Of a stretch of DNA of 64,000 nt, positions 1 through 64,000 are shown piece by piece. Below the pieces are notes generated by a model. It ran no database searches. It worked only from the letters and a program-made list of their open reading frames with translations, and was not told where the DNA came from. The position numbers were made by a program, and so were the translations under genes. The stretch is taken from NCBI RefSeq assembly GCF_000517625.1, contig NZ_CP007055.1, positions 1,302,001 through 1,366,000 of the forward strand. The letters run 5' to 3'. The DNA comes from Halostagnicola larsenii XH-48. GTDB taxonomy: Archaea > Halobacteriota > Halobacteria > Halobacteriales > Natrialbaceae. Within the stretch, counting starts at the first letter, position 1, and every line of letters begins with the position of its first letter.

Positions 1-1620
1 CCGCACGAGTGCCAGGGCTGTGAACGACAGGGGCCGTTCCGGGTCAACTTCGACCAGTCGGAGTTCGTCGACGCACAAAAACTCCGCATCAAGGTCCCGC
101 CGGAGCTCGCCGACGGCGCCGGCCAGAAAATCGATGCGTTCGTCGAGGACGACATCTGTGGCGAGGCGACGATCGGCGATCGCGTCGTCGTCTCCGGGAC
201 GATCCACTTCAACCAGGAGACCTCGGGGAACAAGAAGAAAGCCAAGTTCGATCCCTACCTCGAGGGCGAACACATCTCGATAGAGGAGACTGACCAACAG
301 GATCTCGACGTCTCCGCCGAAGAGCGCTCCCGGATCGAGGACCTCGCCAATGGCGCAGAAGGCCCGCCGCTCGAGGTCGCTGCAGAAAGTCTCTCGACGA
401 AGGTGTTCGGCTACGACACCGAAAAGATGGCGCTGATCCTCGCGATGGTCTCGGGCGATCGAGTCGAGTACGCTGACGGTGACTCGGATCGGTCCAACAT
501 CCACGTCCTCCTGATCGGCGACCCGGGAACAGCGAAGTCGAAGCTGATCGCCCGCGCCCAGGACCTCGGCTGGCGTACCGTCGGTGTCACGAGCCGCCGG
601 GCAACTGGCCCGGGCCTCACGGTCGCAGCTGAACAGGACGATTTCGGCGATGGTGACTGGACGCTCAAGGCCGGCGCGTTCGTCAAGGCCAACGGCGGCA
701 CGGTTTGCGTCGACGAGCTCGACGACATGAAGCCCGACGTCCGGGCGTCGATGCTCGAGCCGATGAGCAACCAGAAGATCAACGCCTCACTGGCGGGGGA
801 AACGGCTACCTTCCAGACCGAGGCCGCAGTGATCGCCGCCGGCAACCCCCGGGACGGCCGCTTCGATCCCTACGAACCCATCCCGGATCAGTTCGACTTC
901 CGGTCGGACCTCCTCTCACGGTTCGACCTCATCTTCACCGTCCAGGACGTTCCCGACCAGGACGACGATCGGGAGATCGCCGACCACGTTCTGGACTCTC
1001 GCGACGCCGCAAAGCGAGATGAGCAAGGCCTCGAGGTCAACGACGAGATCGAGCCGCCAGTCGACCCTGAGATCTTCCGGAAGTGGATCGCCGTCGCGAA
1101 ACAACAACCAGCGCCACCGTTCGCATCGGATAGCGTTAAGGAGACGCTCCGGAGTAGCTTCCTCGAACTGCGTCGCCTCTACGACGTGAAGGACAACTCC
1201 CCGGTTCCGGTTACCTTCCGGAAGCTCGAGGACGTCGTCCGCGTCGCCGAGGCCATCGCGAAGTTCGAGCTCTCGGAGGTCATCACGGAACGTCACGCAC
1301 GCATCTGCACCGAGATCGTGGGTTCGTCGATGGAGGATATCGGCAAGAACGAGGACGGGGAGTTCGACGCCGACGTCGTAGAGTCGGGATCGTCTAAGAG
1401 TCAGAAGGATCGAATGCGGGTGATTCGGGACTTCATCTGTGATGCCCAGGATGAAGCTGAAGACAGTATGGTCGCGATCGATTCCGTGACTTCCTCACTC
1501 GAAGACAGCCACGACTACGATCCCCACCGTGTCGAGTCCGACATCACGAAGATGATGAACAAGCACGGCACGGCGATCGAGCCCCAGACTGGCTACGTTC
1601 GGTTCATCGGGGGTCGGTAA
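1..1620 (+). CDS. mcm: MCM replicative helicase, 5'-truncated by window edge
   Basis: Residues 160-698 of the MCM protein whose complete gene is at 36604-38700; the frame is open from base 1 and the nucleotides are identical. What is left starts just before the second zinc-finger cysteine pair (HECQGC) and includes the oligonucleotide-binding N-terminal domain, the AAA+ core with Walker A GDPGTAKS, Walker B VCVDELD, the sensor-1 AAGN, the arginine finger SRFD, and the C-terminal winged helix. It would form a hexameric 3'-5' helicase at the viral replication fork. The next gene starts two bases after the stop. Confidence 0.95.
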   Translation, partial: PHECQGCERQGPFRVNFDQSEFVDAQKLRIKVPPELADGAGQKIDAFVEDDICGEATIGDRVVVSGTIHFNQETSGNKKKAKFDPYLEGEHISIEETDQQDLDVSAEERSRIEDLANGAEGPPLEVAAESLSTKVFGYDTEKMALILAMVSGDRVEYADGDSDRSNIHVLLIGDPGTAKSKLIARAQDLGWRTVGVTSRRATGPGLTVAAEQDDFGDGDWTLKAGAFVKANGGTVCVDELDDMKPDVRASMLEPMSNQKINASLAGETATFQTEAAVIAAGNPRDGRFDPYEPIPDQFDFRSDLLSRFDLIFTVQDVPDQDDDREIADHVLDSRDAAKRDEQGLEVNDEIEPPVDPEIFRKWIAVAKQQPAPPFASDSVKETLRSSFLELRRLYDVKDNSPVPVTFRKLEDVVRVAEAIAKFELSEVITERHARICTEIVGSSMEDIGKNEDGEFDADVVESGSSKSQKDRMRVIRDFICDAQDEAEDSMVAIDSVTSSLEDSHDYDPHRVESDITKMMNKHGTAIEPQTGYVRFIGGR

Positions 1621-1622
1621 CG

Positions 1623-2006
1623 ATGGCTGCTGAAACGCACCAGGCCAGAGCAGAACGCCGCAAAGAGTCAAAGGCCATCTACGAAGAGGTCATTCGAGTC
1701 GTCGACTACCAGAGCGGGCACATCCAGCCACCGCTCGCGAGCAAGCCCTCGGTACTCGGCATTCTCTCTCGCGGGCGCTACGGACTCGATAAGATCAGTC
1801 GAGCGATCGTAGCGGCTCGTTCGAACGGTGACCTATTCGTGGTCACCGACCCCACCGGCCGGCAACGGATTGGAATCAACGATCGCGAGATACTCCGCGA
1901 GAAGATCGCACAACATCTCTCGAGGACCGACGACCCGCGAAAGGACGTGATCGGGCTGGCGAACGACCGCATCCAGAAGCTACGAGAGGCTGATTCCAAT
2001 GAGTGA
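1623..2006 (+). CDS. Small hypothetical protein downstream of MCM, possible winged helix
   Basis: 127 residues, starting 2 nt after the mcm stop, so almost certainly co-transcribed and translationally coupled. The N-terminal third is basic and helical. Residues 40-85 read as helix-helix-strand-strand (SVLGILSRGRYGLDKISRAI, then DLFVVTDPTGRQRIGI), compatible with a small winged-helix DNA-binding fold, and the C-terminus is helical. I do not recognise a named family. Position directly behind the helicase suggests a replication accessory role, but that is inference. Confidence 0.85.
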   Translation: MAAETHQARAERRKESKAIYEEVIRVVDYQSGHIQPPLASKPSVLGILSRGRYGLDKISRAIVAARSNGDLFVVTDPTGRQRIGINDREILREKIAQHLSRTDDPRKDVIGLANDRIQKLREADSNE

Positions 2007-2033
2007 GAACAGCGGCAACGCCTCGAGCGATAC

Positions 2034-2219
2034 TTACCGGTTACTGGGTGGTAGACCGCTGTTGAGGCCTCTAATCCAAACGAGGACTTTGCAGAGAGCA
2101 ACTAAAATAATCACGGCAATTGCAAAACCGAACATTACATCAAGGATAGACGGTTGGGAAACTCCGATCAGACAATTCGCCTGTTCAGCCCAACTTGCCC
2201 CTTGGAGATCTATACACAT
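2034..2219 (-). CDS. Single-span membrane protein on the opposite strand
   Basis: 61 residues with one clear transmembrane helix at about residues 25-50 (ILDVMFGFAIAVIILVALCK) followed by Arg50, giving a basic end after the span. The local DNA is less GC-rich than its surroundings and is read against the flanking genes. On the minus strand a CTTAA box lies about 28 nt before the ATG, as expected for a leaderless haloarchaeal promoter. It looks like an accessory gene inserted behind the 127-residue gene. Function unknown. The overlapping plus-strand frame has no sensible composition. Confidence 0.6.
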   Translation of the reverse strand: MCIDLQGASWAEQANCLIGVSQPSILDVMFGFAIAVIILVALCKVLVWIRGLNSGLPPSNR

Positions 2220-2341
2220 ATCAAATAAAACAACATATCTGGTTAAGTATCTTGGGGGAGTCCCCCTGCTGTTCCAACCGGCCCAAAAGCGAACATATTT
2301 TTCACTAAATTTGAGGATTGACTCCGACGGAGGTCCCTGAG

Positions 2342-2776
2342 ATGTTCGGACTCATCGGCTGCAGTAAGTCAAAACACGGGGAAGACGAACCGGACCGTGA
2401 GTTCCCGGCTCGAGACCTCTACGACAGCTGGCTCTTCGATGGGCGTGTCCGCGCCGTCGAGGCCCACTGCGACGAGTGGGGAATCTTCTCGGCCGAACAC
2501 GGATTCGTCGAACCGGACGATCTCCTCACCTGGTACAACACGAAGATCACTGACCTCGAGCCCGACGATCGTCGCGACCTCGCCGCCAACGTCGTCGACG
2601 ACCTTCCCGAGACAGACCAGCTGCTGATCTTGATGGGGCGCGACTACGCCGACCCGCTCCAGGCTGCGCTGCCAGACGACGTCGAAGTGTGGGATCCGCT
2701 CGAGGGCGTGCAACTGTTCGACCAGCGCGGTGCGCTTCGCGACCTCGCCGATCGGGGTGATCCCGACGATGCCTGA
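2342..2776 (+). CDS. DUF6884-like protein
   Basis: 144 residues. The N-terminus FGLIGCSKSK, then PARDLYDSWLF, EEWGIFSAEHGFV-like residues around 40-50 and a LLILMGRDY strand match the DUF6884 group of small Rossmann-like proteins found in phages and plasmids, whose biochemical role is not established. The ATG at 2342 is preferred over the TTG at 2318 because a GGAGG Shine-Dalgarno sequence (2330-2334) sits 7 nt before it, and the family starts with this strand. The stop overlaps the start of the next gene. Confidence 0.85.
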   Translation: MFGLIGCSKSKHGEDEPDREFPARDLYDSWLFDGRVRAVEAHCDEWGIFSAEHGFVEPDDLLTWYNTKITDLEPDDRRDLAANVVDDLPETDQLLILMGRDYADPLQAALPDDVEVWDPLEGVQLFDQRGALRDLADRGDPDDA

Positions 2777-2993
2777 CCAGTTCCCCCAGGAAGTCGCCGA
2801 CCTCTCTCCTGGGGCGAGACTCGTGTACCGCGCCCTCGGGGACGGGCCGATGACGATCGACGAAATCCAAACGGAAACAGCGCTGTCGAAACGCAGTATT
2901 TACAACTGCACATCGGCACTCGAAGATGTTGACGTGATAGAAGTTCGAACAGACGTATCCGATGCACGGAAACGTTTGTATGTCCGGACCTAA
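2769..2993 (+). CDS. Winged helix-turn-helix regulator
   Basis: 74 residues, starting at an ATG that overlaps the previous stop. The pattern LSPGARLVYRAL / MTIDEIQTETALSKRSIYN / ALEDVDVIEVRTD / KRLYVRT is a compact winged helix-turn-helix (MarR/ArsR-like scaffold), recognition helix about residues 33-46. No effector domain is present. It probably regulates transcription of virus or host genes; the target is not visible. A small hairpin follows at 3001-3015. Confidence 0.85.
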   Translation: MPDQFPQEVADLSPGARLVYRALGDGPMTIDEIQTETALSKRSIYNCTSALEDVDVIEVRTDVSDARKRLYVRT

Positions 2994-3000
2994 CTTTTAC

Positions 3001-3015
3001 CTGAAGTATCTTCAG
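3001..3015 (+). terminator. Small hairpin after the winged-helix gene
   Basis: CTGAAG-TAT-CTTCAG, a perfect 6-bp stem with a 3-nt loop, starts 7 nt after a TAA stop and follows a short T run. It could end transcription or be a short operator. No experimental type can be assigned. The same sequence is at 40081-40095. Confidence 0.3.
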
Positions 3016-3081
3016 TGGCCTCATACACTGATAGTGATAGGTCTCTTTGCGTGAGAATAACCGCCCCTGGCGGCCACCACC

Positions 3082-3150
3082 ATGATCGGACTTGCATCGG
3101 CCACTGAGCACCCCTCTCTCACCGACACCCGAGCGACAACAGAATTATGA
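3082..3150 (+). CDS. Possible 22-residue leader peptide
   Basis: A short frame (starts MIGLASATEHPSL) whose TGA overlaps the ATG of the next gene as ATGA. That geometry is what translational coupling would need, and an AGAATAA box lies about 26 nt before the ATG. It is too short to judge by composition and may be chance. Confidence 0.25.
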   Translation: MIGLASATEHPSLTDTRATTEL

Positions 3151-3521
3151 GCGTTATAGATGACTCGATGGACCCGACGGCGCTGGAAAACTGGGATAGG
3201 CCACTGGAACGACTGCGATGTGAGGCGATCTGCCTCGGGAGGGCGCTGATGCCAGACAACGAAACCCTCGAGAAGACCGTGGGGACGCTCATCTTCTTTG
3301 TCGTCTGGGGGACCATCGTCGTCCTGCCAGTCCTTGGCATCGGCGATCCCCCGCGCTACGAGATCGTCATCTCGACGACGGCGATCGCGTTCACCATCCT
3401 CGGCAAGATGTGGGATTACGAGGTGAAACGAGCACTGGATAGCCTCATCGCAACCGACGGCGGTCAGCCCCGAGACACGAGCGAGAACACCGACTCAAAC
3501 TCAGACGGAGAGAACCAATGA
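3147..3521 (+). CDS. Two-span membrane protein
   Basis: 124 residues. Hydrophobic spans lie at about residues 45-66 (TVGTLIFFVVWGTIVVLPVL) and 72-88 (EIVISTTAIAFTILGKM); the N-terminal 40 residues and the acidic C-terminal 35 are soluble. The start at 3147 overlaps the stop of a 22-residue frame; Met8 at 3168 is an alternative and lies about 20 nt after an AATTATG box. The last ATGA overlaps the next gene. Located just before the packaging genes, it could be a small membrane-active lysis or accessory protein, but nothing decides this. Confidence 0.8.
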   Translation: MSVIDDSMDPTALENWDRPLERLRCEAICLGRALMPDNETLEKTVGTLIFFVVWGTIVVLPVLGIGDPPRYEIVISTTAIAFTILGKMWDYEVKRALDSLIATDGGQPRDTSENTDSNSDGENQ

Positions 3522-3709
3522 GCACATCCACGTTCGATCAGACGTATCGGCCAGACAACCTCGAGGAGCCCAACGCAGATGGCCCGCCACAGTGCCAGAA
3601 CTGCGGCACTGTCGTCTCTCGAGACTACGTCCGCGTCTTCAGTGACGACCCGGACAACCAGCGCCTGCAACACTGCTGGAACTGCAAATCCCGAACGCAG
3701 CGATACTAA
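3518..3709 (+). CDS. Small zinc-finger protein
   Basis: 63 residues with two CxxC pairs, CQNC (about 26-29) and CWNC (about 53-56), a treble-clef or zinc-ribbon spacing. The segment between contains a short hairpin (TVVSRDYVRVF). Such one-domain zinc proteins are very common in haloarchaea and their viruses and often bind nucleic acid or protein partners. It overlaps the upstream gene by 4 nt. Function unknown. Confidence 0.85.
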   Translation: MSTSTFDQTYRPDNLEEPNADGPPQCQNCGTVVSRDYVRVFSDDPDNQRLQHCWNCKSRTQRY

Positions 3710-3730
3710 CCTCCAGACCGCACACAACGC

Positions 3731-3759
3731 TCTTAAGCGGGGTGCGTCACGCGCTTCTC
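3731..3759 (+). promoter_or_regulatory. Late promoter of terS
   Basis: TATA-like TCTTAAG (3731-3737), then CGTCAC (3745-3750) exactly 9 nt before the ATG at 3760. Identical site at 40811-40839. Member of the late-promoter set described under findings. Confidence 0.75.
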
Positions 3760-4311
3760 ATGACCGAACTCACATCTATCGACGGCGTCGGCCCGGCGAT
3801 AGCGGAGCAACTCGAGGCGGCTGGCTTCGAGACCGCCGACGACGTCCTCTCTTCGACCGTCGACGAGCTGGCCGACGTCCACATGATCGGGGAGTCCTCC
3901 GCCGAGTCGATCCTCGAGGGGGACGACGACGGCACCCGTGGCCGGCCTTCGAAGCTCGAGGACCACTGGGACGACATCATGGACGCGGCCAAAGTCGGCA
4001 TGTCGAAGAAAGGAATCGCTCGGACTGTCGGCATCGACGAGTCCACGCTTCACGACTGGGAAAACAAGGACGCCAAATTTTCCGAGTCGCTCAAACGCGC
4101 GCGAGCTGTTGGCGAGCGGCGACTCATCACGTCCGGCCTCTACGACGAGGACGTCGACACCGGGATGGCGCGGTTCCTCCTCGAGCGGTCGTATCTGTAC
4201 GTCAAGACGGAGAAACAGGAGGTCGACCTCACCGAAGAGCGCGAACTCAGCTTCTCTGATGAGGAACGCCAGAAACTCGCGGGGGCCTTCGAGGGCAACC
4301 CAGAGACATGA
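3760..4311 (+). CDS. terS: Terminase small subunit
   Basis: 183 residues. Residues 5-40 form a helix-hairpin-helix (SIDGVGPAIAEQLEAAGF), an unusual front domain; residues 62-125 contain a helix-turn-helix (MSKKGIARTVGIDESTLHDWE) followed by helices, as in DNA-recognition domains of small terminases. It would recognise the packaging site and load the large subunit that overlaps it by 4 nt. The ATG at 3760 is chosen over the GTG at 3742 because the latter lies inside the promoter element. Identification rests on fold pattern and position, not on a strong family motif. Confidence 0.82.
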   Translation: MTELTSIDGVGPAIAEQLEAAGFETADDVLSSTVDELADVHMIGESSAESILEGDDDGTRGRPSKLEDHWDDIMDAAKVGMSKKGIARTVGIDESTLHDWENKDAKFSESLKRARAVGERRLITSGLYDEDVDTGMARFLLERSYLYVKTEKQEVDLTEERELSFSDEERQKLAGAFEGNPET

Positions 4312-5906
4312 GCACGCAGCTGGCGGCCGACCTGGACGACGAGATCCTCGAGGCGATCGAGAACTATCCGCTCGAGCACCCGACGACGACGTCGATCAAG
4401 TGCTTCGACTACAGCCTCCCGCCGGGCGAACACCTCAAGCGCGTCTACAACGCCCTCTACAAAGCCGTCCGACCGGAGTTTCCCTACGCGCCGACTCGAC
4501 TTGCTGCCTTGCTCCCTCGAGGGTCGGGAAAGTCCGACGGCGTCGGTGTCGTGTTTCCGACATGGCTGATTCTCAACCTGCCGTCCCTTCGCGTCGCGAT
4601 CGTCTCGAAGACGGCCGACCTCGCAGCCGAGCGAACCGAGAAGGCAGTCGAACGCATCGAACACTGGGCACCAGCCGCTGGCGTCGAGATCGCCGATAGC
4701 GCCCGGACGCAACTGACCACGGCGTCGAACAACCACAAGGAGCCCTCGATCGCGCCGTACGGGCTCGAGTCCCAGCTGACCGGCAAGCACTTCGACGTCA
4801 TCGTCTACGACGATATCGCGGACTGGGACAACCAGCGCACCGATACCCAGCGCCGCAACGTTCGCAATCACTTCCAGGACTACGAGAAGAACCTCCCGGA
4901 CAACGACAGCGGCCTCGAGCAGGGACCAGTCCAGGCGGTTATCGGGACCAGAAAACATCCTGCGGATGTCTACGCGACGGAGATCCTCGACTCCGCGCGC
5001 TGGGACGTCATGATCCACAAGGCGATCCACGATGCCGACTGGGACGTCGTCGAGAACCGCGACTGGAAGGTCCGCGGCGAGGATGGGAAGGTCTACGACG
5101 ACGTCGCCGATCTGCCGGCGGGCATCTCCATCGCACCGAACGGCGTCATCCCCGACGAGGAGATCCGAGTCATCTGGCCGGAGCAGCGACCTCCAGAGGC
5201 AGTCTTGTACGATCTCGTGGACGGAGATGAGTCGGTCGCCATCTGGAGGCGCGAAAATCAGCAGGATCCTGGCGCGCTCTCGGGCGAGGTGTTCAAGTCG
5301 GACTGGCTGATCTATAACGACGAGCTCCCGCGAACGCCGGATCGGTATCGCTGGTTCGGCGGGATGGATATCGGCGTCGTCGACGACCTGCAGAAAGCCG
5401 CCGAGAACGACACTGACTACTCGGCGCTGGCGATCGTCGGCGCGCATCCCTCCGGAGACGAGGCTTACCTCCCGCTCCTCGATCGCGCCCGTGGCATGTC
5501 CGTGAAGGCAAACGCCGACTGGGCGCATGACCTCCTCGAGGGGTTCGCAAAAGCGTACGGCATCGAATTCGACCAGATTCTCGTCGAGGCGAACAAAAGC
5601 CCAGGCGTCGCCCAACGCCTTCGCGATAACTCCACGTTCCCCGTCCAGCCGATCGAGTCCAGCGGAAGCAAAGAGGGCCGGATCCACGACCTCGCTGCGA
5701 AGTTCGAATCTGGAGAACTCCAGATCGTCGGCGATCCATCTGGGGAGTGCTCGCCCGATCCGACGTCCGACCTCAAGTGGGAGGACTTCGAGACCGAGGA
5801 GTGGCTGCAGTTCCCGAATGCGGCTCACGACGACATGCTCGACGGCGTCGAGATGGCGATGCAAGCCGCCGGCGACGGGGCCTGGAACGTCGGTGTTGGC
5901 TGGTAA
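4308..5906 (+). CDS. terL: Terminase large subunit
   Basis: 532 residues. ATPase domain: Walker A PRGSGKS (70-76), Walker B VIVYDD (164-169). RNase H-like nuclease domain: first aspartate in GGMDIG (D354), glutamate in VEANK (E428), and the final aspartates in HDDMLDG (508-509). This is the motor and nuclease that cuts viral concatemers and pumps DNA into the prohead. Starts in the ATGA overlap with terS. One silent difference from copy B (G5591 versus A42671). Confidence 0.96.
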   Translation: MSTQLAADLDDEILEAIENYPLEHPTTTSIKCFDYSLPPGEHLKRVYNALYKAVRPEFPYAPTRLAALLPRGSGKSDGVGVVFPTWLILNLPSLRVAIVSKTADLAAERTEKAVERIEHWAPAAGVEIADSARTQLTTASNNHKEPSIAPYGLESQLTGKHFDVIVYDDIADWDNQRTDTQRRNVRNHFQDYEKNLPDNDSGLEQGPVQAVIGTRKHPADVYATEILDSARWDVMIHKAIHDADWDVVENRDWKVRGEDGKVYDDVADLPAGISIAPNGVIPDEEIRVIWPEQRPPEAVLYDLVDGDESVAIWRRENQQDPGALSGEVFKSDWLIYNDELPRTPDRYRWFGGMDIGVVDDLQKAAENDTDYSALAIVGAHPSGDEAYLPLLDRARGMSVKANADWAHDLLEGFAKAYGIEFDQILVEANKSPGVAQRLRDNSTFPVQPIESSGSKEGRIHDLAAKFESGELQIVGDPSGECSPDPTSDLKWEDFETEEWLQFPNAAHDDMLDGVEMAMQAAGDGAWNVGVGW

Positions 5907-5907
5907 A

Positions 5908-5939
5908 GGTTTAAGAACACCCCCCGTCCGGCGTCTGCC
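5908..5939 (+). promoter_or_regulatory. Late promoter variant of a membrane-protein gene
   Basis: TTTAAG (5910-5915) and CGTCCG (5925-5930) at the same distance, 9 nt, from the ATG at 5940. Diverged in the last two bases from the common CGTCAC. Identical site at 42988-43019. Confidence 0.6.
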
Positions 5940-6143
5940 ATGGTAAGTCACGAAAAGGCAAATAGCGTTACATTGGGGGCAATGTCAATGACTATATCGT
6001 GCTGTGTAGCTGCTTATCTTGGATTCCAGTTTGAATGGTTGACTTTTGCCACCTTGGCAGTTACTCACCTCATCTCCCACGCCGCCTGGCTCTGCTACGA
6101 GCTCCGGTTCAACAAACCCGATCCTGAGTTAACTGACTGGTGA
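5940..6143 (+). CDS. Two-span membrane protein
   Basis: 67 residues with hydrophobic spans at about 10-28 and 32-54 and short polar ends. The gene is less GC-rich than terL and the following genes, and uses AT-rich codons, which suggests recent acquisition. It has its own late-type promoter. Size and topology resemble small virus membrane proteins, including holins, but no family is recognised. Confidence 0.8.
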   Translation: MVSHEKANSVTLGAMSMTISCCVAAYLGFQFEWLTFATLAVTHLISHAAWLCYELRFNKPDPELTDW

Positions 6144-6145
6144 AG

Positions 6146-6176
6146 GTTTAAGTAGGGAATCCGTCACGCCGCAGGT
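6146..6176 (+). promoter_or_regulatory. Late promoter of the HhH protein gene
   Basis: TTTAAG (6147-6152), CGTCAC (6162-6167), then 9 nt to ATG 6177. Identical site at 43226-43256. Confidence 0.75.
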
Positions 6177-6410
6177 ATGGCTGACCTGCACGACCAGCTA
6201 ACGGAGATTCGGGGCGTCGGCGACGCAACGGCCAAAGAAATTCTGGGGACGATCGATACCGACAGTGGCGACACGAGTCAGGCTCGCGATCTCCTCCAGG
6301 AGGCGCTCGAGCACTTCGACGCCTCCGGCGGGATGGATCCCACAGCCCAACAGGGGAGGGATCGGGTGGAGAAAGCCCTCGCGATGCTCGAGGTGAGCAG
6401 CGATGAGTGA
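6177..6410 (+). CDS. Helix-hairpin-helix small protein
   Basis: 77 residues. LTEIRGVGDATAKEIL (residues 8-23) is a helix-hairpin-helix with the GVG turn, like the N-terminal segment of the terminase small subunit; the rest is helical and acidic. It could bind DNA non-specifically during packaging or head assembly. First gene of a run of overlapping small genes between terL and the portal; its end overlaps the next start by 8 nt. Confidence 0.85.
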   Translation: MADLHDQLTEIRGVGDATAKEILGTIDTDSGDTSQARDLLQEALEHFDASGGMDPTAQQGRDRVEKALAMLEVSSDE

Positions 6411-6711
6411 AAGCGAACCCGCCGACGGTGAGAACAGCGGGGAGGGCACACCGATCAAGACAATCGATCCCGAACTGGAGCCAGAACTGGTCGGCTACCA
6501 CTCAGCGGTCAAGTCTGATTCGTGTCAGAACTTCAAGTCCGACACTGGAATGGTGGGTGACGTCGAGAAGTGTAAGAACGAGCCAACCCATACAATGGTT
6601 CTCTATTCGGGGAAATATCACAAGATCGCCGTATGCGACGACTGTGGGGATCCCGGAGAGGTGGCTGACGATCGAAAGTGGTCGGGCCGGGGGACGATGT
6701 ATGCCGAGTGA
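6403..6711 (+). CDS. Cysteine-containing small protein
   Basis: 102 residues with an acidic N-terminal tail and a C-terminal half holding CQNF, EKCKN and CDDCGDPG, probably a zinc site formed by four cysteines plus His residues (about 41-83). No known family. It overlaps both neighbours, so it belongs to the same operon as the helix-hairpin-helix gene. Confidence 0.8.
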   Translation: MSESEPADGENSGEGTPIKTIDPELEPELVGYHSAVKSDSCQNFKSDTGMVGDVEKCKNEPTHTMVLYSGKYHKIAVCDDCGDPGEVADDRKWSGRGTMYAE

Positions 6712-7234
6712 CGACTACACCAACCCGCATGATCCCGAGGGGTGCCGGGCAGTCATCCCGCTGTCGGACGGCATCCGGATCATCCTCGCCGACGGCACTG
6801 TCGCCCACCTCCAGGTCACGACTGACGACGGCGACGAGCTCACCGAGATCACGGGCCACCCCAGCGGCGGTGGCGTCTTCGGTGGGATCGATCACGATAC
6901 TCGCGTCGAGATCGGGATCATCTCGGACCACGAGGCGGCACAACATCCGATGGTCCAGGAAGCGCTCGAGGACCTCGGATTCTGGGGCGAGGTCGAGGAC
7001 GACAAGGACGAACTCCTCGGGTACGTCTACTACAGCCCAGCCGAGGAGGACGACCGAAGCCGCATGGTGTGCGTCGACTGCGAGCCCTCGACCGAGCTTC
7101 CCGAAGACATGGAACGGGCGAACGTCCGCGATAACGGGTCGTACGGTGACGTCGTCCCATATCAGGAGTGTGCCGAGTGCGGCGAGGTCATGCGACCAGA
7201 TCCGGACCCTCTCGAGGTGAACGACGATGACTGA
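6701..7234 (+). CDS. Hypothetical protein with C-terminal CxxC pairs
   Basis: 177 residues, ATG at 6701 overlapping the previous gene by 11 nt. The first 125 residues look like a beta-rich domain (GIRIILADGTVAHLQVTTD; GVFGGIDHDTRVEIGI). The C-terminal part has CVDC and CAEC pairs (about 126-165), a zinc-ribbon-like end. A longer frame exists upstream but only from another reading frame of the preceding gene. Function unknown; the location suggests a role in late expression or head assembly. Confidence 0.8.
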   Translation: MPSDDYTNPHDPEGCRAVIPLSDGIRIILADGTVAHLQVTTDDGDELTEITGHPSGGGVFGGIDHDTRVEIGIISDHEAAQHPMVQEALEDLGFWGEVEDDKDELLGYVYYSPAEEDDRSRMVCVDCEPSTELPEDMERANVRDNGSYGDVVPYQECAECGEVMRPDPDPLEVNDDD

Positions 7235-7427
7235 CATCGCTCTCTCGTTCGTCGAACTCGCGGGGATCATCGGCGCTGCGGTCGCCCTCGCGGCCACCGA
7301 TGCAGCTGCACTGTCCCGGCTTGCGATCACGGTGCTCGCGAAGAAACTGGGCGTCAAACCGATGGAGATCTACCAGTTCAGCGCAGCGACGTCCGACCAA
7401 GAATCCCCAGAGGACGGGGAGGGATGA
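7227..7427 (+). CDS. Small membrane-associated protein
   Basis: 66 residues. Residues 4-40 are hydrophobic and alanine-rich (FVELAGIIGAAVALAATDAA), one probable membrane span, followed by a short amphipathic segment and an acidic tail. Overlaps both neighbours by 8 and 4 nt. Function not recognised. Confidence 0.8.
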   Translation: MTDIALSFVELAGIIGAAVALAATDAAALSRLAITVLAKKLGVKPMEIYQFSAATSDQESPEDGEG

Positions 7428-7624
7428 TCGACTGGAGCAAGTGGGCGCGGCGCTTCCCGTTCAGCCTCGACGTCAAGCGCTGCGGGGAGTGTGGCGGCGT
7501 GATGATGACCGAGACGGTTCACGACAAGCACACACGCGACGGCACGAACCCGAAAGGCGTCGAGGCGGACGTCTGCCAGGACTGCGGCCACGCCGAACAC
7601 AAGGACCCGGTACCGGGCACCTAA
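7424..7624 (+). CDS. Small zinc-finger protein before the portal
   Basis: 66 residues with CGECGG (20-25) and CQDCGH (51-56): two CxxC knuckles separated by 26 residues, a zinc ribbon. Last gene of the small-gene run; the portal promoter follows directly. Function unknown. Confidence 0.85.
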   Translation: MIDWSKWARRFPFSLDVKRCGECGGVMMTETVHDKHTRDGTNPKGVEADVCQDCGHAEHKDPVPGT

Positions 7625-7628
7625 ACCC

Positions 7629-7657
7629 TTTTAACTGACTTGCGTCACCCCGTCGGT
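7629..7657 (+). promoter_or_regulatory. Late promoter of the portal gene
   Basis: TTTTAA (7629-7634), CGTCAC (7643-7648), 9 nt to ATG 7658. Identical site at 44709-44737. Confidence 0.75.
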
Positions 7658-9646
7658 ATGTCAACCGACCCTGTCGAGCGACCACTCGTCGACGACGAGG
7701 TGCAGTCGGGAGTCAAGGACTACCTGAGCCGCATCCTCGAGCGCGCCACGCCGTCGTCGTGGGTCGCAGGCGGCACAAGCCGACCTAACAAATTCTTTCA
7801 GACCCGTCCCCGGACATACAAGGAACTCAAGCGCCGTGAGAAGATCTACCTGAACGGCGGCCCGATCACCGAGTTCATCGACACGCGGGCGCTGATGACC
7901 TACGGCACGGGCGTCGACTTCGAGAGCAGCTCGCCGGTCACCGACGACCAGGGTCGCACGGTCGACGAGTGGCTCACCGAACAGTTCGGCGACACGCTCG
8001 AGCTGACGATGATCGACGCTGGCATCCAGAGCTACTGGGCGGGCGACGCCTGGCCGGAGATCGTCGAGACGCGCGCCGGCGAGTTCTCTCATCTCGAGCT
8101 GATCGACCCGACGACGATGGACGTCGACTGGAACGACTACGGCGAGATCACAACCCTCCGGCAGATCATCAAGGGGCCACGCGGGAAGCCGAAATCCCAG
8201 CCCGTTGATATCGACAACGTCGGCCACTTTACGTTCAAGGACTCCTCGGGCGGCCCACTCGGCGACTCGCTGGTCGAGCAGAACCTGGATGAGATCAACC
8301 GCTACGTTTCGAACCAGGAGCAGCGAGCCAACGCGATCAAGCTGCACGGATCGCCGAAATACGACGTCTCCGTCGGGAGCGAGGGCCAGTCCATCCCGGA
8401 CAAGGTGATGAGGCGCATCAATCGCAAGTTCCGCCCGGAGCGCGTCGACGAGGAAACGGCCTGGACGCACGGCGGCGACCTCGAGATCAACGCCCTTGAG
8501 TCACCGGGCATGGGCGACGGCATGAAGCAGATCACCGAGACGGACATCTCGCTGCTCGCCGGCTCCTTTGGAATCCCGCTCGAGTGGACCAACTTCGGCA
8601 GCGCCGGCCTCGGTGATGGCTCGCCCGCAGAGTCGCGGGAGCGGAAGTTCGAACGCCAGGCGCGGACTGAGCAGACCCGTCGGGCAAACCAGTTCAAGAA
8701 GGAGATCCTCCGCCCGATCCTCCGACGCTACTCACCGTTCCCGGAGGACATCGAGATCAACGTCGTCTTCGGAGACGTCGTCAGCGACCCGACCCAGGTC
8801 ACTGAATGGCTCTCGACGGTCGACTGGGCGTTCCATCGCGACGAGATCCGGGAAATGGTCGGCCACGCCGCCTGGGACGAAAGCGACAGTCGTGAAGCGC
8901 CGCCCGAGCTCGCCGACGACGCCGGTGGCGATGGTGGCGGGATGGGGTTGTTCAGCGACGGCGATCGCGACCGGGGGCACGGTACGGGAAATCGTAACTG
9001 CGGCCGAGCGCTGTTCCACGACTCGGTCAGCGACGACGACCTGACCCAGGAGGAACTCGTCTGGCGGGACGTCGTCGAGAAGGTGCTCTGGAGTGACGAC
9101 TCCTCGAGGACGCTCTTCGAGTTCAACGCCGACGACCTCCCCGACTTCGTCACGGCGCGCCTCGAGGACGCCATCCCGGAGGCGATCAACGGCTCATCGC
9201 TGCAGACACTCGACGGCGCGCAGATCGGCTTCCTCGAGAACGCCCTCCAGGACGCCCTCGAGTCCGAGTCCCGCGGCTGGTCGCTGAACTCCATCACGGA
9301 CCACATCCAGGACATCCCCGGCGCCGATCTCGATGAGTACGAAGCCCAGCGCATCGGCCGAGACATCACGCAAAACGCAGTGGGGAACGCACGCGAAGAC
9401 GGCTACCGAGAGCGCGACGACTTCGAAGAACTGCGGTTTAAATGGTCAGGAATGCCGTACGATCCCGAGCGGAGCACGGAGGCCTGTCAGTGGATCTCCG
9501 ACCAAATCCCTGAGAACGGCGTCCACATGGATCGGCTAAAAGAACTGATCCAGGAAGCCAACGACCGGTTCATCGATCACGACGCCCGAGAGTGGTCTCC
9601 CCACATTCAGTGTACTCATCAGCCGGTCCGGGTCGTCGGCACCTGA
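7658..9646 (+). CDS. Portal protein fused to a MuF-like minor head protein
   Basis: 662 residues. About 1-430 has the layout of phage portals: an N-terminal clip/stem region, a central WPEIVETRAGEFSHLELIDP segment where the polypeptide wraps around a DPTTM-type motif, and a long helical wing region with SFGIPLEWTNFGSAG. After an acidic glycine-rich linker (about 425-450) residues 545-662 resemble the MuF/gp7 domain (ARED, KWSGMPYD, CQWISD, HIQCTHQPVRV). The portal forms the dodecameric ring through which DNA enters; MuF proteins are ejected or line the head. The ATG at 7658 is used because the upstream TTG falls inside the promoter. Copy B of this gene is broken. Confidence 0.92.
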   Translation: MSTDPVERPLVDDEVQSGVKDYLSRILERATPSSWVAGGTSRPNKFFQTRPRTYKELKRREKIYLNGGPITEFIDTRALMTYGTGVDFESSSPVTDDQGRTVDEWLTEQFGDTLELTMIDAGIQSYWAGDAWPEIVETRAGEFSHLELIDPTTMDVDWNDYGEITTLRQIIKGPRGKPKSQPVDIDNVGHFTFKDSSGGPLGDSLVEQNLDEINRYVSNQEQRANAIKLHGSPKYDVSVGSEGQSIPDKVMRRINRKFRPERVDEETAWTHGGDLEINALESPGMGDGMKQITETDISLLAGSFGIPLEWTNFGSAGLGDGSPAESRERKFERQARTEQTRRANQFKKEILRPILRRYSPFPEDIEINVVFGDVVSDPTQVTEWLSTVDWAFHRDEIREMVGHAAWDESDSREAPPELADDAGGDGGGMGLFSDGDRDRGHGTGNRNCGRALFHDSVSDDDLTQEELVWRDVVEKVLWSDDSSRTLFEFNADDLPDFVTARLEDAIPEAINGSSLQTLDGAQIGFLENALQDALESESRGWSLNSITDHIQDIPGADLDEYEAQRIGRDITQNAVGNAREDGYRERDDFEELRFKWSGMPYDPERSTEACQWISDQIPENGVHMDRLKELIQEANDRFIDHDAREWSPHIQCTHQPVRVVGT

Positions 9647-9649
9647 ACG

Positions 9650-9679
9650 CTTATATCGGGGTTGCGTCACGCCGCAGGT
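9650..9679 (+). promoter_or_regulatory. Late promoter of the protease-scaffold gene
   Basis: TTATAT (9651-9656), CGTCAC (9665-9670), 9 nt to ATG 9680. Identical site at 46732-46761. Confidence 0.75.
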
Positions 9680-11203
9680 ATGCGACGACTCCCACCCGGC
9701 GTTCGATACCTGCAGAACACCGACGACGATGACGTCGAGCACGCCGCTCGGCAGATGGCGGACGGCAACCCGGACATGGACCTGGACATCGCTCGCGAGC
9801 TCTGCGAGGACATGCAGGACCGTGGCGTGCTCGAGGATTACCTCGAGGCCGACCCCGACGAGGATGACGACGACCTCGCCGCCCTTGCGGAGTTCCGAAA
9901 CCCGGGCGATATCCGGCGCATCGAGATGGATGGCGACGGCGTCAAGTACGAGAACGTGATGCTCCTCGCGCCTGGTGCGTGGACCGACGCCGGCTCGAGG
10001 TCGACGGCGATCTACAGTGCCGAAGGCATCCGCGCCTCGGCGGAGAACTGGGTCGATCCTGAGACCGGCGACGACGTCGAGGAAGCCGAGATCAACTTCC
10101 TGCACGGGCCGGCGCTGCACAACGCGGCATCGCTGGGCGATATCGGGACGATCCCAACCGACTCCATCATCGTCGACGACCAGGACCGGATGTACGGCGA
10201 CATCAAGCTCCACGGCGAGTCGCCGGCGAGCCAGGCGTCGATCGAGCTAATGGACGAAGTCCTCGAGAGTGCAGACGATCCGGGAACCCAGACGCCGCCG
10301 GTCGGGCCGAGCGTCGAGATCGTCGGCGAGGAGTCAGAGACGGATCCCGAAACGGGAGCGAGTCGCCTCACGGAGATGTGGTACTCTGGCGTCGGCCTGG
10401 TGTTCGGACCCGCCAGCCGACCGGTCGAGATGGAACAACAGGCGCGGGGCCGCGCGATCGCGATGGCAGAGGACCACGGCTACGATCATACCGGCCTCAT
10501 TCTCCGCAGTGGTGGCGAGAGCGGGCCTCCGGGAAGCGGGGAAACGCCTTTAAACACCTCCCGTCACGCCGGGGATATGGGTAAAAAACAACGACAGCGG
10601 ATCAACAAGCTGCTCGCCGAGATGCAGCAGGTCCTCCAGGAAGGCGGCGACCTCGAACTCATCCAGACGCTGATCGAACAGTACCGACAGTCCGAGGGAG
10701 ACATGGAGGCTCCGGCATCCGAGTTCCTCGCGTGGGTTGGCGAGAACGCCGACGTCGATCCCGAAGAGATCCAGGACAGCCTCGAGAAGTTCGTCGAGGA
10801 CGCCGGCGCCGATGACCTCGAGGAAGCTGCCGTCCAGGGCCTCGAGGAGTGGGTCATGGAGAACATGGCCGAAGAACCAGAGGGCGATGGTGATGGCGAC
10901 GAAAACGGTGACGAAAACGGCGACGGCATGGGTCAGGAAGAGCTTCGCGAGGCCGTCGACACGATCGGCAAGTTCACCAGCGAACTCGAGTCGGTCAAGG
11001 AGATGCTCTCGGAGTACAAAGGTGACGTCGACGAGACCGTCGAGGAGCTCGAGGACGAAATCGAGGAGAAAGAACGCCGACTCTCGAAGCTCGAAGACCA
11101 GCCTGTCCGTCAGGCCCGCGAGCATCAGAACGGCGAGGACTTCTACAGTGAGGATGGCGACAGTGGCGGTTCGGGCGAGCACGAAGACGTCATGCTGACG
11201 TAG
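9680..11203 (+). CDS. Prohead protease fused to scaffold protein
   Basis: 507 residues. Residues 85-260 read as a prohead maturation protease: VMLLAPGAWTDAG, then FLHGPALHNAASLGDIGTI with His142 or His147 as candidate catalytic histidine, a GDIKL strand, and GPSVEI with Ser211 as candidate nucleophile. Residues 300-507 are charged, helical and coiled-coil (EELEDEIEEKERRLSKLE), typical of scaffolds. The protease would cleave the scaffold and capsid after assembly. A late promoter and an in-frame ATG at 10577 lie between the two halves. The catalytic residues are assigned by pattern only. Confidence 0.87.
   Translation: MRRLPPGVRYLQNTDDDDVEHAARQMADGNPDMDLDIARELCEDMQDRGVLEDYLEADPDEDDDDLAALAEFRNPGDIRRIEMDGDGVKYENVMLLAPGAWTDAGSRSTAIYSAEGIRASAENWVDPETGDDVEEAEINFLHGPALHNAASLGDIGTIPTDSIIVDDQDRMYGDIKLHGESPASQASIELMDEVLESADDPGTQTPPVGPSVEIVGEESETDPETGASRLTEMWYSGVGLVFGPASRPVEMEQQARGRAIAMAEDHGYDHTGLILRSGGESGPPGSGETPLNTSRHAGDMGKKQRQRINKLLAEMQQVLQEGGDLELIQTLIEQYRQSEGDMEAPASEFLAWVGENADVDPEEIQDSLEKFVEDAGADDLEEAAVQGLEEWVMENMAEEPEGDGDGDENGDENGDGMGQEELREAVDTIGKFTSELESVKEMLSEYKGDVDETVEELEDEIEEKERRLSKLEDQPVRQAREHQNGEDFYSEDGDSGGSGEHEDVMLT
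10549..10576 (+). promoter_or_regulatory. Internal late promoter for the scaffold
   Basis: TTTAAA (10549-10554), CGTCAC (10562-10567), 9 nt to an in-frame ATG at 10577, all inside the protease-scaffold coding sequence. Identical site at 47631-47658. Confidence 0.7.
10577..11203 (+). CDS. Separately initiated scaffold protein (nested gene)
   Basis: 208 residues starting MGKKQRQRINK, in frame with and sharing the stop of the 507-residue protein. Its start has the complete late-promoter geometry of the other structural genes. The product is all-helical and acidic with a C-terminal coiled coil, matching an internal scaffold. The arrangement copies the lambda C/Nu3 pair, where a protease-scaffold fusion and a free scaffold share a C-terminus. 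Expression is inferred from the promoter, not shown. Confidence 0.62.
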   Translation: MGKKQRQRINKLLAEMQQVLQEGGDLELIQTLIEQYRQSEGDMEAPASEFLAWVGENADVDPEEIQDSLEKFVEDAGADDLEEAAVQGLEEWVMENMAEEPEGDGDGDENGDENGDGMGQEELREAVDTIGKFTSELESVKEMLSEYKGDVDETVEELEDEIEEKERRLSKLEDQPVRQAREHQNGEDFYSEDGDSGGSGEHEDVMLT

Positions 11204-11245
11204 ACATCGGCGTCTATTCCACGGCTGTTTCTCAACGGAGAAAAT

Positions 11246-11275
11246 GTTATAAGAGGGGTGCGTCACGCCGGGAGT
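11246..11275 (+). promoter_or_regulatory. Late promoter of the capsid genes
   Basis: TTATAAG (11247-11253), CGTCAC (11261-11266), 9 nt to ATG 11276. Serves the decoration and major capsid genes. Identical site at 48328-48357. Confidence 0.78.
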
Positions 11276-11704
11276 ATGGTGTTTAGAGACTACGAACTCC
11301 CCGTGGCGCTCAGTCCTGGGCGGCAGTACTCCGCCCACGCCTACGTCGCGGAAGTTGCTATCAAACAAGGCCAACTCGTCAAGGCCGGCACTGATGATGA
11401 CGAGGTGACTCCGTCGGATACCGACGGCGAGCCCGTCACTGGCTTCGCCGCCTACAGCGCGGCGGCTGGCGATACTATTCTCGTCCTCGAGGGCGGCGGG
11501 CGTGCTCGAGCAACCAGTGGAACTGGCGACGTGACCTCCGGCGATCTCATCGCGAGTGGCGGCGGGAGTGGTGAGAACGGAGAGGTACAGACCGCGTCGG
11601 CTGGCGACTACGTCGTCGGGCGGGCGTTCAGAGACGACAGCGGCGACGGTGGCGACGCCCCGATCCAGATCGAACACATCGGCGTCGCAGAGGAGAGTGC
11701 ATAA
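11276..11704 (+). CDS. Capsid decoration/stabilisation protein
   Basis: 142 residues, almost all beta strand, with the pattern VAEVAIKQGQLVKAG, GEPVTGFAAYSAAAGDTILVLEGG, GDVTSGDLIASGG and GDYVVGRAF. This resembles the DUF2190 group of small beta-barrel proteins encoded next to major capsid genes in many tailed phages and taken to be head-decoration proteins. It lies immediately before the major capsid gene, 2 nt apart. The glycine-rich, acidic loop is specific to halophiles. Confidence 0.78.
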   Translation: MVFRDYELPVALSPGRQYSAHAYVAEVAIKQGQLVKAGTDDDEVTPSDTDGEPVTGFAAYSAAAGDTILVLEGGGRARATSGTGDVTSGDLIASGGGSGENGEVQTASAGDYVVGRAFRDDSGDGGDAPIQIEHIGVAEESA

Positions 11705-11706
11705 CG

Positions 11707-12969
11707 ATGGTGTCACACTACAAAACGCAACGACAGCTGAAGTCGTACTGGCGACAGCCCGGCAACCCCCGACTCAAGGGGCTGCTACTCGCAGCGCTGG
11801 ACAACACCGGTTTCTCCGCATCCGACGTCGGTCGGGCGTGGATCACCAACGCGGACGAACGGCAGCGACACCTGCAGAGTGTCGACAACACGCGTCACTT
11901 GGCTGCACCCGTCTCGCAGGGCTACTCGCCCGCCGCGCACGACGGCGAACTCGGCAACACGCACGAAGAGAGCGTCGCCCGGACGCTGGCCCGCAAGGAG
12001 TTCAACGAGGACGACCAGGAGCGGTTCCTCTCGGGCGACGCGACGATGGACAAGGATCAGTACATCCAGCGCGCACTGCTGAACGACAGCGTCACCGAGC
12101 TGGACGTCCTCTTCCGCGAGGAACTCGAGACGACGATCATCCAGGGCGCACAGCCACGGAAGATCTTCCGCGACGCGGCGTTCATCCACAACGCCACCAA
12201 GCGCAAGGGAGACATCCCGCGGGTCACTGACGAGAGCCACGCGGACGTCATCGCGCAGGGCGCGGAGATCGAGACCGGACAGGACGGCTTCGACACGGTC
12301 AGCTTCGACTGCCAAAAGGTCGCTCGAGGCTTCGAGATCTCCGACGAGATCATCAACGAGTCCGAACCGGACGTCGTCGAGCAGCTCGCTCGCGAGGCCG
12401 GCGCGGCAGTCGAGAATACGATCAACCGCTTCGGTCTCGTCAACCTCGTCGACGGCGCTGGACAGTCCTTCGACGCTGATGTCGGCGGGACGACCGACGC
12501 GTCTGCAGTCCAGGCGCTCAACGGCGGGGCGACCGAGGTCGACATGCAGGACTTCGGCGAGGCCAACGCGGCGATCGTTCACCCACGGTTCGAGAAGGCG
12601 ATCTTCGACGACACGAACGTCGTCTACGCCAACCGTGGCGGATCGACCGAGCCGCTGCAGGACCGACAGATGGGGTCCATCATGGGGATGGAGCGCTGGA
12701 AGGGGTCGCACGGCACCTACAACGGAGCCGACGACACGAAGACCCTCAGTCCCGATGGCTCCTGGAACTACCAGGATACGGACGACATCGGCGCGGTGGC
12801 CTACAATCGAGATCTGTTCGCGCTCGTCCTCTGGGACGACATGGATCTCGTCACGAAGGACTGGGAGGACCCGATCCGCGATCTCCAGGGATCGAACGTG
12901 AGGTCTTATGTTGACGCGGTCTGGCGGCAGGAAGACGGCGGCGCGACGGTCACGCACTCGACGGCGTAG
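11707..12969 (+). CDS. Major capsid protein, HK97 fold
   Basis: 420 residues. The N-terminal 95 residues are helical and charged and may be removed at maturation. The body has the usual HK97-type order: an E-loop region (DAAFIHNATKRKGDIPRVTDE), a spine helix (EPDVVEQLAREAGAAVENTI), the P-domain sheet and an A-domain with AAIVHPRFEKAIFDD and DDIGAVAYNRDLFALVLWDDMDL. These subunits build the icosahedral head. Assignment rests on size, fold pattern and position after protease, scaffold and decoration genes. Intact here; frameshifted in copy B. Confidence 0.92.
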   Translation: MVSHYKTQRQLKSYWRQPGNPRLKGLLLAALDNTGFSASDVGRAWITNADERQRHLQSVDNTRHLAAPVSQGYSPAAHDGELGNTHEESVARTLARKEFNEDDQERFLSGDATMDKDQYIQRALLNDSVTELDVLFREELETTIIQGAQPRKIFRDAAFIHNATKRKGDIPRVTDESHADVIAQGAEIETGQDGFDTVSFDCQKVARGFEISDEIINESEPDVVEQLAREAGAAVENTINRFGLVNLVDGAGQSFDADVGGTTDASAVQALNGGATEVDMQDFGEANAAIVHPRFEKAIFDDTNVVYANRGGSTEPLQDRQMGSIMGMERWKGSHGTYNGADDTKTLSPDGSWNYQDTDDIGAVAYNRDLFALVLWDDMDLVTKDWEDPIRDLQGSNVRSYVDAVWRQEDGGATVTHSTA

Positions 12970-13102
12970 GTGATCGCGGCGATCTCGGTTTTCTTCTCGA
13001 GCGAGGGAAACAGTTTTACTGGGGAGGTGTCCGGACAGACCATGCGTCAGTCAAGCGAAGATAACCACATAACTTATTGTCAGTCTATCAGTGGAGTTTC
13101 GC

Positions 13103-13990
13103 ATGGATCTAACACGTCGGGCGGTGCTTGCCGTGTCCTCGGCGATGGGCCTGACGGCATTAGCGGGGTGCTCTTCGGAAAGCGACGCGGACGACGGGCC
13201 GCCAACCGAGTCAACCAGCAACGAAACGGAGGACGCAGCAGTGACTAAACGCATCGTCCTTGGGGATGTTGAGAATGACGAAATCACCAATATCGACGCT
13301 GACTGGTATATCGAGGATGGTAAGTTGGTCCTCGAGGTTCCACAATCTGGCGAGCACGAGATGCGAGACGTGGACCTGACGGGGCTTTCATCGGTGGGTG
13401 CAGAGGAAGAGAATCTCAAAGACCCTGTGACGGGGGACAACGCGACAACGACCTACCGAGAGCAGGAGGGCATCCAACCCGAGACGTATACGAGTCGAGC
13501 CCCACCGACGCCGAATAGCGACAGTGGCCTTGTCTCGAGAGATTATCAGTCCGCAGATGGTCCACAACTCATCACATCGTCTAACGTCAACCACTTGGTT
13601 GAGCCGGGGACGACCGAGTATACCTTCACCAACACAAGTTACGAGAGCGTTTTGCACGAAAGTATTTACTACCCATTTGTGGGTAATGCAGATGCCGGTC
13701 CTGCATATCTTGCATTTGGCGGGATTATATCAAATGATACAGACGGCGAGAGTGTCTTCGTCCAATTGGACCGTGATCCTGGATCGCAGGGGCTCGGAAC
13801 GCTCGAAATCGAGATAACAGCCAATTCTGGAACCGATTTCATGACCCCGTTTATCCCACTCACATTAGAGGATTATGACGATGGGGAGTGGAACGAGAAC
13901 GATTTGGGGTGGGTCCGCGCTCAGGTTAGAGTTAGTGGAGGGACCGGCCACCTGCACCGACTGTCCGGGATCCAAGTGTGGGGGTATTGA
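13103..13990 (+). CDS. Twin-arginine signal lipoprotein
   Basis: 295 residues. The start MDLTRRAVLA carries the twin arginine (5-6), a short hydrophobic core and the lipobox LAGC with Cys23, the haloarchaeal Tat-lipoprotein pattern; an acidic Ser/Thr linker follows. The C-terminal 150 residues look like a beta sandwich (YLAFGGII, SVFVQLDRDP, GTLEIEITAN, VRAQVRVSGG). It should sit outside the cell membrane of infected cells. Possible roles include superinfection exclusion or cell-surface change; none is shown. ATG 13103 is preferred over GTG 13091 because the Tat motif follows it. Gln in copy A is Glu in copy B (50846). Confidence 0.85.
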   Translation: MDLTRRAVLAVSSAMGLTALAGCSSESDADDGPPTESTSNETEDAAVTKRIVLGDVENDEITNIDADWYIEDGKLVLEVPQSGEHEMRDVDLTGLSSVGAEEENLKDPVTGDNATTTYREQEGIQPETYTSRAPPTPNSDSGLVSRDYQSADGPQLITSSNVNHLVEPGTTEYTFTNTSYESVLHESIYYPFVGNADAGPAYLAFGGIISNDTDGESVFVQLDRDPGSQGLGTLEIEITANSGTDFMTPFIPLTLEDYDDGEWNENDLGWVRAQVRVSGGTGHLHRLSGIQVWGY

Positions 13991-13992
13991 GA

Positions 13993-14850
13993 ATGGTGAA
14001 AATAGGATTGCTCGCCGACACTCATATCGCGGATAGTCGGCGGACGGAGAACGGAGTAAGCAAATCAAATGATGCGGTCAGCAGACTAAATTCCGAGAAC
14101 GTGGACTGGAACGTTCATCTCGGAGATATTCGGCCACTCGGTCCAACAACCTCTGACATCAACTGGGGCAACTGGGCAACAGATAACAAATATTACAAAA
14201 GTGACTTTGAGGTGGCTCAAAATCAAGTCCTTAGCAACCTCAACGGTGACTTGAGAATCATCGCACGCGGTAACCACGATCGACCGCTTGACATCTACCG
14301 TGAGTATTTCCCGCGGGACGAGTATCCACGCTATGGGAGTTTTGAGGAAGATGGAGTTAGGCATGTTTGGCTTGATACCCACCCCTATCAGGGCCATCAT
14401 GAACTCCATCAAGTGGGGGCGATGGTGTCGCCGGACCAAATATCATTCCTGCACCGGTTGATGGACGACGACCCCGATATCCCGACATTCGTCTACGCAC
14501 ACGCCCCACTTGCTGCGTTTGACTATGGCGACCTCTCCGCAGAGGATTGGTACACCGACTACCGAGAGTACTTCTATTGTTCGAATGCGCCACACGTTCA
14601 GAATGTCCTCGAGCGCGGAAACGTCGTGATGGTCAATAACGGCCATCTGTTTAATGATGAGGGGCGCGGATCAACGACCGTCAATGGAGTCGAATACGTC
14701 CTATCACGCCATCTCGTCCATAACAGCGATACGAACTATACTGGGGACGTGCGATGGCTCGACATTGACACAACAAACAATGAGGCAACATGTTATTACT
14801 ACGATGTCGGGGCTGACTCGTCGGGGACGATCACGACCGCCACGTGGTAG
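13993..14850 (+). CDS. Calcineurin-like metallophosphoesterase
   Basis: 285 residues with all five metal-site blocks of the family: ADTH (Asp9, His11), HLGD (Asp45), GNHD (Asn94, His95), YAHAP (His170) and NGH (His218). These proteins use two divalent metals to hydrolyse phosphomono- or phosphodiesters, including nucleotides and DNA ends. The substrate is not evident. The gene begins 2 nt after the lipoprotein stop and is likely co-expressed with it. No signal peptide, so it acts in the cytoplasm. DNA here is less GC-rich than the head genes, suggesting transfer. Confidence 0.92.
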   Translation: MVKIGLLADTHIADSRRTENGVSKSNDAVSRLNSENVDWNVHLGDIRPLGPTTSDINWGNWATDNKYYKSDFEVAQNQVLSNLNGDLRIIARGNHDRPLDIYREYFPRDEYPRYGSFEEDGVRHVWLDTHPYQGHHELHQVGAMVSPDQISFLHRLMDDDPDIPTFVYAHAPLAAFDYGDLSAEDWYTDYREYFYCSNAPHVQNVLERGNVVMVNNGHLFNDEGRGSTTVNGVEYVLSRHLVHNSDTNYTGDVRWLDIDTTNNEATCYYYDVGADSSGTITTATW

Positions 14851-14907
14851 ATTCGGAGCTATAATTGCGGCCGAAACTATTATCTTTTCTAACTTTGACA
14901 TGAGGGT

Positions 14908-15114
14908 ATGTCAGACTGGGACAAACTCATTAAAAACCTCGTCGGCGGCTTTGCAGCGGTTGTAATCACAATGGTGGTTATCTTCACGATCGCGAAGATG
15001 GGGGAATCACTCACTTCGCAGGCACCCTCGTGGCAAAGTGCGGCTTTGATTGGAGGTGTCGCTGGCTCTGCGATTACATACTTCTTCAAATCGACTACAG
15101 ACGAGCTCCATTGA
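14908..15114 (+). CDS. Two-span membrane protein, holin-like size
   Basis: 68 residues with spans at about 9-29 (NLVGGFAAVVITMVVIFTIA) and 44-60 (SAALIGGVAGSAITYFF) and a short polar C-terminus. A TTAT-type box precedes the ATG but the CGTCAC element is absent. Size and topology fit small holins or inner-membrane accessory proteins. It faces a second membrane-protein gene on the other strand. Confidence 0.8.
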   Translation: MSDWDKLIKNLVGGFAAVVITMVVIFTIAKMGESLTSQAPSWQSAALIGGVAGSAITYFFKSTTDELH

Positions 15115-15142
15115 TTTAGCTCACTTCTAAGCTGTAGCTACC

Positions 15143-15157
15143 GAATCGGATCGATTC
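15143..15157. terminator. Hairpin between convergent genes
   Basis: GAATCG-GAT-CGATTC, 6-bp stem with a 3-nt loop, between the 68-residue plus-strand gene and the 99-residue minus-strand gene. Position between converging genes suggests a shared terminator. Same sequence at 52226-52240. Confidence 0.35.
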
Positions 15158-15455
15158 AATCACCCTTCTGTTGGTCAACGACTTGTAATTCTTCCCGGAT
15201 CGACTCTTGAACTGCCTTGGGAACAGTTTCCTCAACTGATTCGCGTACTGCATCTTCCAACATCTCATCCTGGTTGTCCGGGTCTATTTTGCGGGACACG
15301 ATAACTAATACGAACAGCATCACCATTCCGGCGACGAAGAATGAGATCTGGGCCGGTAGATCATAGTCAAGAGATGAGGTTACAAACGCACCAGCAAACC
15401 CACCGGCAAGATATTTGACCGACTCTGCGACTGCTTCAATCCAGTTTATGTCCAT
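15156..15455 (-). CDS. Membrane protein with C-terminal coiled coil
   Basis: 99 residues. A first weakly hydrophobic helix (about 13-27) and a strong span (about 36-54, ISFFVAGMVMLFVLVIVSRK) are followed by an acidic helical tail (EDAVRESVEETVPKAVQESI) likely to form a coiled coil. The VGGFAA/LAGGFAGA segments resemble the first span of the facing 68-residue protein, so the two may be related or partner proteins. It is read against the late genes and so needs its own promoter on the minus strand. Function unknown. Confidence 0.8.
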   Translation of the reverse strand: MDINWIEAVAESVKYLAGGFAGAFVTSSLDYDLPAQISFFVAGMVMLFVLVIVSRKIDPDNQDEMLEDAVRESVEETVPKAVQESIREELQVVDQQKGD

Positions 15456-15571
15456 GGAAACGTCTTCGGAAGTTAGAATATAATATTTGTCATAGTGTAC
15501 CGACTTGCGGATTGGTGCCTTTCATAACTCATCATCACTCGAGACAACCGACGAAGACGTCGCCGCGAAGA

Positions 15572-15601
15572 TTTATCAGGGGGTTACGTCACTCGCCGTG
15601 T
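15572..15601 (+). promoter_or_regulatory. Late promoter of the connector genes
   Basis: TTTATC (15572-15577), CGTCAC (15587-15592), 9 nt to ATG 15602. Identical site at 52655-52684. Confidence 0.75.
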
Positions 15602-15841
15602 ATGACCATCTTCAGTAGGCGGGATGAGAGCGCCCGTGCCGTCGACGGCGAGTACCATGCCTTCCGGGAGCGTGCCCGCAAAACAGCGTTCTCCGAAGAG
15701 GAGTTCGACCCGATCGACCAGGAGCGCTACGATCTCGACGACGCCGGGATCGACGGTCGGGACAACCCCGACACGTACGAGGCCTCGGGCCAGTTGGGTG
15801 ACTGGGAAGGAGACAGCCTGCGAAAGGACCCTGATCGGTGA
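15602..15841 (+). CDS. Small acidic protein in the head-tail region
   Basis: 79 residues, MTIFSRRDE start right after the late promoter; the upstream in-frame GTG at 15512 is inside non-coding sequence. Basic at the N-terminus, strongly acidic afterwards, with helical segments (DPIDQERYDL). No family recognised. First gene after the accessory island, so it marks the return to the structural gene block. Confidence 0.8.
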   Translation: MTIFSRRDESARAVDGEYHAFRERARKTAFSEEEFDPIDQERYDLDDAGIDGRDNPDTYEASGQLGDWEGDSLRKDPDR

Positions 15842-15846
15842 TCGTC

Positions 15847-16077
15847 ATGCCAGGTCACACTCTCTTCCCCTCCATAACTCCCGACACCGACGACACTGAC
15901 GACGTCGACCCGGTCGCGAAGCTGGCGGACGCGAACTACCAGACGGCAATCTCGAAGATCACGGCGGGCGACGTCGACGACCTCCTGGACGACCTCGAGG
16001 AAGTCGACGATCGCTCGAGCGTCCAGAACGCGATCGAGGACCGACGCGAGGCACTCGCGGGGCGTGACGATGAGTAG
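15847..16077 (+). CDS. Small acidic head-tail region protein
   Basis: 76 residues. After a Pro-rich start the sequence is helical (PVAKLADANYQTAISKITAGDVDDLLDDLEE, split by acidic turns). The end overlaps the next start by 8 nt. The short LxxAxxxxA helices ending in DRREALAGR suggest a small DNA- or capsid-edge-binding helical bundle; this is inference. Confidence 0.8.
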   Translation: MPGHTLFPSITPDTDDTDDVDPVAKLADANYQTAISKITAGDVDDLLDDLEEVDDRSSVQNAIEDRREALAGRDDE

Positions 16078-16465
16078 TAGCGACGATCTCCCCAGCGTCG
16101 CCGAGGTGGAAGCGCAGTACGGCGCGACCGAGATCCCGAAAGAGCCCGACGATGGCGAAGACAAGAGTCAGGCCGAGCTCCTCATCGAGGCAGCCGACCG
16201 GATGGACCGAGATATCTTCGGCCAGCAGGTGCTCTATACCTCTCGAACGCACGGGAATCGGAAGGATCGTATCATCCTCCTCGCCGCCCACAAGTGGGCG
16301 CTTCGCGAGGGCGAAGCGCAGTCGGAGTCCCAAGCCGGCGGGAGCGTGAGCTACAACACGGTCACGGGCGAGACCCAGGACTCGCTCACGCAGACCAAAT
16401 GGGGGCGCGAGTATCTCGGCTACCTCGAGGACCAACCCAACATCGGCATCTTTTCGACTCGGTAG
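16070..16465 (+). CDS. Head-tail connector candidate
   Basis: 131 residues. The central part is helical (AELLIEAADRMDRDIFGQQVLY; RIILLAAHKWAL) and the C-terminal part is an extended tail (SYNTVTGETQDSLTQTKWGREY). Size, helical core plus flexible tail, and place between capsid and tail-completion genes suit the gp6/gp15 type of adaptor that binds the portal. No diagnostic motif, so the name rests on synteny. Confidence 0.78.
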   Translation: MSSSDDLPSVAEVEAQYGATEIPKEPDDGEDKSQAELLIEAADRMDRDIFGQQVLYTSRTHGNRKDRIILLAAHKWALREGEAQSESQAGGSVSYNTVTGETQDSLTQTKWGREYLGYLEDQPNIGIFSTR

Positions 16466-16491
16466 CGGTCCACGGTTTCTCCGGGGCTACG

Positions 16492-16521
16492 TTTATCACA
16501 GAGTTGCGTCACTCGCCAGCC
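16492..16521 (+). promoter_or_regulatory. Late promoter of the tail-completion genes
   Basis: TTTATC (16492-16497), CGTCAC (16507-16512), 9 nt to ATG 16522. Identical site at 53575-53604. Confidence 0.75.
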
Positions 16522-16968
16522 ATGCTGAACGTGAGTACCAGCTCGACGTCGACGGATGCCGCGGGGAACGTCCGCCGTGGCACGCGCAAAGCGCTGCGGG
16601 ACGCCGCCGATCGCGGCTTCGAAGTCTCGCAGGAACACGTCTCGCATGGCGCGGACTCGTTCCTCGCGAACTCTGGCTACCCGCCGGAGGAACTCGCCGA
16701 TGGCACCTGGGAGTGGGGCTACTCGGCAGGGTACGCCGCCGCTGTCGAGGATGGATCGGAACCACACTGGATCCCAGTCCACGCGATGGACGGCCTCGAG
16801 CGCTGGTCGCGACGCATCCTCGGGGACGAAGGCGCGGCGTGGGCTGTCCGCCACAAGATCGCGAAAGAAGGGACCGAGGCCAACCCGTTCGTGGAACCGG
16901 GAAAGGAAGCACAGGAAGCGTATCTACAAGCGCGCGGTATCAGCGCGTCCGTGGAGCGTGAGTTCTAA
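16522..16968 (+). CDS. HK97 gp10-like tail completion protein
   Basis: 148 residues. The N-terminal helix (RRGTRKALRDAADRGFEVSQ), a middle region with WIPVHAMDGLERW, and the closing ANPFVEPGKEAQEAYL match the HK97 gp10 pattern, where the last segment is a PFL/PFV motif before a final helix. Such proteins sit between connector and tail terminator and complete the neck. TAATG overlap with the next gene. Confidence 0.85.
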   Translation: MLNVSTSSTSTDAAGNVRRGTRKALRDAADRGFEVSQEHVSHGADSFLANSGYPPEELADGTWEWGYSAGYAAAVEDGSEPHWIPVHAMDGLERWSRRILGDEGAAWAVRHKIAKEGTEANPFVEPGKEAQEAYLQARGISASVEREF

Positions 16969-17315
16969 TGCCGCGTGACCGATCCAAATCACGGACCGCG
17001 GAGACTCCTGACGAAGACCCCAGAGAGGAAGACTACGACGGCCTCAGCGAGGAGCAAGCCTTCCAGGTCGGTGTCCTCACGCAGCTCGGCCGCATCGCCA
17101 CCGCCCTCGAGACGATCGCCGATTCGAGTACCGACGCCGGCGAACAGACGTCGGGAACCGTCTCGGATGGAGCCGGGAGAGTGATCTACCAGTGTTCGAG
17201 CTGTGACGAGACGGTCGCCGGCGAGGAGGCGGCGGAGGCCCACGCCACCAACGACCACAACGCACCTGACGACGGGTCGACCTGGACGGCACTCATGGAC
17301 CGGGTGGACGCATGA
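16968..17315 (+). CDS. C2H2-type zinc-finger protein in the tail operon
   Basis: 115 residues. About 1-60 is charged with one helix (EEQAFQVGVLTQLGRIATALETI), then CSSCDETVAGEEAAEAHATNDH (about 77-98): CxxC followed by His-x5-His, a classical C2H2 finger. It lies between two tail-neck genes, an unusual site for a zinc finger; it may organise the neck or be a regulator riding in the operon. Confidence 0.85.
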   Translation: MPRDRSKSRTAETPDEDPREEDYDGLSEEQAFQVGVLTQLGRIATALETIADSSTDAGEQTSGTVSDGAGRVIYQCSSCDETVAGEEAAEAHATNDHNAPDDGSTWTALMDRVDA

Positions 17316-17767
17316 GCTCCAGCCTGGATCCAGTCCAGACGATCGTCGATATCCTCGAGGGGGCTGCCGCGGAGGACTGGGCGAACGCCGGCGGGGAACC
17401 CGATTACATCGAGCGCTACGAGGAGACGGATTTCTCTTCAAAGAAGGCTCGAGACATGCGAGACGCGATCTACGTCCAGCGGCCCGGATCGGACGACTAC
17501 CAGAAACTCGGCGCTGGATACAATACACTCGTCGAGGAACCAATGGTCCGGGCGGAGGTCTGGACGCCGGAGGGATCGGACCCGTGCCTGGAGTACGCCC
17601 ACGACGTCCGTGAGATCATCCGTGGCTACACGGTCGACCTCGAGGACCAAACGCAGTGGACGGATATCGCGCCCGTCGGCGAGGAAGACCTCCGGGGGAG
17701 TGCCCGCGCCCGTGGCGTCGATCACTCCGTGATGGCAATCCAGATCGATCTGACCGGCGCACGGTAG
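17312..17767 (+). CDS. Tail terminator-like protein
   Basis: 151 residues, ATGA overlap with the finger protein. The order helix (PVQTIVDILEGA), strand (AIYVQRPGS), strand (PMVRAEVWTPE), helix (EYAHDVREIIRGY) and final strand (HSVMAIQIDLTGA) matches the gpU-type terminator fold, and the gene directly precedes the tube protein. It would cap the tail tube and join it to the head. Confidence 0.8.
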   Translation: MSSSLDPVQTIVDILEGAAAEDWANAGGEPDYIERYEETDFSSKKARDMRDAIYVQRPGSDDYQKLGAGYNTLVEEPMVRAEVWTPEGSDPCLEYAHDVREIIRGYTVDLEDQTQWTDIAPVGEEDLRGSARARGVDHSVMAIQIDLTGAR

Positions 17768-17787
17768 CTCTTCACTCGGGGAAACGG

Positions 17788-17816
17788 TTTTAACGTGGTT
17801 GCGTCACGCCGCAGGT
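17788..17816 (+). promoter_or_regulatory. Late promoter of the tail genes
   Basis: TTTTAA (17788-17793), CGTCAC (17802-17807), 9 nt to ATG 17817. Last late promoter; everything to 23909 follows without another. Identical site at 54871-54899. Confidence 0.76.
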
Positions 17817-18281
17817 ATGGCTGCAGAACCGTATTTCGGCGATAGCATGACACTGTCCGTGACGGACCCTCAGGACGGCGACGTGCCGGTCGCTGGGCTC
17901 CAGAGCGTGTCGGTCATGCTCTCTGCCGAGCACATCGAACTGTTCACTGCCGATAGCATCAAGCGCGAGAGCGTCAAGAAACGCGAACTGTCGGTCCCGG
18001 TCGAGGTGGAGTACGCTAAATTCGACGAGACGTTCGCCCAGTGGTGGATGGGCGTCACCTCCGCCGGCTCCTCGATCGAGGACACCTCAGACGTCGCGCT
18101 CTTCTCGATCGAGGGGACGATCACCTCCGCGAACGGCGACACCACCCTCGAGGGGTCGATCGACGACGTCTACTTCGAGGAGATGCCGCTGTGGGAGGCG
18201 TCAGAAGGCGAATTCGTCTCCCAGAGTCTCTCGGGTACCGGGGCTGATGTCAGCAACTTCGCACCTGCGGGGACAACGTAA
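17817..18281 (+). CDS. Major tail tube protein
   Basis: 154 residues, mostly beta strand: VPVAGLQSVSVMLSAEHIELFT, RELSVPVEVEYAKFDETFAQWW, SDVALFSIEGTITSANGDTTLEGS, VYFEEMPLWEAS. Fold pattern, length and position after the terminator and before the chaperone and tape measure fit a tube protein. It would polymerise in rings around the tape measure. ATG 17817 chosen because the upstream TTG is in the promoter. Confidence 0.82.
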   Translation: MAAEPYFGDSMTLSVTDPQDGDVPVAGLQSVSVMLSAEHIELFTADSIKRESVKKRELSVPVEVEYAKFDETFAQWWMGVTSAGSSIEDTSDVALFSIEGTITSANGDTTLEGSIDDVYFEEMPLWEASEGEFVSQSLSGTGADVSNFAPAGTT

Positions 18282-18784
18282 TGGCTCGAGAACTTCCGGA
18301 CGAACTGACGGGTCTCACCGAGGAAGAGAAAGCCGAGCGCAAACAGCGACTCGTCGACGAGTCCAGAGAGACGCGTCGCGAGCTCGAAGCCGAGCAGGAG
18401 GAACTCCTGGACTCGCTCGACGAAGAGCATGGCGGAGATCTCATCGAAACGAGGGTCACGCTCCCCGGCGGGAACCTCGCCCACCTTGAGGCAGTCATGA
18501 ATGGCGAACTCATCAACCGCATAAGTCACGTCGATTCGATGCTCGCCGAACTCGACGACCCGGAGCCTGGTGACATGCAAAACATCGAGCGCTCGATGGA
18601 CGAGGCTGCAAGCGTCCTCGCGGACGTGACCGTCGAGGCGAAGTACTCCAAAGAGGTGTTCTACGAGATCTACGTTCGGTACGGGCCGGACGCGATTGGA
18701 GAACACGTTGGGGCCGCCTTCGACGCGATCGAAGAGGAGGTGAAGCGCCAGGCAGGCGCAGCCGACGGGTTTCGCAAAAAGTAA
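18281..18784 (+). CDS. Tail assembly chaperone (gpG-like)
   Basis: 167 residues, start overlapping the tube gene stop (TAATGG). Helical, with an acidic N-terminal coiled coil (EEEKAERKQRLVDESRETRR split over 18-45), and a segment RVTLPGGNLAHLEAVMNGEL. Position between tube and tape measure is that of the gpG chaperone that coats the tape measure. It ends AAA-AAG-TAA, and the frame one base over stays open into the next 43 codons, so a longer gpGT product is possible. Confidence 0.8.
   Translation: MARELPDELTGLTEEEKAERKQRLVDESRETRRELEAEQEELLDSLDEEHGGDLIETRVTLPGGNLAHLEAVMNGELINRISHVDSMLAELDDPEPGDMQNIERSMDEAASVLADVTVEAKYSKEVFYEIYVRYGPDAIGEHVGAAFDAIEEEVKRQAGAADGFRKK
18776..18784 (+). other. Possible +1/-2 frameshift site
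   Basis: AAA-AAG-TAA: a run of five A then G at the stop of the chaperone. The +1 frame (equally a -2 shift) is open from here through the short gene ending at 18929. Phage gpG/gpGT pairs use slippage at this point. Same bases at 55859-55867. Confidence 0.4.
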
Positions 18785-18797
18785 GCGAGGTCTGAGG

Positions 18798-18929
18798 ATG
18801 GCACTGGCCTGTGATTTGACGAACTCCTGGCCGTCAGAAGCGCGCGAAAAGAGCCTCATGGACCGGGTTCTGGCGGCGAAGCTCAAATCGAGACTGTACA
18901 ACGAGGAAGCAAAACGGTTTGAAACCTGA
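18798..18929 (+). CDS. Short gene or gpT-like frameshift extension
   Basis: 43 residues, begins MALACDLTNSWPSEAREK and ends in a basic helix (LAAKLKSRLYNEEAKRFE). A GAGG Shine-Dalgarno sequence (18787-18790) stands 7 nt before the ATG, so it may be made alone. It also lies in the +1 frame of the chaperone with no stop between, so it may be the C-terminal extension of that protein. Both readings fit its place directly before the tape measure. Confidence 0.6.
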   Translation: MALACDLTNSWPSEAREKSLMDRVLAAKLKSRLYNEEAKRFET

Positions 18930-18935
18930 CCAATC

Positions 18936-20117
18936 ATGTCGAGTGAAGCACACGAGTTAGTCGTCCAGATGCGCCCAGAGGGTATCGAGGAGACCGAATC
19001 CGACCTCGAGAGCGTCGGCGACGAGTTCGAGACGACGTCCGAGAGCGTCGGCACCTCTGCAGAGGAAATGCAGGGGTTCAGCGAACAGTGGCAGGGAGCG
19101 ATGACCGCCGTGACCGCCGGCCTCGCAGTCGCAGCGACGGGACTCTTGAGTCAGGTGCCGGTCATCGGCGAATCGATGAGCGGGCTGTTCGCCATCCTCG
19201 AGGGCGTTGCCTTCCAGATGGACGGCGTTCTCCGGCCGGTGTTGAGCCCGCTGACGACGAAGTTTTACGAGTGGTCTGCGGCTATCTTCGAAGCCGACGG
19301 CGCCGTGGGGACGTTGATCGGCGTGCTGGGGACGATCGTCGCCGTCCTCGGGACTGTCGGCGCAGCCGTCGCGGCTGCCGGCGCGTACATGGGCGGGCTT
19401 GCGGGAGCGCAAACGGCCTTAGTCACAGCCGGGAAGGCGGTTATCTCCGCAGTCACGGCGGTTGTCGGGGCGGTCGGCGCGGTCCCGGTCGCGATCGCAG
19501 CCGTTATCGCTGCCCTCGCACTGCTCACGGCGGCGTTCATCACCGACTGGAACGGCATCCGAACGAAGACCGTCGACGCGATCAAGGGGATCCTCACGTG
19601 GCTCAGGAATCTCGCCGGTGACGGTGCGTCACTCGCCGGCGACTTCGTCGACGCAGTCTGGAAGGGGCTGACCGGTCTCAGTGGGGACATCAAAACGTGG
19701 ACCGGGAACACGGCGGATAAGTTCACCGGGCTCGTTAACGACGCGGCGGGCTGGGGGTCGGACCTCATCGATGAGTTCGTTTCCGGTATCCGAGACGCGA
19801 TGCCAGAACTCGACGGCGCCGTCGACGATGTGAAGTCGAAGATATCCGACTCCATCAGCTTCGATATTCGAGCCAACGATCGGATGGCCGAGCGCTGGGG
19901 TTCGGACCTGATGCAGCACTTTGGCACCGGGATGGAGATGGGTGCGAAGACGGTCCCAGGGACGGAAGAGGCCCTCGGTGGCGGCGGTGGTGAATCGCCG
20001 TCGTTCGGAGCCTCGAGGTCACAAGACGTCGCCGTCTATCTCGATTCCCGCCGCGTTGATCGCGGCCTCGCGAGGCATCGCGATGACGAAACGAACCGAC
20101 GGGGGCGTTTCGGCTAA
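18936..20117 (+). CDS. Tail tape measure protein
   Basis: 393 residues. An N-terminal acidic helix region, hydrophobic spans at about 54-72, 123-153 and 164-204 (long Ala/Gly/Val stretches), then amphipathic helices with Trp repeats (ITDWNG, ILTWLRNL, DAVWKGL, IKTWTGN). Tape measures set tail length; at the usual 0.15 nm per residue this short one implies a tail near 60 nm. The stop overlaps the next start (TAATGG). The last 40 residues are basic and poorly ordered. Confidence 0.88.
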   Translation: MSSEAHELVVQMRPEGIEETESDLESVGDEFETTSESVGTSAEEMQGFSEQWQGAMTAVTAGLAVAATGLLSQVPVIGESMSGLFAILEGVAFQMDGVLRPVLSPLTTKFYEWSAAIFEADGAVGTLIGVLGTIVAVLGTVGAAVAAAGAYMGGLAGAQTALVTAGKAVISAVTAVVGAVGAVPVAIAAVIAALALLTAAFITDWNGIRTKTVDAIKGILTWLRNLAGDGASLAGDFVDAVWKGLTGLSGDIKTWTGNTADKFTGLVNDAAGWGSDLIDEFVSGIRDAMPELDGAVDDVKSKISDSISFDIRANDRMAERWGSDLMQHFGTGMEMGAKTVPGTEEALGGGGGESPSFGASRSQDVAVYLDSRRVDRGLARHRDDETNRRGRFG

Positions 20118-20980
20118 TGGCCGTCGCGATCGCGACGCTCGAGCGCGATGGCACCACGCTCGAACTCCCGCTGCTCGCCGAGGGCGGTGGGGCACCGCTC
20201 GTCGGCCAGGATATCGGGAAACCCGAGTCGGGGCCATCCAACAAGGGGTCTATCAACCCCCGATGGCAGGACCAGTGGTCTCGATCAGAGGGCTATACGC
20301 TGTCAGTCCGATACACGGAGAGTGACGCCTACAGCCGGGCGATTGAACTCGCAGATCTGCTCAAATCTCACAGCGATGGCGAGGACCTCCTCCTGAATAT
20401 CGACCTACCCGAATACGATGACGACATCCGCGTCGCCCCAGCTGCAGAGCAAGACACTGCGGTGACGATCGCCTACGATGTCGGCCAGACGAACTTCGTC
20501 GATTGCGAGGTCTCGCTCACTCGAGTGAACACAACGCACGGAAGCGGATCGCAGGTCGCAGAGACACCGACCGCGACCGGAAACGGCCCGATAACGCTCT
20601 CGTATGGTTCCCAGAGCGTCGAGTTCCGAGACGATATCGTGGTCGACCGGTCAGTCGGGCGGCCGAATTCGGTCGTTCGACGGACGACATTCGACTTTCC
20701 GAACTATGAGGACAAGATCAAGGCGGCGTACGATGGCTTCGAGATCGGCGTTGAGTTCACCGATAACGCAGTTTCGAGAGCTACTACGCTCAAGAGCATG
20801 GTAGGGCAGAAACTCGGTCGCACATCTCTCACGCTGGATTTCAACGGGATCTACGGACTCGGTGCGTTCGACGTCGTCCCGGAAGGGTCCCAGGCGCTGC
20901 GGACGGTCCGGGCCAGTGCAGAGCAGGGCGTCATCGTCGTCCCGACGCTCAAACTCAGGCGGGTGATGGCCGATGGCTGA
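20117..20980 (+). CDS. Distal tail protein candidate
   Basis: 287 residues, beta-rich, no signal peptide. Contains repeated strand patterns (YTLSVRYTESDAYSRAIELADLL; VVRRTTFDFPNYEDKIKAAYDGFEIGVEF; GRTSLTLDFNGIYGLGAFDVV). Position between tape measure and hub is that of the distal tail (Dit) ring protein, but its length and sequence are not diagnostic. Overlaps the hub gene by 8 nt. Frameshifted in copy B. Confidence 0.8.
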   Translation: MAVAIATLERDGTTLELPLLAEGGGAPLVGQDIGKPESGPSNKGSINPRWQDQWSRSEGYTLSVRYTESDAYSRAIELADLLKSHSDGEDLLLNIDLPEYDDDIRVAPAAEQDTAVTIAYDVGQTNFVDCEVSLTRVNTTHGSGSQVAETPTATGNGPITLSYGSQSVEFRDDIVVDRSVGRPNSVVRRTTFDFPNYEDKIKAAYDGFEIGVEFTDNAVSRATTLKSMVGQKLGRTSLTLDFNGIYGLGAFDVVPEGSQALRTVRASAEQGVIVVPTLKLRRVMADG

Positions 20981-23909
20981 GTGGCGTGTGATCGTCAACG
21001 AGGAGACTGTCGAGTCGGAGGTCTTCGACGTCGAAATCGTTGACACGGCCAACCCGTTCGGCAACTACGCGATCGCCTACATGGACGACGTCGACGGCGA
21101 GAAGTTCGAGGAGGTTCCTCGAGGGACGCGTCTCGACTTCGAGTATCGGGAGTTCGATCCGAATCCGCCGGAGTCGCTCGTCATCGAAGACGGTGAAACC
21201 GTGACCGTCGAGTCCGGCGAGACCGAAACCTATGCTAACGTCGTCAACGCCGGGACGCTCCACAACGAAGGGACGATACGGACCGTCGGTGAGAACGAGT
21301 ACACTCGCCGGTTCACGGGCTACGTCGTCGAGCGTCGCGAGGCCGATCGGAACGGGGCGGACGTGCTCGAGGTCGAGTGTTACAGCTTCGACCAGTTCCT
21401 CCGACGGGGCGTCGTCGAGTCAGATCTGAGCGGCCAGAGCATCTTCGAGGCCCTCGAGGAGATGATCACCGAGTACACCCCGATTCAATTCGTCCCCGAG
21501 AACGTCACCGTCGGCGATGAGCAGCAACTCACGCGATCGTTCCGTGGCGAGCGAGTCGAGACGGTCTTAAACGAACTCGGTGGGAAATCCGAAAACGAAG
21601 AGTTCGGCGTCAACGCAGATCTCGAGTTCTACTTCCGGCCACGGGAAGCAGAGGCCGCGCCACGCGATATCGACAACACGCAGTGGCTCGAGTACGACAT
21701 CCCCGAGGAAGGCAAGGAATCGCTCAACGAGGTGACGGTCTTCTTCAACGGCGGCGACGAGTCAGTTACTGTCGATCGAGGCGACGACAAGCTCGACCTC
21801 CAGGAGAGTCTGGGGACGAACGACCCGCTCCGCGAGCCCGAAGAGGTGACTCGCGAGGAGATCACGAACATCGACGATGCGCGGGACGTCGCCCAGAACA
21901 TCCTCGACGAGCGTCAGCCGACGATCACGGGGACGGTGACGACCTACGGCCTCTACGAAGCCGAGCCGGGCCAGGTCATCAATATCGAAATCAAGCCCCG
22001 TGGGATTGATGGTGACTTCCGGATCGCAGAGGTGCAGTATCTCTGGGGCAGTGACGAGACCATCCTGACGATCGTCGAGAAGCGCGGCAACCAGGACGAC
22101 ATGCTGGTGCGGATGAGCGATACGGTCAAACGCGTCGAGATGCGCGAGGCCGATCGGGACTCGGTCCGCAACCAGATCACCAGCACGAACGTTGGAGCGG
22201 TGATCACTCCTTCGGGGACTGTCGGTGGCGTTGCGTTCGACCAGGTTCGGTTCACGAACGTCGGTCGCGACCAGGCCCGCGATGTCTGGGGTGGGGCTGA
22301 TCCAGTCGCAATCAGCGAGATCGCCGTCGGCGACGCCGCCGAGGGGCTGAGTCGGAACAACACCGAGCTCGGCAACGAACTCGAGCGCGTGTCAGTCTCG
22401 GAGTCGTTCCCCGACCTGACGAGTGCCGACTACAGTGCGTCGGTCACAGAGACGGCCATCCGCGAAATCGGGCTCTTCAACGCGGACGGTGATATGATAT
22501 CGCGGGCGACGATCCCAGAGAGTGAGTTCTCCAGCCCCGTCGACGTCGAATACACACTCACAGTCGAGAACGACGACAGCACCTCGAAGGGCGTCCTGAC
22601 GGATGCCGGTCAAGAGGCTGTTAGAGACGCGTTGGTGGCTAACGATCCGAACCTTCCCACGCAGTACGCGTATGGCTCGGACGTCACGGACCCAACGACC
22701 GGCGATACGGCGCTCGGCGATGAGGTGATCGTCCTCCAGTTAGACGAGCTGCTCATCGGGAGCTCCGGAGACGAGCCGTTCAGTTCGTTCGTCGATCCCG
22801 AACCCACCGATCCCGTCGTTGCCGAGGCGGACGAAGTTCGAGACGTCCAATCGAATTTCATCGAAAGCCGTAGGCCTGTTCTCCAAGAAAGTACTGCATC
22901 GTCGGACCTAAACAGTGATTACGTCGGTGGTTCTGCATACGCGTTCCAGGAGGAGGGCGACTACGTGATCTACGAGCCGTTTGAACTCGAGTACCTCCTC
23001 GAGGCGGACAACATCGGGATCGGTGCGCGGTTTAACACGGACTACGCCGGGTCTGATGGGAACAACCCGACGGTTGAGTTAGCGCTCATCGAACACGACA
23101 CCGAAACCGAAGTCGGCCGAGCGACCATCTACGAGGGAAGCAGTGGGTTGAGTCTCTTCTGGAGAGGATTCGGTGACGACGATTTCTTCAGTGACCTCTC
23201 TGGGGACAGCGCCGACGCCTGGACTGACGGGGATATCGAGCCCGGGACGTATCACTTCCGCCTCGAGGCTACGTCGAATCCGTCAGGCAACGGCGAGGAG
23301 ACGATCGTCGATATCTTCAGTTTCTTCGATACGAGATACGACTACTATTTCGATAGCGAGGTGAACGAGTTCGGAGATCTCGACGGCCCCGAACTCTACC
23401 CCGACCAGGCCCCCGTCGAGTTCACGACGTCCACGCGGCGGGACGTCACCGAGGCCGTGCTCGAGACGGAGTGGAACGACACCTCAAACGAGCAGTTCAT
23501 CGGGCTTCGGAACACCGATGCAGAGAGTTTCATCACGGCTTCGAACACCGACACGCTCTCTGCAAACTTCCCCAGCTCGGAGCGGGGCGTGACAGTCCAG
23601 TACGGGTTCAGTCGCTATCCGCAGGACTCGGACCCGCAGGAAGGCACGCCACGGTACGGTCATAAGGCCCAAGCAGTCACCCGGCATGATCTGACCGCGA
23701 ACGTGGCCGCGATCACGCCCGATGGGATCGGCATGGCGAACCTTCGGGCGATCATCCAACCCGACGAGATCGTCGGCGAGACGCTTCGCGAGGCCGGGCA
23801 GTTAGCCGATGACGGCACGTTGCTCTCCCGGTCGGTCTTCGCCGAATTCGAGGTCGAGGAACAACAGCGGGTGATCTCGAGCGAGTCGATTACGTGGTCG
23901 AATCCGTGA
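20973..23909 (+). CDS. Large tail-tip protein: hub plus receptor-binding region
   Basis: 978 residues. About 1-405 has a baseplate-hub layout: N-terminal strands, a segment (VTVESGETETYANVVNAGTL) that looks like an inserted beta module, FTGYVVERREAD and LEVECYSFDQFL strands, and ARDVAQNILDERQ leading to a LYEAEPGQVINIEI barrel. About 405-600 has TETAIREIGLFNADGDMISRA, as in tail-fibre attachment proteins. The rest (about 600-978) is beta-rich with a jelly-roll look, a likely cell-binding domain. It probably closes the tail and recognises the host S-layer or glycans. Last late gene, meeting orc1 head-on 15 nt away. Confidence 0.87.
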   Translation: MAEWRVIVNEETVESEVFDVEIVDTANPFGNYAIAYMDDVDGEKFEEVPRGTRLDFEYREFDPNPPESLVIEDGETVTVESGETETYANVVNAGTLHNEGTIRTVGENEYTRRFTGYVVERREADRNGADVLEVECYSFDQFLRRGVVESDLSGQSIFEALEEMITEYTPIQFVPENVTVGDEQQLTRSFRGERVETVLNELGGKSENEEFGVNADLEFYFRPREAEAAPRDIDNTQWLEYDIPEEGKESLNEVTVFFNGGDESVTVDRGDDKLDLQESLGTNDPLREPEEVTREEITNIDDARDVAQNILDERQPTITGTVTTYGLYEAEPGQVINIEIKPRGIDGDFRIAEVQYLWGSDETILTIVEKRGNQDDMLVRMSDTVKRVEMREADRDSVRNQITSTNVGAVITPSGTVGGVAFDQVRFTNVGRDQARDVWGGADPVAISEIAVGDAAEGLSRNNTELGNELERVSVSESFPDLTSADYSASVTETAIREIGLFNADGDMISRATIPESEFSSPVDVEYTLTVENDDSTSKGVLTDAGQEAVRDALVANDPNLPTQYAYGSDVTDPTTGDTALGDEVIVLQLDELLIGSSGDEPFSSFVDPEPTDPVVAEADEVRDVQSNFIESRRPVLQESTASSDLNSDYVGGSAYAFQEEGDYVIYEPFELEYLLEADNIGIGARFNTDYAGSDGNNPTVELALIEHDTETEVGRATIYEGSSGLSLFWRGFGDDDFFSDLSGDSADAWTDGDIEPGTYHFRLEATSNPSGNGEETIVDIFSFFDTRYDYYFDSEVNEFGDLDGPELYPDQAPVEFTTSTRRDVTEAVLETEWNDTSNEQFIGLRNTDAESFITASNTDTLSANFPSSERGVTVQYGFSRYPQDSDPQEGTPRYGHKAQAVTRHDLTANVAAITPDGIGMANLRAIIQPDEIVGETLREAGQLADDGTLLSRSVFAEFEVEEQQRVISSESITWSNP

Positions 23910-23924
23910 CAGGTCCACCAATAA

Positions 23925-24932
23925 TCAGTCTTCGCCGACGAGTGAGTAAGTCCGCCCTCCTCTGTCGCCGTTCGATTCTATCAGGTCATAGTGGGTCATC
24001 TTCGAGAGGTAGTTCCGGAGCGTGCGCCGAGTATTCGGATCGTCGACGATCTCCTCGTACGCGTCGTATAATTCCCCAGGTTCGACCTCGCCGCGCTCCT
24101 CGATGACGTCGTAGAGGATGCGCTGGTGCTCGGTCAAATCATCGATGATCTGCTGGCGCAACTTATTCCGTGTCTCTGGCTCTGCGGTCTCGACGATCTC
24201 GTCGGTGATTTGCTCCTCGCCTTCGCGAGCGGCGATCCGGGCAGCCGTATGGAGGATTCCGATACCCACGCGGGCGTCCCCCGATGCGGTGTGGGCGATC
24301 GACTGAATCTGGTCGTCATCGATTACTTGCGGTTCTAACCCCTGCCGGGCTCGCTCGGAGAGGATCTCGACGAGTTCGTCAGTTCCGTAGCGATCGAAGT
24401 AGACGCGAGTCCCAGCTCGCAGTCTCGAGCGAACGCGGTCGTCGAACCCGGCGAACATCTCTTCCTCGCGATTGGCGATCAACACCAGGTGGACGTGTGG
24501 CAAGCGATGGAGGTCGTACAGCGTTTCCGATTCTTCGTGCTGGTCGATCTCGTCGAGGACCGCGACGATCGGCTCGTCGTCGGCCTCCCGAAGGAGTTTG
24601 AACAGCTGATCTTTCGGCGTCGATCGATGGACATCGATGGCCTGGTCGATCTCCTCGAGGAGCCGGTAGTGTACGCGAAAGCGGGTGAACTCCTGCCAAC
24701 AGTTGATGTACGCGGTCTGAACATCGGGGCGCTGGTTGGTGAGCTCGTCCAGGACGTACTTCGCGGTGCACGTTTTCCCGGCTCCAGTCGGCCCCAACAG
24801 GAACGCCGTCTCTGGGCGATCGTCGTCGAGAACCGGCTCGAGGGTCGCCGAGAGGTGATTTAGTTCATCGTTCCGGTGTTCGATCTCGCTCGGGACGAAG
24901 TCCTCGTGTAGGACGCGGTGGTCGACGATCAT
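23925..24932 (-). CDS. orc1: Orc1/Cdc6 replication initiator
   Basis: 335 residues with Walker A GPTGAGKT (47-54), Walker B VLDEID (125-130), sensor 1 Asn in LIANRE (154), sensor 2 GDAR (218-221), and a C-terminal winged helix (about 265-332: HQRILYDVIEERGEVEPGELYDAYEE). It loads MCM at an origin. A TTTATC box about 30 nt before the ATG makes a leaderless promoter, and three TTCCGAT repeats lie further upstream. It ends facing the late gene block. Confidence 0.96.
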   Translation of the reverse strand: MIVDHRVLHEDFVPSEIEHRNDELNHLSATLEPVLDDDRPETAFLLGPTGAGKTCTAKYVLDELTNQRPDVQTAYINCWQEFTRFRVHYRLLEEIDQAIDVHRSTPKDQLFKLLREADDEPIVAVLDEIDQHEESETLYDLHRLPHVHLVLIANREEEMFAGFDDRVRSRLRAGTRVYFDRYGTDELVEILSERARQGLEPQVIDDDQIQSIAHTASGDARVGIGILHTAARIAAREGEEQITDEIVETAEPETRNKLRQQIIDDLTEHQRILYDVIEERGEVEPGELYDAYEEIVDDPNTRRTLRNYLSKMTHYDLIESNGDRGGRTYSLVGED

Positions 24933-24974
24933 ACTCGAGACATTCAGGTTCCGTGAGATAAACGTCTCCAGGCC

Positions 24975-25000
24975 GTTTCCGATAGTTCCGATTTCCGATA
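24975..25000. repeat. Three TTCCGAT iterons upstream of orc1
   Basis: TTCCGAT at 24977-24983, 24986-24992 and 24994-25000, spacing 9 and 8 nt, just upstream of the orc1 promoter. They may bind Orc1 itself (autoregulation or origin use) or another regulator. They do not match the long haloarchaeal origin-recognition box. Same at 62058-62083. Confidence 0.5.
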
Positions 25001-25004
25001 TGGG

Positions 25005-25181
25005 TTAGTCGTTGAGGACGTCCACCGCTTCCGCGGGGGAGACGTTATGCTCGAGCAGGCGATCAGCTGCGAGCTGCCACGCGTAGTTCGCGAGCTCGGG
25101 ATCGGCGTCTTCGAACTGGACCGAGAAATGTGTCAATGCGATTGCAATCAGGAGGTCATCGTCACGGTGTGCTGCGGACAT
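25005..25181 (-). CDS. Small acidic helical protein next to orc1
   Basis: 58 residues, starting MSAAHRDDDLLIAIALTHF. Mostly helical with LEHNVSPAEAVDVLND at the end. Upstream in-frame methionines are rejected because the TTTAAG box of the minus strand lies 25 nt before this ATG and overlaps them. It shares the 25182-25258 divergent promoter region with the next plus-strand gene. Function unknown. Confidence 0.75.
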   Translation of the reverse strand: MSAAHRDDDLLIAIALTHFSVQFEDADPELANYAWQLAADRLLEHNVSPAEAVDVLND

Positions 25182-25219
25182 CGTGGGGTCTGGCCGCGGC
25201 ATCGGACTTAAACCCTTGC

Positions 25220-25240
25220 AGAGCACACTTTTAGTGCTCT
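25220..25240. promoter_or_regulatory. Palindromic operator with TATA box in its centre
   Basis: AGAGCAC (25220-25226) and GTGCTCT (25234-25240) around ACTTTTA, in which CTTTTA acts as TATA box for the ATG at 25259 and the whole lies upstream of the minus-strand gene too. Binding would hide the box, so a repressor operator is likely. Same at 62303-62323. Confidence 0.6.
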
Positions 25241-25258
25241 TAGGGCCTGTATTTCAGT

Positions 25259-25660
25259 ATGGCTATTCACGGGATGCTTGTTCGCGATGATTTGAAATGG
25301 ATCCGTTTTATCCGCGATGAAACGGATTCGATGGTCCGTGTTTTGCTTCATGAGAAGTTGTATGATCGTCTTAGGCCTGTCTGTGAGTATTATAATAAAA
25401 TAGAGCCAGGTGTGAGTGTTTCTGCACCGCCATATATCAAAGAATGTTTAGATTGGCTGTTTGATTTGACTTTGGAGTTAGATATTTTTGAATGGACAGT
25501 TTCTATTGCACTCGTTCCGTTATTCTTCGAGCGGATTACAAGCAGCATTAGCCTTGGAAAGTTCACTTACAAAGCCATCGGAAAATCGGGTTCATTCAAG
25601 TCGGGCGGGTGTCCTTCTGGTGGCGGAACCAAAATACTCGAATTACCTGTCGAGGGCTAA
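25259..25660 (+). CDS. Hypothetical protein of low GC
   Basis: 133 residues with AT-rich codons unlike its neighbours. Residues 75-100 are hydrophobic (DIFEWTVSIALVPLFFERI), possibly membrane-associated; the N-terminal 60 residues are charged and helical. The C-terminus is Gly-rich (KSGGCPSGGGTK). Probably an acquired accessory gene controlled by the palindrome at 25220. No family recognised. Confidence 0.7.
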   Translation: MAIHGMLVRDDLKWIRFIRDETDSMVRVLLHEKLYDRLRPVCEYYNKIEPGVSVSAPPYIKECLDWLFDLTLELDIFEWTVSIALVPLFFERITSSISLGKFTYKAIGKSGSFKSGGCPSGGGTKILELPVEG

Positions 25661-25730
25661 CCGATGGCGTTTTGGAATTATCGGAAGCGCCCCAGAGACG
25701 GCTTTATGCACGTAGTCAGGACCACCAGGT

Positions 25731-26063
25731 ATGCGCGCACACGAACGCGAACGCCTGGTTCTCAAACACGAGCTCTCGAAGTACTATCTTCGAGTCCGTG
25801 ATCACGACGTCTCGAGTATCGTCCGGCGACTGCAGAAAGGGTTCGTTGACGGTGAGTTTCTGGCGCTTCGAAATCGCGGCTTCGAGGCGATCGTCTTCCA
25901 GAGTTCGTACCATGGGTTCGGGAAGATCATCTCGTACCAGGTGCGGAATTCGGGTCACACTGCCTGGGACGAAGTCCTTTGCAAGACTGACGATCCGACG
26001 GAGTGGCTCGAACACCATCGCGACGATCTCGAGTGGATCCACTACGAATGGCGAGAGGAGTGA
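25731..26063 (+). CDS. Hypothetical basic helical protein
   Basis: 110 residues, ATG about 27 nt after a CTTTATG box. The N-terminal 50 residues are basic and helical (RERLVLKHELSKYYLRVRD), then a beta part (EAIVFQSSYHGFGKIISYQ) and a Trp/His-rich acidic end. It might bind nucleic acid. No known family. Last convincing gene before the gene-poor stretch. Confidence 0.8.
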   Translation: MRAHERERLVLKHELSKYYLRVRDHDVSSIVRRLQKGFVDGEFLALRNRGFEAIVFQSSYHGFGKIISYQVRNSGHTAWDEVLCKTDDPTEWLEHHRDDLEWIHYEWREE

Positions 26064-26655
26064 TTATGTATCCCACTCAAAATACGACTAAACCACTCCT
26101 CTAAATCGTATCTAAATTGCTATACCGACCACAATGCGAGCTGTTAGAGTGCGTAAAGATTTAATAGGACTCTATATCATACTCAAACTCGTACCACATG
26201 TCACACATCGTGGCGTGCTGGGAAAATCGCCAAGAGCGTTAGCCGCTCAGGCGTTGGTCATCGGGCAGTTCGCCATACCATATGACCATCGCAAGCGACC
26301 ATGCGACCAACGCGAGGAGAATGGCGCTAGACTCGCCATTCACCCCGACAATTGCGAGGCCGATTCCGCCGCGTGCGAAGGTCGTGTGAAGATGCCCCTT
26401 AATGGCATCACGACAAGTCGGTTTTTTCGCGTGAACCCGTCAAACGCGGTCACGAATTCACGTGACAAAAGTTCGGTATTCATGCATTCCTCATAAAGGG
26501 TGGTAATGCAGGCTATTTATATGATAAGTATATTGTTGTATGGTACATGGGCGAGGAATTAAGGTAGAGCATCGACAGGTGGAACAGGTCAGGAGGTAGG
26601 AAAGCACACACCTCAATTGGGGTCGTACACCTCCTTGCCCTCGGTGAGGATGTGA
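26064..26655. other. Gene-poor, AT-richer stretch
   Basis: About 590 nt without a convincing intact gene. The plus-strand frame 26134-26496 has no natural composition. A broken membrane-protein frame lies on the minus strand (26239-26439). Several short near-palindromes occur (for example GCATT...AATGC at 26483-26508). It could be a decayed accessory region; no tRNA or att-like repeat was seen. Same content at 63147-63738. Confidence 0.5.
26239..26439 (-). pseudogene. Remnant of a small membrane protein
   Basis: 66 open codons ending TAA at 26239 but with no start: the in-frame stop TGA (26440-26442) lies directly before it, and no ATG or GTG occurs until the middle of the span. The text HLHTTFARGGIGLAIVG then SAILLALVAWSLAMVIWYGE is a believable membrane helix, with an acidic tail. 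It reads as the 3' part of a gene that lost its start. Confidence 0.4.
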
Positions 26656-27002
26656 ATAGGCCCGTATGAACGTGATCGATCCGGAGGCGATTCCCCGGTC
26701 GAACCGACGGAGTCGCCGAACGGACGGTGCTTCCAAAAGCCGTAGCCGACGCCGTCAGACCGGAAGACCTCGGCCGCCTTCTTTGCGGTCTCGTGGATGT
26801 CCGAGAGGTCGTCGTCGGGGCTCATGACGAAACAGGCCGAAAGCTGCTGGAGTTCGTCGCCGGCGTTCATCAGCGTCGGGGAGTTCGGCATAAAAGAGGG
26901 CGATTCCATCCCCTCGGTGAACGTCTCGGCGACGTCTTCGACGTGTTCGCGGATTTCCGTGGGGAGTTCCGGAACGACGGTGTCGTAGGCGAACTTATTG
27001 AT
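26656..27002 (-). pseudogene. nrdJ: Remnant of class II ribonucleotide reductase gene
   Basis: About 116 codons clearly of the B12-dependent reductase: [40 protein letters not shown] and [11 protein letters not shown], then, in another frame, [13 protein letters not shown]. The break is one missing base in the C run 26693-26696 (G on the coding strand). Both ends are lost and an in-frame TAG precedes it. Enzymatically dead. It was probably picked up from a haloarchaeal host chromosome. Confidence 0.85.
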
Positions 27003-27065
27003 CTACTTCCCTGTGAGGTTGCTTTAGACCTCGTCGATGACGTTCCTATTGTAGAAAGCGATTAC

Positions 27066-27314
27066 TCATCGTCGTCCACCCATGCCCATTTCGTCGACAG
27101 CGTCGATGATTCCTTCACGGAGTTCCTGCAGTGCATCCGAGACATCGTCGTCGAGTAACGACACCCGGCGGGCATCGTCAACGTCCTCTACGACCGCGGT
27201 CTCAGTGACCTTGTGTCGGCCTTTGCAGCACCCGCAGTAGTTGTAGCCGTAGGACTTCCCCTGACCCTTACAGGCAGGGCATGTCCGCCGTACCGTGATT
27301 TTCTTCTTACTCAT
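27066..27314 (-). CDS. DnaJ-like zinc-finger protein
   Basis: 82 residues starting MSKKKITVRRTC. CPACKGQGKSYG (12-23) and CGCCKGRH (about 27-34) are CxxCxGxG-type knuckles as in the DnaJ zinc domain; the second half is acidic and helical. The ATG overlaps the stop of the upstream gene in the same direction. Part of the leftward early operon behind the four-site operator. Function unknown, perhaps a protein or RNA-binding adaptor. Confidence 0.85.
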   Translation of the reverse strand: MSKKKITVRRTCPACKGQGKSYGYNYCGCCKGRHKVTETAVVEDVDDARRVSLLDDDVSDALQELREGIIDAVDEMGMGGRR

Positions 27315-27552
27315 CGCGATCATCCTTGCAGACGATGTCCTGCAGCTCTTCGTACAGTCCTTCGTGATGCTCCTCGAGGACTTCGACGTCATCCTCGAGC
27401 GCATCCATTTTCGTCCTGATACGGCTCACGACGCGGTAGCGGTAGTTATCCGACACGTCCGCGTCACCGGAGAGAATCTCGCGCTCGCGCTCGGTGAGAA
27501 GACCCCGGTATTGATCATCAGCCATCGTTGGCTGTTGGTTCTTCGTCGCCAT
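27307..27552 (-). CDS. Early leftward protein with conserved LTEREREIL motif
   Basis: 81 residues. LTEREREILSGDADVSDN followed by YRYRVVSRIRTKMDALEDDVEVLEEH is a pattern seen in many haloarchaeal small proteins: a short helix-turn-helix-like front and a coiled-coil back. First gene leftwards from the operator array 27558-27641; a CTATTTGG box about 28 nt before its ATG gives a leaderless start. It could be the regulator acting on that array. Met10 is an alternative start. Confidence 0.85.
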   Translation of the reverse strand: MATKNQQPTMADDQYRGLLTEREREILSGDADVSDNYRYRVVSRIRTKMDALEDDVEVLEEHHEGLYEELQDIVCKDDRDE

Positions 27553-27557
27553 ACATT

Positions 27558-27641
27558 ACTGTATTCAGTCGCCACTACCAAATAGTTACTGGATGCAGTA
27601 CCGTGACTGCAAGCAGTAACCTTTATGTGACTGCATATAGT
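27558..27641. promoter_or_regulatory. Four ACTG-N4-CAGT operators in the early divergent promoter
   Basis: ACTGTATTCAGT (27558-27569), ACTGGATGCAGT (27588-27599), ACTGCAAGCAGT (27606-27617) and ACTGCATATAGT (27630-27641), start-to-start spacing 30, 18 and 24 nt. The first site overlaps the leftward start region, the second lies beside its TATA box, and the fourth lies beside a TTTATG box for rightward transcription. Confidence 0.75.
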
Positions 27642-27655
27642 AAGTACTGATAGAG

Positions 27656-27712
27656 ACACAGGGTGGTCGGGAAAACGATTCTCGGCCGGGTGTTAGAGCA
27701 CCCGACCTGTGT
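27656..27712 (+). promoter_or_regulatory. Structured leader of the rightward early operon
   Basis: Between the TTTATG box (27622-27627) and the ATG at 27726 the RNA could fold two ways: a small hairpin CGGGTG/CACCCG (27687-27692, 27699-27704), or a longer pairing of ACACA (27656-27660) and GGTCGG (27665-27670) with CCGACC and TGTGT (27702-27712). Long leaders are unusual in haloarchaea, so a control role is possible. Confidence 0.35.
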
Positions 27713-27725
27713 CCTATCCAGGACA

Positions 27726-27920
27726 ATGAGTATTCAAACGCAGACCCACGAAAGCGTATCGGAAATTGCATCGGAAACGGAAACCTCAGACCTTCAGCTA
27801 AGTGCTGTCGCTGGCGAGCATACATCGATGACCGATGAGCTCCCAGATTTCGACGTCTTCCACGCTGCACGACAGTTCGCGACCGACGCCCTCGAGACCG
27901 CGGTCGCGGAGGAGATCTAG
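27726..27920 (+). CDS. First gene of the rightward early operon
   Basis: 64 residues, MSIQTQTHESVSEIASE start; acidic, Ser/Thr-rich, with a C-terminal helix (DVFHAARQFATDALETAVAEE). ATG 27726 is used rather than GTG 27663, which lies in the leader. Next gene starts right after its TAG. No family recognised. Confidence 0.75.
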   Translation: MSIQTQTHESVSEIASETETSDLQLSAVAGEHTSMTDELPDFDVFHAARQFATDALETAVAEEI

Positions 27921-28451
27921 ATGAGCATCACCGCTGCGGACGTTCGCGGCCAGGACGCCGACCCACGCCGGGAAGACCAGTACCGTGCGGAGGCGCTCGA
28001 GATCGAACGCGCAAAGGCGACGACTGCACCGGAAGTCCGGTGTGATGGCGGCGAGTCAGATCACGCCGAGTTGCGCGAGTGTGAGACGCGAGACGACGAC
28101 AACGCCCACGCCAAAGGAAACCTGGAGCAAAAGAAGATCGCCGAAGCCGAGCTCGATCGGGAGCCGATCGACATCGGTGATCACGTCCAGGACCGCGACG
28201 ATCCCGACTCGACGATGGTCGTCGTCGGACTGCCGTTGGAACCCGCGAACGAGGTGACCGCTCGCGGAGACAAGACGGTCGCCGACTTCAACACGGACTA
28301 CCCCGCGGACGACGACGTCGTCGAGGTCGTCTTCCCGGATCGGACCGACGTCGAGATCGAGCCGCTCACGCAGTATGGCTACCCACGGTCTCGGATCGAG
28401 ATCGTTGCGCACGTCCACGACCGCGACGGCGACGATGGAGGTGCGGAGTGA
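27921..28451 (+). CDS. Hypothetical acidic early protein
   Basis: 176 residues. N-terminal 90 residues are charged helix with CDGG and CETR cysteines; the C-terminal 85 are strand-rich (STMVVVGLPLEP, DDDVVEVVFPDRTDVEIEPL, SRIEIVAHVHD), a possible small beta domain. It is joined to both neighbours by abutting or overlapping ends, so is one of the first early products. Function unknown. Confidence 0.85.
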   Translation: MSITAADVRGQDADPRREDQYRAEALEIERAKATTAPEVRCDGGESDHAELRECETRDDDNAHAKGNLEQKKIAEAELDREPIDIGDHVQDRDDPDSTMVVVGLPLEPANEVTARGDKTVADFNTDYPADDDVVEVVFPDRTDVEIEPLTQYGYPRSRIEIVAHVHDRDGDDGGAE

Positions 28452-29059
28452 TGTCTGGCGCTGCCGAAACCGAGGACACCGCTGCCGGCGAACTCGAGAG
28501 CGAAACCGCCGACGGGACTGCGTTGCCGCGGTCGTTCCTTGTCGAAGGATCGGGCCCGGTCACCGTCGTTCGCGAACACGATGACGTCACCGAGCGCACC
28601 GATGGGGAGATATCGATTTCTCGACGACTCGAGACGCTCGAAGCGTTCGCGATGTTCTGGTACTTCCGGGACCTCAAGAACTGGAAGCGCAACGCGATTC
28701 GGGAGGTGCTCGCGGATCGCGAGGACTGCACTACCCGCTACGCGATCAGCGACGAACAACTCGAACAGTGGGATGTTCAGGTTGACGGGCGAGCGGAGGC
28801 GTTCATCGGCGTCGCTGAGACGATCGTCGATGGTGAGGTTTCCGGGGGGATCGATGGACCGGACCGACGATTCCTCGGCTACGTCGAGAACCCCACCGGG
28901 AAGGATGTCGACGAGTTGGTGCTCGAGTTCGCGAAGGATCTCAAGCAGTCTGAACTCTGGGGTCCAGGTGCACGGCTCGCCGAGCTCGTTGTTCGACATG
29001 CCGACCGAGAGGATCTGGATGGCTATGTCGCAGCGCTGCTCGACGAGGTCGACGAGTGA
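28451..29059 (+). CDS. Hypothetical early protein
   Basis: 202 residues, TGATG overlap with the previous gene (GTG 28448 is the alternative). The first 40 residues are acidic and flexible; residues 55-100 are helical (TLEAFAMFWYFRDLKNWKRNAIREVL) and the rest is mixed with a C-terminal helical bundle (LAELVVRHADREDLDGYVAALL). Basic and aromatic residues in the middle might contact DNA. No family recognised. Confidence 0.85.
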   Translation: MSGAAETEDTAAGELESETADGTALPRSFLVEGSGPVTVVREHDDVTERTDGEISISRRLETLEAFAMFWYFRDLKNWKRNAIREVLADREDCTTRYAISDEQLEQWDVQVDGRAEAFIGVAETIVDGEVSGGIDGPDRRFLGYVENPTGKDVDELVLEFAKDLKQSELWGPGARLAELVVRHADREDLDGYVAALLDEVDE

Positions 29060-29346
29060 TGTCCGTCGCCAAGTCCGTCCAAGACGTCGACGAACGCGAT
29101 CGCCGTGCTGCCAGCGAGGCGATGGTCGTCGTCCCCAACGGACCGGGGCTCTACGAGGTCCACTCCGGCGAGACGAACACGTACGTCGTCGACATCGTTG
29201 GCGGCGCGTGCGAGTGCGCCGACTCGAGATATCGGGACGCTCACTGCAAGCACGCGCGGCGGGTCGAAATGGCGATCGGCGAGCGAGAGATCCCCGCTGG
29301 CGTGCGCGTTGATCCGACGCTGCGGCTCCGTCGCGGAGGGAACTGA
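29059..29346 (+). CDS. SWIM zinc-finger protein
   Basis: 95 residues. A strand region (GLYEVHSGETNTYVVDIV) leads into CEC (51-53) and, nine residues on, CKH (63-65): the CxC...CxH SWIM motif. SWIM proteins bind DNA or protein partners and haloarchaea have many small ones, often beside recombination or repair genes. Start chosen at the ATG overlapping the upstream TGA. Confidence 0.9.
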   Translation: MSVAKSVQDVDERDRRAASEAMVVVPNGPGLYEVHSGETNTYVVDIVGGACECADSRYRDAHCKHARRVEMAIGEREIPAGVRVDPTLRLRRGGN

Positions 29347-29555
29347 TGGTCACACCGCGCGGGCGGTTCGATATCCGGTGGGATCCCGAGGGGCGATCGC
29401 CGCGGAAACTCTCGTTCCGTCCTACCGACATGGGCCACTGGCGGCGTGTCGAGCTGGTCTGGAACGGCTGCCAATGGCGAGAAGTCGGCTGGGATCGCGT
29501 GGAAAACGTCAGCATATCGGCGACGGGCGGCGTGACGTCGACGGCCGGGCCGTAA
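29346..29555 (+). CDS. Small basic protein after SWIM gene
   Basis: 69 residues, basic, with Trp-rich strands (FDIRWDPEGR, RRVELVWNGCQWREVGW). ATG overlaps the SWIM stop. Its small beta pattern is compatible with a nucleic-acid-binding barrel. No family recognised. Last gene of the first rightward early operon; a minus-strand gene follows. Confidence 0.8.
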   Translation: MVTPRGRFDIRWDPEGRSPRKLSFRPTDMGHWRRVELVWNGCQWREVGWDRVENVSISATGGVTSTAGP

Positions 29556-29605
29556 GCAAACAGAAGACGCTCTTTTTCGAGCTCTCAATTAGGTTCTCGA
29601 GGGAA

Positions 29606-29788
29606 TCAGTCAGCCGTCACCATCGCTGGTGTCTTCGGATTTCCCTCTTCGTCCTCCAGTTCATCAAGCGCAAGATCCCGAAGCCAGCCTGATACTCCAG
29701 AATAACCGTCTTCTGCAGCCTTCACACGAATCTGTTTCCGTTCCTCTTCAGTCACGTACGTCGTTAGCTGCTTGTCCCGCTCGCTCAT
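29606..29788 (-). CDS. Ribbon-helix-helix regulator (leftward)
   Basis: 60 residues. QLTTYVTEEERKQIRVKAAEDG then SGVSGWLRDLALDELE is strand-helix-helix of the RHH type (CopG-like). RHH dimers insert a beta ribbon in the major groove at short inverted half-sites. Divergent from another RHH gene at 29895, with TGTAGCA/TGCTACA repeats between. Probably autoregulated. Confidence 0.87.
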   Translation of the reverse strand: MSERDKQLTTYVTEEERKQIRVKAAEDGYSGVSGWLRDLALDELEDEEGNPKTPAMVTAD

Positions 29789-29820
29789 ACTTCTGCCATT
29801 CTACCACAGTAACATAAGAA

Positions 29821-29854
29821 TGTAGCATTCGGAAGTGCTACACTACATTAGCAC
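29821..29854. promoter_or_regulatory. Inverted half-sites between two RHH genes
   Basis: TGTAGCA (29821-29827) and TGCTACA (29836-29842) form a 7-bp inverted repeat; GTGCTA (29835-29840) and TAGCAC (29849-29854) form a second overlapping one. A further GTAGCA is at 29890-29895. RHH proteins usually bind such short repeated half-sites. Confidence 0.6.
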
Positions 29855-29894
29855 GAGACGGTAATATTATGGTGGTGCGTAGTAATGCAGTAGC

Positions 29895-30074
29895 ATGGCG
29901 CGACCGTCGTTCACGATGCCTGATGAAATGTTGGAGGACCTCGAGGGGCGCGCCGGCGAGGACGGGAACAAAAGCAGATATGTTCGCGAAGCTCTCGTCG
30001 CGCGATTCGAGGCCGAAGACAGTGGAGAGTGGGAAGCTCCCGAATCGTACACTGTCGAGACGAACGCGCTGTAG
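29895..30074 (+). CDS. Ribbon-helix-helix regulator (rightward)
   Basis: 59 residues starting MARPSFTMPDEMLEDLEGRAGEDGNKS (read in two parts here: strand PSFTMP, then helix DEMLEDLEGRA, turn, helix SRYVREALVARFEAE). Typical RHH/CopG pattern. Opposite to the RHH gene at 29606-29788 with the repeated half-sites between them. A GC-rich hairpin follows the stop at 30104. It likely regulates its own promoter. Confidence 0.82.
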   Translation: MARPSFTMPDEMLEDLEGRAGEDGNKSRYVREALVARFEAEDSGEWEAPESYTVETNAL

Positions 30075-30103
30075 CGAATCGACTCACCAATCAACTGCGA
30101 TCC

Positions 30104-30121
30104 GGGGCGTTCCAGCGCCCC
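30104..30121 (+). terminator. GC-rich hairpin after RHH gene
   Basis: GGGGCG-TTCCAG-CGCCCC, a 6-bp stem 30 nt after the stop at 30074 and followed by AATAAATT. Reasonable transcription terminator. Confidence 0.4.
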
Positions 30122-30139
30122 GAATAAATTCAGAACCTC

Positions 30140-30622
30140 ATGCACGCAAACGCCCCGCGGGGGCCTTACTATGGTCTCCATACGCGGCCGAAACAGTCAG
30201 CTAATCCTGACTATCGCATTTTCGGAACCATTGCGGAGACGCCAAGAGACGCCTCGAAGACGCTTCTCTCGGCGGTAATAGGCACTTACCAGTGCTATCG
30301 GAAAGGCGGAATCGACGCTCATGCACTTATGGGGAAGCTAGATGAACAGTGCAATCGACCACGTGCGAACCCCACCGGGAACGCCCAATCTATCCAGGAT
30401 ACGGCGTCCCCGGCAGTTCGCAGGTCACGGACTAACCACGCAGTCACGCAACCAATGACCACTAACCACGCAGTCACGCAACCAATGACCACTAACCACG
30501 CAGTCACACAAGACGGTACCGAATCGGATACCACCACTACCACCACCAGCGACTACCTCGGGGGCGTACTCGAGCGCGCCGAGCTCCGGACTGGCGTCGT
30601 TTTCCACGGAGGGGCAGCATGA
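30140..30622 (+). CDS. Early protein with TNHAVTQPMT repeats
   Basis: 160 residues. The first 80 include a helix (SKTLLSAVIGTYQCYRKGG) and AHALMGKLDEQC; residues 98-122 hold two and a half copies of TNHAVTQPMT encoded by 30-bp direct repeats, then a Thr run. The C-terminus is an ordinary helix. The stop overlaps the next ATG. The opposite strand could also be open here, and repeat growth makes the length unreliable. Confidence 0.65.
   Translation: MHANAPRGPYYGLHTRPKQSANPDYRIFGTIAETPRDASKTLLSAVIGTYQCYRKGGIDAHALMGKLDEQCNRPRANPTGNAQSIQDTASPAVRRSRTNHAVTQPMTTNHAVTQPMTTNHAVTQDGTESDTTTTTTSDYLGGVLERAELRTGVVFHGGAA
30431..30508 (+). repeat. 30-bp tandem direct repeats
   Basis: Units at 30431-30460 and 30461-30490 are identical and a third is partial (30491-30508). 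Each contains GCAGTCACG/A, the same half-site that flanks the ACTG-N4-CAGT operators. No spacers, so not CRISPR. Confidence 0.9.
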
Positions 30623-30948
30623 CGGCCACCGGCGAGTTTCCCGACGACCGGGACGATCGCGATCGAGTCGACCTCAATAAGGCGGGTGCGGTCGAGTCCA
30701 TCGTCGAGACCTTCGCGGCGATCGCCGAGCGAGCCCGCCTCGAGGACGACGACATCGACCAAGACTCCGCGGAACTCCGGCGGATCAAGACGGCCCGTCG
30801 CTTCGACGCCGCCGAGAAACAAAGCCACTACGCCGAGCCGCTCGAAGGTACCCCGACCGCCGGTTGCTACGGATACCTCGTTGGGGATCCAGACGGAGAG
30901 GAGTGGCTCTCGACGAACTACGTCGTCTACACGAGTGATCGGCGATGA
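30619..30948 (+). CDS. Hypothetical early protein
   Basis: 109 residues. Acidic N-terminus, central helix (KAGAVESIVETFAAIAERARL), and a C-terminal strand pattern (GCYGYLVGDPDGEEWLSTNYVVYT). Overlaps both neighbours by 4 nt. Function unknown. Confidence 0.85.
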   Translation: MTATGEFPDDRDDRDRVDLNKAGAVESIVETFAAIAERARLEDDDIDQDSAELRRIKTARRFDAAEKQSHYAEPLEGTPTAGCYGYLVGDPDGEEWLSTNYVVYTSDRR

Positions 30949-31403
30949 CCGACTGTACGACTTGCGGGAATCGGGATTACCTCTGCCAGGAGTGCAAACA
31001 CGAGGCTCTCGAGGCCCGCCACGGAACGCCCGCGGACAACTTTGATACCGACGAGGGGATCCACTGCTGGGTCCAGGCGCTCGACGAAACGTGGTGCGCG
31101 TCGATGTACCTCGAGGGAAGCCGGCACGTCGGCGCGTGTGGAACGATCCACGAGACGCCGGTCGAAGGCGTCCGATACGATCCGCGCCGGCTCGAGTCCG
31201 AAGACGTCTGTCCGGACTGTCTTGAGGCGCTCGAGGATGATGACGAAGTCTCGCTTCCCGACGGTGGTCGGTTCGAGCGGGCGACGGAGCTCCGAGCCGA
31301 CGGCGGCCTCGAGGAGATCACCCGCCGAGAGACGATCGTCGCGACCGACGACGGCATCGCGATCGGAGAGGACGCGGCCCCGGAGGTTGGTCGCGATGAC
31401 TGA
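30945..31403 (+). CDS. Cysteine-rich zinc protein
   Basis: 152 residues. CTTCGNRDYLCQEC (4-17) forms a first zinc knuckle pair; HCWVQALDETWCASMY and CGTIHE then CPDC form further cysteine-histidine groups. Similar to haloarchaeal small zinc proteins of unknown role. It overlaps both neighbours. Confidence 0.85.
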   Translation: MTDCTTCGNRDYLCQECKHEALEARHGTPADNFDTDEGIHCWVQALDETWCASMYLEGSRHVGACGTIHETPVEGVRYDPRRLESEDVCPDCLEALEDDDEVSLPDGGRFERATELRADGGLEEITRRETIVATDDGIAIGEDAAPEVGRDD

Positions 31404-31566
31404 GGGAGTCAGCCGTCCGAAGTGGGTAGCCAAATCCCACGGTGGCCGGTGCGAATGTGGAAGCACCGATGACGTCATCCAGTGGGAGAACATCGAGACC
31501 GGCGAGGTGGAGGGCGTCTGTATCAACTGTAACGACGCAGCCGCGGCAGCGAGGAGGTCAGCATGA
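31396..31566 (+). CDS. Small zinc-ribbon protein
   Basis: 56 residues with CECG (19-22) and CINC (42-45), a zinc ribbon, and a basic front (RPKWVAKSHGG). Starts 8 nt before the previous stop and ends overlapping the next ATG, so it is part of the same operon. Function unknown. Confidence 0.82.
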   Translation: MTEGVSRPKWVAKSHGGRCECGSTDDVIQWENIETGEVEGVCINCNDAAAAARRSA

Positions 31567-31886
31567 CCGGGAACTCCTCGAAAGGTATGGAGCGCGAGAA
31601 CCTCCCTCCACAGTGTCAGTTGTGCCAGCTACTCGACTACCGAGGCGACTTCATCAACGAACCCGAGGGAATGGTCGAAGTTGCACGTGACGACGGTGGG
31701 TCGAAGATCGTCCACTGCTGTGAGCGGTGCGCTGAGGAACTGTTCGATGATCCAGAGTTCACCGCTTACGAGTGCTGCGAGGTCTGTGCCGAACCTCTCG
31801 AGGGGGAGACGACCATGGTCCCGACTGGAGAGGCACACGTCGAATGTGCGGAGGCCGATCCGATGTCAGGAGCGTGGTTCCGATGA
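31563..31886 (+). CDS. Zinc-binding protein with CxxC clusters
   Basis: 107 residues. CQLCQLL (18-24), HCCERCAEEL (about 51-60), then CCEVCAEPL and HVECAEA give several CxxC and His ligands, probably two zinc sites. Overlaps its neighbours. This and the two previous genes form a block of zinc proteins. Confidence 0.85.
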   Translation: MTGNSSKGMERENLPPQCQLCQLLDYRGDFINEPEGMVEVARDDGGSKIVHCCERCAEELFDDPEFTAYECCEVCAEPLEGETTMVPTGEAHVECAEADPMSGAWFR

Positions 31887-32638
31887 GTGAACCCGCAGCT
31901 GGACTTCGCCGCCTCGCCGACGTCGTCGACACCCTCCAGGACGCTCCGCTCGAAGTCGACAGCGCTCAACTTCTCGAGGTCGACGAGAACAAACTCCGCG
32001 GTCAGCTCACCGTCACTGTTCGCGACGGCGATCTCGATACAGTCGCCGGCGACGAACTGGACAACCAACCCGACACCGACCAGGAAGAGATCGCCGTCGA
32101 CGGCGAGCCGGAAGACACCGACGAAGCCGAGGAGACGGTAGACCTCCTGGACCACACCAAGACCGAGGACCTCGAGCTCGCCTACGACGAGGCAGACGGC
32201 AATATCAGTCAGGCCTCCGAGCGATTCGAAGTCGGATATGCTGCGGTGTACCGACGGATGAAAGATCACGGGGTCCACGAAACCGATAGTGAAAACGGCA
32301 GCTCCACCGAGGACGACACCGAGTCAGAACCAGAGTCAGAGGCACCAGTCGACCTCGAGGAGGATGCCGCGGACGACGCGCCGGCGGGCACCGGCGACGA
32401 TGTCCAGGAAACCACTGACGAGATCACCGTCGACGCCGTCGACGGAGAGACAGACGAGCCAGACATCGCGCTCCCCGACGGGGTAACCGAGGCCGACGTC
32501 CAGGCTGCGGTCAACCAGCACGACGGGCTTGGTGACGTTGCCGCCGATCTCGGCGTGAGCCGGGGACGCGCGCGTACTATCACAGTCTCGCTGGGACTCT
32601 ACGGTGACGTCCAGGATATTCGCCGAGGTGGTCGGTGA
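31883..32638 (+). CDS. Two-HTH DNA-binding protein with acidic linker
   Basis: 251 residues, ATG in the ATGA overlap. A first helix-turn-helix at about 94-135 (LAYDEADGNISQASERFEVGYAAVYRRMKDHG) and a second at about 200-240 (VQAAVNQHDGLGDVAADLGVSRGRARTI) are separated by a long acidic Glu/Asp/Ser linker. Two DNA-binding ends on a flexible linker fit a regulator or a DNA-bridging protein. N-terminal 90 residues acidic. Confidence 0.86.
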   Translation: MSEPAAGLRRLADVVDTLQDAPLEVDSAQLLEVDENKLRGQLTVTVRDGDLDTVAGDELDNQPDTDQEEIAVDGEPEDTDEAEETVDLLDHTKTEDLELAYDEADGNISQASERFEVGYAAVYRRMKDHGVHETDSENGSSTEDDTESEPESEAPVDLEEDAADDAPAGTGDDVQETTDEITVDAVDGETDEPDIALPDGVTEADVQAAVNQHDGLGDVAADLGVSRGRARTITVSLGLYGDVQDIRRGGR

Positions 32639-33111
32639 TGGCGGACCCATGGCGATACCGGTGCCCCAAAGGCCACTCCAACATCGAGCGCCACACCGCC
32701 GAAAACGCGCACCGCTGTAACTCGTGTCACGTCGTCTACGCGGGCGCGCCGGTCGACGCAAAAGAAGTCGACGGCTTCCCAGTCGAACGGGAGATCATCC
32801 GCGAGAAGAAAGAGATCGGCCCTAAAACGGTGCTCGAGTCGCTGCTCGAGATCGCCGATGACCCAGTCCGGAACTGGATCCAAACGCGAGAGATCGCGGC
32901 GGACGTCGGCGCGGACCCTCGGCAGATCGGGCAGATACTATCGCACCTCGAGGACGACGGCCGCGTCGAACGACTCCCAGACAAGACCCACCCGTGCTGG
33001 TCGGTCGCTGGCGATGCACGCGCCACCGCGGATCCGCGGACGATCGGCCTGCTCGTCCTAGTGATCGGCCTGGTGGCGACGATCGTCGCCGGCGGGGTGA
33101 CCGCCATATGA
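32638..33111 (+). CDS. Zinc finger-winged helix-membrane protein
   Basis: 157 residues. CPKGHSN (9-15) with CNSCHVVY (27-34) is a zinc knuckle; residues 65-115 are a winged helix (NWIQTREIAADVGADPRQIGQILSHLEDDGRVERL); 137-157 is a membrane span (IGLLVLVIGLVATIVAGGV). A DNA-binding protein held at the membrane could tether the genome or sense a membrane signal. Stop overlaps the next start (ATGA). Confidence 0.86.
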   Translation: MADPWRYRCPKGHSNIERHTAENAHRCNSCHVVYAGAPVDAKEVDGFPVEREIIREKKEIGPKTVLESLLEIADDPVRNWIQTREIAADVGADPRQIGQILSHLEDDGRVERLPDKTHPCWSVAGDARATADPRTIGLLVLVIGLVATIVAGGVTAI

Positions 33112-33428
33112 GCGCGGTGTCCCTGTCTCCTGACCCGGCCAGTGAACGCCGCCGAGCTGCGGAGATGTCGATCGGCGAGGTCAGCGACCACATCACGACC
33201 GACACCTGGCCCGCTCGGGTCGGAACCGACGTCGATCTTCGCGACGCCTGGAAGGACGCTAAGCCAGTCCACTATCCGAGCGCGTCGAACGCGTGCGTGG
33301 CGAGACTCTACGAGATGGAGGTCATACTCCTCGCCCGTCAGGGAGCGCTCGTGACCTGCATCCCGCTGTGGCATCGGGCGGAGCAAGAACAGCAGTACGT
33401 CCGATCACAGGTGAGCCACGATGAATAG
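33108..33428 (+). CDS. Hypothetical early protein
   Basis: 106 residues. Starts MSAVSLSPDPASERRR; a helical front (ERRRAAEMSIGEVSDHI) and a mixed body (VEILLARQ-like strand, CIPLWHRAEQEQQYV). Last gene of the operon; the RHH gene opposite follows at 33471. Function unknown. Confidence 0.84.
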   Translation: MSAVSLSPDPASERRRAAEMSIGEVSDHITTDTWPARVGTDVDLRDAWKDAKPVHYPSASNACVARLYEMEVILLARQGALVTCIPLWHRAEQEQQYVRSQVSHDE

Positions 33429-33470
33429 TTCGTATAGCGATCAGTGGTTTACGCGTCGGCGTGCGAGCAC

Positions 33471-33689
33471 TCACAATTCCGCGTCGATGAAAATCTGCTT
33501 GAGAAACGCTTTCCGATCTCGCTCATCTTCGGGGAGTTCGACGCTGTGCGAGTCGGCGACCTCCTCGAGGAGCAAGCCGAGCTCGGTGAGTTCGCAGATC
33601 CGATCGGACCGGCTGTCGCCATACTCGAGTGTTTCCTCAATCCTCTCAGCAAGCTCATCGCGCATCGAGACGCCGAATTTCTCGGTCAT
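33471..33689 (-). CDS. Ribbon-helix-helix protein with GTGCAC operator
   Basis: 72 residues. TEKFGVSMRDELAERIEETLEYGDSRSDRICELTELGLLLEE (in parts: strand EKFGVSM, helix DELAERIEETLE, turn SRSD, helix) is an RHH domain followed by an acidic C-terminal extension. The upstream region has a TTTATG box at about -30 and, between the box and the ATG, the palindrome GTGCACGGTGCAA (33701-33713). The same palindrome occurs six times at 34630-35132, so this is the best candidate for the protein that binds that array. Confidence 0.88.
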   Translation of the reverse strand: MTEKFGVSMRDELAERIEETLEYGDSRSDRICELTELGLLLEEVADSHSVELPEDERDRKAFLKQIFIDAEL

Positions 33690-33700
33690 ACCCGGTGACA

Positions 33701-33713
33701 GTGCACGGTGCAA
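33701..33713. promoter_or_regulatory. GTGCAC-G-GTGCA operator at the RHH promoter
   Basis: GTGCACGGTGCAA, one base from the array palindrome, placed between the TTTATG box and the start of the 72-residue RHH gene and upstream of the divergent GTG-start gene at 33735. Blocking here would repress the RHH gene. Confidence 0.65.
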
Positions 33714-33734
33714 CATAAACAGGAGTGATCTTGT

Positions 33735-34019
33735 GTGAGTACCGATCAAAACCCAGAGACTGAGCAAGAGAATCCACTCGCAAACCGAGGGTCGTCCGAC
33801 CACGGGTTGGGTCGATGTGCTGGTTGCGGATCGCTGATTGCAGATACGAAGGGCGAGCGGATCCCGGTTAGAGGGGCCAACGTCCTTCGGATCTGTGACG
33901 CCTGTTGCAGTTTCACCGCCCGATACCTCACCCTCGGACACCTCCAAGGCGAGGAAAAGAGAAGGGCGTTCGAATTGCTGAAAAAGGACCTACAGGCAGG
34001 TGATGGAGATGCTGAGTGA
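33735..34019 (+). CDS. Zinc-finger protein with GTG start
   Basis: 94 residues. GTG start with AGGAG 10 nt upstream. CAGCG (28-32) and CDACC (about 54-58) form a zinc ribbon, followed by a helical end (EEKRRAFELLKKDLQ). Divergent from the RHH gene and likely controlled by the same palindrome. Function unknown. Confidence 0.8.
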   Translation: MSTDQNPETEQENPLANRGSSDHGLGRCAGCGSLIADTKGERIPVRGANVLRICDACCSFTARYLTLGHLQGEEKRRAFELLKKDLQAGDGDAE

Positions 34020-34407
34020 GGAAGGAAAGATCCTACCCCGAAGGACGAAAGCGCGCCTACTGGTCGGGAAATTCCTCATAACGATGGGGTACAAGATCTG
34101 GCCCGAGGAGTTCTTCGAGAGCGTTCAACGCGAGGAACTCGTACAAATGTCCGAGAGGATCGACGGTGTTGAGTGTTCAGTAAATGCAGATGCGGGACTA
34201 TCGCCTTGCCCACACTGCGGACGCTCTGACAAAGTGAGGGAAGAGCCAGAGGCCGGTTACTGGATATGTAAGCGGTGCGGAGAGCCAGGATCAGGCCCAG
34301 GAGACGACATCAACTGGTGGCGGAACGATCCCGATTCGCAGTGGTATGTAGGGCCGGACGCACAGGACGCACAGCACGCCGACCAACCCAACGGAGGAGA
34401 TAACTGA
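34003..34407 (+). CDS. Zinc-ribbon protein
   Basis: 134 residues (GTG 34000 and ATG 34009 are alternatives). N-terminal helical and basic (RRTKARLLVGKFLITMG), middle region acidic, then CPHCGRSD (about 70-77) and CKRCGEPG (about 90-97) as a zinc ribbon, ending in an acidic tail. Overlaps its neighbours. Function unknown. Confidence 0.8.
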   Translation: MEMLSEEGKILPRRTKARLLVGKFLITMGYKIWPEEFFESVQREELVQMSERIDGVECSVNADAGLSPCPHCGRSDKVREEPEAGYWICKRCGEPGSGPGDDINWWRNDPDSQWYVGPDAQDAQHADQPNGGDN

Positions 34408-34580
34408 TGACATTCATCGACGTCGACGACACAACGCTACTGGCCGCTCACGAGAAGCTCGACACGGACTCCCTCGAGGAGACCGTCGAACTGGCACTCG
34501 GCCTCACAGCCGACCTCAATAACGCTGCAGAGATGGTTGAATACACCGACGAAGCGGAGAAACAAGAGGTGCCAGCATGA
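34407..34580 (+). CDS. Small acidic helical protein
   Basis: 57 residues, ATGA overlap with the upstream gene. Helical and acidic (LLAAHEKLDTDSLEETVELALGL). The ORF after it (34577 to 35167) overlaps it by ATGA and carries the GTGCAC array. No family recognised. Confidence 0.75.
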   Translation: MTFIDVDDTTLLAAHEKLDTDSLEETVELALGLTADLNNAAEMVEYTDEAEKQEVPA

Positions 34581-34629
34581 CTGTCATAACTCAGAGACAA
34601 ACGGGACAGAACCCCCCGAAATCACCCCT

Positions 34630-35132
34630 GTGCACGGTGCACCAGAAAATCGGCGAAAACACCGATATAGTGCACGGTGCACAAGGAAACCGCAAGACAG
34701 CATACGATTTCCGACACTCCGAAGAACGGGATAGGCTTCGAGATAAGATTACCAATCTTCGAGTTTTAGGATCTCAGCGGCCGTTTATCGGAACTTTCGG
34801 AAGTGCACCTCTTTCCGTGCATGGTGCACAATTACTATCCAGTTCTAAACATAACGATTCTATAGCGGCAGTCGCGAATACCACTATCATAATCTCGATA
34901 GGATTTCCCAACAGTACCCAAAAACGTGCCCGTGCACGGTGCACGGATAAATCGCCAGAAACGCCTAATTTGTGCACGGTGCACAGCAAAACCACAGGAC
35001 GGCGTCCGATTTCCGGGGTACTGCAAAACGGGACAGACTTCGAGATAAAATCCCTGATATCGGACCTTCAGTACTGTAATACCGCTAAATTCGGCATTTC
35101 GGAAAGTGCACCGAAAGGCGTGCACCGTGCAC
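34630..35132. promoter_or_regulatory. Array of six GTGCAC-G-GTGCAC palindromes in a duplicated module
   Basis: Sites at 34630-34642, 34670-34682, 34817-34829 (GTGCATGGTGCAC), 34932-34944, 34972-34984 and 35120-35132 (inverted, GTGCACCGTGCAC), with single GTGCAC half-sites at 34803-34808 and 35106-35111. The second three repeat the first three at +302/+303 nt with about 70 percent identity of the DNA between (shared CGATTTCCG and CTTCGAGATAA). A 196-codon frame spans the region but its reading frame differs between the two modules, so the DNA, not a protein, is conserved. Likely a binding array for centromere, origin or control use. Less GC-rich than its surroundings. Confidence 0.72.
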
Positions 35133-35163
35133 AAAACGTCTCGGTCTCTGGAGGTGTCGGGGC

Positions 35164-35652
35164 GTGAGTATCCAAGAGTCGATATGTTCCAAACGCGGTG
35201 GGGAGAACGCAGCCTCCGAAGTCATCCAGGCGATCCCGGAGATCGAGCACGTCGGTGACGACGTCGACGTCCATATAGACGCCCGAGCGCTGGCGGCGAT
35301 CGAGGCCGACGACCTGCTCCAGATAGCAGACTCGCTATCGATCATCGAGAGCGGCACCGATCTCGAGATCAAGTCGGCGATGGTCGTCTACGGCGAGAGC
35401 CAGACCCGCGGGCGCTACTACCTCCGGGAGGGACAGCACGAGTACCTACTTGGGCAGGATGCGGTCTACCTCTTCGCCGTCTGTGAGCCCAATCCCAGCC
35501 GGTCAATCATCGCGATGAAGATGGTCCCGGCGGCGGAGGTCGACGAGCTGGTGTCGTCCTGGATCGAAGCCGGCGATCGGCCCGACTACGCCCAAATCGC
35601 GTGGAGTCGGATCTTCGATCCCGAGGAGATCGAACGAGGTGGTCGGCGATGA
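35164..35652 (+). CDS. Hypothetical early protein downstream of the array
   Basis: 162 residues, GTG start with GGAGGTG upstream. Contains an acidic strand/helix front (DVHIDARALAAIEADDLLQIADS) and a beta core (AMVVYGESQTRGRYYLREG; AVYLFAVCEPNPSRSIIAMKMVP). Start overlaps the end of the frame across the array. First gene of the operon ending at 36415. Function unknown. Confidence 0.8.
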   Translation: MSIQESICSKRGGENAASEVIQAIPEIEHVGDDVDVHIDARALAAIEADDLLQIADSLSIIESGTDLEIKSAMVVYGESQTRGRYYLREGQHEYLLGQDAVYLFAVCEPNPSRSIIAMKMVPAAEVDELVSSWIEAGDRPDYAQIAWSRIFDPEEIERGGRR

Positions 35653-35798
35653 GCGCCCAGACCGATCACTCGAACCCGATCTGCGGAGCGCTCGGCTGTC
35701 ACGAGACCGCCGACGTCGTCATTCGCCACCCCAAGCACGGGAAGCGGACGGTCTGTGACAACTGCACCGGCGGCCACGTGGTGATCCGCCATGTCTGA
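35649..35798 (+). CDS. Small zinc-ribbon protein
   Basis: 49 residues with CGALGCHE (12-19) and CDNC (36-39), zinc-ribbon spacing, and basic end. Overlaps both neighbours. Function unknown. Confidence 0.8.
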   Translation: MSAQTDHSNPICGALGCHETADVVIRHPKHGKRTVCDNCTGGHVVIRHV

Positions 35799-35946
35799 AA
35801 CGGACACCGCATCGGACGCGATGGCGATCTCGCAGCGAGCACTCGGCCGCTGTCTCGAGATCGACGACGGGCTCGCCACTATCGGTCGCGAGTTCGGTTC
35901 CATCGATCAACGCCTCGAGGACCTGGAGCGTGATCTCGATGAGTGA
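35791..35946 (+). CDS. Small coiled-coil protein
   Basis: 51 residues, acidic and helical (SQRALGRCLEIDDGLATIGREF; DQRLEDLERDLDE), likely a short coiled coil. Starts inside the previous gene's end. Function unknown. Confidence 0.8.
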   Translation: MSETDTASDAMAISQRALGRCLEIDDGLATIGREFGSIDQRLEDLERDLDE

Positions 35947-36415
35947 CGGTCCAGAGGTCACTGCGGAGGAAGCCCTCCAGGTCGCACAGCGAGCGATGCA
36001 CCGATGCACCGACCTCGAGGACGACGTCGAGGACCTCACCCAGGATAAACTCGAGCTGCAGGATCGACTCACTGCACTGGAGCTTCGATACCAGGAGATC
36101 GACGAAGACCAATCGTACGACGATCTCGGTCGCGATGGTCGCGTCGGTCGCGTTCGCGAGCACGCCTTCCAACGAGCCGTCGACGGCCACGGCCGGGCCT
36201 CCCTCGATTACAATGACATCATGTGGAGCGTATTCGACGGCGAGCCCAGCGCGGACTACTGCTACAAGCTGATGCGACTCGCTGCGAGCGCCCCAGGATT
36301 CGAGTACGTCGATCCCGCCGGGAAAGGCAAGCAACTGACCGTCGACGCAGCGGAGGCTCGAACTGGAGCTTCGTTTTCGTCCGCGAAGAAAACGGATTCG
36401 GAGGGGTTGGTCTAA
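35939..36415 (+). CDS. Coiled coil-winged helix DNA-binding protein
   Basis: 158 residues, ATG 35939 in the overlap (ATC-preceded GTG/ATA alternatives are worse). Residues 10-60 are coiled coil (QRAMHRCTDLEDDVEDLTQDKLELQDRL); 75-145 are a winged helix (AFQRAVDGHGRASLDYNDIMWSVF, SADYCYKLMRLAASAPGFEYV, KQLTVDAAEA). This is a haloarchaeal plasmid/virus-type protein. Its 3' end contains the left arm of the 22-bp inverted repeat, directly upstream of mcm; it may bind there. Confidence 0.85.
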   Translation: MSDGPEVTAEEALQVAQRAMHRCTDLEDDVEDLTQDKLELQDRLTALELRYQEIDEDQSYDDLGRDGRVGRVREHAFQRAVDGHGRASLDYNDIMWSVFDGEPSADYCYKLMRLAASAPGFEYVDPAGKGKQLTVDAAEARTGASFSSAKKTDSEGLV

Positions 36416-36590
36416 GAATGACTTCCTTCCAACGAGGTATCCCACCTCCGTTTCACTCAGTGTAACTGTAGTTGTAGTGTAGTGTGTAAACAACTGTCGA
36501 CTACCGTGGGGTCTACCGAATCCGACGCCGTCCGACGCCGTCTGTGGCGTCGGGATCCGTCCAATTCGGTTTTCTTCGCGGACGAAAACG
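36372..36590. other. Candidate replication origin: 22-bp inverted repeat and hairpin before mcm
   Basis: Arm 1 at 36372-36393 and arm 2 at 36569-36590 are perfect reverse complements over 22 bp; each arm is itself nearly palindromic (GTTTTC...GAAAAC). Between them lie a GTAGTGTAGTGTGTAAAC tract (about 36471-36490), a direct repeat of TCCGACGCCG (36521-36530, 36531-36540) and an 8-bp-stem hairpin CCGACGCC/GGCGTCGG (36532-36539, 36546-36553). It lies between the coiled-coil gene and mcm. Haloarchaeal origins often have inverted Orc boxes around an unwinding element, but the boxes here are not the known consensus. Confidence 0.6.
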
Positions 36591-36603
36591 CGCCGTCACG
36601 AAA

Positions 36604-38700
36604 ATGCCACAAACTCAATCCGACGACAAATCGAAACCTCTCGCCGATCGCCTTGGAGACTTCCTCCGACGGTACTACAGCGAGGAGATCAAGGAACTCG
36701 CACAGCACTATCCAAAAGAGAGCCGATCCCTCGAGGTCGACTACGATGACGTCTACACGTTCGATCCGACGATCGCCGATGACGTCCTCTCGCAACCGGA
36801 GCAACTGCAACGCTACCTCGAGGAGGCGCTTCGCGTGTACGACCTCCCGATCGACATCTCACTCGGGCAGGCCCACGTACGCGTCCATAACCTCCCGCCG
36901 GAGTACACGTACTATCCAGGCGAGTTCTCGCCCTCGAAACACCTCGGATCCTACCGAGGCATCCGTGGGGAGGTGACGAAAGCGACCGACGTCTATCCGA
37001 AAGTCGAAGAGGCGGCGTTCGAGTGCAAACTCTGCGGAACGCTCAACCGAATCCCCCAATCAGACTCGGACTTCCAGGAACCGCACGAGTGCCAGGGCTG
37101 TGAACGACAGGGGCCGTTCCGGGTCAACTTCGACCAGTCGGAGTTCGTCGACGCACAAAAACTCCGCATCAAGGTCCCGCCGGAGCTCGCCGACGGCGCC
37201 GGCCAGAAAATCGATGCGTTCGTCGAGGACGACATCTGTGGCGAGGCGACGATCGGCGATCGCGTCGTCGTCTCCGGGACGATCCACTTCAACCAGGAGA
37301 CCTCGGGGAACAAGAAGAAAGCCAAGTTCGATCCCTACCTCGAGGGCGAACACATCTCGATAGAGGAGACTGACCAACAGGATCTCGACGTCTCCGCCGA
37401 AGAGCGCTCCCGGATCGAGGACCTCGCCAATGGCGCAGAAGGCCCGCCGCTCGAGGTCGCTGCAGAAAGTCTCTCGACGAAGGTGTTCGGCTACGACACC
37501 GAAAAGATGGCGCTGATCCTCGCGATGGTCTCGGGCGATCGAGTCGAGTACGCTGACGGTGACTCGGATCGGTCCAACATCCACGTCCTCCTGATCGGCG
37601 ACCCGGGAACAGCGAAGTCGAAGCTGATCGCCCGCGCCCAGGACCTCGGCTGGCGTACCGTCGGTGTCACGAGCCGCCGGGCAACTGGCCCGGGCCTCAC
37701 GGTCGCAGCTGAACAGGACGATTTCGGCGATGGTGACTGGACGCTCAAGGCCGGCGCGTTCGTCAAGGCCAACGGCGGCACGGTTTGCGTCGACGAGCTC
37801 GACGACATGAAGCCCGACGTCCGGGCGTCGATGCTCGAGCCGATGAGCAACCAGAAGATCAACGCCTCACTGGCGGGGGAAACGGCTACCTTCCAGACCG
37901 AGGCCGCAGTGATCGCCGCCGGCAACCCCCGGGACGGCCGCTTCGATCCCTACGAACCCATCCCGGATCAGTTCGACTTCCGGTCGGACCTCCTCTCACG
38001 GTTCGACCTCATCTTCACCGTCCAGGACGTTCCCGACCAGGACGACGATCGGGAGATCGCCGACCACGTTCTGGACTCTCGCGACGCCGCAAAGCGAGAT
38101 GAGCAAGGCCTCGAGGTCAACGACGAGATCGAGCCGCCAGTCGACCCTGAGATCTTCCGGAAGTGGATCGCCGTCGCGAAACAACAACCAGCGCCACCGT
38201 TCGCATCGGATAGCGTTAAGGAGACGCTCCGGAGTAGCTTCCTCGAACTGCGTCGCCTCTACGACGTGAAGGACAACTCCCCGGTTCCGGTTACCTTCCG
38301 GAAGCTCGAGGACGTCGTCCGCGTCGCCGAGGCCATCGCGAAGTTCGAGCTCTCGGAGGTCATCACGGAACGTCACGCACGCATCTGCACCGAGATCGTG
38401 GGTTCGTCGATGGAGGATATCGGCAAGAACGAGGACGGGGAGTTCGACGCCGACGTCGTAGAGTCGGGATCGTCTAAGAGTCAGAAGGATCGAATGCGGG
38501 TGATTCGGGACTTCATCTGTGATGCCCAGGATGAAGCTGAAGACAGTATGGTCGCGATCGATTCCGTGACTTCCTCACTCGAAGACAGCCACGACTACGA
38601 TCCCCACCGTGTCGAGTCCGACATCACGAAGATGATGAACAAGCACGGCACGGCGATCGAGCCCCAGACTGGCTACGTTCGGTTCATCGGGGGTCGGTAA
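36604..38700 (+). CDS. mcm: MCM replicative helicase, complete
   Basis: 698 residues. N-terminal helical domain, zinc finger CKLC (141-144) and CQGC (163-166), oligonucleotide-binding domain, then AAA+ Walker A GDPGTAKS (332-339), Walker B VCVDELD (394-400), sensor-1 AAGN (438-441), arginine finger SRFD (465-468), and a C-terminal winged helix. It unwinds viral DNA as a hexamer and is loaded by Orc1/Cdc6. Start at ATG 36604, since the longer GTG 36544 start adds 20 residues that cover arm 2 of the inverted repeat. Virus-encoded MCM is found in several haloarchaeal viruses. No viral DNA polymerase or sliding clamp was seen, so the host supplies them. Confidence 0.96.
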   Translation: MPQTQSDDKSKPLADRLGDFLRRYYSEEIKELAQHYPKESRSLEVDYDDVYTFDPTIADDVLSQPEQLQRYLEEALRVYDLPIDISLGQAHVRVHNLPPEYTYYPGEFSPSKHLGSYRGIRGEVTKATDVYPKVEEAAFECKLCGTLNRIPQSDSDFQEPHECQGCERQGPFRVNFDQSEFVDAQKLRIKVPPELADGAGQKIDAFVEDDICGEATIGDRVVVSGTIHFNQETSGNKKKAKFDPYLEGEHISIEETDQQDLDVSAEERSRIEDLANGAEGPPLEVAAESLSTKVFGYDTEKMALILAMVSGDRVEYADGDSDRSNIHVLLIGDPGTAKSKLIARAQDLGWRTVGVTSRRATGPGLTVAAEQDDFGDGDWTLKAGAFVKANGGTVCVDELDDMKPDVRASMLEPMSNQKINASLAGETATFQTEAAVIAAGNPRDGRFDPYEPIPDQFDFRSDLLSRFDLIFTVQDVPDQDDDREIADHVLDSRDAAKRDEQGLEVNDEIEPPVDPEIFRKWIAVAKQQPAPPFASDSVKETLRSSFLELRRLYDVKDNSPVPVTFRKLEDVVRVAEAIAKFELSEVITERHARICTEIVGSSMEDIGKNEDGEFDADVVESGSSKSQKDRMRVIRDFICDAQDEAEDSMVAIDSVTSSLEDSHDYDPHRVESDITKMMNKHGTAIEPQTGYVRFIGGR

Positions 38701-38702
38701 CG

Positions 38703-39086
38703 ATGGCTGCTGAAACGCACCAGGCCAGAGCAGAACGCCGCAAAGAGTCAAAGGCCATCTACGAAGAGGTCATTCGAGTCGTCGACTACCAGAGCGGGCA
38801 CATCCAGCCACCGCTCGCGAGCAAGCCCTCGGTACTCGGCATTCTCTCTCGCGGGCGCTACGGACTCGATAAGATCAGTCGAGCGATCGTAGCGGCTCGT
38901 TCGAACGGTGACCTATTCGTGGTCACCGACCCCACCGGCCGGCAACGGATTGGAATCAACGATCGCGAGATACTCCGCGAGAAGATCGCACAACATCTCT
39001 CGAGGACCGACGACCCGCGAAAGGACGTGATCGGGCTGGCGAACGACCGCATCCAGAAGCTACGAGAGGCTGATTCCAATGAGTGA
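38703..39086 (+). CDS. Copy B: hypothetical protein downstream of MCM
   Basis: Same 127-residue protein as at 1623-2006, unchanged, 2 nt after the mcm stop. Confidence 0.85.
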   Translation: MAAETHQARAERRKESKAIYEEVIRVVDYQSGHIQPPLASKPSVLGILSRGRYGLDKISRAIVAARSNGDLFVVTDPTGRQRIGINDREILREKIAQHLSRTDDPRKDVIGLANDRIQKLREADSNE

Positions 39087-39113
39087 GAACAGCGGCAACG
39101 CCTCGAGCGATAC

Positions 39114-39299
39114 TTACCGGTTACTGGGTGGTAGACCGCTGTTGAGGCCTCTAATCCAAACGAGGACTTTGCAGAGAGCAACTAAAATAATCACGGCAAT
39201 TGCAAAACCGAACATTACATCAAGGATAGACGGTTGGGAAACTCCGATCAGACAATTCGCCTGTTCAGCCCAACTTGCCCCTTGGAGATCTATACACAT
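39114..39299 (-). CDS. Copy B: single-span membrane protein
   Basis: Identical to 2034-2219; one strong membrane helix, read against its neighbours, with its own minus-strand promoter box. Confidence 0.6.
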   Translation of the reverse strand: MCIDLQGASWAEQANCLIGVSQPSILDVMFGFAIAVIILVALCKVLVWIRGLNSGLPPSNR

Positions 39300-39421
39300 A
39301 TCAAATAAAACAACATATCTGGTTAAGTATCTTGGGGGAGTCCCCCTGCTGTTCCAACCGGCCCAAAAGCGAACATATTTTTCACTAAATTTGAGGATTG
39401 ACTCCGACGGAGGTCCCTGAG

Positions 39422-39856
39422 ATGTTCGGACTCATCGGCTGCAGTAAGTCAAAACACGGGGAAGACGAACCGGACCGTGAGTTCCCGGCTCGAGACCTCT
39501 ACGACAGCTGGCTCTTCGATGGGCGTGTCCGCGCCGTCGAGGCCCACTGCGACGAGTGGGGAATCTTCTCGGCCGAACACGGATTCGTCGAACCGGACGA
39601 TCTCCTCACCTGGTACAACACGAAGATCACTGACCTCGAGCCCGACGATCGTCGCGACCTCGCCGCCAACGTCGTCGACGACCTTCCCGAGACAGACCAG
39701 CTGCTGATCTTGATGGGGCGCGACTACGCCGACCCGCTCCAGGCTGCGCTGCCAGACGACGTCGAAGTGTGGGATCCGCTCGAGGGCGTGCAACTGTTCG
39801 ACCAGCGCGGTGCGCTTCGCGACCTCGCCGATCGGGGTGATCCCGACGATGCCTGA
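39422..39856 (+). CDS. Copy B: DUF6884-like protein
   Basis: Identical to 2342-2776, GGAGG 7 nt before the ATG. Confidence 0.85.
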   Translation: MFGLIGCSKSKHGEDEPDREFPARDLYDSWLFDGRVRAVEAHCDEWGIFSAEHGFVEPDDLLTWYNTKITDLEPDDRRDLAANVVDDLPETDQLLILMGRDYADPLQAALPDDVEVWDPLEGVQLFDQRGALRDLADRGDPDDA

Positions 39857-40073
39857 CCAGTTCCCCCAGGAAGTCGCCGACCTCTCTCCTGGGGCGAGAC
39901 TCGTGTACCGCGCCCTCGGGGACGGGCCGATGACGATCGACGAAATCCAAACGGAAACAGCGCTGTCGAAACGCAGTATTTACAACTGCACATCGGCACT
40001 CGAAGATGTTGACGTGATAGAAGTTCGAACAGACGTATCCGATGCACGGAAACGTTTGTATGTCCGGACCTAA
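39849..40073 (+). CDS. Copy B: winged helix regulator
   Basis: Identical to 2769-2993. Confidence 0.85.
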   Translation: MPDQFPQEVADLSPGARLVYRALGDGPMTIDEIQTETALSKRSIYNCTSALEDVDVIEVRTDVSDARKRLYVRT

Positions 40074-40226
40074 CTTTTACCTGAAGTATCTTCAGTGGCC
40101 TCATACACTGATAGTGATAGGTCTCTTTGCGTGAGAATAACCGCCCCTGGCGGCCACCACCATGATCGGACTTGCATCGGCCACTGAGCACCCCTCTCTC
40201 ACCGACACCCGAGCGACAACAGAATT

Positions 40227-40601
40227 ATGAGCGTTATAGATGACTCGATGGACCCGACGGCGCTGGAAAACTGGGATAGGCCACTGGAACGACTGCGATG
40301 TGAGGCGATCTGCCTCGGGAGGGCGCTGATGCCAGACAACGAAACCCTCGAGAAGACCGTGGGGACGCTCATCTTCTTTGTCGTCTGGGGGACCATCGTC
40401 GTCCTGCCAGTCCTTGGCATCGGCGATCCCCCGCGCTACGAGATCGTCATCTCGACGACGGCGATCGCGTTCACCATCCTCGGCAAGATGTGGGATTACG
40501 AGGTGAAACGAGCACTGGATAGCCTCATCGCAACCGACGGCGGTCAGCCCCGAGACACGAGCGAGAACACCGACTCAAACTCAGACGGAGAGAACCAATG
40601 A
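40227..40601 (+). CDS. Copy B: two-span membrane protein
   Basis: Identical to 3147-3521; the possible leader frame is at 40162-40230. Confidence 0.8.
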   Translation: MSVIDDSMDPTALENWDRPLERLRCEAICLGRALMPDNETLEKTVGTLIFFVVWGTIVVLPVLGIGDPPRYEIVISTTAIAFTILGKMWDYEVKRALDSLIATDGGQPRDTSENTDSNSDGENQ

Positions 40602-40789
40602 GCACATCCACGTTCGATCAGACGTATCGGCCAGACAACCTCGAGGAGCCCAACGCAGATGGCCCGCCACAGTGCCAGAACTGCGGCACTGTCGTCTCTC
40701 GAGACTACGTCCGCGTCTTCAGTGACGACCCGGACAACCAGCGCCTGCAACACTGCTGGAACTGCAAATCCCGAACGCAGCGATACTAA
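40598..40789 (+). CDS. Copy B: small zinc-finger protein
   Basis: Identical to 3518-3709, with its two CxxC pairs. Confidence 0.85.
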   Translation: MSTSTFDQTYRPDNLEEPNADGPPQCQNCGTVVSRDYVRVFSDDPDNQRLQHCWNCKSRTQRY

Positions 40790-40839
40790 CCTCCAGACCG
40801 CACACAACGCTCTTAAGCGGGGTGCGTCACGCGCTTCTC

Positions 40840-41391
40840 ATGACCGAACTCACATCTATCGACGGCGTCGGCCCGGCGATAGCGGAGCAACTCGAGGCGG
40901 CTGGCTTCGAGACCGCCGACGACGTCCTCTCTTCGACCGTCGACGAGCTGGCCGACGTCCACATGATCGGGGAGTCCTCCGCCGAGTCGATCCTCGAGGG
41001 GGACGACGACGGCACCCGTGGCCGGCCTTCGAAGCTCGAGGACCACTGGGACGACATCATGGACGCGGCCAAAGTCGGCATGTCGAAGAAAGGAATCGCT
41101 CGGACTGTCGGCATCGACGAGTCCACGCTTCACGACTGGGAAAACAAGGACGCCAAATTTTCCGAGTCGCTCAAACGCGCGCGAGCTGTTGGCGAGCGGC
41201 GACTCATCACGTCCGGCCTCTACGACGAGGACGTCGACACCGGGATGGCGCGGTTCCTCCTCGAGCGGTCGTATCTGTACGTCAAGACGGAGAAACAGGA
41301 GGTCGACCTCACCGAAGAGCGCGAACTCAGCTTCTCTGATGAGGAACGCCAGAAACTCGCGGGGGCCTTCGAGGGCAACCCAGAGACATGA
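40840..41391 (+). CDS. terS: Copy B: terminase small subunit
   Basis: Identical to 3760-4311, preceded by the same late promoter (40811-40839). Confidence 0.82.
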   Translation: MTELTSIDGVGPAIAEQLEAAGFETADDVLSSTVDELADVHMIGESSAESILEGDDDGTRGRPSKLEDHWDDIMDAAKVGMSKKGIARTVGIDESTLHDWENKDAKFSESLKRARAVGERRLITSGLYDEDVDTGMARFLLERSYLYVKTEKQEVDLTEERELSFSDEERQKLAGAFEGNPET

Positions 41392-42986
41392 GCACGCAGC
41401 TGGCGGCCGACCTGGACGACGAGATCCTCGAGGCGATCGAGAACTATCCGCTCGAGCACCCGACGACGACGTCGATCAAGTGCTTCGACTACAGCCTCCC
41501 GCCGGGCGAACACCTCAAGCGCGTCTACAACGCCCTCTACAAAGCCGTCCGACCGGAGTTTCCCTACGCGCCGACTCGACTTGCTGCCTTGCTCCCTCGA
41601 GGGTCGGGAAAGTCCGACGGCGTCGGTGTCGTGTTTCCGACATGGCTGATTCTCAACCTGCCGTCCCTTCGCGTCGCGATCGTCTCGAAGACGGCCGACC
41701 TCGCAGCCGAGCGAACCGAGAAGGCAGTCGAACGCATCGAACACTGGGCACCAGCCGCTGGCGTCGAGATCGCCGATAGCGCCCGGACGCAACTGACCAC
41801 GGCGTCGAACAACCACAAGGAGCCCTCGATCGCGCCGTACGGGCTCGAGTCCCAGCTGACCGGCAAGCACTTCGACGTCATCGTCTACGACGATATCGCG
41901 GACTGGGACAACCAGCGCACCGATACCCAGCGCCGCAACGTTCGCAATCACTTCCAGGACTACGAGAAGAACCTCCCGGACAACGACAGCGGCCTCGAGC
42001 AGGGACCAGTCCAGGCGGTTATCGGGACCAGAAAACATCCTGCGGATGTCTACGCGACGGAGATCCTCGACTCCGCGCGCTGGGACGTCATGATCCACAA
42101 GGCGATCCACGATGCCGACTGGGACGTCGTCGAGAACCGCGACTGGAAGGTCCGCGGCGAGGATGGGAAGGTCTACGACGACGTCGCCGATCTGCCGGCG
42201 GGCATCTCCATCGCACCGAACGGCGTCATCCCCGACGAGGAGATCCGAGTCATCTGGCCGGAGCAGCGACCTCCAGAGGCAGTCTTGTACGATCTCGTGG
42301 ACGGAGATGAGTCGGTCGCCATCTGGAGGCGCGAAAATCAGCAGGATCCTGGCGCGCTCTCGGGCGAGGTGTTCAAGTCGGACTGGCTGATCTATAACGA
42401 CGAGCTCCCGCGAACGCCGGATCGGTATCGCTGGTTCGGCGGGATGGATATCGGCGTCGTCGACGACCTGCAGAAAGCCGCCGAGAACGACACTGACTAC
42501 TCGGCGCTGGCGATCGTCGGCGCGCATCCCTCCGGAGACGAGGCTTACCTCCCGCTCCTCGATCGCGCCCGTGGCATGTCCGTGAAGGCAAACGCCGACT
42601 GGGCGCATGACCTCCTCGAGGGGTTCGCAAAAGCGTACGGCATCGAATTCGACCAGATTCTCGTCGAGGCAAACAAAAGCCCAGGCGTCGCCCAACGCCT
42701 TCGCGATAACTCCACGTTCCCCGTCCAGCCGATCGAGTCCAGCGGAAGCAAAGAGGGCCGGATCCACGACCTCGCTGCGAAGTTCGAATCTGGAGAACTC
42801 CAGATCGTCGGCGATCCATCTGGGGAGTGCTCGCCCGATCCGACGTCCGACCTCAAGTGGGAGGACTTCGAGACCGAGGAGTGGCTGCAGTTCCCGAATG
42901 CGGCTCACGACGACATGCTCGACGGCGTCGAGATGGCGATGCAAGCCGCCGGCGACGGGGCCTGGAACGTCGGTGTTGGCTGGTAA
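41388..42986 (+). CDS. terL: Copy B: terminase large subunit
   Basis: Protein identical to 4308-5906; one silent base change (A42671 for G5591, Ala codon). Confidence 0.96.
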   Translation: MSTQLAADLDDEILEAIENYPLEHPTTTSIKCFDYSLPPGEHLKRVYNALYKAVRPEFPYAPTRLAALLPRGSGKSDGVGVVFPTWLILNLPSLRVAIVSKTADLAAERTEKAVERIEHWAPAAGVEIADSARTQLTTASNNHKEPSIAPYGLESQLTGKHFDVIVYDDIADWDNQRTDTQRRNVRNHFQDYEKNLPDNDSGLEQGPVQAVIGTRKHPADVYATEILDSARWDVMIHKAIHDADWDVVENRDWKVRGEDGKVYDDVADLPAGISIAPNGVIPDEEIRVIWPEQRPPEAVLYDLVDGDESVAIWRRENQQDPGALSGEVFKSDWLIYNDELPRTPDRYRWFGGMDIGVVDDLQKAAENDTDYSALAIVGAHPSGDEAYLPLLDRARGMSVKANADWAHDLLEGFAKAYGIEFDQILVEANKSPGVAQRLRDNSTFPVQPIESSGSKEGRIHDLAAKFESGELQIVGDPSGECSPDPTSDLKWEDFETEEWLQFPNAAHDDMLDGVEMAMQAAGDGAWNVGVGW

Positions 42987-43019
42987 AGGTTTAAGAACAC
43001 CCCCCGTCCGGCGTCTGCC

Positions 43020-43223
43020 ATGGTAAGTCACGAAAAGGCAAATAGCGTTACATTGGGGGCAATGTCAATGACTATATCGTGCTGTGTAGCTGCTTATCTT
43101 GGATTCCAGTTTGAATGGTTGACTTTTGCCACCTTGGCAGTTACTCACCTCATCTCCCACGCCGCCTGGCTCTGCTACGAGCTCCGGTTCAACAAACCCG
43201 ATCCTGAGTTAACTGACTGGTGA
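43020..43223 (+). CDS. Copy B: two-span membrane protein
   Basis: Identical to 5940-6143. Confidence 0.8.
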   Translation: MVSHEKANSVTLGAMSMTISCCVAAYLGFQFEWLTFATLAVTHLISHAAWLCYELRFNKPDPELTDW

Positions 43224-43256
43224 AGGTTTAAGTAGGGAATCCGTCACGCCGCAGGT

Positions 43257-43490
43257 ATGGCTGACCTGCACGACCAGCTAACGGAGATTCGGGGCGTCGG
43301 CGACGCAACGGCCAAAGAAATTCTGGGGACGATCGATACCGACAGTGGCGACACGAGTCAGGCTCGCGATCTCCTCCAGGAGGCGCTCGAGCACTTCGAC
43401 GCCTCCGGCGGGATGGATCCCACAGCCCAACAGGGGAGGGATCGGGTGGAGAAAGCCCTCGCGATGCTCGAGGTGAGCAGCGATGAGTGA
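43257..43490 (+). CDS. Copy B: helix-hairpin-helix protein
   Basis: Identical to 6177-6410. Confidence 0.85.
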   Translation: MADLHDQLTEIRGVGDATAKEILGTIDTDSGDTSQARDLLQEALEHFDASGGMDPTAQQGRDRVEKALAMLEVSSDE

Positions 43491-43791
43491 AAGCGAACCC
43501 GCCGACGGTGAGAACAGCGGGGAGGGCACACCGATCAAGACAATCGATCCCGAACTGGAGCCAGAACTGGTCGGCTACCACTCAGCGGTCAAGTCTGATT
43601 CGTGTCAGAACTTCAAGTCCGACACTGGAATGGTGGGTGACGTCGAGAAGTGTAAGAACGAGCCAACCCATACAATGGTTCTCTATTCGGGGAAATATCA
43701 CAAGATCGCCGTATGCGACGACTGTGGGGATCCCGGAGAGGTGGCTGACGATCGAAAGTGGTCGGGCCGGGGGACGATGTATGCCGAGTGA
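43483..43791 (+). CDS. Copy B: cysteine-containing protein
   Basis: Identical to 6403-6711. Confidence 0.8.
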   Translation: MSESEPADGENSGEGTPIKTIDPELEPELVGYHSAVKSDSCQNFKSDTGMVGDVEKCKNEPTHTMVLYSGKYHKIAVCDDCGDPGEVADDRKWSGRGTMYAE

Positions 43792-44314
43792 CGACTACAC
43801 CAACCCGCATGATCCCGAGGGGTGCCGGGCAGTCATCCCGCTGTCGGACGGCATCCGGATCATCCTCGCCGACGGCACTGTCGCCCACCTCCAGGTCACG
43901 ACTGACGACGGCGACGAGCTCACCGAGATCACGGGCCACCCCAGCGGCGGTGGCGTCTTCGGTGGGATCGATCACGATACTCGCGTCGAGATCGGGATCA
44001 TCTCGGACCACGAGGCGGCACAACATCCGATGGTCCAGGAAGCGCTCGAGGACCTCGGATTCTGGGGCGAGGTCGAGGACGACAAGGACGAACTCCTCGG
44101 GTACGTCTACTACAGCCCAGCCGAGGAGGACGACCGAAGCCGCATGGTGTGCGTCGACTGCGAGCCCTCGACCGAGCTTCCCGAAGACATGGAACGGGCG
44201 AACGTCCGCGATAACGGGTCGTACGGTGACGTCGTCCCATATCAGGAGTGTGCCGAGTGCGGCGAGGTCATGCGACCAGATCCGGACCCTCTCGAGGTGA
44301 ACGACGATGACTGA
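43781..44314 (+). CDS. Copy B: hypothetical with CxxC end
   Basis: Identical to 6701-7234. Confidence 0.8.
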   Translation: MPSDDYTNPHDPEGCRAVIPLSDGIRIILADGTVAHLQVTTDDGDELTEITGHPSGGGVFGGIDHDTRVEIGIISDHEAAQHPMVQEALEDLGFWGEVEDDKDELLGYVYYSPAEEDDRSRMVCVDCEPSTELPEDMERANVRDNGSYGDVVPYQECAECGEVMRPDPDPLEVNDDD

Positions 44315-44507
44315 CATCGCTCTCTCGTTCGTCGAACTCGCGGGGATCATCGGCGCTGCGGTCGCCCTCGCGGCCACCGATGCAGCTGCACTGTCCCGGC
44401 TTGCGATCACGGTGCTCGCGAAGAAACTGGGCGTCAAACCGATGGAGATCTACCAGTTCAGCGCAGCGACGTCCGACCAAGAATCCCCAGAGGACGGGGA
44501 GGGATGA
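44307..44507 (+). CDS. Copy B: small membrane-associated protein
   Basis: Identical to 7227-7427. Confidence 0.8.
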   Translation: MTDIALSFVELAGIIGAAVALAATDAAALSRLAITVLAKKLGVKPMEIYQFSAATSDQESPEDGEG

Positions 44508-44704
44508 TCGACTGGAGCAAGTGGGCGCGGCGCTTCCCGTTCAGCCTCGACGTCAAGCGCTGCGGGGAGTGTGGCGGCGTGATGATGACCGAGACGGTTC
44601 ACGACAAGCACACACGCGACGGCACGAACCCGAAAGGCGTCGAGGCGGACGTCTGCCAGGACTGCGGCCACGCCGAACACAAGGACCCGGTACCGGGCAC
44701 CTAA
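44504..44704 (+). CDS. Copy B: zinc-finger protein
   Basis: Identical to 7424-7624. Confidence 0.85.
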   Translation: MIDWSKWARRFPFSLDVKRCGECGGVMMTETVHDKHTRDGTNPKGVEADVCQDCGHAEHKDPVPGT

Positions 44705-44737
44705 ACCCTTTTAACTGACTTGCGTCACCCCGTCGGT

Positions 44738-46728
44738 ATGTCAACCGACCCTGTCGAGCGACCACTCGTCGACGACGAGGTGCAGTCGGGAGTCAAGGAC
44801 TACCTGAGCCGCATCCTCGAGCGCGCCACGCCGTCGTCGTGGGTCGCAGGCGGCACAAGCCGACCTAACAAATTCTTTCAGACCCGTCCCCGGACATACA
44901 AGGAACTCAAGCGCCGTGAGAAGATCTACCTGAACGGCGGCCCGATCACCGAGTTCATCGACACGCGGGCGCTGATGACCTACGGCACGGGCGTCGACTT
45001 CGAGAGCAGCTCGCCGGTCACCGACGACCAGGGTCGCACGGTCGACGAGTGGCTCACCGAACAGTTCGGCGACACGCTCGAGCTGACGATGATCGACGCT
45101 GGCATCCAGAGCTACTGGGCGGGCGACGCCTGGCCGGAGATCGTCGAGACGCGCGCCGGCGAGTTCTCTCATCTCGAGCTGATCGACCCGACGACGATGG
45201 ACGTCGACTGGAACGACTACGGCGAGATCACAACCCTCCGGCAGATCATCAAGGGGCCACGCGGGAAGCCGAAATCCCAGCCCGTTGATATCGACAACGT
45301 CGGCCACTTTACGTTCAAGGACTCCTCGGGCGGCCCACTCGGCGACTCGCTGGTCGAGCAGAACCTGGATGAGATCAACCGCTACGTTTCGAACCAGGAG
45401 CAGCGAGCCAACGCGATCAAGCTGCACGGATCGCCGAAATACGACGTCTCCGTCGGGAGCGAGGGCCAGTCCATCCCGGACAAGGTGATGAGGCGCATCA
45501 ATCGCAAGTTCCGCCCGGAGCGCGTCGACGAGGAAACGGCCTGGACGCACGGCGGCGACCTCGAGATCAACGCCCTTGAGTCACCGGGCATGGGCGACGG
45601 CATGAAGCAGATCACCGAGACGGACATCTCGCTGCTCGCCGGCTCCTTTGGAATCCCGCTCGAGTGGACCAACTTCGGCAGCGCCGGCCTCGGTGATGGC
45701 TCGCCCGCAGAGTCGCGGGAGCGGAAGTTCGAACGCCAGGCGCGGACTGAGCAGACCCGTCGGGCAAACCAGTTCAAGAAGGAGATCCTCCGCCCGATCC
45801 TCCGACGCTACTCACCGTTCCCGGAGGACATCGAGATCAACGTCGTCTTCGGAGACGTCGTCAGCGACCCGACCCAGGTCACTGAATGGCTCTCGACGGT
45901 CGACTGGGCGTTCCATCGCGACGAGATCCGGGAAATGGTCGGCCACGCCGCCTGGGACGAAAGCGACAGTCGTGAAGCGCCGCCCGAGCTCGCCGACGAC
46001 GCCGGTGGCGATGGTGGCGGGATGGGGTTGTTCAGCGACGGCGATCGCGACCGGGGGCACGGTACGGGAAATCGTAACTGCGGCCGAGCGCTGTTCCACG
46101 ACTCGGTCAGCGGCGACGACCTGACCCAGGAGGAACTCGTCTGGCGGGACGTCGTCGAGAAGGTGCTCTGGAGTGACGACTCCTCGAGGACGCTCTTCGA
46201 GTTCAACGCCGACGACCTCCCCGACTTCGTCACGGCGCGCCTCGAGGACGCCCATCCCGGAGGCGATCAACGGCTCATCGCTGCAGACACTCGACGGCGC
46301 GCAGATCGGCTTCCTCGAGAACGCCCTCCAGGACGCCCTCGAGTCCGAGTCCCGCGGCTGGTCGCTGAACCCCATCACGGACCACATCCAGGACATCCCC
46401 GGCGCCGATCTCGATGAGTACGAAGCCCAGCGCATCGGCCGAGACATCACGCAAAACGCAGTGGGGAACGCACGCGAAGACGGCTACCGAGAGCGCGACG
46501 ACTTCGAAGAACTGCGGTTTAAATGGTCAGGAATGCCGTACGATCCCGAGCGGAGCACGGAGGCCTGTCAGTGGATCTCCGACCAAATCCCCTGAGAACG
46601 GCGTCCACATGGATCGGCTAAAAGAACTGATCCAGGAAGCCAACGACCGGTTCATCGATCACGACGCCCGAGAGTGGTCTCCCCACATTCAGTGTACTCA
46701 TCAGCCGGTCCGGGTCGTCGGCACCTGA
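44738..46728 (+). pseudogene. Copy B: portal-MuF gene broken by two one-base insertions
   Basis: Same gene as 7658-9646 but with an extra C at 46251-46253 (CCC for CC) and another at 46589-46592 (CCCC for CCC). The first shift sends the frame to a stop at 46417, removing the MuF part; the second shifts it again. Two substitutions (A9033/G46113, Asp to Gly; T9290/C46371, Ser to Pro) also lie here. Restoring both runs to copy A length gives the full protein, so sequencing error is the likeliest cause. Confidence 0.85.
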
Positions 46729-46761
46729 ACGCTTATATCGGGGTTGCGTCACGCCGCAGGT

Positions 46762-48285
46762 ATGCGACGACTCCCACCCGGCGTTCGATACCTGCAGAAC
46801 ACCGACGACGATGACGTCGAGCACGCCGCTCGGCAGATGGCGGACGGCAACCCGGACATGGACCTGGACATCGCTCGCGAGCTCTGCGAGGACATGCAGG
46901 ACCGTGGCGTGCTCGAGGATTACCTCGAGGCCGACCCCGACGAGGATGACGACGACCTCGCCGCCCTTGCGGAGTTCCGAAACCCGGGCGATATCCGGCG
47001 CATCGAGATGGATGGCGACGGCGTCAAGTACGAGAACGTGATGCTCCTCGCGCCTGGTGCGTGGACCGACGCCGGCTCGAGGTCGACGGCGATCTACAGT
47101 GCCGAAGGCATCCGCGCCTCGGCGGAGAACTGGGTCGATCCTGAGACCGGCGACGACGTCGAGGAAGCCGAGATCAACTTCCTGCACGGGCCGGCGCTGC
47201 ACAACGCGGCATCGCTGGGCGATATCGGGACGATCCCAACCGACTCCATCATCGTCGACGACCAGGACCGGATGTACGGCGACATCAAGCTCCACGGCGA
47301 GTCGCCGGCGAGCCAGGCGTCGATCGAGCTAATGGACGAAGTCCTCGAGAGTGCAGACGATCCGGGAACCCAGACGCCGCCGGTCGGGCCGAGCGTCGAG
47401 ATCGTCGGCGAGGAGTCAGAGACGGATCCCGAAACGGGAGCGAGTCGCCTCACGGAGATGTGGTACTCTGGCGTCGGCCTGGTGTTCGGACCCGCCAGCC
47501 GACCGGTCGAGATGGAACAACAGGCGCGGGGCCGCGCGATCGCGATGGCAGAGGACCACGGCTACGATCATACCGGCCTCATTCTCCGCAGTGGTGGCGA
47601 GAGCGGGCCTCCGGGAAGCGGGGAAACGCCTTTAAACACCTCCCGTCACGCCGGGGATATGGGTAAAAAACAACGACAGCGGATCAACAAGCTGCTCGCC
47701 GAGATGCAGCAGGTCCTCCAGGAAGGCGGCGACCTCGAACTCATCCAGACGCTGATCGAACAGTACCGACAGTCCGAGGGAGACATGGAGGCTCCGGCAT
47801 CCGAGTTCCTCGCGTGGGTTGGCGAGAACGCCGACGTCGATCCCGAAGAGATCCAGGACAGCCTCGAGAAGTTCGTCGAGGACGCCGGCGCCGATGACCT
47901 CGAGGAAGCTGCCGTCCAGGGCCTCGAGGAGTGGGTCATGGAGAACATGGCCGAAGAACCAGAGGGCGATGGTGATGGCGACGAAAACGGTGACGAAAAC
48001 GGCGACGGCATGGGTCAGGAAGAGCTTCGCGAGGCCGTCGACACGATCGGCAAGTTCACCAGCGAACTCGAGTCGGTCAAGGAGATGCTCTCGGAGTACA
48101 AAGGTGACGTCGACGAGACCGTCGAGGAGCTCGAGGACGAAATCGAGGAGAAAGAACGCCGACTCTCGAAGCTCGAAGACCAGCCTGTCCGTCAGGCCCG
48201 CGAGCATCAGAACGGCGAGGACTTCTACAGTGAGGATGGCGACAGTGGCGGTTCGGGCGAGCACGAAGACGTCATGCTGACGTAG
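46762..48285 (+). CDS. Copy B: protease-scaffold fusion
   Basis: Protein identical to 9680-11203. Late promoter at 46732-46761. Confidence 0.87.
   Translation: MRRLPPGVRYLQNTDDDDVEHAARQMADGNPDMDLDIARELCEDMQDRGVLEDYLEADPDEDDDDLAALAEFRNPGDIRRIEMDGDGVKYENVMLLAPGAWTDAGSRSTAIYSAEGIRASAENWVDPETGDDVEEAEINFLHGPALHNAASLGDIGTIPTDSIIVDDQDRMYGDIKLHGESPASQASIELMDEVLESADDPGTQTPPVGPSVEIVGEESETDPETGASRLTEMWYSGVGLVFGPASRPVEMEQQARGRAIAMAEDHGYDHTGLILRSGGESGPPGSGETPLNTSRHAGDMGKKQRQRINKLLAEMQQVLQEGGDLELIQTLIEQYRQSEGDMEAPASEFLAWVGENADVDPEEIQDSLEKFVEDAGADDLEEAAVQGLEEWVMENMAEEPEGDGDGDENGDENGDGMGQEELREAVDTIGKFTSELESVKEMLSEYKGDVDETVEELEDEIEEKERRLSKLEDQPVRQAREHQNGEDFYSEDGDSGGSGEHEDVMLT
47659..48285 (+). CDS. Copy B: nested scaffold
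   Basis: Nested start as at 10577, internal promoter 47631-47658. Confidence 0.6.
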   Translation: MGKKQRQRINKLLAEMQQVLQEGGDLELIQTLIEQYRQSEGDMEAPASEFLAWVGENADVDPEEIQDSLEKFVEDAGADDLEEAAVQGLEEWVMENMAEEPEGDGDGDENGDENGDGMGQEELREAVDTIGKFTSELESVKEMLSEYKGDVDETVEELEDEIEEKERRLSKLEDQPVRQAREHQNGEDFYSEDGDSGGSGEHEDVMLT

Positions 48286-48357
48286 ACATCGGCGTCTATT
48301 CCACGGCTGTTTCTCAACGGAGAAAATGTTATAAGAGGGGTGCGTCACGCCGGGAGT

Positions 48358-48786
48358 ATGGTGTTTAGAGACTACGAACTCCCCGTGGCGCTCAGTCCTG
48401 GGCGGCAGTACTCCGCCCACGCCTACGTCGCGGAAGTTGCTATCAAACAAGGCCAACTCGTCAAGGCCGGCACTGATGATGACGAGGTGACTCCGTCGGA
48501 TACCGACGGCGAGCCCGTCACTGGCTTCGCCGCCTACAGCGCGGCGGCTGGCGATACTATTCTCGTCCTCGAGGGCGGCGGGCGTGCTCGAGCAACCAGT
48601 GGAACTGGCGACGTGACCTCCGGCGATCTCATCGCGAGTGGCGGCGGGAGTGGTGAGAACGGAGAGGTACAGACCGCGTCGGCTGGCGACTACGTCGTCG
48701 GGCGGGCGTTCAGAGACGACAGCGGCGACGGTGGCGACGCCCCGATCCAGATCGAACACATCGGCGTCGCAGAGGAGAGTGCATAA
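48358..48786 (+). CDS. Copy B: capsid decoration protein
   Basis: Identical to 11276-11704. Confidence 0.78.
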   Translation: MVFRDYELPVALSPGRQYSAHAYVAEVAIKQGQLVKAGTDDDEVTPSDTDGEPVTGFAAYSAAAGDTILVLEGGGRARATSGTGDVTSGDLIASGGGSGENGEVQTASAGDYVVGRAFRDDSGDGGDAPIQIEHIGVAEESA

Positions 48787-48788
48787 CG

Positions 48789-50052
48789 ATGGTGTCACAC
48801 TACAAAACGCAACGACAGCTGAAGTCGTACTGGCGACAGCCCCGGCAACCCCCGACTCAAGGGGCTGCTACTCGCAGCGCTGGACAACACCGGTTTCTCC
48901 GCATCCGACGTCGGTCGGGCGTGGATCACCAACGCGGACGAACGGCAGCGACACCTGCAGAGTGTCGACAACACGCGTCACTTGGCTGCACCCGTCTCGC
49001 AGGGCTACTCGCCCGCCGCGCACGACGGCGAACTCGGCAACACGCACGAAGAGAGCGTCGCCCGGACGCTGGCCCGCAAGGAGTTCAACGAGGACGACCA
49101 GGAGCGGTTCCTCTCGGGCGACGCGACGATGGACAAGGATCAGTACATCCAGCGCGCACTGCTGAACGACAGCGTCACCGAGCTGGACGTCCTCTTCCGC
49201 GAGGAACTCGAGACGACGATCATCCAGGGCGCACAGCCACGGAAGATCTTCCGCGACGCGGCGTTCATCCACAACGCCACCAAGCGCAAGGGAGACATCC
49301 CGCGGGTCACTGACGAGAGCCACGCGGACGTCATCGCGCAGGGCGCGGAGATCGAGACCGGACAGGACGGCTTCGACACGGTCAGCTTCGACTGCCAAAA
49401 GGTCGCTCGAGGCTTCGAGATCTCCGACGAGATCATCAACGAGTCCGAACCGGACGTCGTCGAGCAGCTCGCTCGCGAGGCCGGCGCGGCAGTCGAGAAT
49501 ACGATCAACCGCTTCGGTCTCGTCAACCTCGTCGACGGCGCTGGACAGTCCTTCGACGCTGATGTCGGCGGGACGACCGACGCGTCTGCAGTCCAGGCGC
49601 TCAACGGCGGGGCGACCGAGGTCGACATGCAGGACTTCGGCGAGGCCAACGCGGCGATCGTTCACCCACGGTTCGAGAAGGCGATCTTCGACGACACGAA
49701 CGTCGTCTACGCCAACCGTGGCGGATCGACCGAGCCGCTGCAGGACCGACAGATGGGGTCCATCATGGGGATGGAGCGCTGGAAGGGGTCGCACGGCACC
49801 TACAACGGAGCCGACGACACGAAGACCCTCAGTCCCGATGGCTCCTGGAACTACCAGGATACGGACGACATCGGCGCGGTGGCCTACAATCGAGATCTGT
49901 TCGCGCTCGTCCTCTGGGACGACATGGATCTCGTCACGAAGGACTGGGAGGACCCGATCCGCGATCTCCAGGGATCGAACGTGAGGTCTTATGTTGACGC
50001 GGTCTGGCGGCAGGAAGACGGCGGCGCGACGGTCACGCACTCGACGGCGTAG
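48789..50052 (+). pseudogene. Copy B: major capsid gene with one-base insertion
   Basis: Same as 11707-12969 except CCCC at 48840-48843 for CCC at 11758-11760, which shifts the frame after codon 17. The rest is open from an internal start (49,000 region on) and unchanged. A virus without this protein could not form heads, so the insertion is most probably an error or a rare variant. Confidence 0.87.
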
Positions 50053-50185
50053 GTGATCGCGGCGATCTCGGTTTTCTTCTCGAGCGAGGGAAACAGTTTT
50101 ACTGGGGAGGTGTCCGGACAGACCATGCGTCAGTCAAGCGAAGATAACCACATAACTTATTGTCAGTCTATCAGTGGAGTTTCGC

Positions 50186-51073
50186 ATGGATCTAACACGT
50201 CGGGCGGTGCTTGCCGTGTCCTCGGCGATGGGCCTGACGGCATTAGCGGGGTGCTCTTCGGAAAGCGACGCGGACGACGGGCCGCCAACCGAGTCAACCA
50301 GCAACGAAACGGAGGACGCAGCAGTGACTAAACGCATCGTCCTTGGGGATGTTGAGAATGACGAAATCACCAATATCGACGCTGACTGGTATATCGAGGA
50401 TGGTAAGTTGGTCCTCGAGGTTCCACAATCTGGCGAGCACGAGATGCGAGACGTGGACCTGACGGGGCTTTCATCGGTGGGTGCAGAGGAAGAGAATCTC
50501 AAAGACCCTGTGACGGGGGACAACGCGACAACGACCTACCGAGAGCAGGAGGGCATCCAACCCGAGACGTATACGAGTCGAGCCCCACCGACGCCGAATA
50601 GCGACAGTGGCCTTGTCTCGAGAGATTATCAGTCCGCAGATGGTCCACAACTCATCACATCGTCTAACGTCAACCACTTGGTTGAGCCGGGGACGACCGA
50701 GTATACCTTCACCAACACAAGTTACGAGAGCGTTTTGCACGAAAGTATTTACTACCCATTTGTGGGTAATGCAGATGCCGGTCCTGCATATCTTGCATTT
50801 GGCGGGATTATATCAAATGATACAGACGGCGAGAGTGTCTTCGTCGAATTGGACCGTGATCCTGGATCGCAGGGGCTCGGAACGCTCGAAATCGAGATAA
50901 CAGCCAATTCTGGAACCGATTTCATGACCCCGTTTATCCCACTCACATTAGAGGATTATGACGATGGGGAGTGGAACGAGAACGATTTGGGGTGGGTCCG
51001 CGCTCAGGTTAGAGTTAGTGGAGGGACCGGCCACCTGCACCGACTGTCCGGGATCCAAGTGTGGGGGTATTGA
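50186..51073 (+). CDS. Copy B: Tat lipoprotein
   Basis: As 13103-13990 with one change, Gln to Glu (C13763/G50846). Confidence 0.85.
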   Translation: MDLTRRAVLAVSSAMGLTALAGCSSESDADDGPPTESTSNETEDAAVTKRIVLGDVENDEITNIDADWYIEDGKLVLEVPQSGEHEMRDVDLTGLSSVGAEEENLKDPVTGDNATTTYREQEGIQPETYTSRAPPTPNSDSGLVSRDYQSADGPQLITSSNVNHLVEPGTTEYTFTNTSYESVLHESIYYPFVGNADAGPAYLAFGGIISNDTDGESVFVELDRDPGSQGLGTLEIEITANSGTDFMTPFIPLTLEDYDDGEWNENDLGWVRAQVRVSGGTGHLHRLSGIQVWGY

Positions 51074-51075
51074 GA

Positions 51076-51933
51076 ATGGTGAAAATAGGATTGCTCGCCG
51101 ACACTCATATCGCGGATAGTCGGCGGACGGAGAACGGAGTAAGCAAATCAAATGATGCGGTCAGCAGACTAAATTCCGAGAACGTGGACTGGAACGTTCA
51201 TCTCGGAGATATTCGGCCACTCGGTCCAACAACCTCTGACATCAACTGGGGCAACTGGGCAACAGATAACAAATATTACAAAAGTGACTTTGAGGTGGCT
51301 CAAAATCAAGTCCTTAGCAACCTCAACGGTGACTTGAGAATCATCGCACGCGGTAACCACGATCGACCGCTTGACATCTACCGTGAGTATTTCCCGCGGG
51401 ACGAGTATCCACGCTATGGGAGTTTTGAGGAAGATGGAGTTAGGCATGTTTGGCTTGATACCCACCCCTATCAGGGCCATCATGAACTCCATCAAGTGGG
51501 GGCGATGGTGTCGCCGGACCAAATATCATTCCTGCACCGGTTGATGGACGACGACCCCGATATCCCGACATTCGTCTACGCACACGCCCCACTTGCTGCG
51601 TTTGACTATGGCGACCTCTCCGCAGAGGATTGGTACACCGACTACCGAGAGTACTTCTATTGTTCGAATGCGCCACACGTTCAGAATGTCCTCGAGCGCG
51701 GAAACGTCGTGATGGTCAATAACGGCCATCTGTTTAATGATGAGGGGCGCGGATCAACGACCGTCAATGGAGTCGAATACGTCCTATCACGCCATCTCGT
51801 CCATAACAGCGATACGAACTATACTGGGGACGTGCGATGGCTCGACATTGACACAACAAACAATGAGGCAACATGTTATTACTACGATGTCGGGGCTGAC
51901 TCGTCGGGGACGATCACGACCGCCACGTGGTAG
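51076..51933 (+). CDS. Copy B: calcineurin-like phosphoesterase
   Basis: Identical to 13993-14850, all metal ligands present. Confidence 0.92.
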   Translation: MVKIGLLADTHIADSRRTENGVSKSNDAVSRLNSENVDWNVHLGDIRPLGPTTSDINWGNWATDNKYYKSDFEVAQNQVLSNLNGDLRIIARGNHDRPLDIYREYFPRDEYPRYGSFEEDGVRHVWLDTHPYQGHHELHQVGAMVSPDQISFLHRLMDDDPDIPTFVYAHAPLAAFDYGDLSAEDWYTDYREYFYCSNAPHVQNVLERGNVVMVNNGHLFNDEGRGSTTVNGVEYVLSRHLVHNSDTNYTGDVRWLDIDTTNNEATCYYYDVGADSSGTITTATW

Positions 51934-51990
51934 ATTCGGAGCTATAATTGCGGCCGAAACTATTATCTTTTCTAACTTTGACATGAGGGT

Positions 51991-52197
51991 ATGTCAGACT
52001 GGGACAAACTCATTAAAAACCTCGTCGGCGGCTTTGCAGCGGTTGTAATCACAATGGTGGTTATCTTCACGATCGCGAAGATGGGGGAATCACTCACTTC
52101 GCAGGCACCCTCGTGGCAAAGTGCGGCTTTGATTGGAGGTGTCGCTGGCTCTGCGATTACATACTTCTTCAAATCGACTACAGACGAGCTCCATTGA
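51991..52197 (+). CDS. Copy B: two-span membrane protein
   Basis: Identical to 14908-15114. Confidence 0.8.
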   Translation: MSDWDKLIKNLVGGFAAVVITMVVIFTIAKMGESLTSQAPSWQSAALIGGVAGSAITYFFKSTTDELH

Positions 52198-52238
52198 TTT
52201 AGCTCACTTCTAAGCTGTAGCTACCGAATCGGATCGAT

Positions 52239-52538
52239 TCAATCACCCTTCTGTTGGTCAACGACTTGTAATTCTTCCCGGATCGACTCTTGAACTGCCT
52301 TGGGAACAGTTTCCTCAACTGATTCGCGTACTGCATCTTCCAACATCTCATCCTGGTTGTCCGGGTCTATTTTGCGGGACACGATAACTAATACGAACAG
52401 CATCACCATTCCGGCGACGAAGAATGAGATCTGGGCCGGTAGATCATAGTCAAGAGATGAGGTTACAAACGCACCAGCAAACCCACCGGCAAGATATTTG
52501 ACCGACTCTGCGACTGCTTCAATCCAGTTTATGTCCAT
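52239..52538 (-). CDS. Copy B: membrane protein with coiled coil
   Basis: Identical to 15156-15455. Confidence 0.8.
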   Translation of the reverse strand: MDINWIEAVAESVKYLAGGFAGAFVTSSLDYDLPAQISFFVAGMVMLFVLVIVSRKIDPDNQDEMLEDAVRESVEETVPKAVQESIREELQVVDQQKGD

Positions 52539-52684
52539 GGAAACGTCTTCGGAAGTTAGAATATAATATTTGTCATAGTGTACCGACTTGCGGATTGGTG
52601 CCTTTCATAACTCATCATCACTCGAGACAACCGACGAAGACGTCGCCGCGAAGATTTATCAGGGGGTTACGTCACTCGCCGTGT

Positions 52685-52924
52685 ATGACCATCTTCAGTA
52701 GGCGGGATGAGAGCGCCCGTGCCGTCGACGGCGAGTACCATGCCTTCCGGGAGCGTGCCCGCAAAACAGCGTTCTCCGAAGAGGAGTTCGACCCGATCGA
52801 CCAGGAGCGCTACGATCTCGACGACGCCGGGATCGACGGTCGGGACAACCCCGACACGTACGAGGCCTCGGGCCAGTTGGGTGACTGGGAAGGAGACAGC
52901 CTGCGAAAGGACCCTGATCGGTGA
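52685..52924 (+). CDS. Copy B: small acidic head-tail protein
   Basis: Identical to 15602-15841. Confidence 0.8.
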   Translation: MTIFSRRDESARAVDGEYHAFRERARKTAFSEEEFDPIDQERYDLDDAGIDGRDNPDTYEASGQLGDWEGDSLRKDPDR

Positions 52925-52929
52925 TCGTC

Positions 52930-53160
52930 ATGCCAGGTCACACTCTCTTCCCCTCCATAACTCCCGACACCGACGACACTGACGACGTCGACCCGGTCGC
53001 GAAGCTGGCGGACGCGAACTACCAGACGGCAATCTCGAAGATCACGGCGGGCGACGTCGACGACCTCCTGGACGACCTCGAGGAAGTCGACGATCGCTCG
53101 AGCGTCCAGAACGCGATCGAGGACCGACGCGAGGCACTCGCGGGGCGTGACGATGAGTAG
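52930..53160 (+). CDS. Copy B: small acidic head-tail protein
   Basis: Identical to 15847-16077. Confidence 0.8.
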   Translation: MPGHTLFPSITPDTDDTDDVDPVAKLADANYQTAISKITAGDVDDLLDDLEEVDDRSSVQNAIEDRREALAGRDDE

Positions 53161-53548
53161 TAGCGACGATCTCCCCAGCGTCGCCGAGGTGGAAGCGCAG
53201 TACGGCGCGACCGAGATCCCGAAAGAGCCCGACGATGGCGAAGACAAGAGTCAGGCCGAGCTCCTCATCGAGGCAGCCGACCGGATGGACCGAGATATCT
53301 TCGGCCAGCAGGTGCTCTATACCTCTCGAACGCACGGGAATCGGAAGGATCGTATCATCCTCCTCGCCGCCCACAAGTGGGCGCTTCGCGAGGGCGAAGC
53401 GCAGTCGGAGTCCCAAGCCGGCGGGAGCGTGAGCTACAACACGGTCACGGGCGAGACCCAGGACTCGCTCACGCAGACCAAATGGGGGCGCGAGTATCTC
53501 GGCTACCTCGAGGACCAACCCAACATCGGCATCTTTTCGACTCGGTAG
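53153..53548 (+). CDS. Copy B: head-tail connector candidate
   Basis: Identical to 16070-16465. Confidence 0.78.
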   Translation: MSSSDDLPSVAEVEAQYGATEIPKEPDDGEDKSQAELLIEAADRMDRDIFGQQVLYTSRTHGNRKDRIILLAAHKWALREGEAQSESQAGGSVSYNTVTGETQDSLTQTKWGREYLGYLEDQPNIGIFSTR

Positions 53549-53604
53549 CGGTCCACGGTTTCTCCGGGGCTACGTTTATCACAGAGTTGCGTCACTCGCC
53601 AGCC

Positions 53605-54051
53605 ATGCTGAACGTGAGTACCAGCTCGACGTCGACGGATGCCGCGGGGAACGTCCGCCGTGGCACGCGCAAAGCGCTGCGGGACGCCGCCGATCGCGGC
53701 TTCGAAGTCTCGCAGGAACACGTCTCGCATGGCGCGGACTCGTTCCTCGCGAACTCTGGCTACCCGCCGGAGGAACTCGCCGATGGCACCTGGGAGTGGG
53801 GCTACTCGGCAGGGTACGCCGCCGCTGTCGAGGATGGATCGGAACCACACTGGATCCCAGTCCACGCGATGGACGGCCTCGAGCGCTGGTCGCGACGCAT
53901 CCTCGGGGACGAAGGCGCGGCGTGGGCTGTCCGCCACAAGATCGCGAAAGAAGGGACCGAGGCCAACCCGTTCGTGGAACCGGGAAAGGAAGCACAGGAA
54001 GCGTATCTACAAGCGCGCGGTATCAGCGCGTCCGTGGAGCGTGAGTTCTAA
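53605..54051 (+). CDS. Copy B: HK97 gp10-like protein
   Basis: Identical to 16522-16968. Confidence 0.85.
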   Translation: MLNVSTSSTSTDAAGNVRRGTRKALRDAADRGFEVSQEHVSHGADSFLANSGYPPEELADGTWEWGYSAGYAAAVEDGSEPHWIPVHAMDGLERWSRRILGDEGAAWAVRHKIAKEGTEANPFVEPGKEAQEAYLQARGISASVEREF

Positions 54052-54398
54052 TGCCGCGTGACCGATCCAAATCACGGACCGCGGAGACTCCTGACGAAGA
54101 CCCCAGAGAGGAAGACTACGACGGCCTCAGCGAGGAGCAAGCCTTCCAGGTCGGTGTCCTCACGCAGCTCGGCCGCATCGCCACCGCCCTCGAGACGATC
54201 GCCGATTCGAGTACCGACGCCGGCGAACAGACGTCGGGAACCGTCTCGGATGGAGCCGGGAGAGTGATCTACCAGTGTTCGAGCTGTGACGAGACGGTCG
54301 CCGGCGAGGAGGCGGCGGAGGCCCACGCCACCAACGACCACAACGCACCTGACGACGGGTCGACCTGGACGGCACTCATGGACCGGGTGGACGCATGA
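54051..54398 (+). CDS. Copy B: C2H2 zinc-finger protein
   Basis: Identical to 16968-17315. Confidence 0.85.
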   Translation: MPRDRSKSRTAETPDEDPREEDYDGLSEEQAFQVGVLTQLGRIATALETIADSSTDAGEQTSGTVSDGAGRVIYQCSSCDETVAGEEAAEAHATNDHNAPDDGSTWTALMDRVDA

Positions 54399-54850
54399 GC
54401 TCCAGCCTGGATCCAGTCCAGACGATCGTCGATATCCTCGAGGGGGCTGCCGCGGAGGACTGGGCGAACGCCGGCGGGGAACCCGATTACATCGAGCGCT
54501 ACGAGGAGACGGATTTCTCTTCAAAGAAGGCTCGAGACATGCGAGACGCGATCTACGTCCAGCGGCCCGGATCGGACGACTACCAGAAACTCGGCGCTGG
54601 ATACAATACACTCGTCGAGGAACCAATGGTCCGGGCGGAGGTCTGGACGCCGGAGGGATCGGACCCGTGCCTGGAGTACGCCCACGACGTCCGTGAGATC
54701 ATCCGTGGCTACACGGTCGACCTCGAGGACCAAACGCAGTGGACGGATATCGCGCCCGTCGGCGAGGAAGACCTCCGGGGGAGTGCCCGCGCCCGTGGCG
54801 TCGATCACTCCGTGATGGCAATCCAGATCGATCTGACCGGCGCACGGTAG
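54395..54850 (+). CDS. Copy B: tail terminator-like protein
   Basis: Identical to 17312-17767. Confidence 0.8.
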   Translation: MSSSLDPVQTIVDILEGAAAEDWANAGGEPDYIERYEETDFSSKKARDMRDAIYVQRPGSDDYQKLGAGYNTLVEEPMVRAEVWTPEGSDPCLEYAHDVREIIRGYTVDLEDQTQWTDIAPVGEEDLRGSARARGVDHSVMAIQIDLTGAR

Positions 54851-54899
54851 CTCTTCACTCGGGGAAACGGTTTTAACGTGGTTGCGTCACGCCGCAGGT

Positions 54900-55364
54900 A
54901 TGGCTGCAGAACCGTATTTCGGCGATAGCATGACACTGTCCGTGACGGACCCTCAGGACGGCGACGTGCCGGTCGCTGGGCTCCAGAGCGTGTCGGTCAT
55001 GCTCTCTGCCGAGCACATCGAACTGTTCACTGCCGATAGCATCAAGCGCGAGAGCGTCAAGAAACGCGAACTGTCGGTCCCGGTCGAGGTGGAGTACGCT
55101 AAATTCGACGAGACGTTCGCCCAGTGGTGGATGGGCGTCACCTCCGCCGGCTCCTCGATCGAGGACACCTCAGACGTCGCGCTCTTCTCGATCGAGGGGA
55201 CGATCACCTCCGCGAACGGCGACACCACCCTCGAGGGGTCGATCGACGACGTCTACTTCGAGGAGATGCCGCTGTGGGAGGCGTCAGAAGGCGAATTCGT
55301 CTCCCAGAGTCTCTCGGGTACCGGGGCTGATGTCAGCAACTTCGCACCTGCGGGGACAACGTAA
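54900..55364 (+). CDS. Copy B: major tail tube protein
   Basis: Identical to 17817-18281. Confidence 0.82.
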   Translation: MAAEPYFGDSMTLSVTDPQDGDVPVAGLQSVSVMLSAEHIELFTADSIKRESVKKRELSVPVEVEYAKFDETFAQWWMGVTSAGSSIEDTSDVALFSIEGTITSANGDTTLEGSIDDVYFEEMPLWEASEGEFVSQSLSGTGADVSNFAPAGTT

Positions 55365-55867
55365 TGGCTCGAGAACTTCCGGACGAACTGACGGGTCTCA
55401 CCGAGGAAGAGAAAGCCGAGCGCAAACAGCGACTCGTCGACGAGTCCAGAGAGACGCGTCGCGAGCTCGAAGCCGAGCAGGAGGAACTCCTGGACTCGCT
55501 CGACGAAGAGCATGGCGGAGATCTCATCGAAACGAGGGTCACGCTCCCCGGCGGGAACCTCGCCCACCTTGAGGCAGTCATGAATGGCGAACTCATCAAC
55601 CGCATAAGTCACGTCGATTCGATGCTCGCCGAACTCGACGACCCGGAGCCTGGTGACATGCAAAACATCGAGCGCTCGATGGACGAGGCTGCAAGCGTCC
55701 TCGCGGACGTGACCGTCGAGGCGAAGTACTCCAAAGAGGTGTTCTACGAGATCTACGTTCGGTACGGGCCGGACGCGATTGGAGAACACGTTGGGGCCGC
55801 CTTCGACGCGATCGAAGAGGAGGTGAAGCGCCAGGCAGGCGCAGCCGACGGGTTTCGCAAAAAGTAA
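55364..55867 (+). CDS. Copy B: tail chaperone
   Basis: Identical to 18281-18784, same AAAAAG-TAA end. Confidence 0.8.
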   Translation: MARELPDELTGLTEEEKAERKQRLVDESRETRRELEAEQEELLDSLDEEHGGDLIETRVTLPGGNLAHLEAVMNGELINRISHVDSMLAELDDPEPGDMQNIERSMDEAASVLADVTVEAKYSKEVFYEIYVRYGPDAIGEHVGAAFDAIEEEVKRQAGAADGFRKK

Positions 55868-55880
55868 GCGAGGTCTGAGG

Positions 55881-56012
55881 ATGGCACTGGCCTGTGATTT
55901 GACGAACTCCTGGCCGTCAGAAGCGCGCGAAAAGAGCCTCATGGACCGGGTTCTGGCGGCGAAGCTCAAATCGAGACTGTACAACGAGGAAGCAAAACGG
56001 TTTGAAACCTGA
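55881..56012 (+). CDS. Copy B: short gene or gpT-like extension
   Basis: Identical to 18798-18929. Confidence 0.6.
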   Translation: MALACDLTNSWPSEAREKSLMDRVLAAKLKSRLYNEEAKRFET

Positions 56013-56018
56013 CCAATC

Positions 56019-57200
56019 ATGTCGAGTGAAGCACACGAGTTAGTCGTCCAGATGCGCCCAGAGGGTATCGAGGAGACCGAATCCGACCTCGAGAGCGTCG
56101 GCGACGAGTTCGAGACGACGTCCGAGAGCGTCGGCACCTCTGCAGAGGAAATGCAGGGGTTCAGCGAACAGTGGCAGGGAGCGATGACCGCCGTGACCGC
56201 CGGCCTCGCAGTCGCAGCGACGGGACTCTTGAGTCAGGTGCCGGTCATCGGCGAATCGATGAGCGGGCTGTTCGCCATCCTCGAGGGCGTTGCCTTCCAG
56301 ATGGACGGCGTTCTCCGGCCGGTGTTGAGCCCGCTGACGACGAAGTTTTACGAGTGGTCTGCGGCTATCTTCGAAGCCGACGGCGCCGTGGGGACGTTGA
56401 TCGGCGTGCTGGGGACGATCGTCGCCGTCCTCGGGACTGTCGGCGCAGCCGTCGCGGCTGCCGGCGCGTACATGGGCGGGCTTGCGGGAGCGCAAACGGC
56501 CTTAGTCACAGCCGGGAAGGCGGTTATCTCCGCAGTCACGGCGGTTGTCGGGGCGGTCGGCGCGGTCCCGGTCGCGATCGCAGCCGTTATCGCTGCCCTC
56601 GCACTGCTCACGGCGGCGTTCATCACCGACTGGAACGGCATCCGAACGAAGACCGTCGACGCGATCAAGGGGATCCTCACGTGGCTCAGGAATCTCGCCG
56701 GTGACGGTGCGTCACTCGCCGGCGACTTCGTCGACGCAGTCTGGAAGGGGCTGACCGGTCTCAGTGGGGACATCAAAACGTGGACCGGGAACACGGCGGA
56801 TAAGTTCACCGGGCTCGTTAACGACGCGGCGGGCTGGGGGTCGGACCTCATCGATGAGTTCGTTTCCGGTATCCGAGACGCGATGCCAGAACTCGACGGC
56901 GCCGTCGACGATGTGAAGTCGAAGATATCCGACTCCATCAGCTTCGATATTCGAGCCAACGATCGGATGGCCGAGCGCTGGGGTTCGGACCTGATGCAGC
57001 ACTTTGGCACCGGGATGGAGATGGGTGCGAAGACGGTCCCAGGGACGGAAGAGGCCCTCGGTGGCGGCGGTGGTGAATCGCCGTCGTTCGGAGCCTCGAG
57101 GTCACAAGACGTCGCCGTCTATCTCGATTCCCGCCGCGTTGATCGCGGCCTCGCGAGGCATCGCGATGACGAAACGAACCGACGGGGGCGTTTCGGCTAA
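56019..57200 (+). CDS. Copy B: tape measure protein
   Basis: Identical to 18936-20117. Confidence 0.88.
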   Translation: MSSEAHELVVQMRPEGIEETESDLESVGDEFETTSESVGTSAEEMQGFSEQWQGAMTAVTAGLAVAATGLLSQVPVIGESMSGLFAILEGVAFQMDGVLRPVLSPLTTKFYEWSAAIFEADGAVGTLIGVLGTIVAVLGTVGAAVAAAGAYMGGLAGAQTALVTAGKAVISAVTAVVGAVGAVPVAIAAVIAALALLTAAFITDWNGIRTKTVDAIKGILTWLRNLAGDGASLAGDFVDAVWKGLTGLSGDIKTWTGNTADKFTGLVNDAAGWGSDLIDEFVSGIRDAMPELDGAVDDVKSKISDSISFDIRANDRMAERWGSDLMQHFGTGMEMGAKTVPGTEEALGGGGGESPSFGASRSQDVAVYLDSRRVDRGLARHRDDETNRRGRFG

Positions 57201-58062
57201 TGGCCGTCGCGATCGCGACGCTCGAGCGCGATGGCACCACGCTCGAACTCCCGCTGCTCGCCGAGGGCGGTGGGGCACCGCTCGTCGGCCAGGATATCGG
57301 GAAACCCGAGTCGGGGCCATCCAACAAGGGGTCTATCAACCCCCGATGGCAGGACCAGTGGTCTCGATCAGAGGGCTATACGCTGTCAGTCCGATACACG
57401 GAGAGTGACGCCTACAGCCGGGCGATTGAACTCGCAGATCTGCTCAAATCTCACAGCGATGGCGAGGACCTCCTCCTGAATATCGACTACCCGAATACGA
57501 TGACGACATCCGCGTCGCCCCAGCTGCAGAGCAAGACACTGCGGTGACGATCGCCTACGATGTCGGCCAGACGAACTTCGTCGATTGCGAGGTCTCGCTC
57601 ACTCGAGTGAACACAACGCACGGAAGCGGATCGCAGGTCGCAGAGACACCGACCGCGACCGGAAACGGCCCGATAACGCTCTCGTATGGTTCCCAGAGCG
57701 TCGAGTTCCGAGACGATATCGTGGTCGACCGGTCAGTCGGGCGGCCGAATTCGGTCGTTCGACGGACGACATTCGACTTTCCGAACTATGAGGACAAGAT
57801 CAAGGCGGCGTACGATGGCTTCGAGATCGGCGTTGAGTTCACCGATAACGCAGTTTCGAGAGCTACTACGCTCAAGAGCATGGTAGGGCAGAAACTCGGT
57901 CGCACATCTCTCACGCTGGATTTCAACGGGATCTACGGACTCGGTGCGTTCGACGTCGTCCCGGAAGGGTCCCAGGCGCTGCGGACGGTCCGGGCCAGTG
58001 CAGAGCAGGGCGTCATCGTCGTCCCGACGCTCAAACTCAGGCGGGTGATGGCCGATGGCTGA
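57200..58062 (+). pseudogene. Copy B: distal tail gene with one-base deletion
   Basis: As 20117-20980 but one C is missing at 57487 (C for CC at 20404-20405). The frame is lost after codon 96 and the remainder is open as a second frame from 57544. Restoring the base gives the 287-residue protein. Confidence 0.85.
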
Positions 58063-60992
58063 GTGGCGTGTGATCGTCAACGAGGAGACTGTCGAGTCGG
58101 AGGTCTTCGACGTCGAAATCGTTGACACGGCCAACCCGTTCGGCAACTACGCGATCGCCTACATGGACGACGTCGACGGCGAGAAGTTCGAGGAGGTTCC
58201 TCGAGGGACGCGTCTCGACTTCGAGTATCGGGAGTTCGATCCGAATCCGCCGGAGTCGCTCGTCATCGAAGACGGTGAAACCGTGACCGTCGAGTCCGGC
58301 GAGACCGAAACCTATGCTAACGTCGTCAACGCCGGGACGCTCCACAACGAAGGGACGATACGGACCGTCGGTGAGAACGAGTACACTCGCCGGTTCACGG
58401 GCTACGTCGTCGAGCGTCGCGAGGCCGATCGGAACGGGGCGGACGTGCTCGAGGTCGAGTGTTACAGCTTCGACCAGTTCCTCCGACGGGGCGTCGTCGA
58501 GTCAGATCTGAGCGGCCAGAGCATCTTCGAGGCCCTCGAGGAGATGATCACCGAGTACACCCCGATTCAATTCGTCCCCGAGAACGTCACCGTCGGCGAT
58601 GAGCAGCAACTCACGCGATCGTTCCGTGGCGAGCGAGTCGAGACGGTCTTAAACGAACTCGGTGGGAAATCCGAAAACGAAGAGTTCGGCGTCAACGCAG
58701 ATCTCGAGTTCTACTTCCGGCCACGGGAAGCAGAGGCCGCGCCACGCGATATCGACAACACGCAGTGGCTCGAGTACGACATCCCCGAGGAAGGCAAGGA
58801 ATCGCTCAACGAGGTGACGGTCTTCTTCAACGGCGGCGACGAGTCAGTTACTGTCGATCGAGGCGACGACAAGCTCGACCTCCAGGAGAGTCTGGGGACG
58901 AACGACCCGCTCCGCGAGCCCGAAGAGGTGACTCGCGAGGAGATCACGAACATCGACGATGCGCGGGACGTCGCCCAGAACATCCTCGACGAGCGTCAGC
59001 CGACGATCACGGGGACGGTGACGACCTACGGCCTCTACGAAGCCGAGCCGGGCCAGGTCATCAATATCGAAATCAAGCCCCGTGGGATTGATGGTGACTT
59101 CCGGATCGCAGAGGTGCAGTATCTCTGGGGCAGTGACGAGACCATCCTGACGATCGTCGAGAAGCGCGGCAACCAGGACGACATGCTGGTGCGGATGAGC
59201 GATACGGTCAAACGCGTCGAGATGCGCGAGGCCGATCGGGGACTCGGTCCGCAACCAGATCACCAGCACGAACGTTGGAGCGGTGATCACTCCTTCGGGG
59301 ACTGTCGGTGGCGTTGCGTTCGACCAGGTTCGGTTCACGAACGTCGGTCGCGACCAGGCCCGCGATGTCTGGGGTGGGGCTGATCCAGTCGCAATCAGCG
59401 AGATCGCCGTCGGCGACGCCGCCGAGGGGCTGAGTCGGAACAACACCGAGCTCGGCAACGAACTCGAGCGCGTGTCAGTCTCGGAGTCGTTCCCCGACCT
59501 GACGAGTGCCGACTACAGTGCGTCGGTCACAGAGACGGCCATCCGCGAAATCGGGCTCTTCAACGCGGACGGTGATATGATATCGCGGGCGACGATCCCA
59601 GAGAGTGAGTTCTCCAGCCCCGTCGACGTCGAATACACACTCACAGTCGAGAACGACGACAGCACCTCGAAGGGCGTCCTGACGGATGCCGGTCAAGAGG
59701 CTGTTAGAGACGCGTTGGTGGCTAACGATCCGAACCTTCCCACGCAGTACGCGTATGGCTCGGACGTCACGGACCCAACGACCGGCGATACGGCGCTCGG
59801 CGATGAGGTGATCGTCCTCCAGTTAGACGAGCTGCTCATCGGGAGCTCCGGAGACGAGCCGTTCAGTTCGTTCGTCGATCCCGAACCCACCGATCCCGTC
59901 GTTGCCGAGGCGGACGAAGTTCGAGACGTCCAATCGAATTTCATCGAAAGCCGTAGGCCTGTTCTCCAAGAAAGTACTGCATCGTCGGACCTAAACAGTG
60001 ATTACGTCGGTGGTTCTGCATACGCGTTCCAGGAGGAGGGCGACTACGTGATCTACGAGCCGTTTGAACTCGAGTACCTCCTCGAGGCGGACAACATCGG
60101 GATCGGTGCGCGGTTTAACACGGACTACGCCGGGTCTGATGGGAACAACCCGACGGTTGAGTTAGCGCTCATCGAACACGACACCGAAACCGAAGTCGGC
60201 CGAGCGACCATCTACGAGGGAAGCAGTGGGTTGAGTCTCTTCTGGAGAGGATTCGGTGACGACGATTTCTTCAGTGACCTCTCTGGGGACAGCGCCGACG
60301 CCTGGACTGACGGGGATATCGAGCCCGGGACGTATCACTTCCGCCTCGAGGCTACGTCGAATCCGTCAGGCAACGGCGAGGAGACGATCGTCGATATCTT
60401 CAGTTTCTTCGATACGAGATACGACTACTATTTCGATAGCGAGGTGAACGAGTTCGGAGATCTCGACGGCCCCGAACTCTACCCCGACCAGGCCCCCGTC
60501 GAGTTCACGACGTCCACGCGGCGGGACGTCACCGAGGCCGTGCTCGAGACGGAGTGGAACGACACCTCAAACGAGCAGTTCATCGGGCTTCGGAACACCG
60601 ATGCAGAGAGTTTCATCACGGCTTCGAACACCGACACGCTCTCTGCAAACTTCCCCAGCTCGGAGCGGGGCGTGACAGTCCAGTACGGGTTCAGTCGCTA
60701 TCCGCAGGACTCGGACCCGCAGGAAGGCACGCCACGGTACGGTCATAAGGCCCAAGCAGTCACCCGGCATGATCTGACCGCGAACGTGGCCGCGATCACG
60801 CCCGATGGGATCGGCATGGCGAACCTTCGGGCGATCATCCAACCCGACGAGATCGTCGGCGAGACGCTTCGCGAGGCCGGGCAGTTAGCCGATGACGGCA
60901 CGTTGCTCTCCCGGTCGGTCTTCGCCGAATTCGAGGTCGAGGAACAACAGCGGGTGATCTCGAGCGAGTCGATTACGTGGTCGAATCCGTGA
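58055..60992 (+). pseudogene. Copy B: large tail-tip gene with one-base insertion
   Basis: As 20973-23909 but GGGG at 59238-59241 for GGG at 22156-22158. The N-terminal hub part ends early at 59383 and the receptor-binding part continues as a separate frame from 59283. Restoring the run gives the 978-residue protein. Confidence 0.86.
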
Positions 60993-61007
60993 CAGGTCCA
61001 CCAATAA

Positions 61008-62015
61008 TCAGTCTTCGCCGACGAGTGAGTAAGTCCGCCCTCCTCTGTCGCCGTTCGATTCTATCAGGTCATAGTGGGTCATCTTCGAGAGGTAGTTCCG
61101 GAGCGTGCGCCGAGTATTCGGATCGTCGACGATCTCCTCGTACGCGTCGTATAATTCCCCAGGTTCGACCTCGCCGCGCTCCTCGATGACGTCGTAGAGG
61201 ATGCGCTGGTGCTCGGTCAAATCATCGATGATCTGCTGGCGCAACTTATTCCGTGTCTCTGGCTCTGCGGTCTCGACGATCTCGTCGGTGATTTGCTCCT
61301 CGCCTTCGCGAGCGGCGATCCGGGCAGCCGTATGGAGGATTCCGATACCCACGCGGGCGTCCCCCGATGCGGTGTGGGCGATCGACTGAATCTGGTCGTC
61401 ATCGATTACTTGCGGTTCTAACCCCTGCCGGGCTCGCTCGGAGAGGATCTCGACGAGTTCGTCAGTTCCGTAGCGATCGAAGTAGACGCGAGTCCCAGCT
61501 CGCAGTCTCGAGCGAACGCGGTCGTCGAACCCGGCGAACATCTCTTCCTCGCGATTGGCGATCAACACCAGGTGGACGTGTGGCAAGCGATGGAGGTCGT
61601 ACAGCGTTTCCGATTCTTCGTGCTGGTCGATCTCGTCGAGGACCGCGACGATCGGCTCGTCGTCGGCCTCCCGAAGGAGTTTGAACAGCTGATCTTTCGG
61701 CGTCGATCGATGGACATCGATGGCCTGGTCGATCTCCTCGAGGAGCCGGTAGTGTACGCGAAAGCGGGTGAACTCCTGCCAACAGTTGATGTACGCGGTC
61801 TGAACATCGGGGCGCTGGTTGGTGAGCTCGTCCAGGACGTACTTCGCGGTGCACGTTTTCCCGGCTCCAGTCGGCCCCAACAGGAACGCCGTCTCTGGGC
61901 GATCGTCGTCGAGAACCGGCTCGAGGGTCGCCGAGAGGTGATTTAGTTCATCGTTCCGGTGTTCGATCTCGCTCGGGACGAAGTCCTCGTGTAGGACGCG
62001 GTGGTCGACGATCAT
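61008..62015 (-). CDS. orc1: Copy B: Orc1/Cdc6 initiator
   Basis: Identical to 23925-24932. Confidence 0.96.
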   Translation of the reverse strand: MIVDHRVLHEDFVPSEIEHRNDELNHLSATLEPVLDDDRPETAFLLGPTGAGKTCTAKYVLDELTNQRPDVQTAYINCWQEFTRFRVHYRLLEEIDQAIDVHRSTPKDQLFKLLREADDEPIVAVLDEIDQHEESETLYDLHRLPHVHLVLIANREEEMFAGFDDRVRSRLRAGTRVYFDRYGTDELVEILSERARQGLEPQVIDDDQIQSIAHTASGDARVGIGILHTAARIAAREGEEQITDEIVETAEPETRNKLRQQIIDDLTEHQRILYDVIEERGEVEPGELYDAYEEIVDDPNTRRTLRNYLSKMTHYDLIESNGDRGGRTYSLVGED

Positions 62016-62087
62016 ACTCGAGACATTCAGGTTCCGTGAGATAAACGTCTCCAGGCCGTTTCCGATAGTTCCGATTTCCGATATGGG

Positions 62088-62264
62088 TTAGTCGTTGAGG
62101 ACGTCCACCGCTTCCGCGGGGGAGACGTTATGCTCGAGCAGGCGATCAGCTGCGAGCTGCCACGCGTAGTTCGCGAGCTCGGGATCGGCGTCTTCGAACT
62201 GGACCGAGAAATGTGTCAATGCGATTGCAATCAGGAGGTCATCGTCACGGTGTGCTGCGGACAT
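62088..62264 (-). CDS. Copy B: small acidic protein
   Basis: Identical to 25005-25181. Confidence 0.75.
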   Translation of the reverse strand: MSAAHRDDDLLIAIALTHFSVQFEDADPELANYAWQLAADRLLEHNVSPAEAVDVLND

Positions 62265-62341
62265 CGTGGGGTCTGGCCGCGGCATCGGACTTAAACCCTT
62301 GCAGAGCACACTTTTAGTGCTCTTAGGGCCTGTATTTCAGT

Positions 62342-62743
62342 ATGGCTATTCACGGGATGCTTGTTCGCGATGATTTGAAATGGATCCGTTTTATCCGCGA
62401 TGAAACGGATTCGATGGTCCGTGTTTTGCTTCATGAGAAGTTGTATGATCGTCTTAGGCCTGTCTGTGAGTATTATAATAAAATAGAGCCAGGTGTGAGT
62501 GTTTCTGCACCGCCATATATCAAAGAATGTTTAGATTGGCTGTTTGATTTGACTTTGGAGTTAGATATTTTTGAATGGACAGTTTCTATTGCACTCGTTC
62601 CGTTATTCTTCGAGCGGATTACAAGCAGCATTAGCCTTGGAAAGTTCACTTACAAAGCCATCGGAAAATCGGGTTCATTCAAGTCGGGCGGGTGTCCTTC
62701 TGGTGGCGGAACCAAAATACTCGAATTACCTGTCGAGGGCTAA
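62342..62743 (+). CDS. Copy B: low-GC hypothetical protein
   Basis: Identical to 25259-25660; operator palindrome at 62303-62323. Confidence 0.7.
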   Translation: MAIHGMLVRDDLKWIRFIRDETDSMVRVLLHEKLYDRLRPVCEYYNKIEPGVSVSAPPYIKECLDWLFDLTLELDIFEWTVSIALVPLFFERITSSISLGKFTYKAIGKSGSFKSGGCPSGGGTKILELPVEG

Positions 62744-62813
62744 CCGATGGCGTTTTGGAATTATCGGAAGCGCCCCAGAGACGGCTTTATGCACGTAGTC
62801 AGGACCACCAGGT

Positions 62814-63146
62814 ATGCGCGCACACGAACGCGAACGCCTGGTTCTCAAACACGAGCTCTCGAAGTACTATCTTCGAGTCCGTGATCACGACGTCTCGAGT
62901 ATCGTCCGGCGACTGCAGAAAGGGTTCGTTGACGGTGAGTTTCTGGCGCTTCGAAATCGCGGCTTCGAGGCGATCGTCTTCCAGAGTTCGTACCATGGGT
63001 TCGGGAAGATCATCTCGTACCAGGTGCGGAATTCGGGTCACACTGCCTGGGACGAAGTCCTTTGCAAGACTGACGATCCGACGGAGTGGCTCGAACACCA
63101 TCGCGACGATCTCGAGTGGATCCACTACGAATGGCGAGAGGAGTGA
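62814..63146 (+). CDS. Copy B: basic helical protein
   Basis: Identical to 25731-26063. Confidence 0.8.
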   Translation: MRAHERERLVLKHELSKYYLRVRDHDVSSIVRRLQKGFVDGEFLALRNRGFEAIVFQSSYHGFGKIISYQVRNSGHTAWDEVLCKTDDPTEWLEHHRDDLEWIHYEWREE

Positions 63147-63321
63147 TTATGTATCCCACTCAAAATACGACTAAACCACTCCTCTAAATCGTATCTAAAT
63201 TGCTATACCGACCACAATGCGAGCTGTTAGAGTGCGTAAAGATTTAATAGGACTCTATATCATACTCAAACTCGTACCACATGTCACACATCGTGGCGTG
63301 CTGGGAAAATCGCCAAGAGCG

Positions 63322-63522
63322 TTAGCCGCTCAGGCGTTGGTCATCGGGCAGTTCGCCATACCATATGACCATCGCAAGCGACCATGCGACCAACGCGAGG
63401 AGAATGGCGCTAGACTCGCCATTCACCCCGACAATTGCGAGGCCGATTCCGCCGCGTGCGAAGGTCGTGTGAAGATGCCCCTTAATGGCATCACGACAAG
63501 TCGGTTTTTTCGCGTGAACCCG
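63322..63522 (-). pseudogene. Copy B: membrane-protein remnant
   Basis: Identical to 26239-26439, start-less. Confidence 0.4.
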
Positions 63523-63738
63523 TCAAACGCGGTCACGAATTCACGTGACAAAAGTTCGGTATTCATGCATTCCTCATAAAGGGTGGTAATGCAGGCTATT
63601 TATATGATAAGTATATTGTTGTATGGTACATGGGCGAGGAATTAAGGTAGAGCATCGACAGGTGGAACAGGTCAGGAGGTAGGAAAGCACACACCTCAAT
63701 TGGGGTCGTACACCTCCTTGCCCTCGGTGAGGATGTGA

Positions 63739-64000
63739 ATAGGCCCGTATGAACGTGATCGATCCGGAGGCGATTCCCCGGTCGAACCGACGGAGTCGCC
63801 GAACGGACGGTGCTTCCAAAAGCCGTAGCCGACGCCGTCAGACCGGAAGACCTCGGCCGCCTTCTTTGCGGTCTCGTGGATGTCCGAGAGGTCGTCGTCG
63901 GGGCTCATGACGAAACAGGCCGAAAGCTGCTGGAGTTCGTCGCCGGCGTTCATCAGCGTCGGGGAGTTCGGCATAAAAGAGGGCGATTCCATCCCCTCGG
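63739..64000 (-). pseudogene. nrdJ: Copy B: nrdJ remnant, cut by window edge
   Basis: Same reductase fragment as 26656-27002; its upstream end lies outside the window. Same one-base loss. Confidence 0.85.

Follow-up and report, generated by a model that had tools for sequence, protein, structure and literature searches.

CGTCAC looks, as read from the DNA, like a private switch that turns on the particle genes of a haloarchaeal provirus, a known type of control in an unusual build. The window, meaning the whole 64,000-nt stretch of chromosome analysed here, holds two tandem, near-identical copies of a ~37.08-kb siphovirus-like provirus (self-offset 37,080–37,083), and in each copy CGTCAC ends exactly 9 nt 5' of nine ATGs. 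Our best explanation is that the provirus is a temperate haloarchaeal siphovirus, that CGTCAC is a class-specific element of its late promoters, and that a viral protein reading this element starts the late units jointly; taken as a whole, we give it an even chance of being correct.

Promoter module of the late units

Every coordinate given for CGTCAC in a preliminary description of this DNA proved exact, and all sites are on the + strand. Late promoter 1 (3726..3759, CGTCAC 3745-3750) lies 5' of the small terminase gene (3760-4311), late promoter 2 (6143..6176, CGTCAC 6162-6167) 5' of ORF 6177-6410, late promoter 3 (7624..7657, CGTCAC 7643-7648) 5' of the portal gene (7658-9646), and late promoter 4 (9646..9679, CGTCAC 9665-9670) 5' of the protease-scaffold gene (9680-11203); promoters 2, 3 and 4 each occupy a whole 33-nt intergenic gap. 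Late promoter 5 (10543..10576, CGTCAC 10562-10567) lies within the protease-scaffold ORF. Late promoter 6 (11242..11275, CGTCAC 11261-11266) precedes a capsid-stabilising-like gene (11276) and the major capsid gene (11707), late promoter 7 (15568..15601, CGTCAC 15587-15592) precedes ORF 15602-15841 and opens the first late unit past an accessory island, late promoter 8 (16488..16521, CGTCAC 16507-16512) precedes a neck/tail-completion gene (16522-16968), and late promoter 9 (17783..17816, CGTCAC 17802-17807) precedes ORF 17817-18281, with the tape-measure gene (18936-20117) and tail genes downstream. The second copy carries the same nine sites without changes (40825..54902; ATGs 40840, 43257, 44738, 46762, 47659, 48358, 52685, 53605 and 54900). 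The CGTCCG described at the matching distance before ATG 5940 is also in place (5925-5930). This site (5906..5939, 5' of ORF 5940-6143) shares four of six letters with CGTCAC and keeps the BRE/TATA geometry of the nine, and is probably a degenerate member of the late-promoter set.

The nine sites share a rigid module, consisting of BRE AA at -34/-33, TATA at -30..-24, CGTCAC at -15..-10, C at -8, a pyrimidine at -1, and the ATG. AA at -34/-33 is present in 8/9 sites and A-33 in all nine; A-33, CGTCAC, C-8 and Y-1 keep fixed positions relative to the ATG although the spacer sequences vary among sites. The 18-mer CGTCACGCCGCAGGTATG is identical in three sites, and part of the likeness may therefore stem from recent copying. 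BRE and TATA are near consensus, and their distances fit a start at the ATG, as in haloarchaeal leaderless promoters. Leaderless transcripts make up 72% of the protein-coding ones in Hfx. volcanii, for which a BRE (CGAAA), a TATA (TTWT) and a WW -10 element have been proposed (PMC4983044); mapped starts in HF2 have TATA from -26 and BRE at -33..-37 (PMC8707807). The late-unit transcripts of the provirus are predicted to be leaderless. Each late unit would carry a compact ~34-bp promoter made of BRE, TATA and CGTCAC, with initiation on or beside the A of the ATG, which would put CGTCAC roughly at -15..-10 relative to where the transcript begins. This placement, between TATA and start, is unusual, being the site of the AT-rich -10 element in host promoters; -11/-10 is AC, not WW, in 9/9 sites.

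CGTCACN9ATG occurs 18 times in the window, all on the + strand, against 0.96 expected. Since the provirus copies are tandem, we rejected 18 as an independent count and take the sites as nine, each doubled. Without the position constraint, CGTCAC is not enriched in the window (91 vs 78 ± 8 expected). When every hexamer was counted without bias at every offset 5' of 411 candidate ATGs, CGTCAC at -15 came out on top, with 9 occurrences against 0.29 expected (Poisson P 3e-11, uncorrected), bearing out the motif proposed earlier. With the start set rotated at random, a count of 9 by whichever hexamer and offset arose in 1 of 300 rotations, and CGTCAC at other offsets from -60 to +40 never exceeded two.

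With the early or late class of the provirus genes assigned by gene content, the repeat is confined to virion-gene starts, as in the class-specific late promoters shown in HF2. The early and accessory genes lack the CGTCAC signature, as had been claimed, and allowing one mismatch adds no convincing site. The accessory-island promoters at 13042 and 14908 have the BRE/TATA geometry of the late sites, but not CGTCAC. To call the promoter virus-wide was an overstatement: CGTCAC marks eight late transcription units and one internal start. The earlier count of nine late genes holds for these eight units, while ATG 10577 is an in-frame internal start within ORF 9680-11203.

A predicted nested scaffold gene

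ATG 10577 is Met300 of the 507-aa protease-scaffold gene product, and opens a predicted nested scaffold gene (10577..11203, + strand, 208 aa) in the same frame. The site before it is a complete promoter module despite its location in coding sequence. Its TATA uses the sole TTA codon among the 507 codons of the gene; TTA accounts for 7/375 leucine codons across 19 genes. Met300 is invariant in protein alignment A1 and is kept in further homologs as well. At the internal scaffold start, the closest relatives carry their own late signature, with variants in some.

The promoter inside the protease-scaffold gene would yield the scaffold domain separately and, given its complete promoter-like module, the nested product would arise from its own transcript. 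The scaffold of phage lambda also comes from an internal in-frame start of a protease gene (C/Nu3). Unlike C/Nu3, the provirus has a full promoter-like module at the internal start. The nested start predicts a second product of a head gene annotated as a single protein.

Possible readers of CGTCAC

A small virus-encoded DNA-binding protein, produced in the early phase, would recognise CGTCAC and let host RNA polymerase, TBP and TFB initiate all late units together. That a virus-encoded factor, be it an activator or a repressor, reads CGTCAC is likely. Two genes are candidates for this late regulator, a 74-aa winged-helix protein (2769..2993, + strand; TrmB/MarR-like, below curated cut-offs) encoded before the late block, and a 63-aa zinc-ribbon protein (DUF7563; 3518..3709, + strand), the last gene before late promoter 1. 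We infer the roles of both candidates, the transcription start, the late timing, and the existence, identity and activating role of the viral factor. The CGTCAC module is known from one provirus lineage, and thus offers no phylogenetic footprint. The HF2 authors proposed virus-encoded factors for timing (PMC8707807). HF2 late promoters need no other virus genes to be active in Hfx. volcanii, and a repeated motif alone is therefore no proof of a viral factor (PMC8707807).

CGTCAC might instead be the operator of a virus-encoded repressor (e.g. ribbon-helix-helix-like), silencing intrinsically good late promoters during lysogeny and early infection. The location of CGTCAC downstream of TATA and ahead of the start, on top of a near-consensus core promoter, and its residence in an integrated provirus also suit a repressor. 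Characterised archaeal viral regulators are mostly promoter-occluding repressors, such as SSV1 F55, which acts over the TSS and BRE (PMC5569661). ORFs 29895-30074, 29606-29788 (minus) and 33471-33690 (minus) read as ribbon-helix-helix-like, but the one scanned matched no Pfam family. We regard the repressor as credible but unlikely, on several grounds. The element keeps a single-base register with the start in 9/9 sites, which operators do not need. The 9-bp palindrome earlier ascribed to most sites is complete (GCGTCACGC) in just 4/9, and mirrored positions are unequally conserved (C-8 9/9 vs its partner G-16 6/9; C-15 9/9 vs its partner G-9 6/9), in contrast to the symmetry of a dimeric operator. 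No early promoter has a CGTCAC site for autoregulation, and an all-late repressor leaving along with the lysogenic repressor would yield no early/late order. The proposed switch from early to late expression is partly supported, namely in the late-class-specific element locked to the start codon and in the BRE/TATA geometry that predicts leaderless transcripts; its palindrome argument is weak.

It is rather improbable that CGTCAC is a core-promoter variant for host factors only (e.g. a TFB/TBP paralogue), tuning strength or start choice, with the repeats representing a copied good promoter module and not a virus switch. The shared 18-mer is compatible with copying, and the HF2 late repeats promote without viral help, but the host genome does not use CGTCAC. 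Its 12 further CGTCACN9ATG matches (vs 7 for a reversed control) are all without a TATA box and mostly without a long ORF. When 391 haloarchaeal genomes were scanned for TGCGTCACN9ATG, this genome alone stood out, with 13 matches on one strand against at most three per strand in the others. Within this provirus, early and accessory promoters also do without CGTCAC.

Chance, shared coding constraint or an mRNA-leader (ribosome-binding) element, already disfavoured, is highly improbable: CGTCAC by itself is no commoner than expected, but its fixed-position counts are far over expectation, TATA at -30..-24 leaves no room for a leader containing -15..-10, the motif does not resemble a Shine-Dalgarno sequence of archaea, and 8/9 sites are intergenic.

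Relatives and other viral late promoters

The other viruses and haloarchaeal genomes sampled yielded no CGTCAC module. The signature was not found in HFTV1, HRTV-4, HRTV-29 or IMG/VR contigs; 370 kb of related viral contigs showed no excess of the module (2 matches), nor did HCTV-2, HHTV-1, BJ1, HSTV-1, PhiCh1 and HF2 (0–1 matches each), and CGTCACN9ATG has no match in the 47.6 kb of HF2 examined. A 14-base version matched 112 viral-contig stretches, with a single match per listed contig, about the chance level expected in so large a collection. Searches by portal or capsid protein gave no close relatives in family genomes, genome contigs or viral contigs, and the TerL relatives L027 and L028 (57–58%) lack the module. 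The fixed-position matches in PhiCh1 (ATGGACGCGGT) we take to be coding-sequence repeats, not promoters. Sites on a Natronosalvus rutilus plasmid (L173; AACAGGCT before ATG) were rejected as the same element, since they resemble leadered promoters, having a TATA around -42 and a ribosome-binding-like GAGGT.

Several relatives have a different fixed-position late signature, AAACGCTTAGGC at -34..-23, with a geometry common to the window sites and mostly W at -11/-10. A-34/A-33 and often ACG are common to this signature and the window sites, but the latter have a TTTAA-type TATA and no TTAGGC, and do not belong to it. Haloferuviridae (HRTV-4, HRTV-29, HFTV1) show leaderless-type geometry as in the window, with BRE A at -33/-32 of the ATG, and a virus-group-specific signature in compact intergenic modules before portal, tail-tube and head genes, with variants before the internal scaffold start. 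Their signature (ATAGCCCAAACGCTTAGGC, -42..-23) is located upstream, their TATA is degenerate and -11/-10 is mostly AT, whereas the window sites have a near-consensus TATA and the signature downstream of it. A doubtful extension, offered as speculation, is that the provirus swaps the host AT-rich -10 for a GC-rich box usable by a virus-encoded initiation factor alone, so that the late class would be set at DNA opening by host RNA polymerase; late specificity would have been exchanged among related haloviruses (upstream AAACGCTTAGGC vs downstream CGTCAC), with geometry and internal scaffold promoter retained.

As a class, the window sites resemble the HF2 class II (late) intergenic repeats, which are confined to the virion-gene arm, have an AT-rich TATA and are proven promoters (PMC8707807). 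By description the HF2 repeats are set apart, being 29 bp with three AT motifs and C spacers, and no CGTCAC between TATA and start is described (PMC8707807). Class-specific repeated late promoters are already known from HF2; those of the window are unusual in having their element downstream of TATA, ahead of the start. In phages P2 (Ogr-dependent) and T4, a single short site likewise recurs across many late promoters and is recognised by a small phage factor, but with bacterial RNA polymerase and other positions and proteins. In Sulfolobus rudiviruses such as SIRV2, a conserved virus-specific sequence around BRE/TATA likewise marks one temporal class, but of early genes, in crenarchaeal hosts, with another sequence and in association with the Aca8 regulator (PMC11065993).

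A short, rigid and private box makes late-gene timing in tailed archaeal viruses testable. An RNA-seq study of HFTV1 found tight temporal control, apparently without an alternative polymerase or antitermination (PMC12542753). HFTV1 has candidate promoters of the AAACGCTTAGG type. Related viruses have counterparts that differ in sequence, and the few candidate genes bring late control within reach of reporter assays.

The CGTCAC box and its promoter context

The pattern CGTCACN9ATG, which places CGTCAC at -15 to -10 from the start codon, had 18 matches in the window against 0.96 expected, all on the + strand and corresponding to nine sites in each provirus copy. This bears out the preliminary description, which had claimed nine late ATGs (3760, 6177, 7658, 9680, 10577, 11276, 15602, 16522 and 17817) with CGTCAC at fixed spacing. 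In an unbiased scan of every hexamer and offset over 411 candidate ATGs, CGTCAC at -15 ranked first (9 against 0.29 expected), with a flat profile at other offsets (≤2 each). Of 300 random rotations of the start set, one brought any hexamer to a count of 9. The early and accessory starts lack CGTCAC at this position, as the preliminary description also claimed, and do so even with one mismatch allowed. The host genome contains 12 further matches versus 7 for the reversed control, none of the 12 with a TATA box. An identical 18-mer is common to three sites, so copying may contribute to their likeness. The late genes, presumed late from their content, include those for terminase subunits, portal, protease-scaffold, capsid and tape-measure proteins.

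Columns conserved among the nine sites are A-34 (8/9), A-33 (9/9), a T-rich stretch at -29 to -26, T-17 (8/9), CGTCAC (9/9), C-8 (9/9) and a pyrimidine at -1 (9/9). The four intergenic gaps before 5940, 6177, 7658 and 9680 are each exactly 33 nt, so that the stop codon of each upstream gene lies directly against the BRE of the promoter that follows. A strict filter for starts in the provirus unit (BRE AA at -34/-33 plus TATA) passed 12 per unit: nine late starts, eight with CGTCAC and one (5940) with CGTCCG, and, without the motif, two accessory-island starts (13042 and 14908) and a minus-strand ORF. Late start 16522 was excluded solely through a T at -34.

For the promoters of Haloferax volcanii, a BRE (CGAAA), a TATA (TTWT) and a WW -10 element have been proposed, and transcripts in this species are mostly leaderless (PMC4983044); mapped HF2 starts place TATA at -26 and BRE at -33 to -37 (PMC8707807). 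The window promoters are consistent with this geometry, with predicted initiation at the ATG, but differ from those of H. volcanii in having AC instead of WW at -11/-10.

Possible readers of CGTCAC

Our preferred account, to which we give an even chance, is that a virus-encoded protein binds CGTCAC and would thereby permit late initiation at promoters where GC-rich DNA replaces the host's WW element. We prefer it because of that replacement and because CGTCAC keeps exact register with the start despite differing spacers. Candidate late regulators are a 74-aa winged-helix ORF (2769-2993, TrmB/MarR-like, below cut-off) and a 63-aa zinc-ribbon ORF (3518-3709, DUF7563, above cut-off), both just 5' of the first late promoter. 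The main rival, that CGTCAC is a repressor operator, draws on the good core promoter and on the predominance of repressors among archaeal viral regulators (PMC5569661), and we consider it rather unlikely. Reading of CGTCAC by the host as a core-promoter variant is improbable; in its favour, HF2 repeats are active without other virus genes (PMC8707807).

The internal start in the protease-scaffold gene

The preliminary description had listed 10577 as a late gene with CGTCAC; the motif is there, but the ATG is codon 300 of ORF 9680-11203. The 507-aa product aligns with HFTV1 gp17, annotated as a P2 gpO-like scaffolding/protease, and with its HRTV-4, HRTV-29 and BLv36 counterparts (26-29% identity), and Met300 is invariant in this alignment. 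The in-frame Met lies at 7982 in HFTV1 (L009) and at 15422, 16880 and 27060 in comparison sequences L011, L012 and L010. All IMG/VR homologs that aligned have Met in this column except one, whose aligned row misses the region. Upstream of the internal ATG, HRTV-29 has AACGCTAAGGC at -33 to -23 and HFTV1 has GACGCTAAGGT, compared with AACGCTTAGGC in the late signature at the same offset. This upstream sequence recurs in HRTV-29-like contigs, and more distant contigs have only TA-containing remnants; protein conservation may explain part of this DNA likeness. The TATA box belonging to ATG 10577 is built on the sole TTA codon of the gene.

The simplest reading of the sequence at 10577 is an internal late promoter that would make the scaffold domain separately, and the conserved internal Met, which in HRTV-29-like viruses and HFTV1 follows a late-promoter-like sequence, leads to the prediction that haloarchaeal siphoviruses have a nested scaffold gene under a promoter of its own. 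Because the full module is retained within coding sequence, the site supports CGTCAC as a promoter element.

Related viruses and the tandem provirus

Related viral contigs totalling 370 kb showed no enrichment of CGTCACN9ATG (2 matches), nor did six other haloviruses (0-1 each) or 391 haloarchaeal genomes. The genome searches covered samples of the class (391 genomes) and of the family (125 genomes), and the CGTCAC late module is known from one lineage only. HFTV1 (L009), HRTV-4 and HRTV-29 (L011 and L012) and many IMG/VR contigs (e.g. L209, L211, L244, L246, L250, L252) share a Haloferuviridae late signature, ATAGCCCAAACGCTTAGGC, at -42 to -23 before portal, head and tail-tube genes, in promoters that mostly retain W at -11/-10. 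The word 'motif' does not occur in the main text of the transcriptome paper on HFTV1. HSTV-1 (L205) has GCACGCTTTT at about -35 upstream of several virion genes; those with ATGs at 6428, 14420, 15717, 16908 and 19113 have GCACGCTTT(T) in common at about -35, another fixed-position signature. These signatures suggest that such viruses generally share one leaderless geometry, in which each has its own late signature; that of the window, unlike the others, lies downstream of TATA. A Natronosalvus rutilus plasmid (NZ_CP100358.1, 58,468 bp) carries another repeated promoter-leader, distinct from the CGTCAC module, with AACAGGCT immediately before the ATG of six genes and TATA near -42.

The element forms two near-identical tandem copies of a ~37.08 kb unit in the haloarchaeal genome (chromosome positions 1299959-1337055 and 1337039-1374112; the window spans 1302001-1366000). 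The copies overlap by 17 bp at window 35039-35055, a possible attachment core, and neither the window nor the flanks read yielded a tRNA gene. The portal is 28-32% identical to those of HFTV1, HRTV-4, HRTV-29 and BLv36. Copy 2 has small indels relative to the other copy at 46.2-46.8 kb and 48.8 kb; its portal gene is frameshifted and its capsid gene split close to its start, through either real decay or assembly error. Repeats of GTGCACGGTGCAC (34600-35130), possibly partition, origin or integration sites, adjoin the copy junction near a minus-strand ribbon-helix-helix-like ORF (33471-33690). An island of lower GC at 13.0-15.5 kb within the late block contains a lipoprotein-like ORF, a phosphoesterase-like ORF and two small membrane-like ORFs, and has its own promoters, without CGTCAC. 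A minus-strand ORF at 26613-26909 looks like a ribonucleotide reductase fragment.
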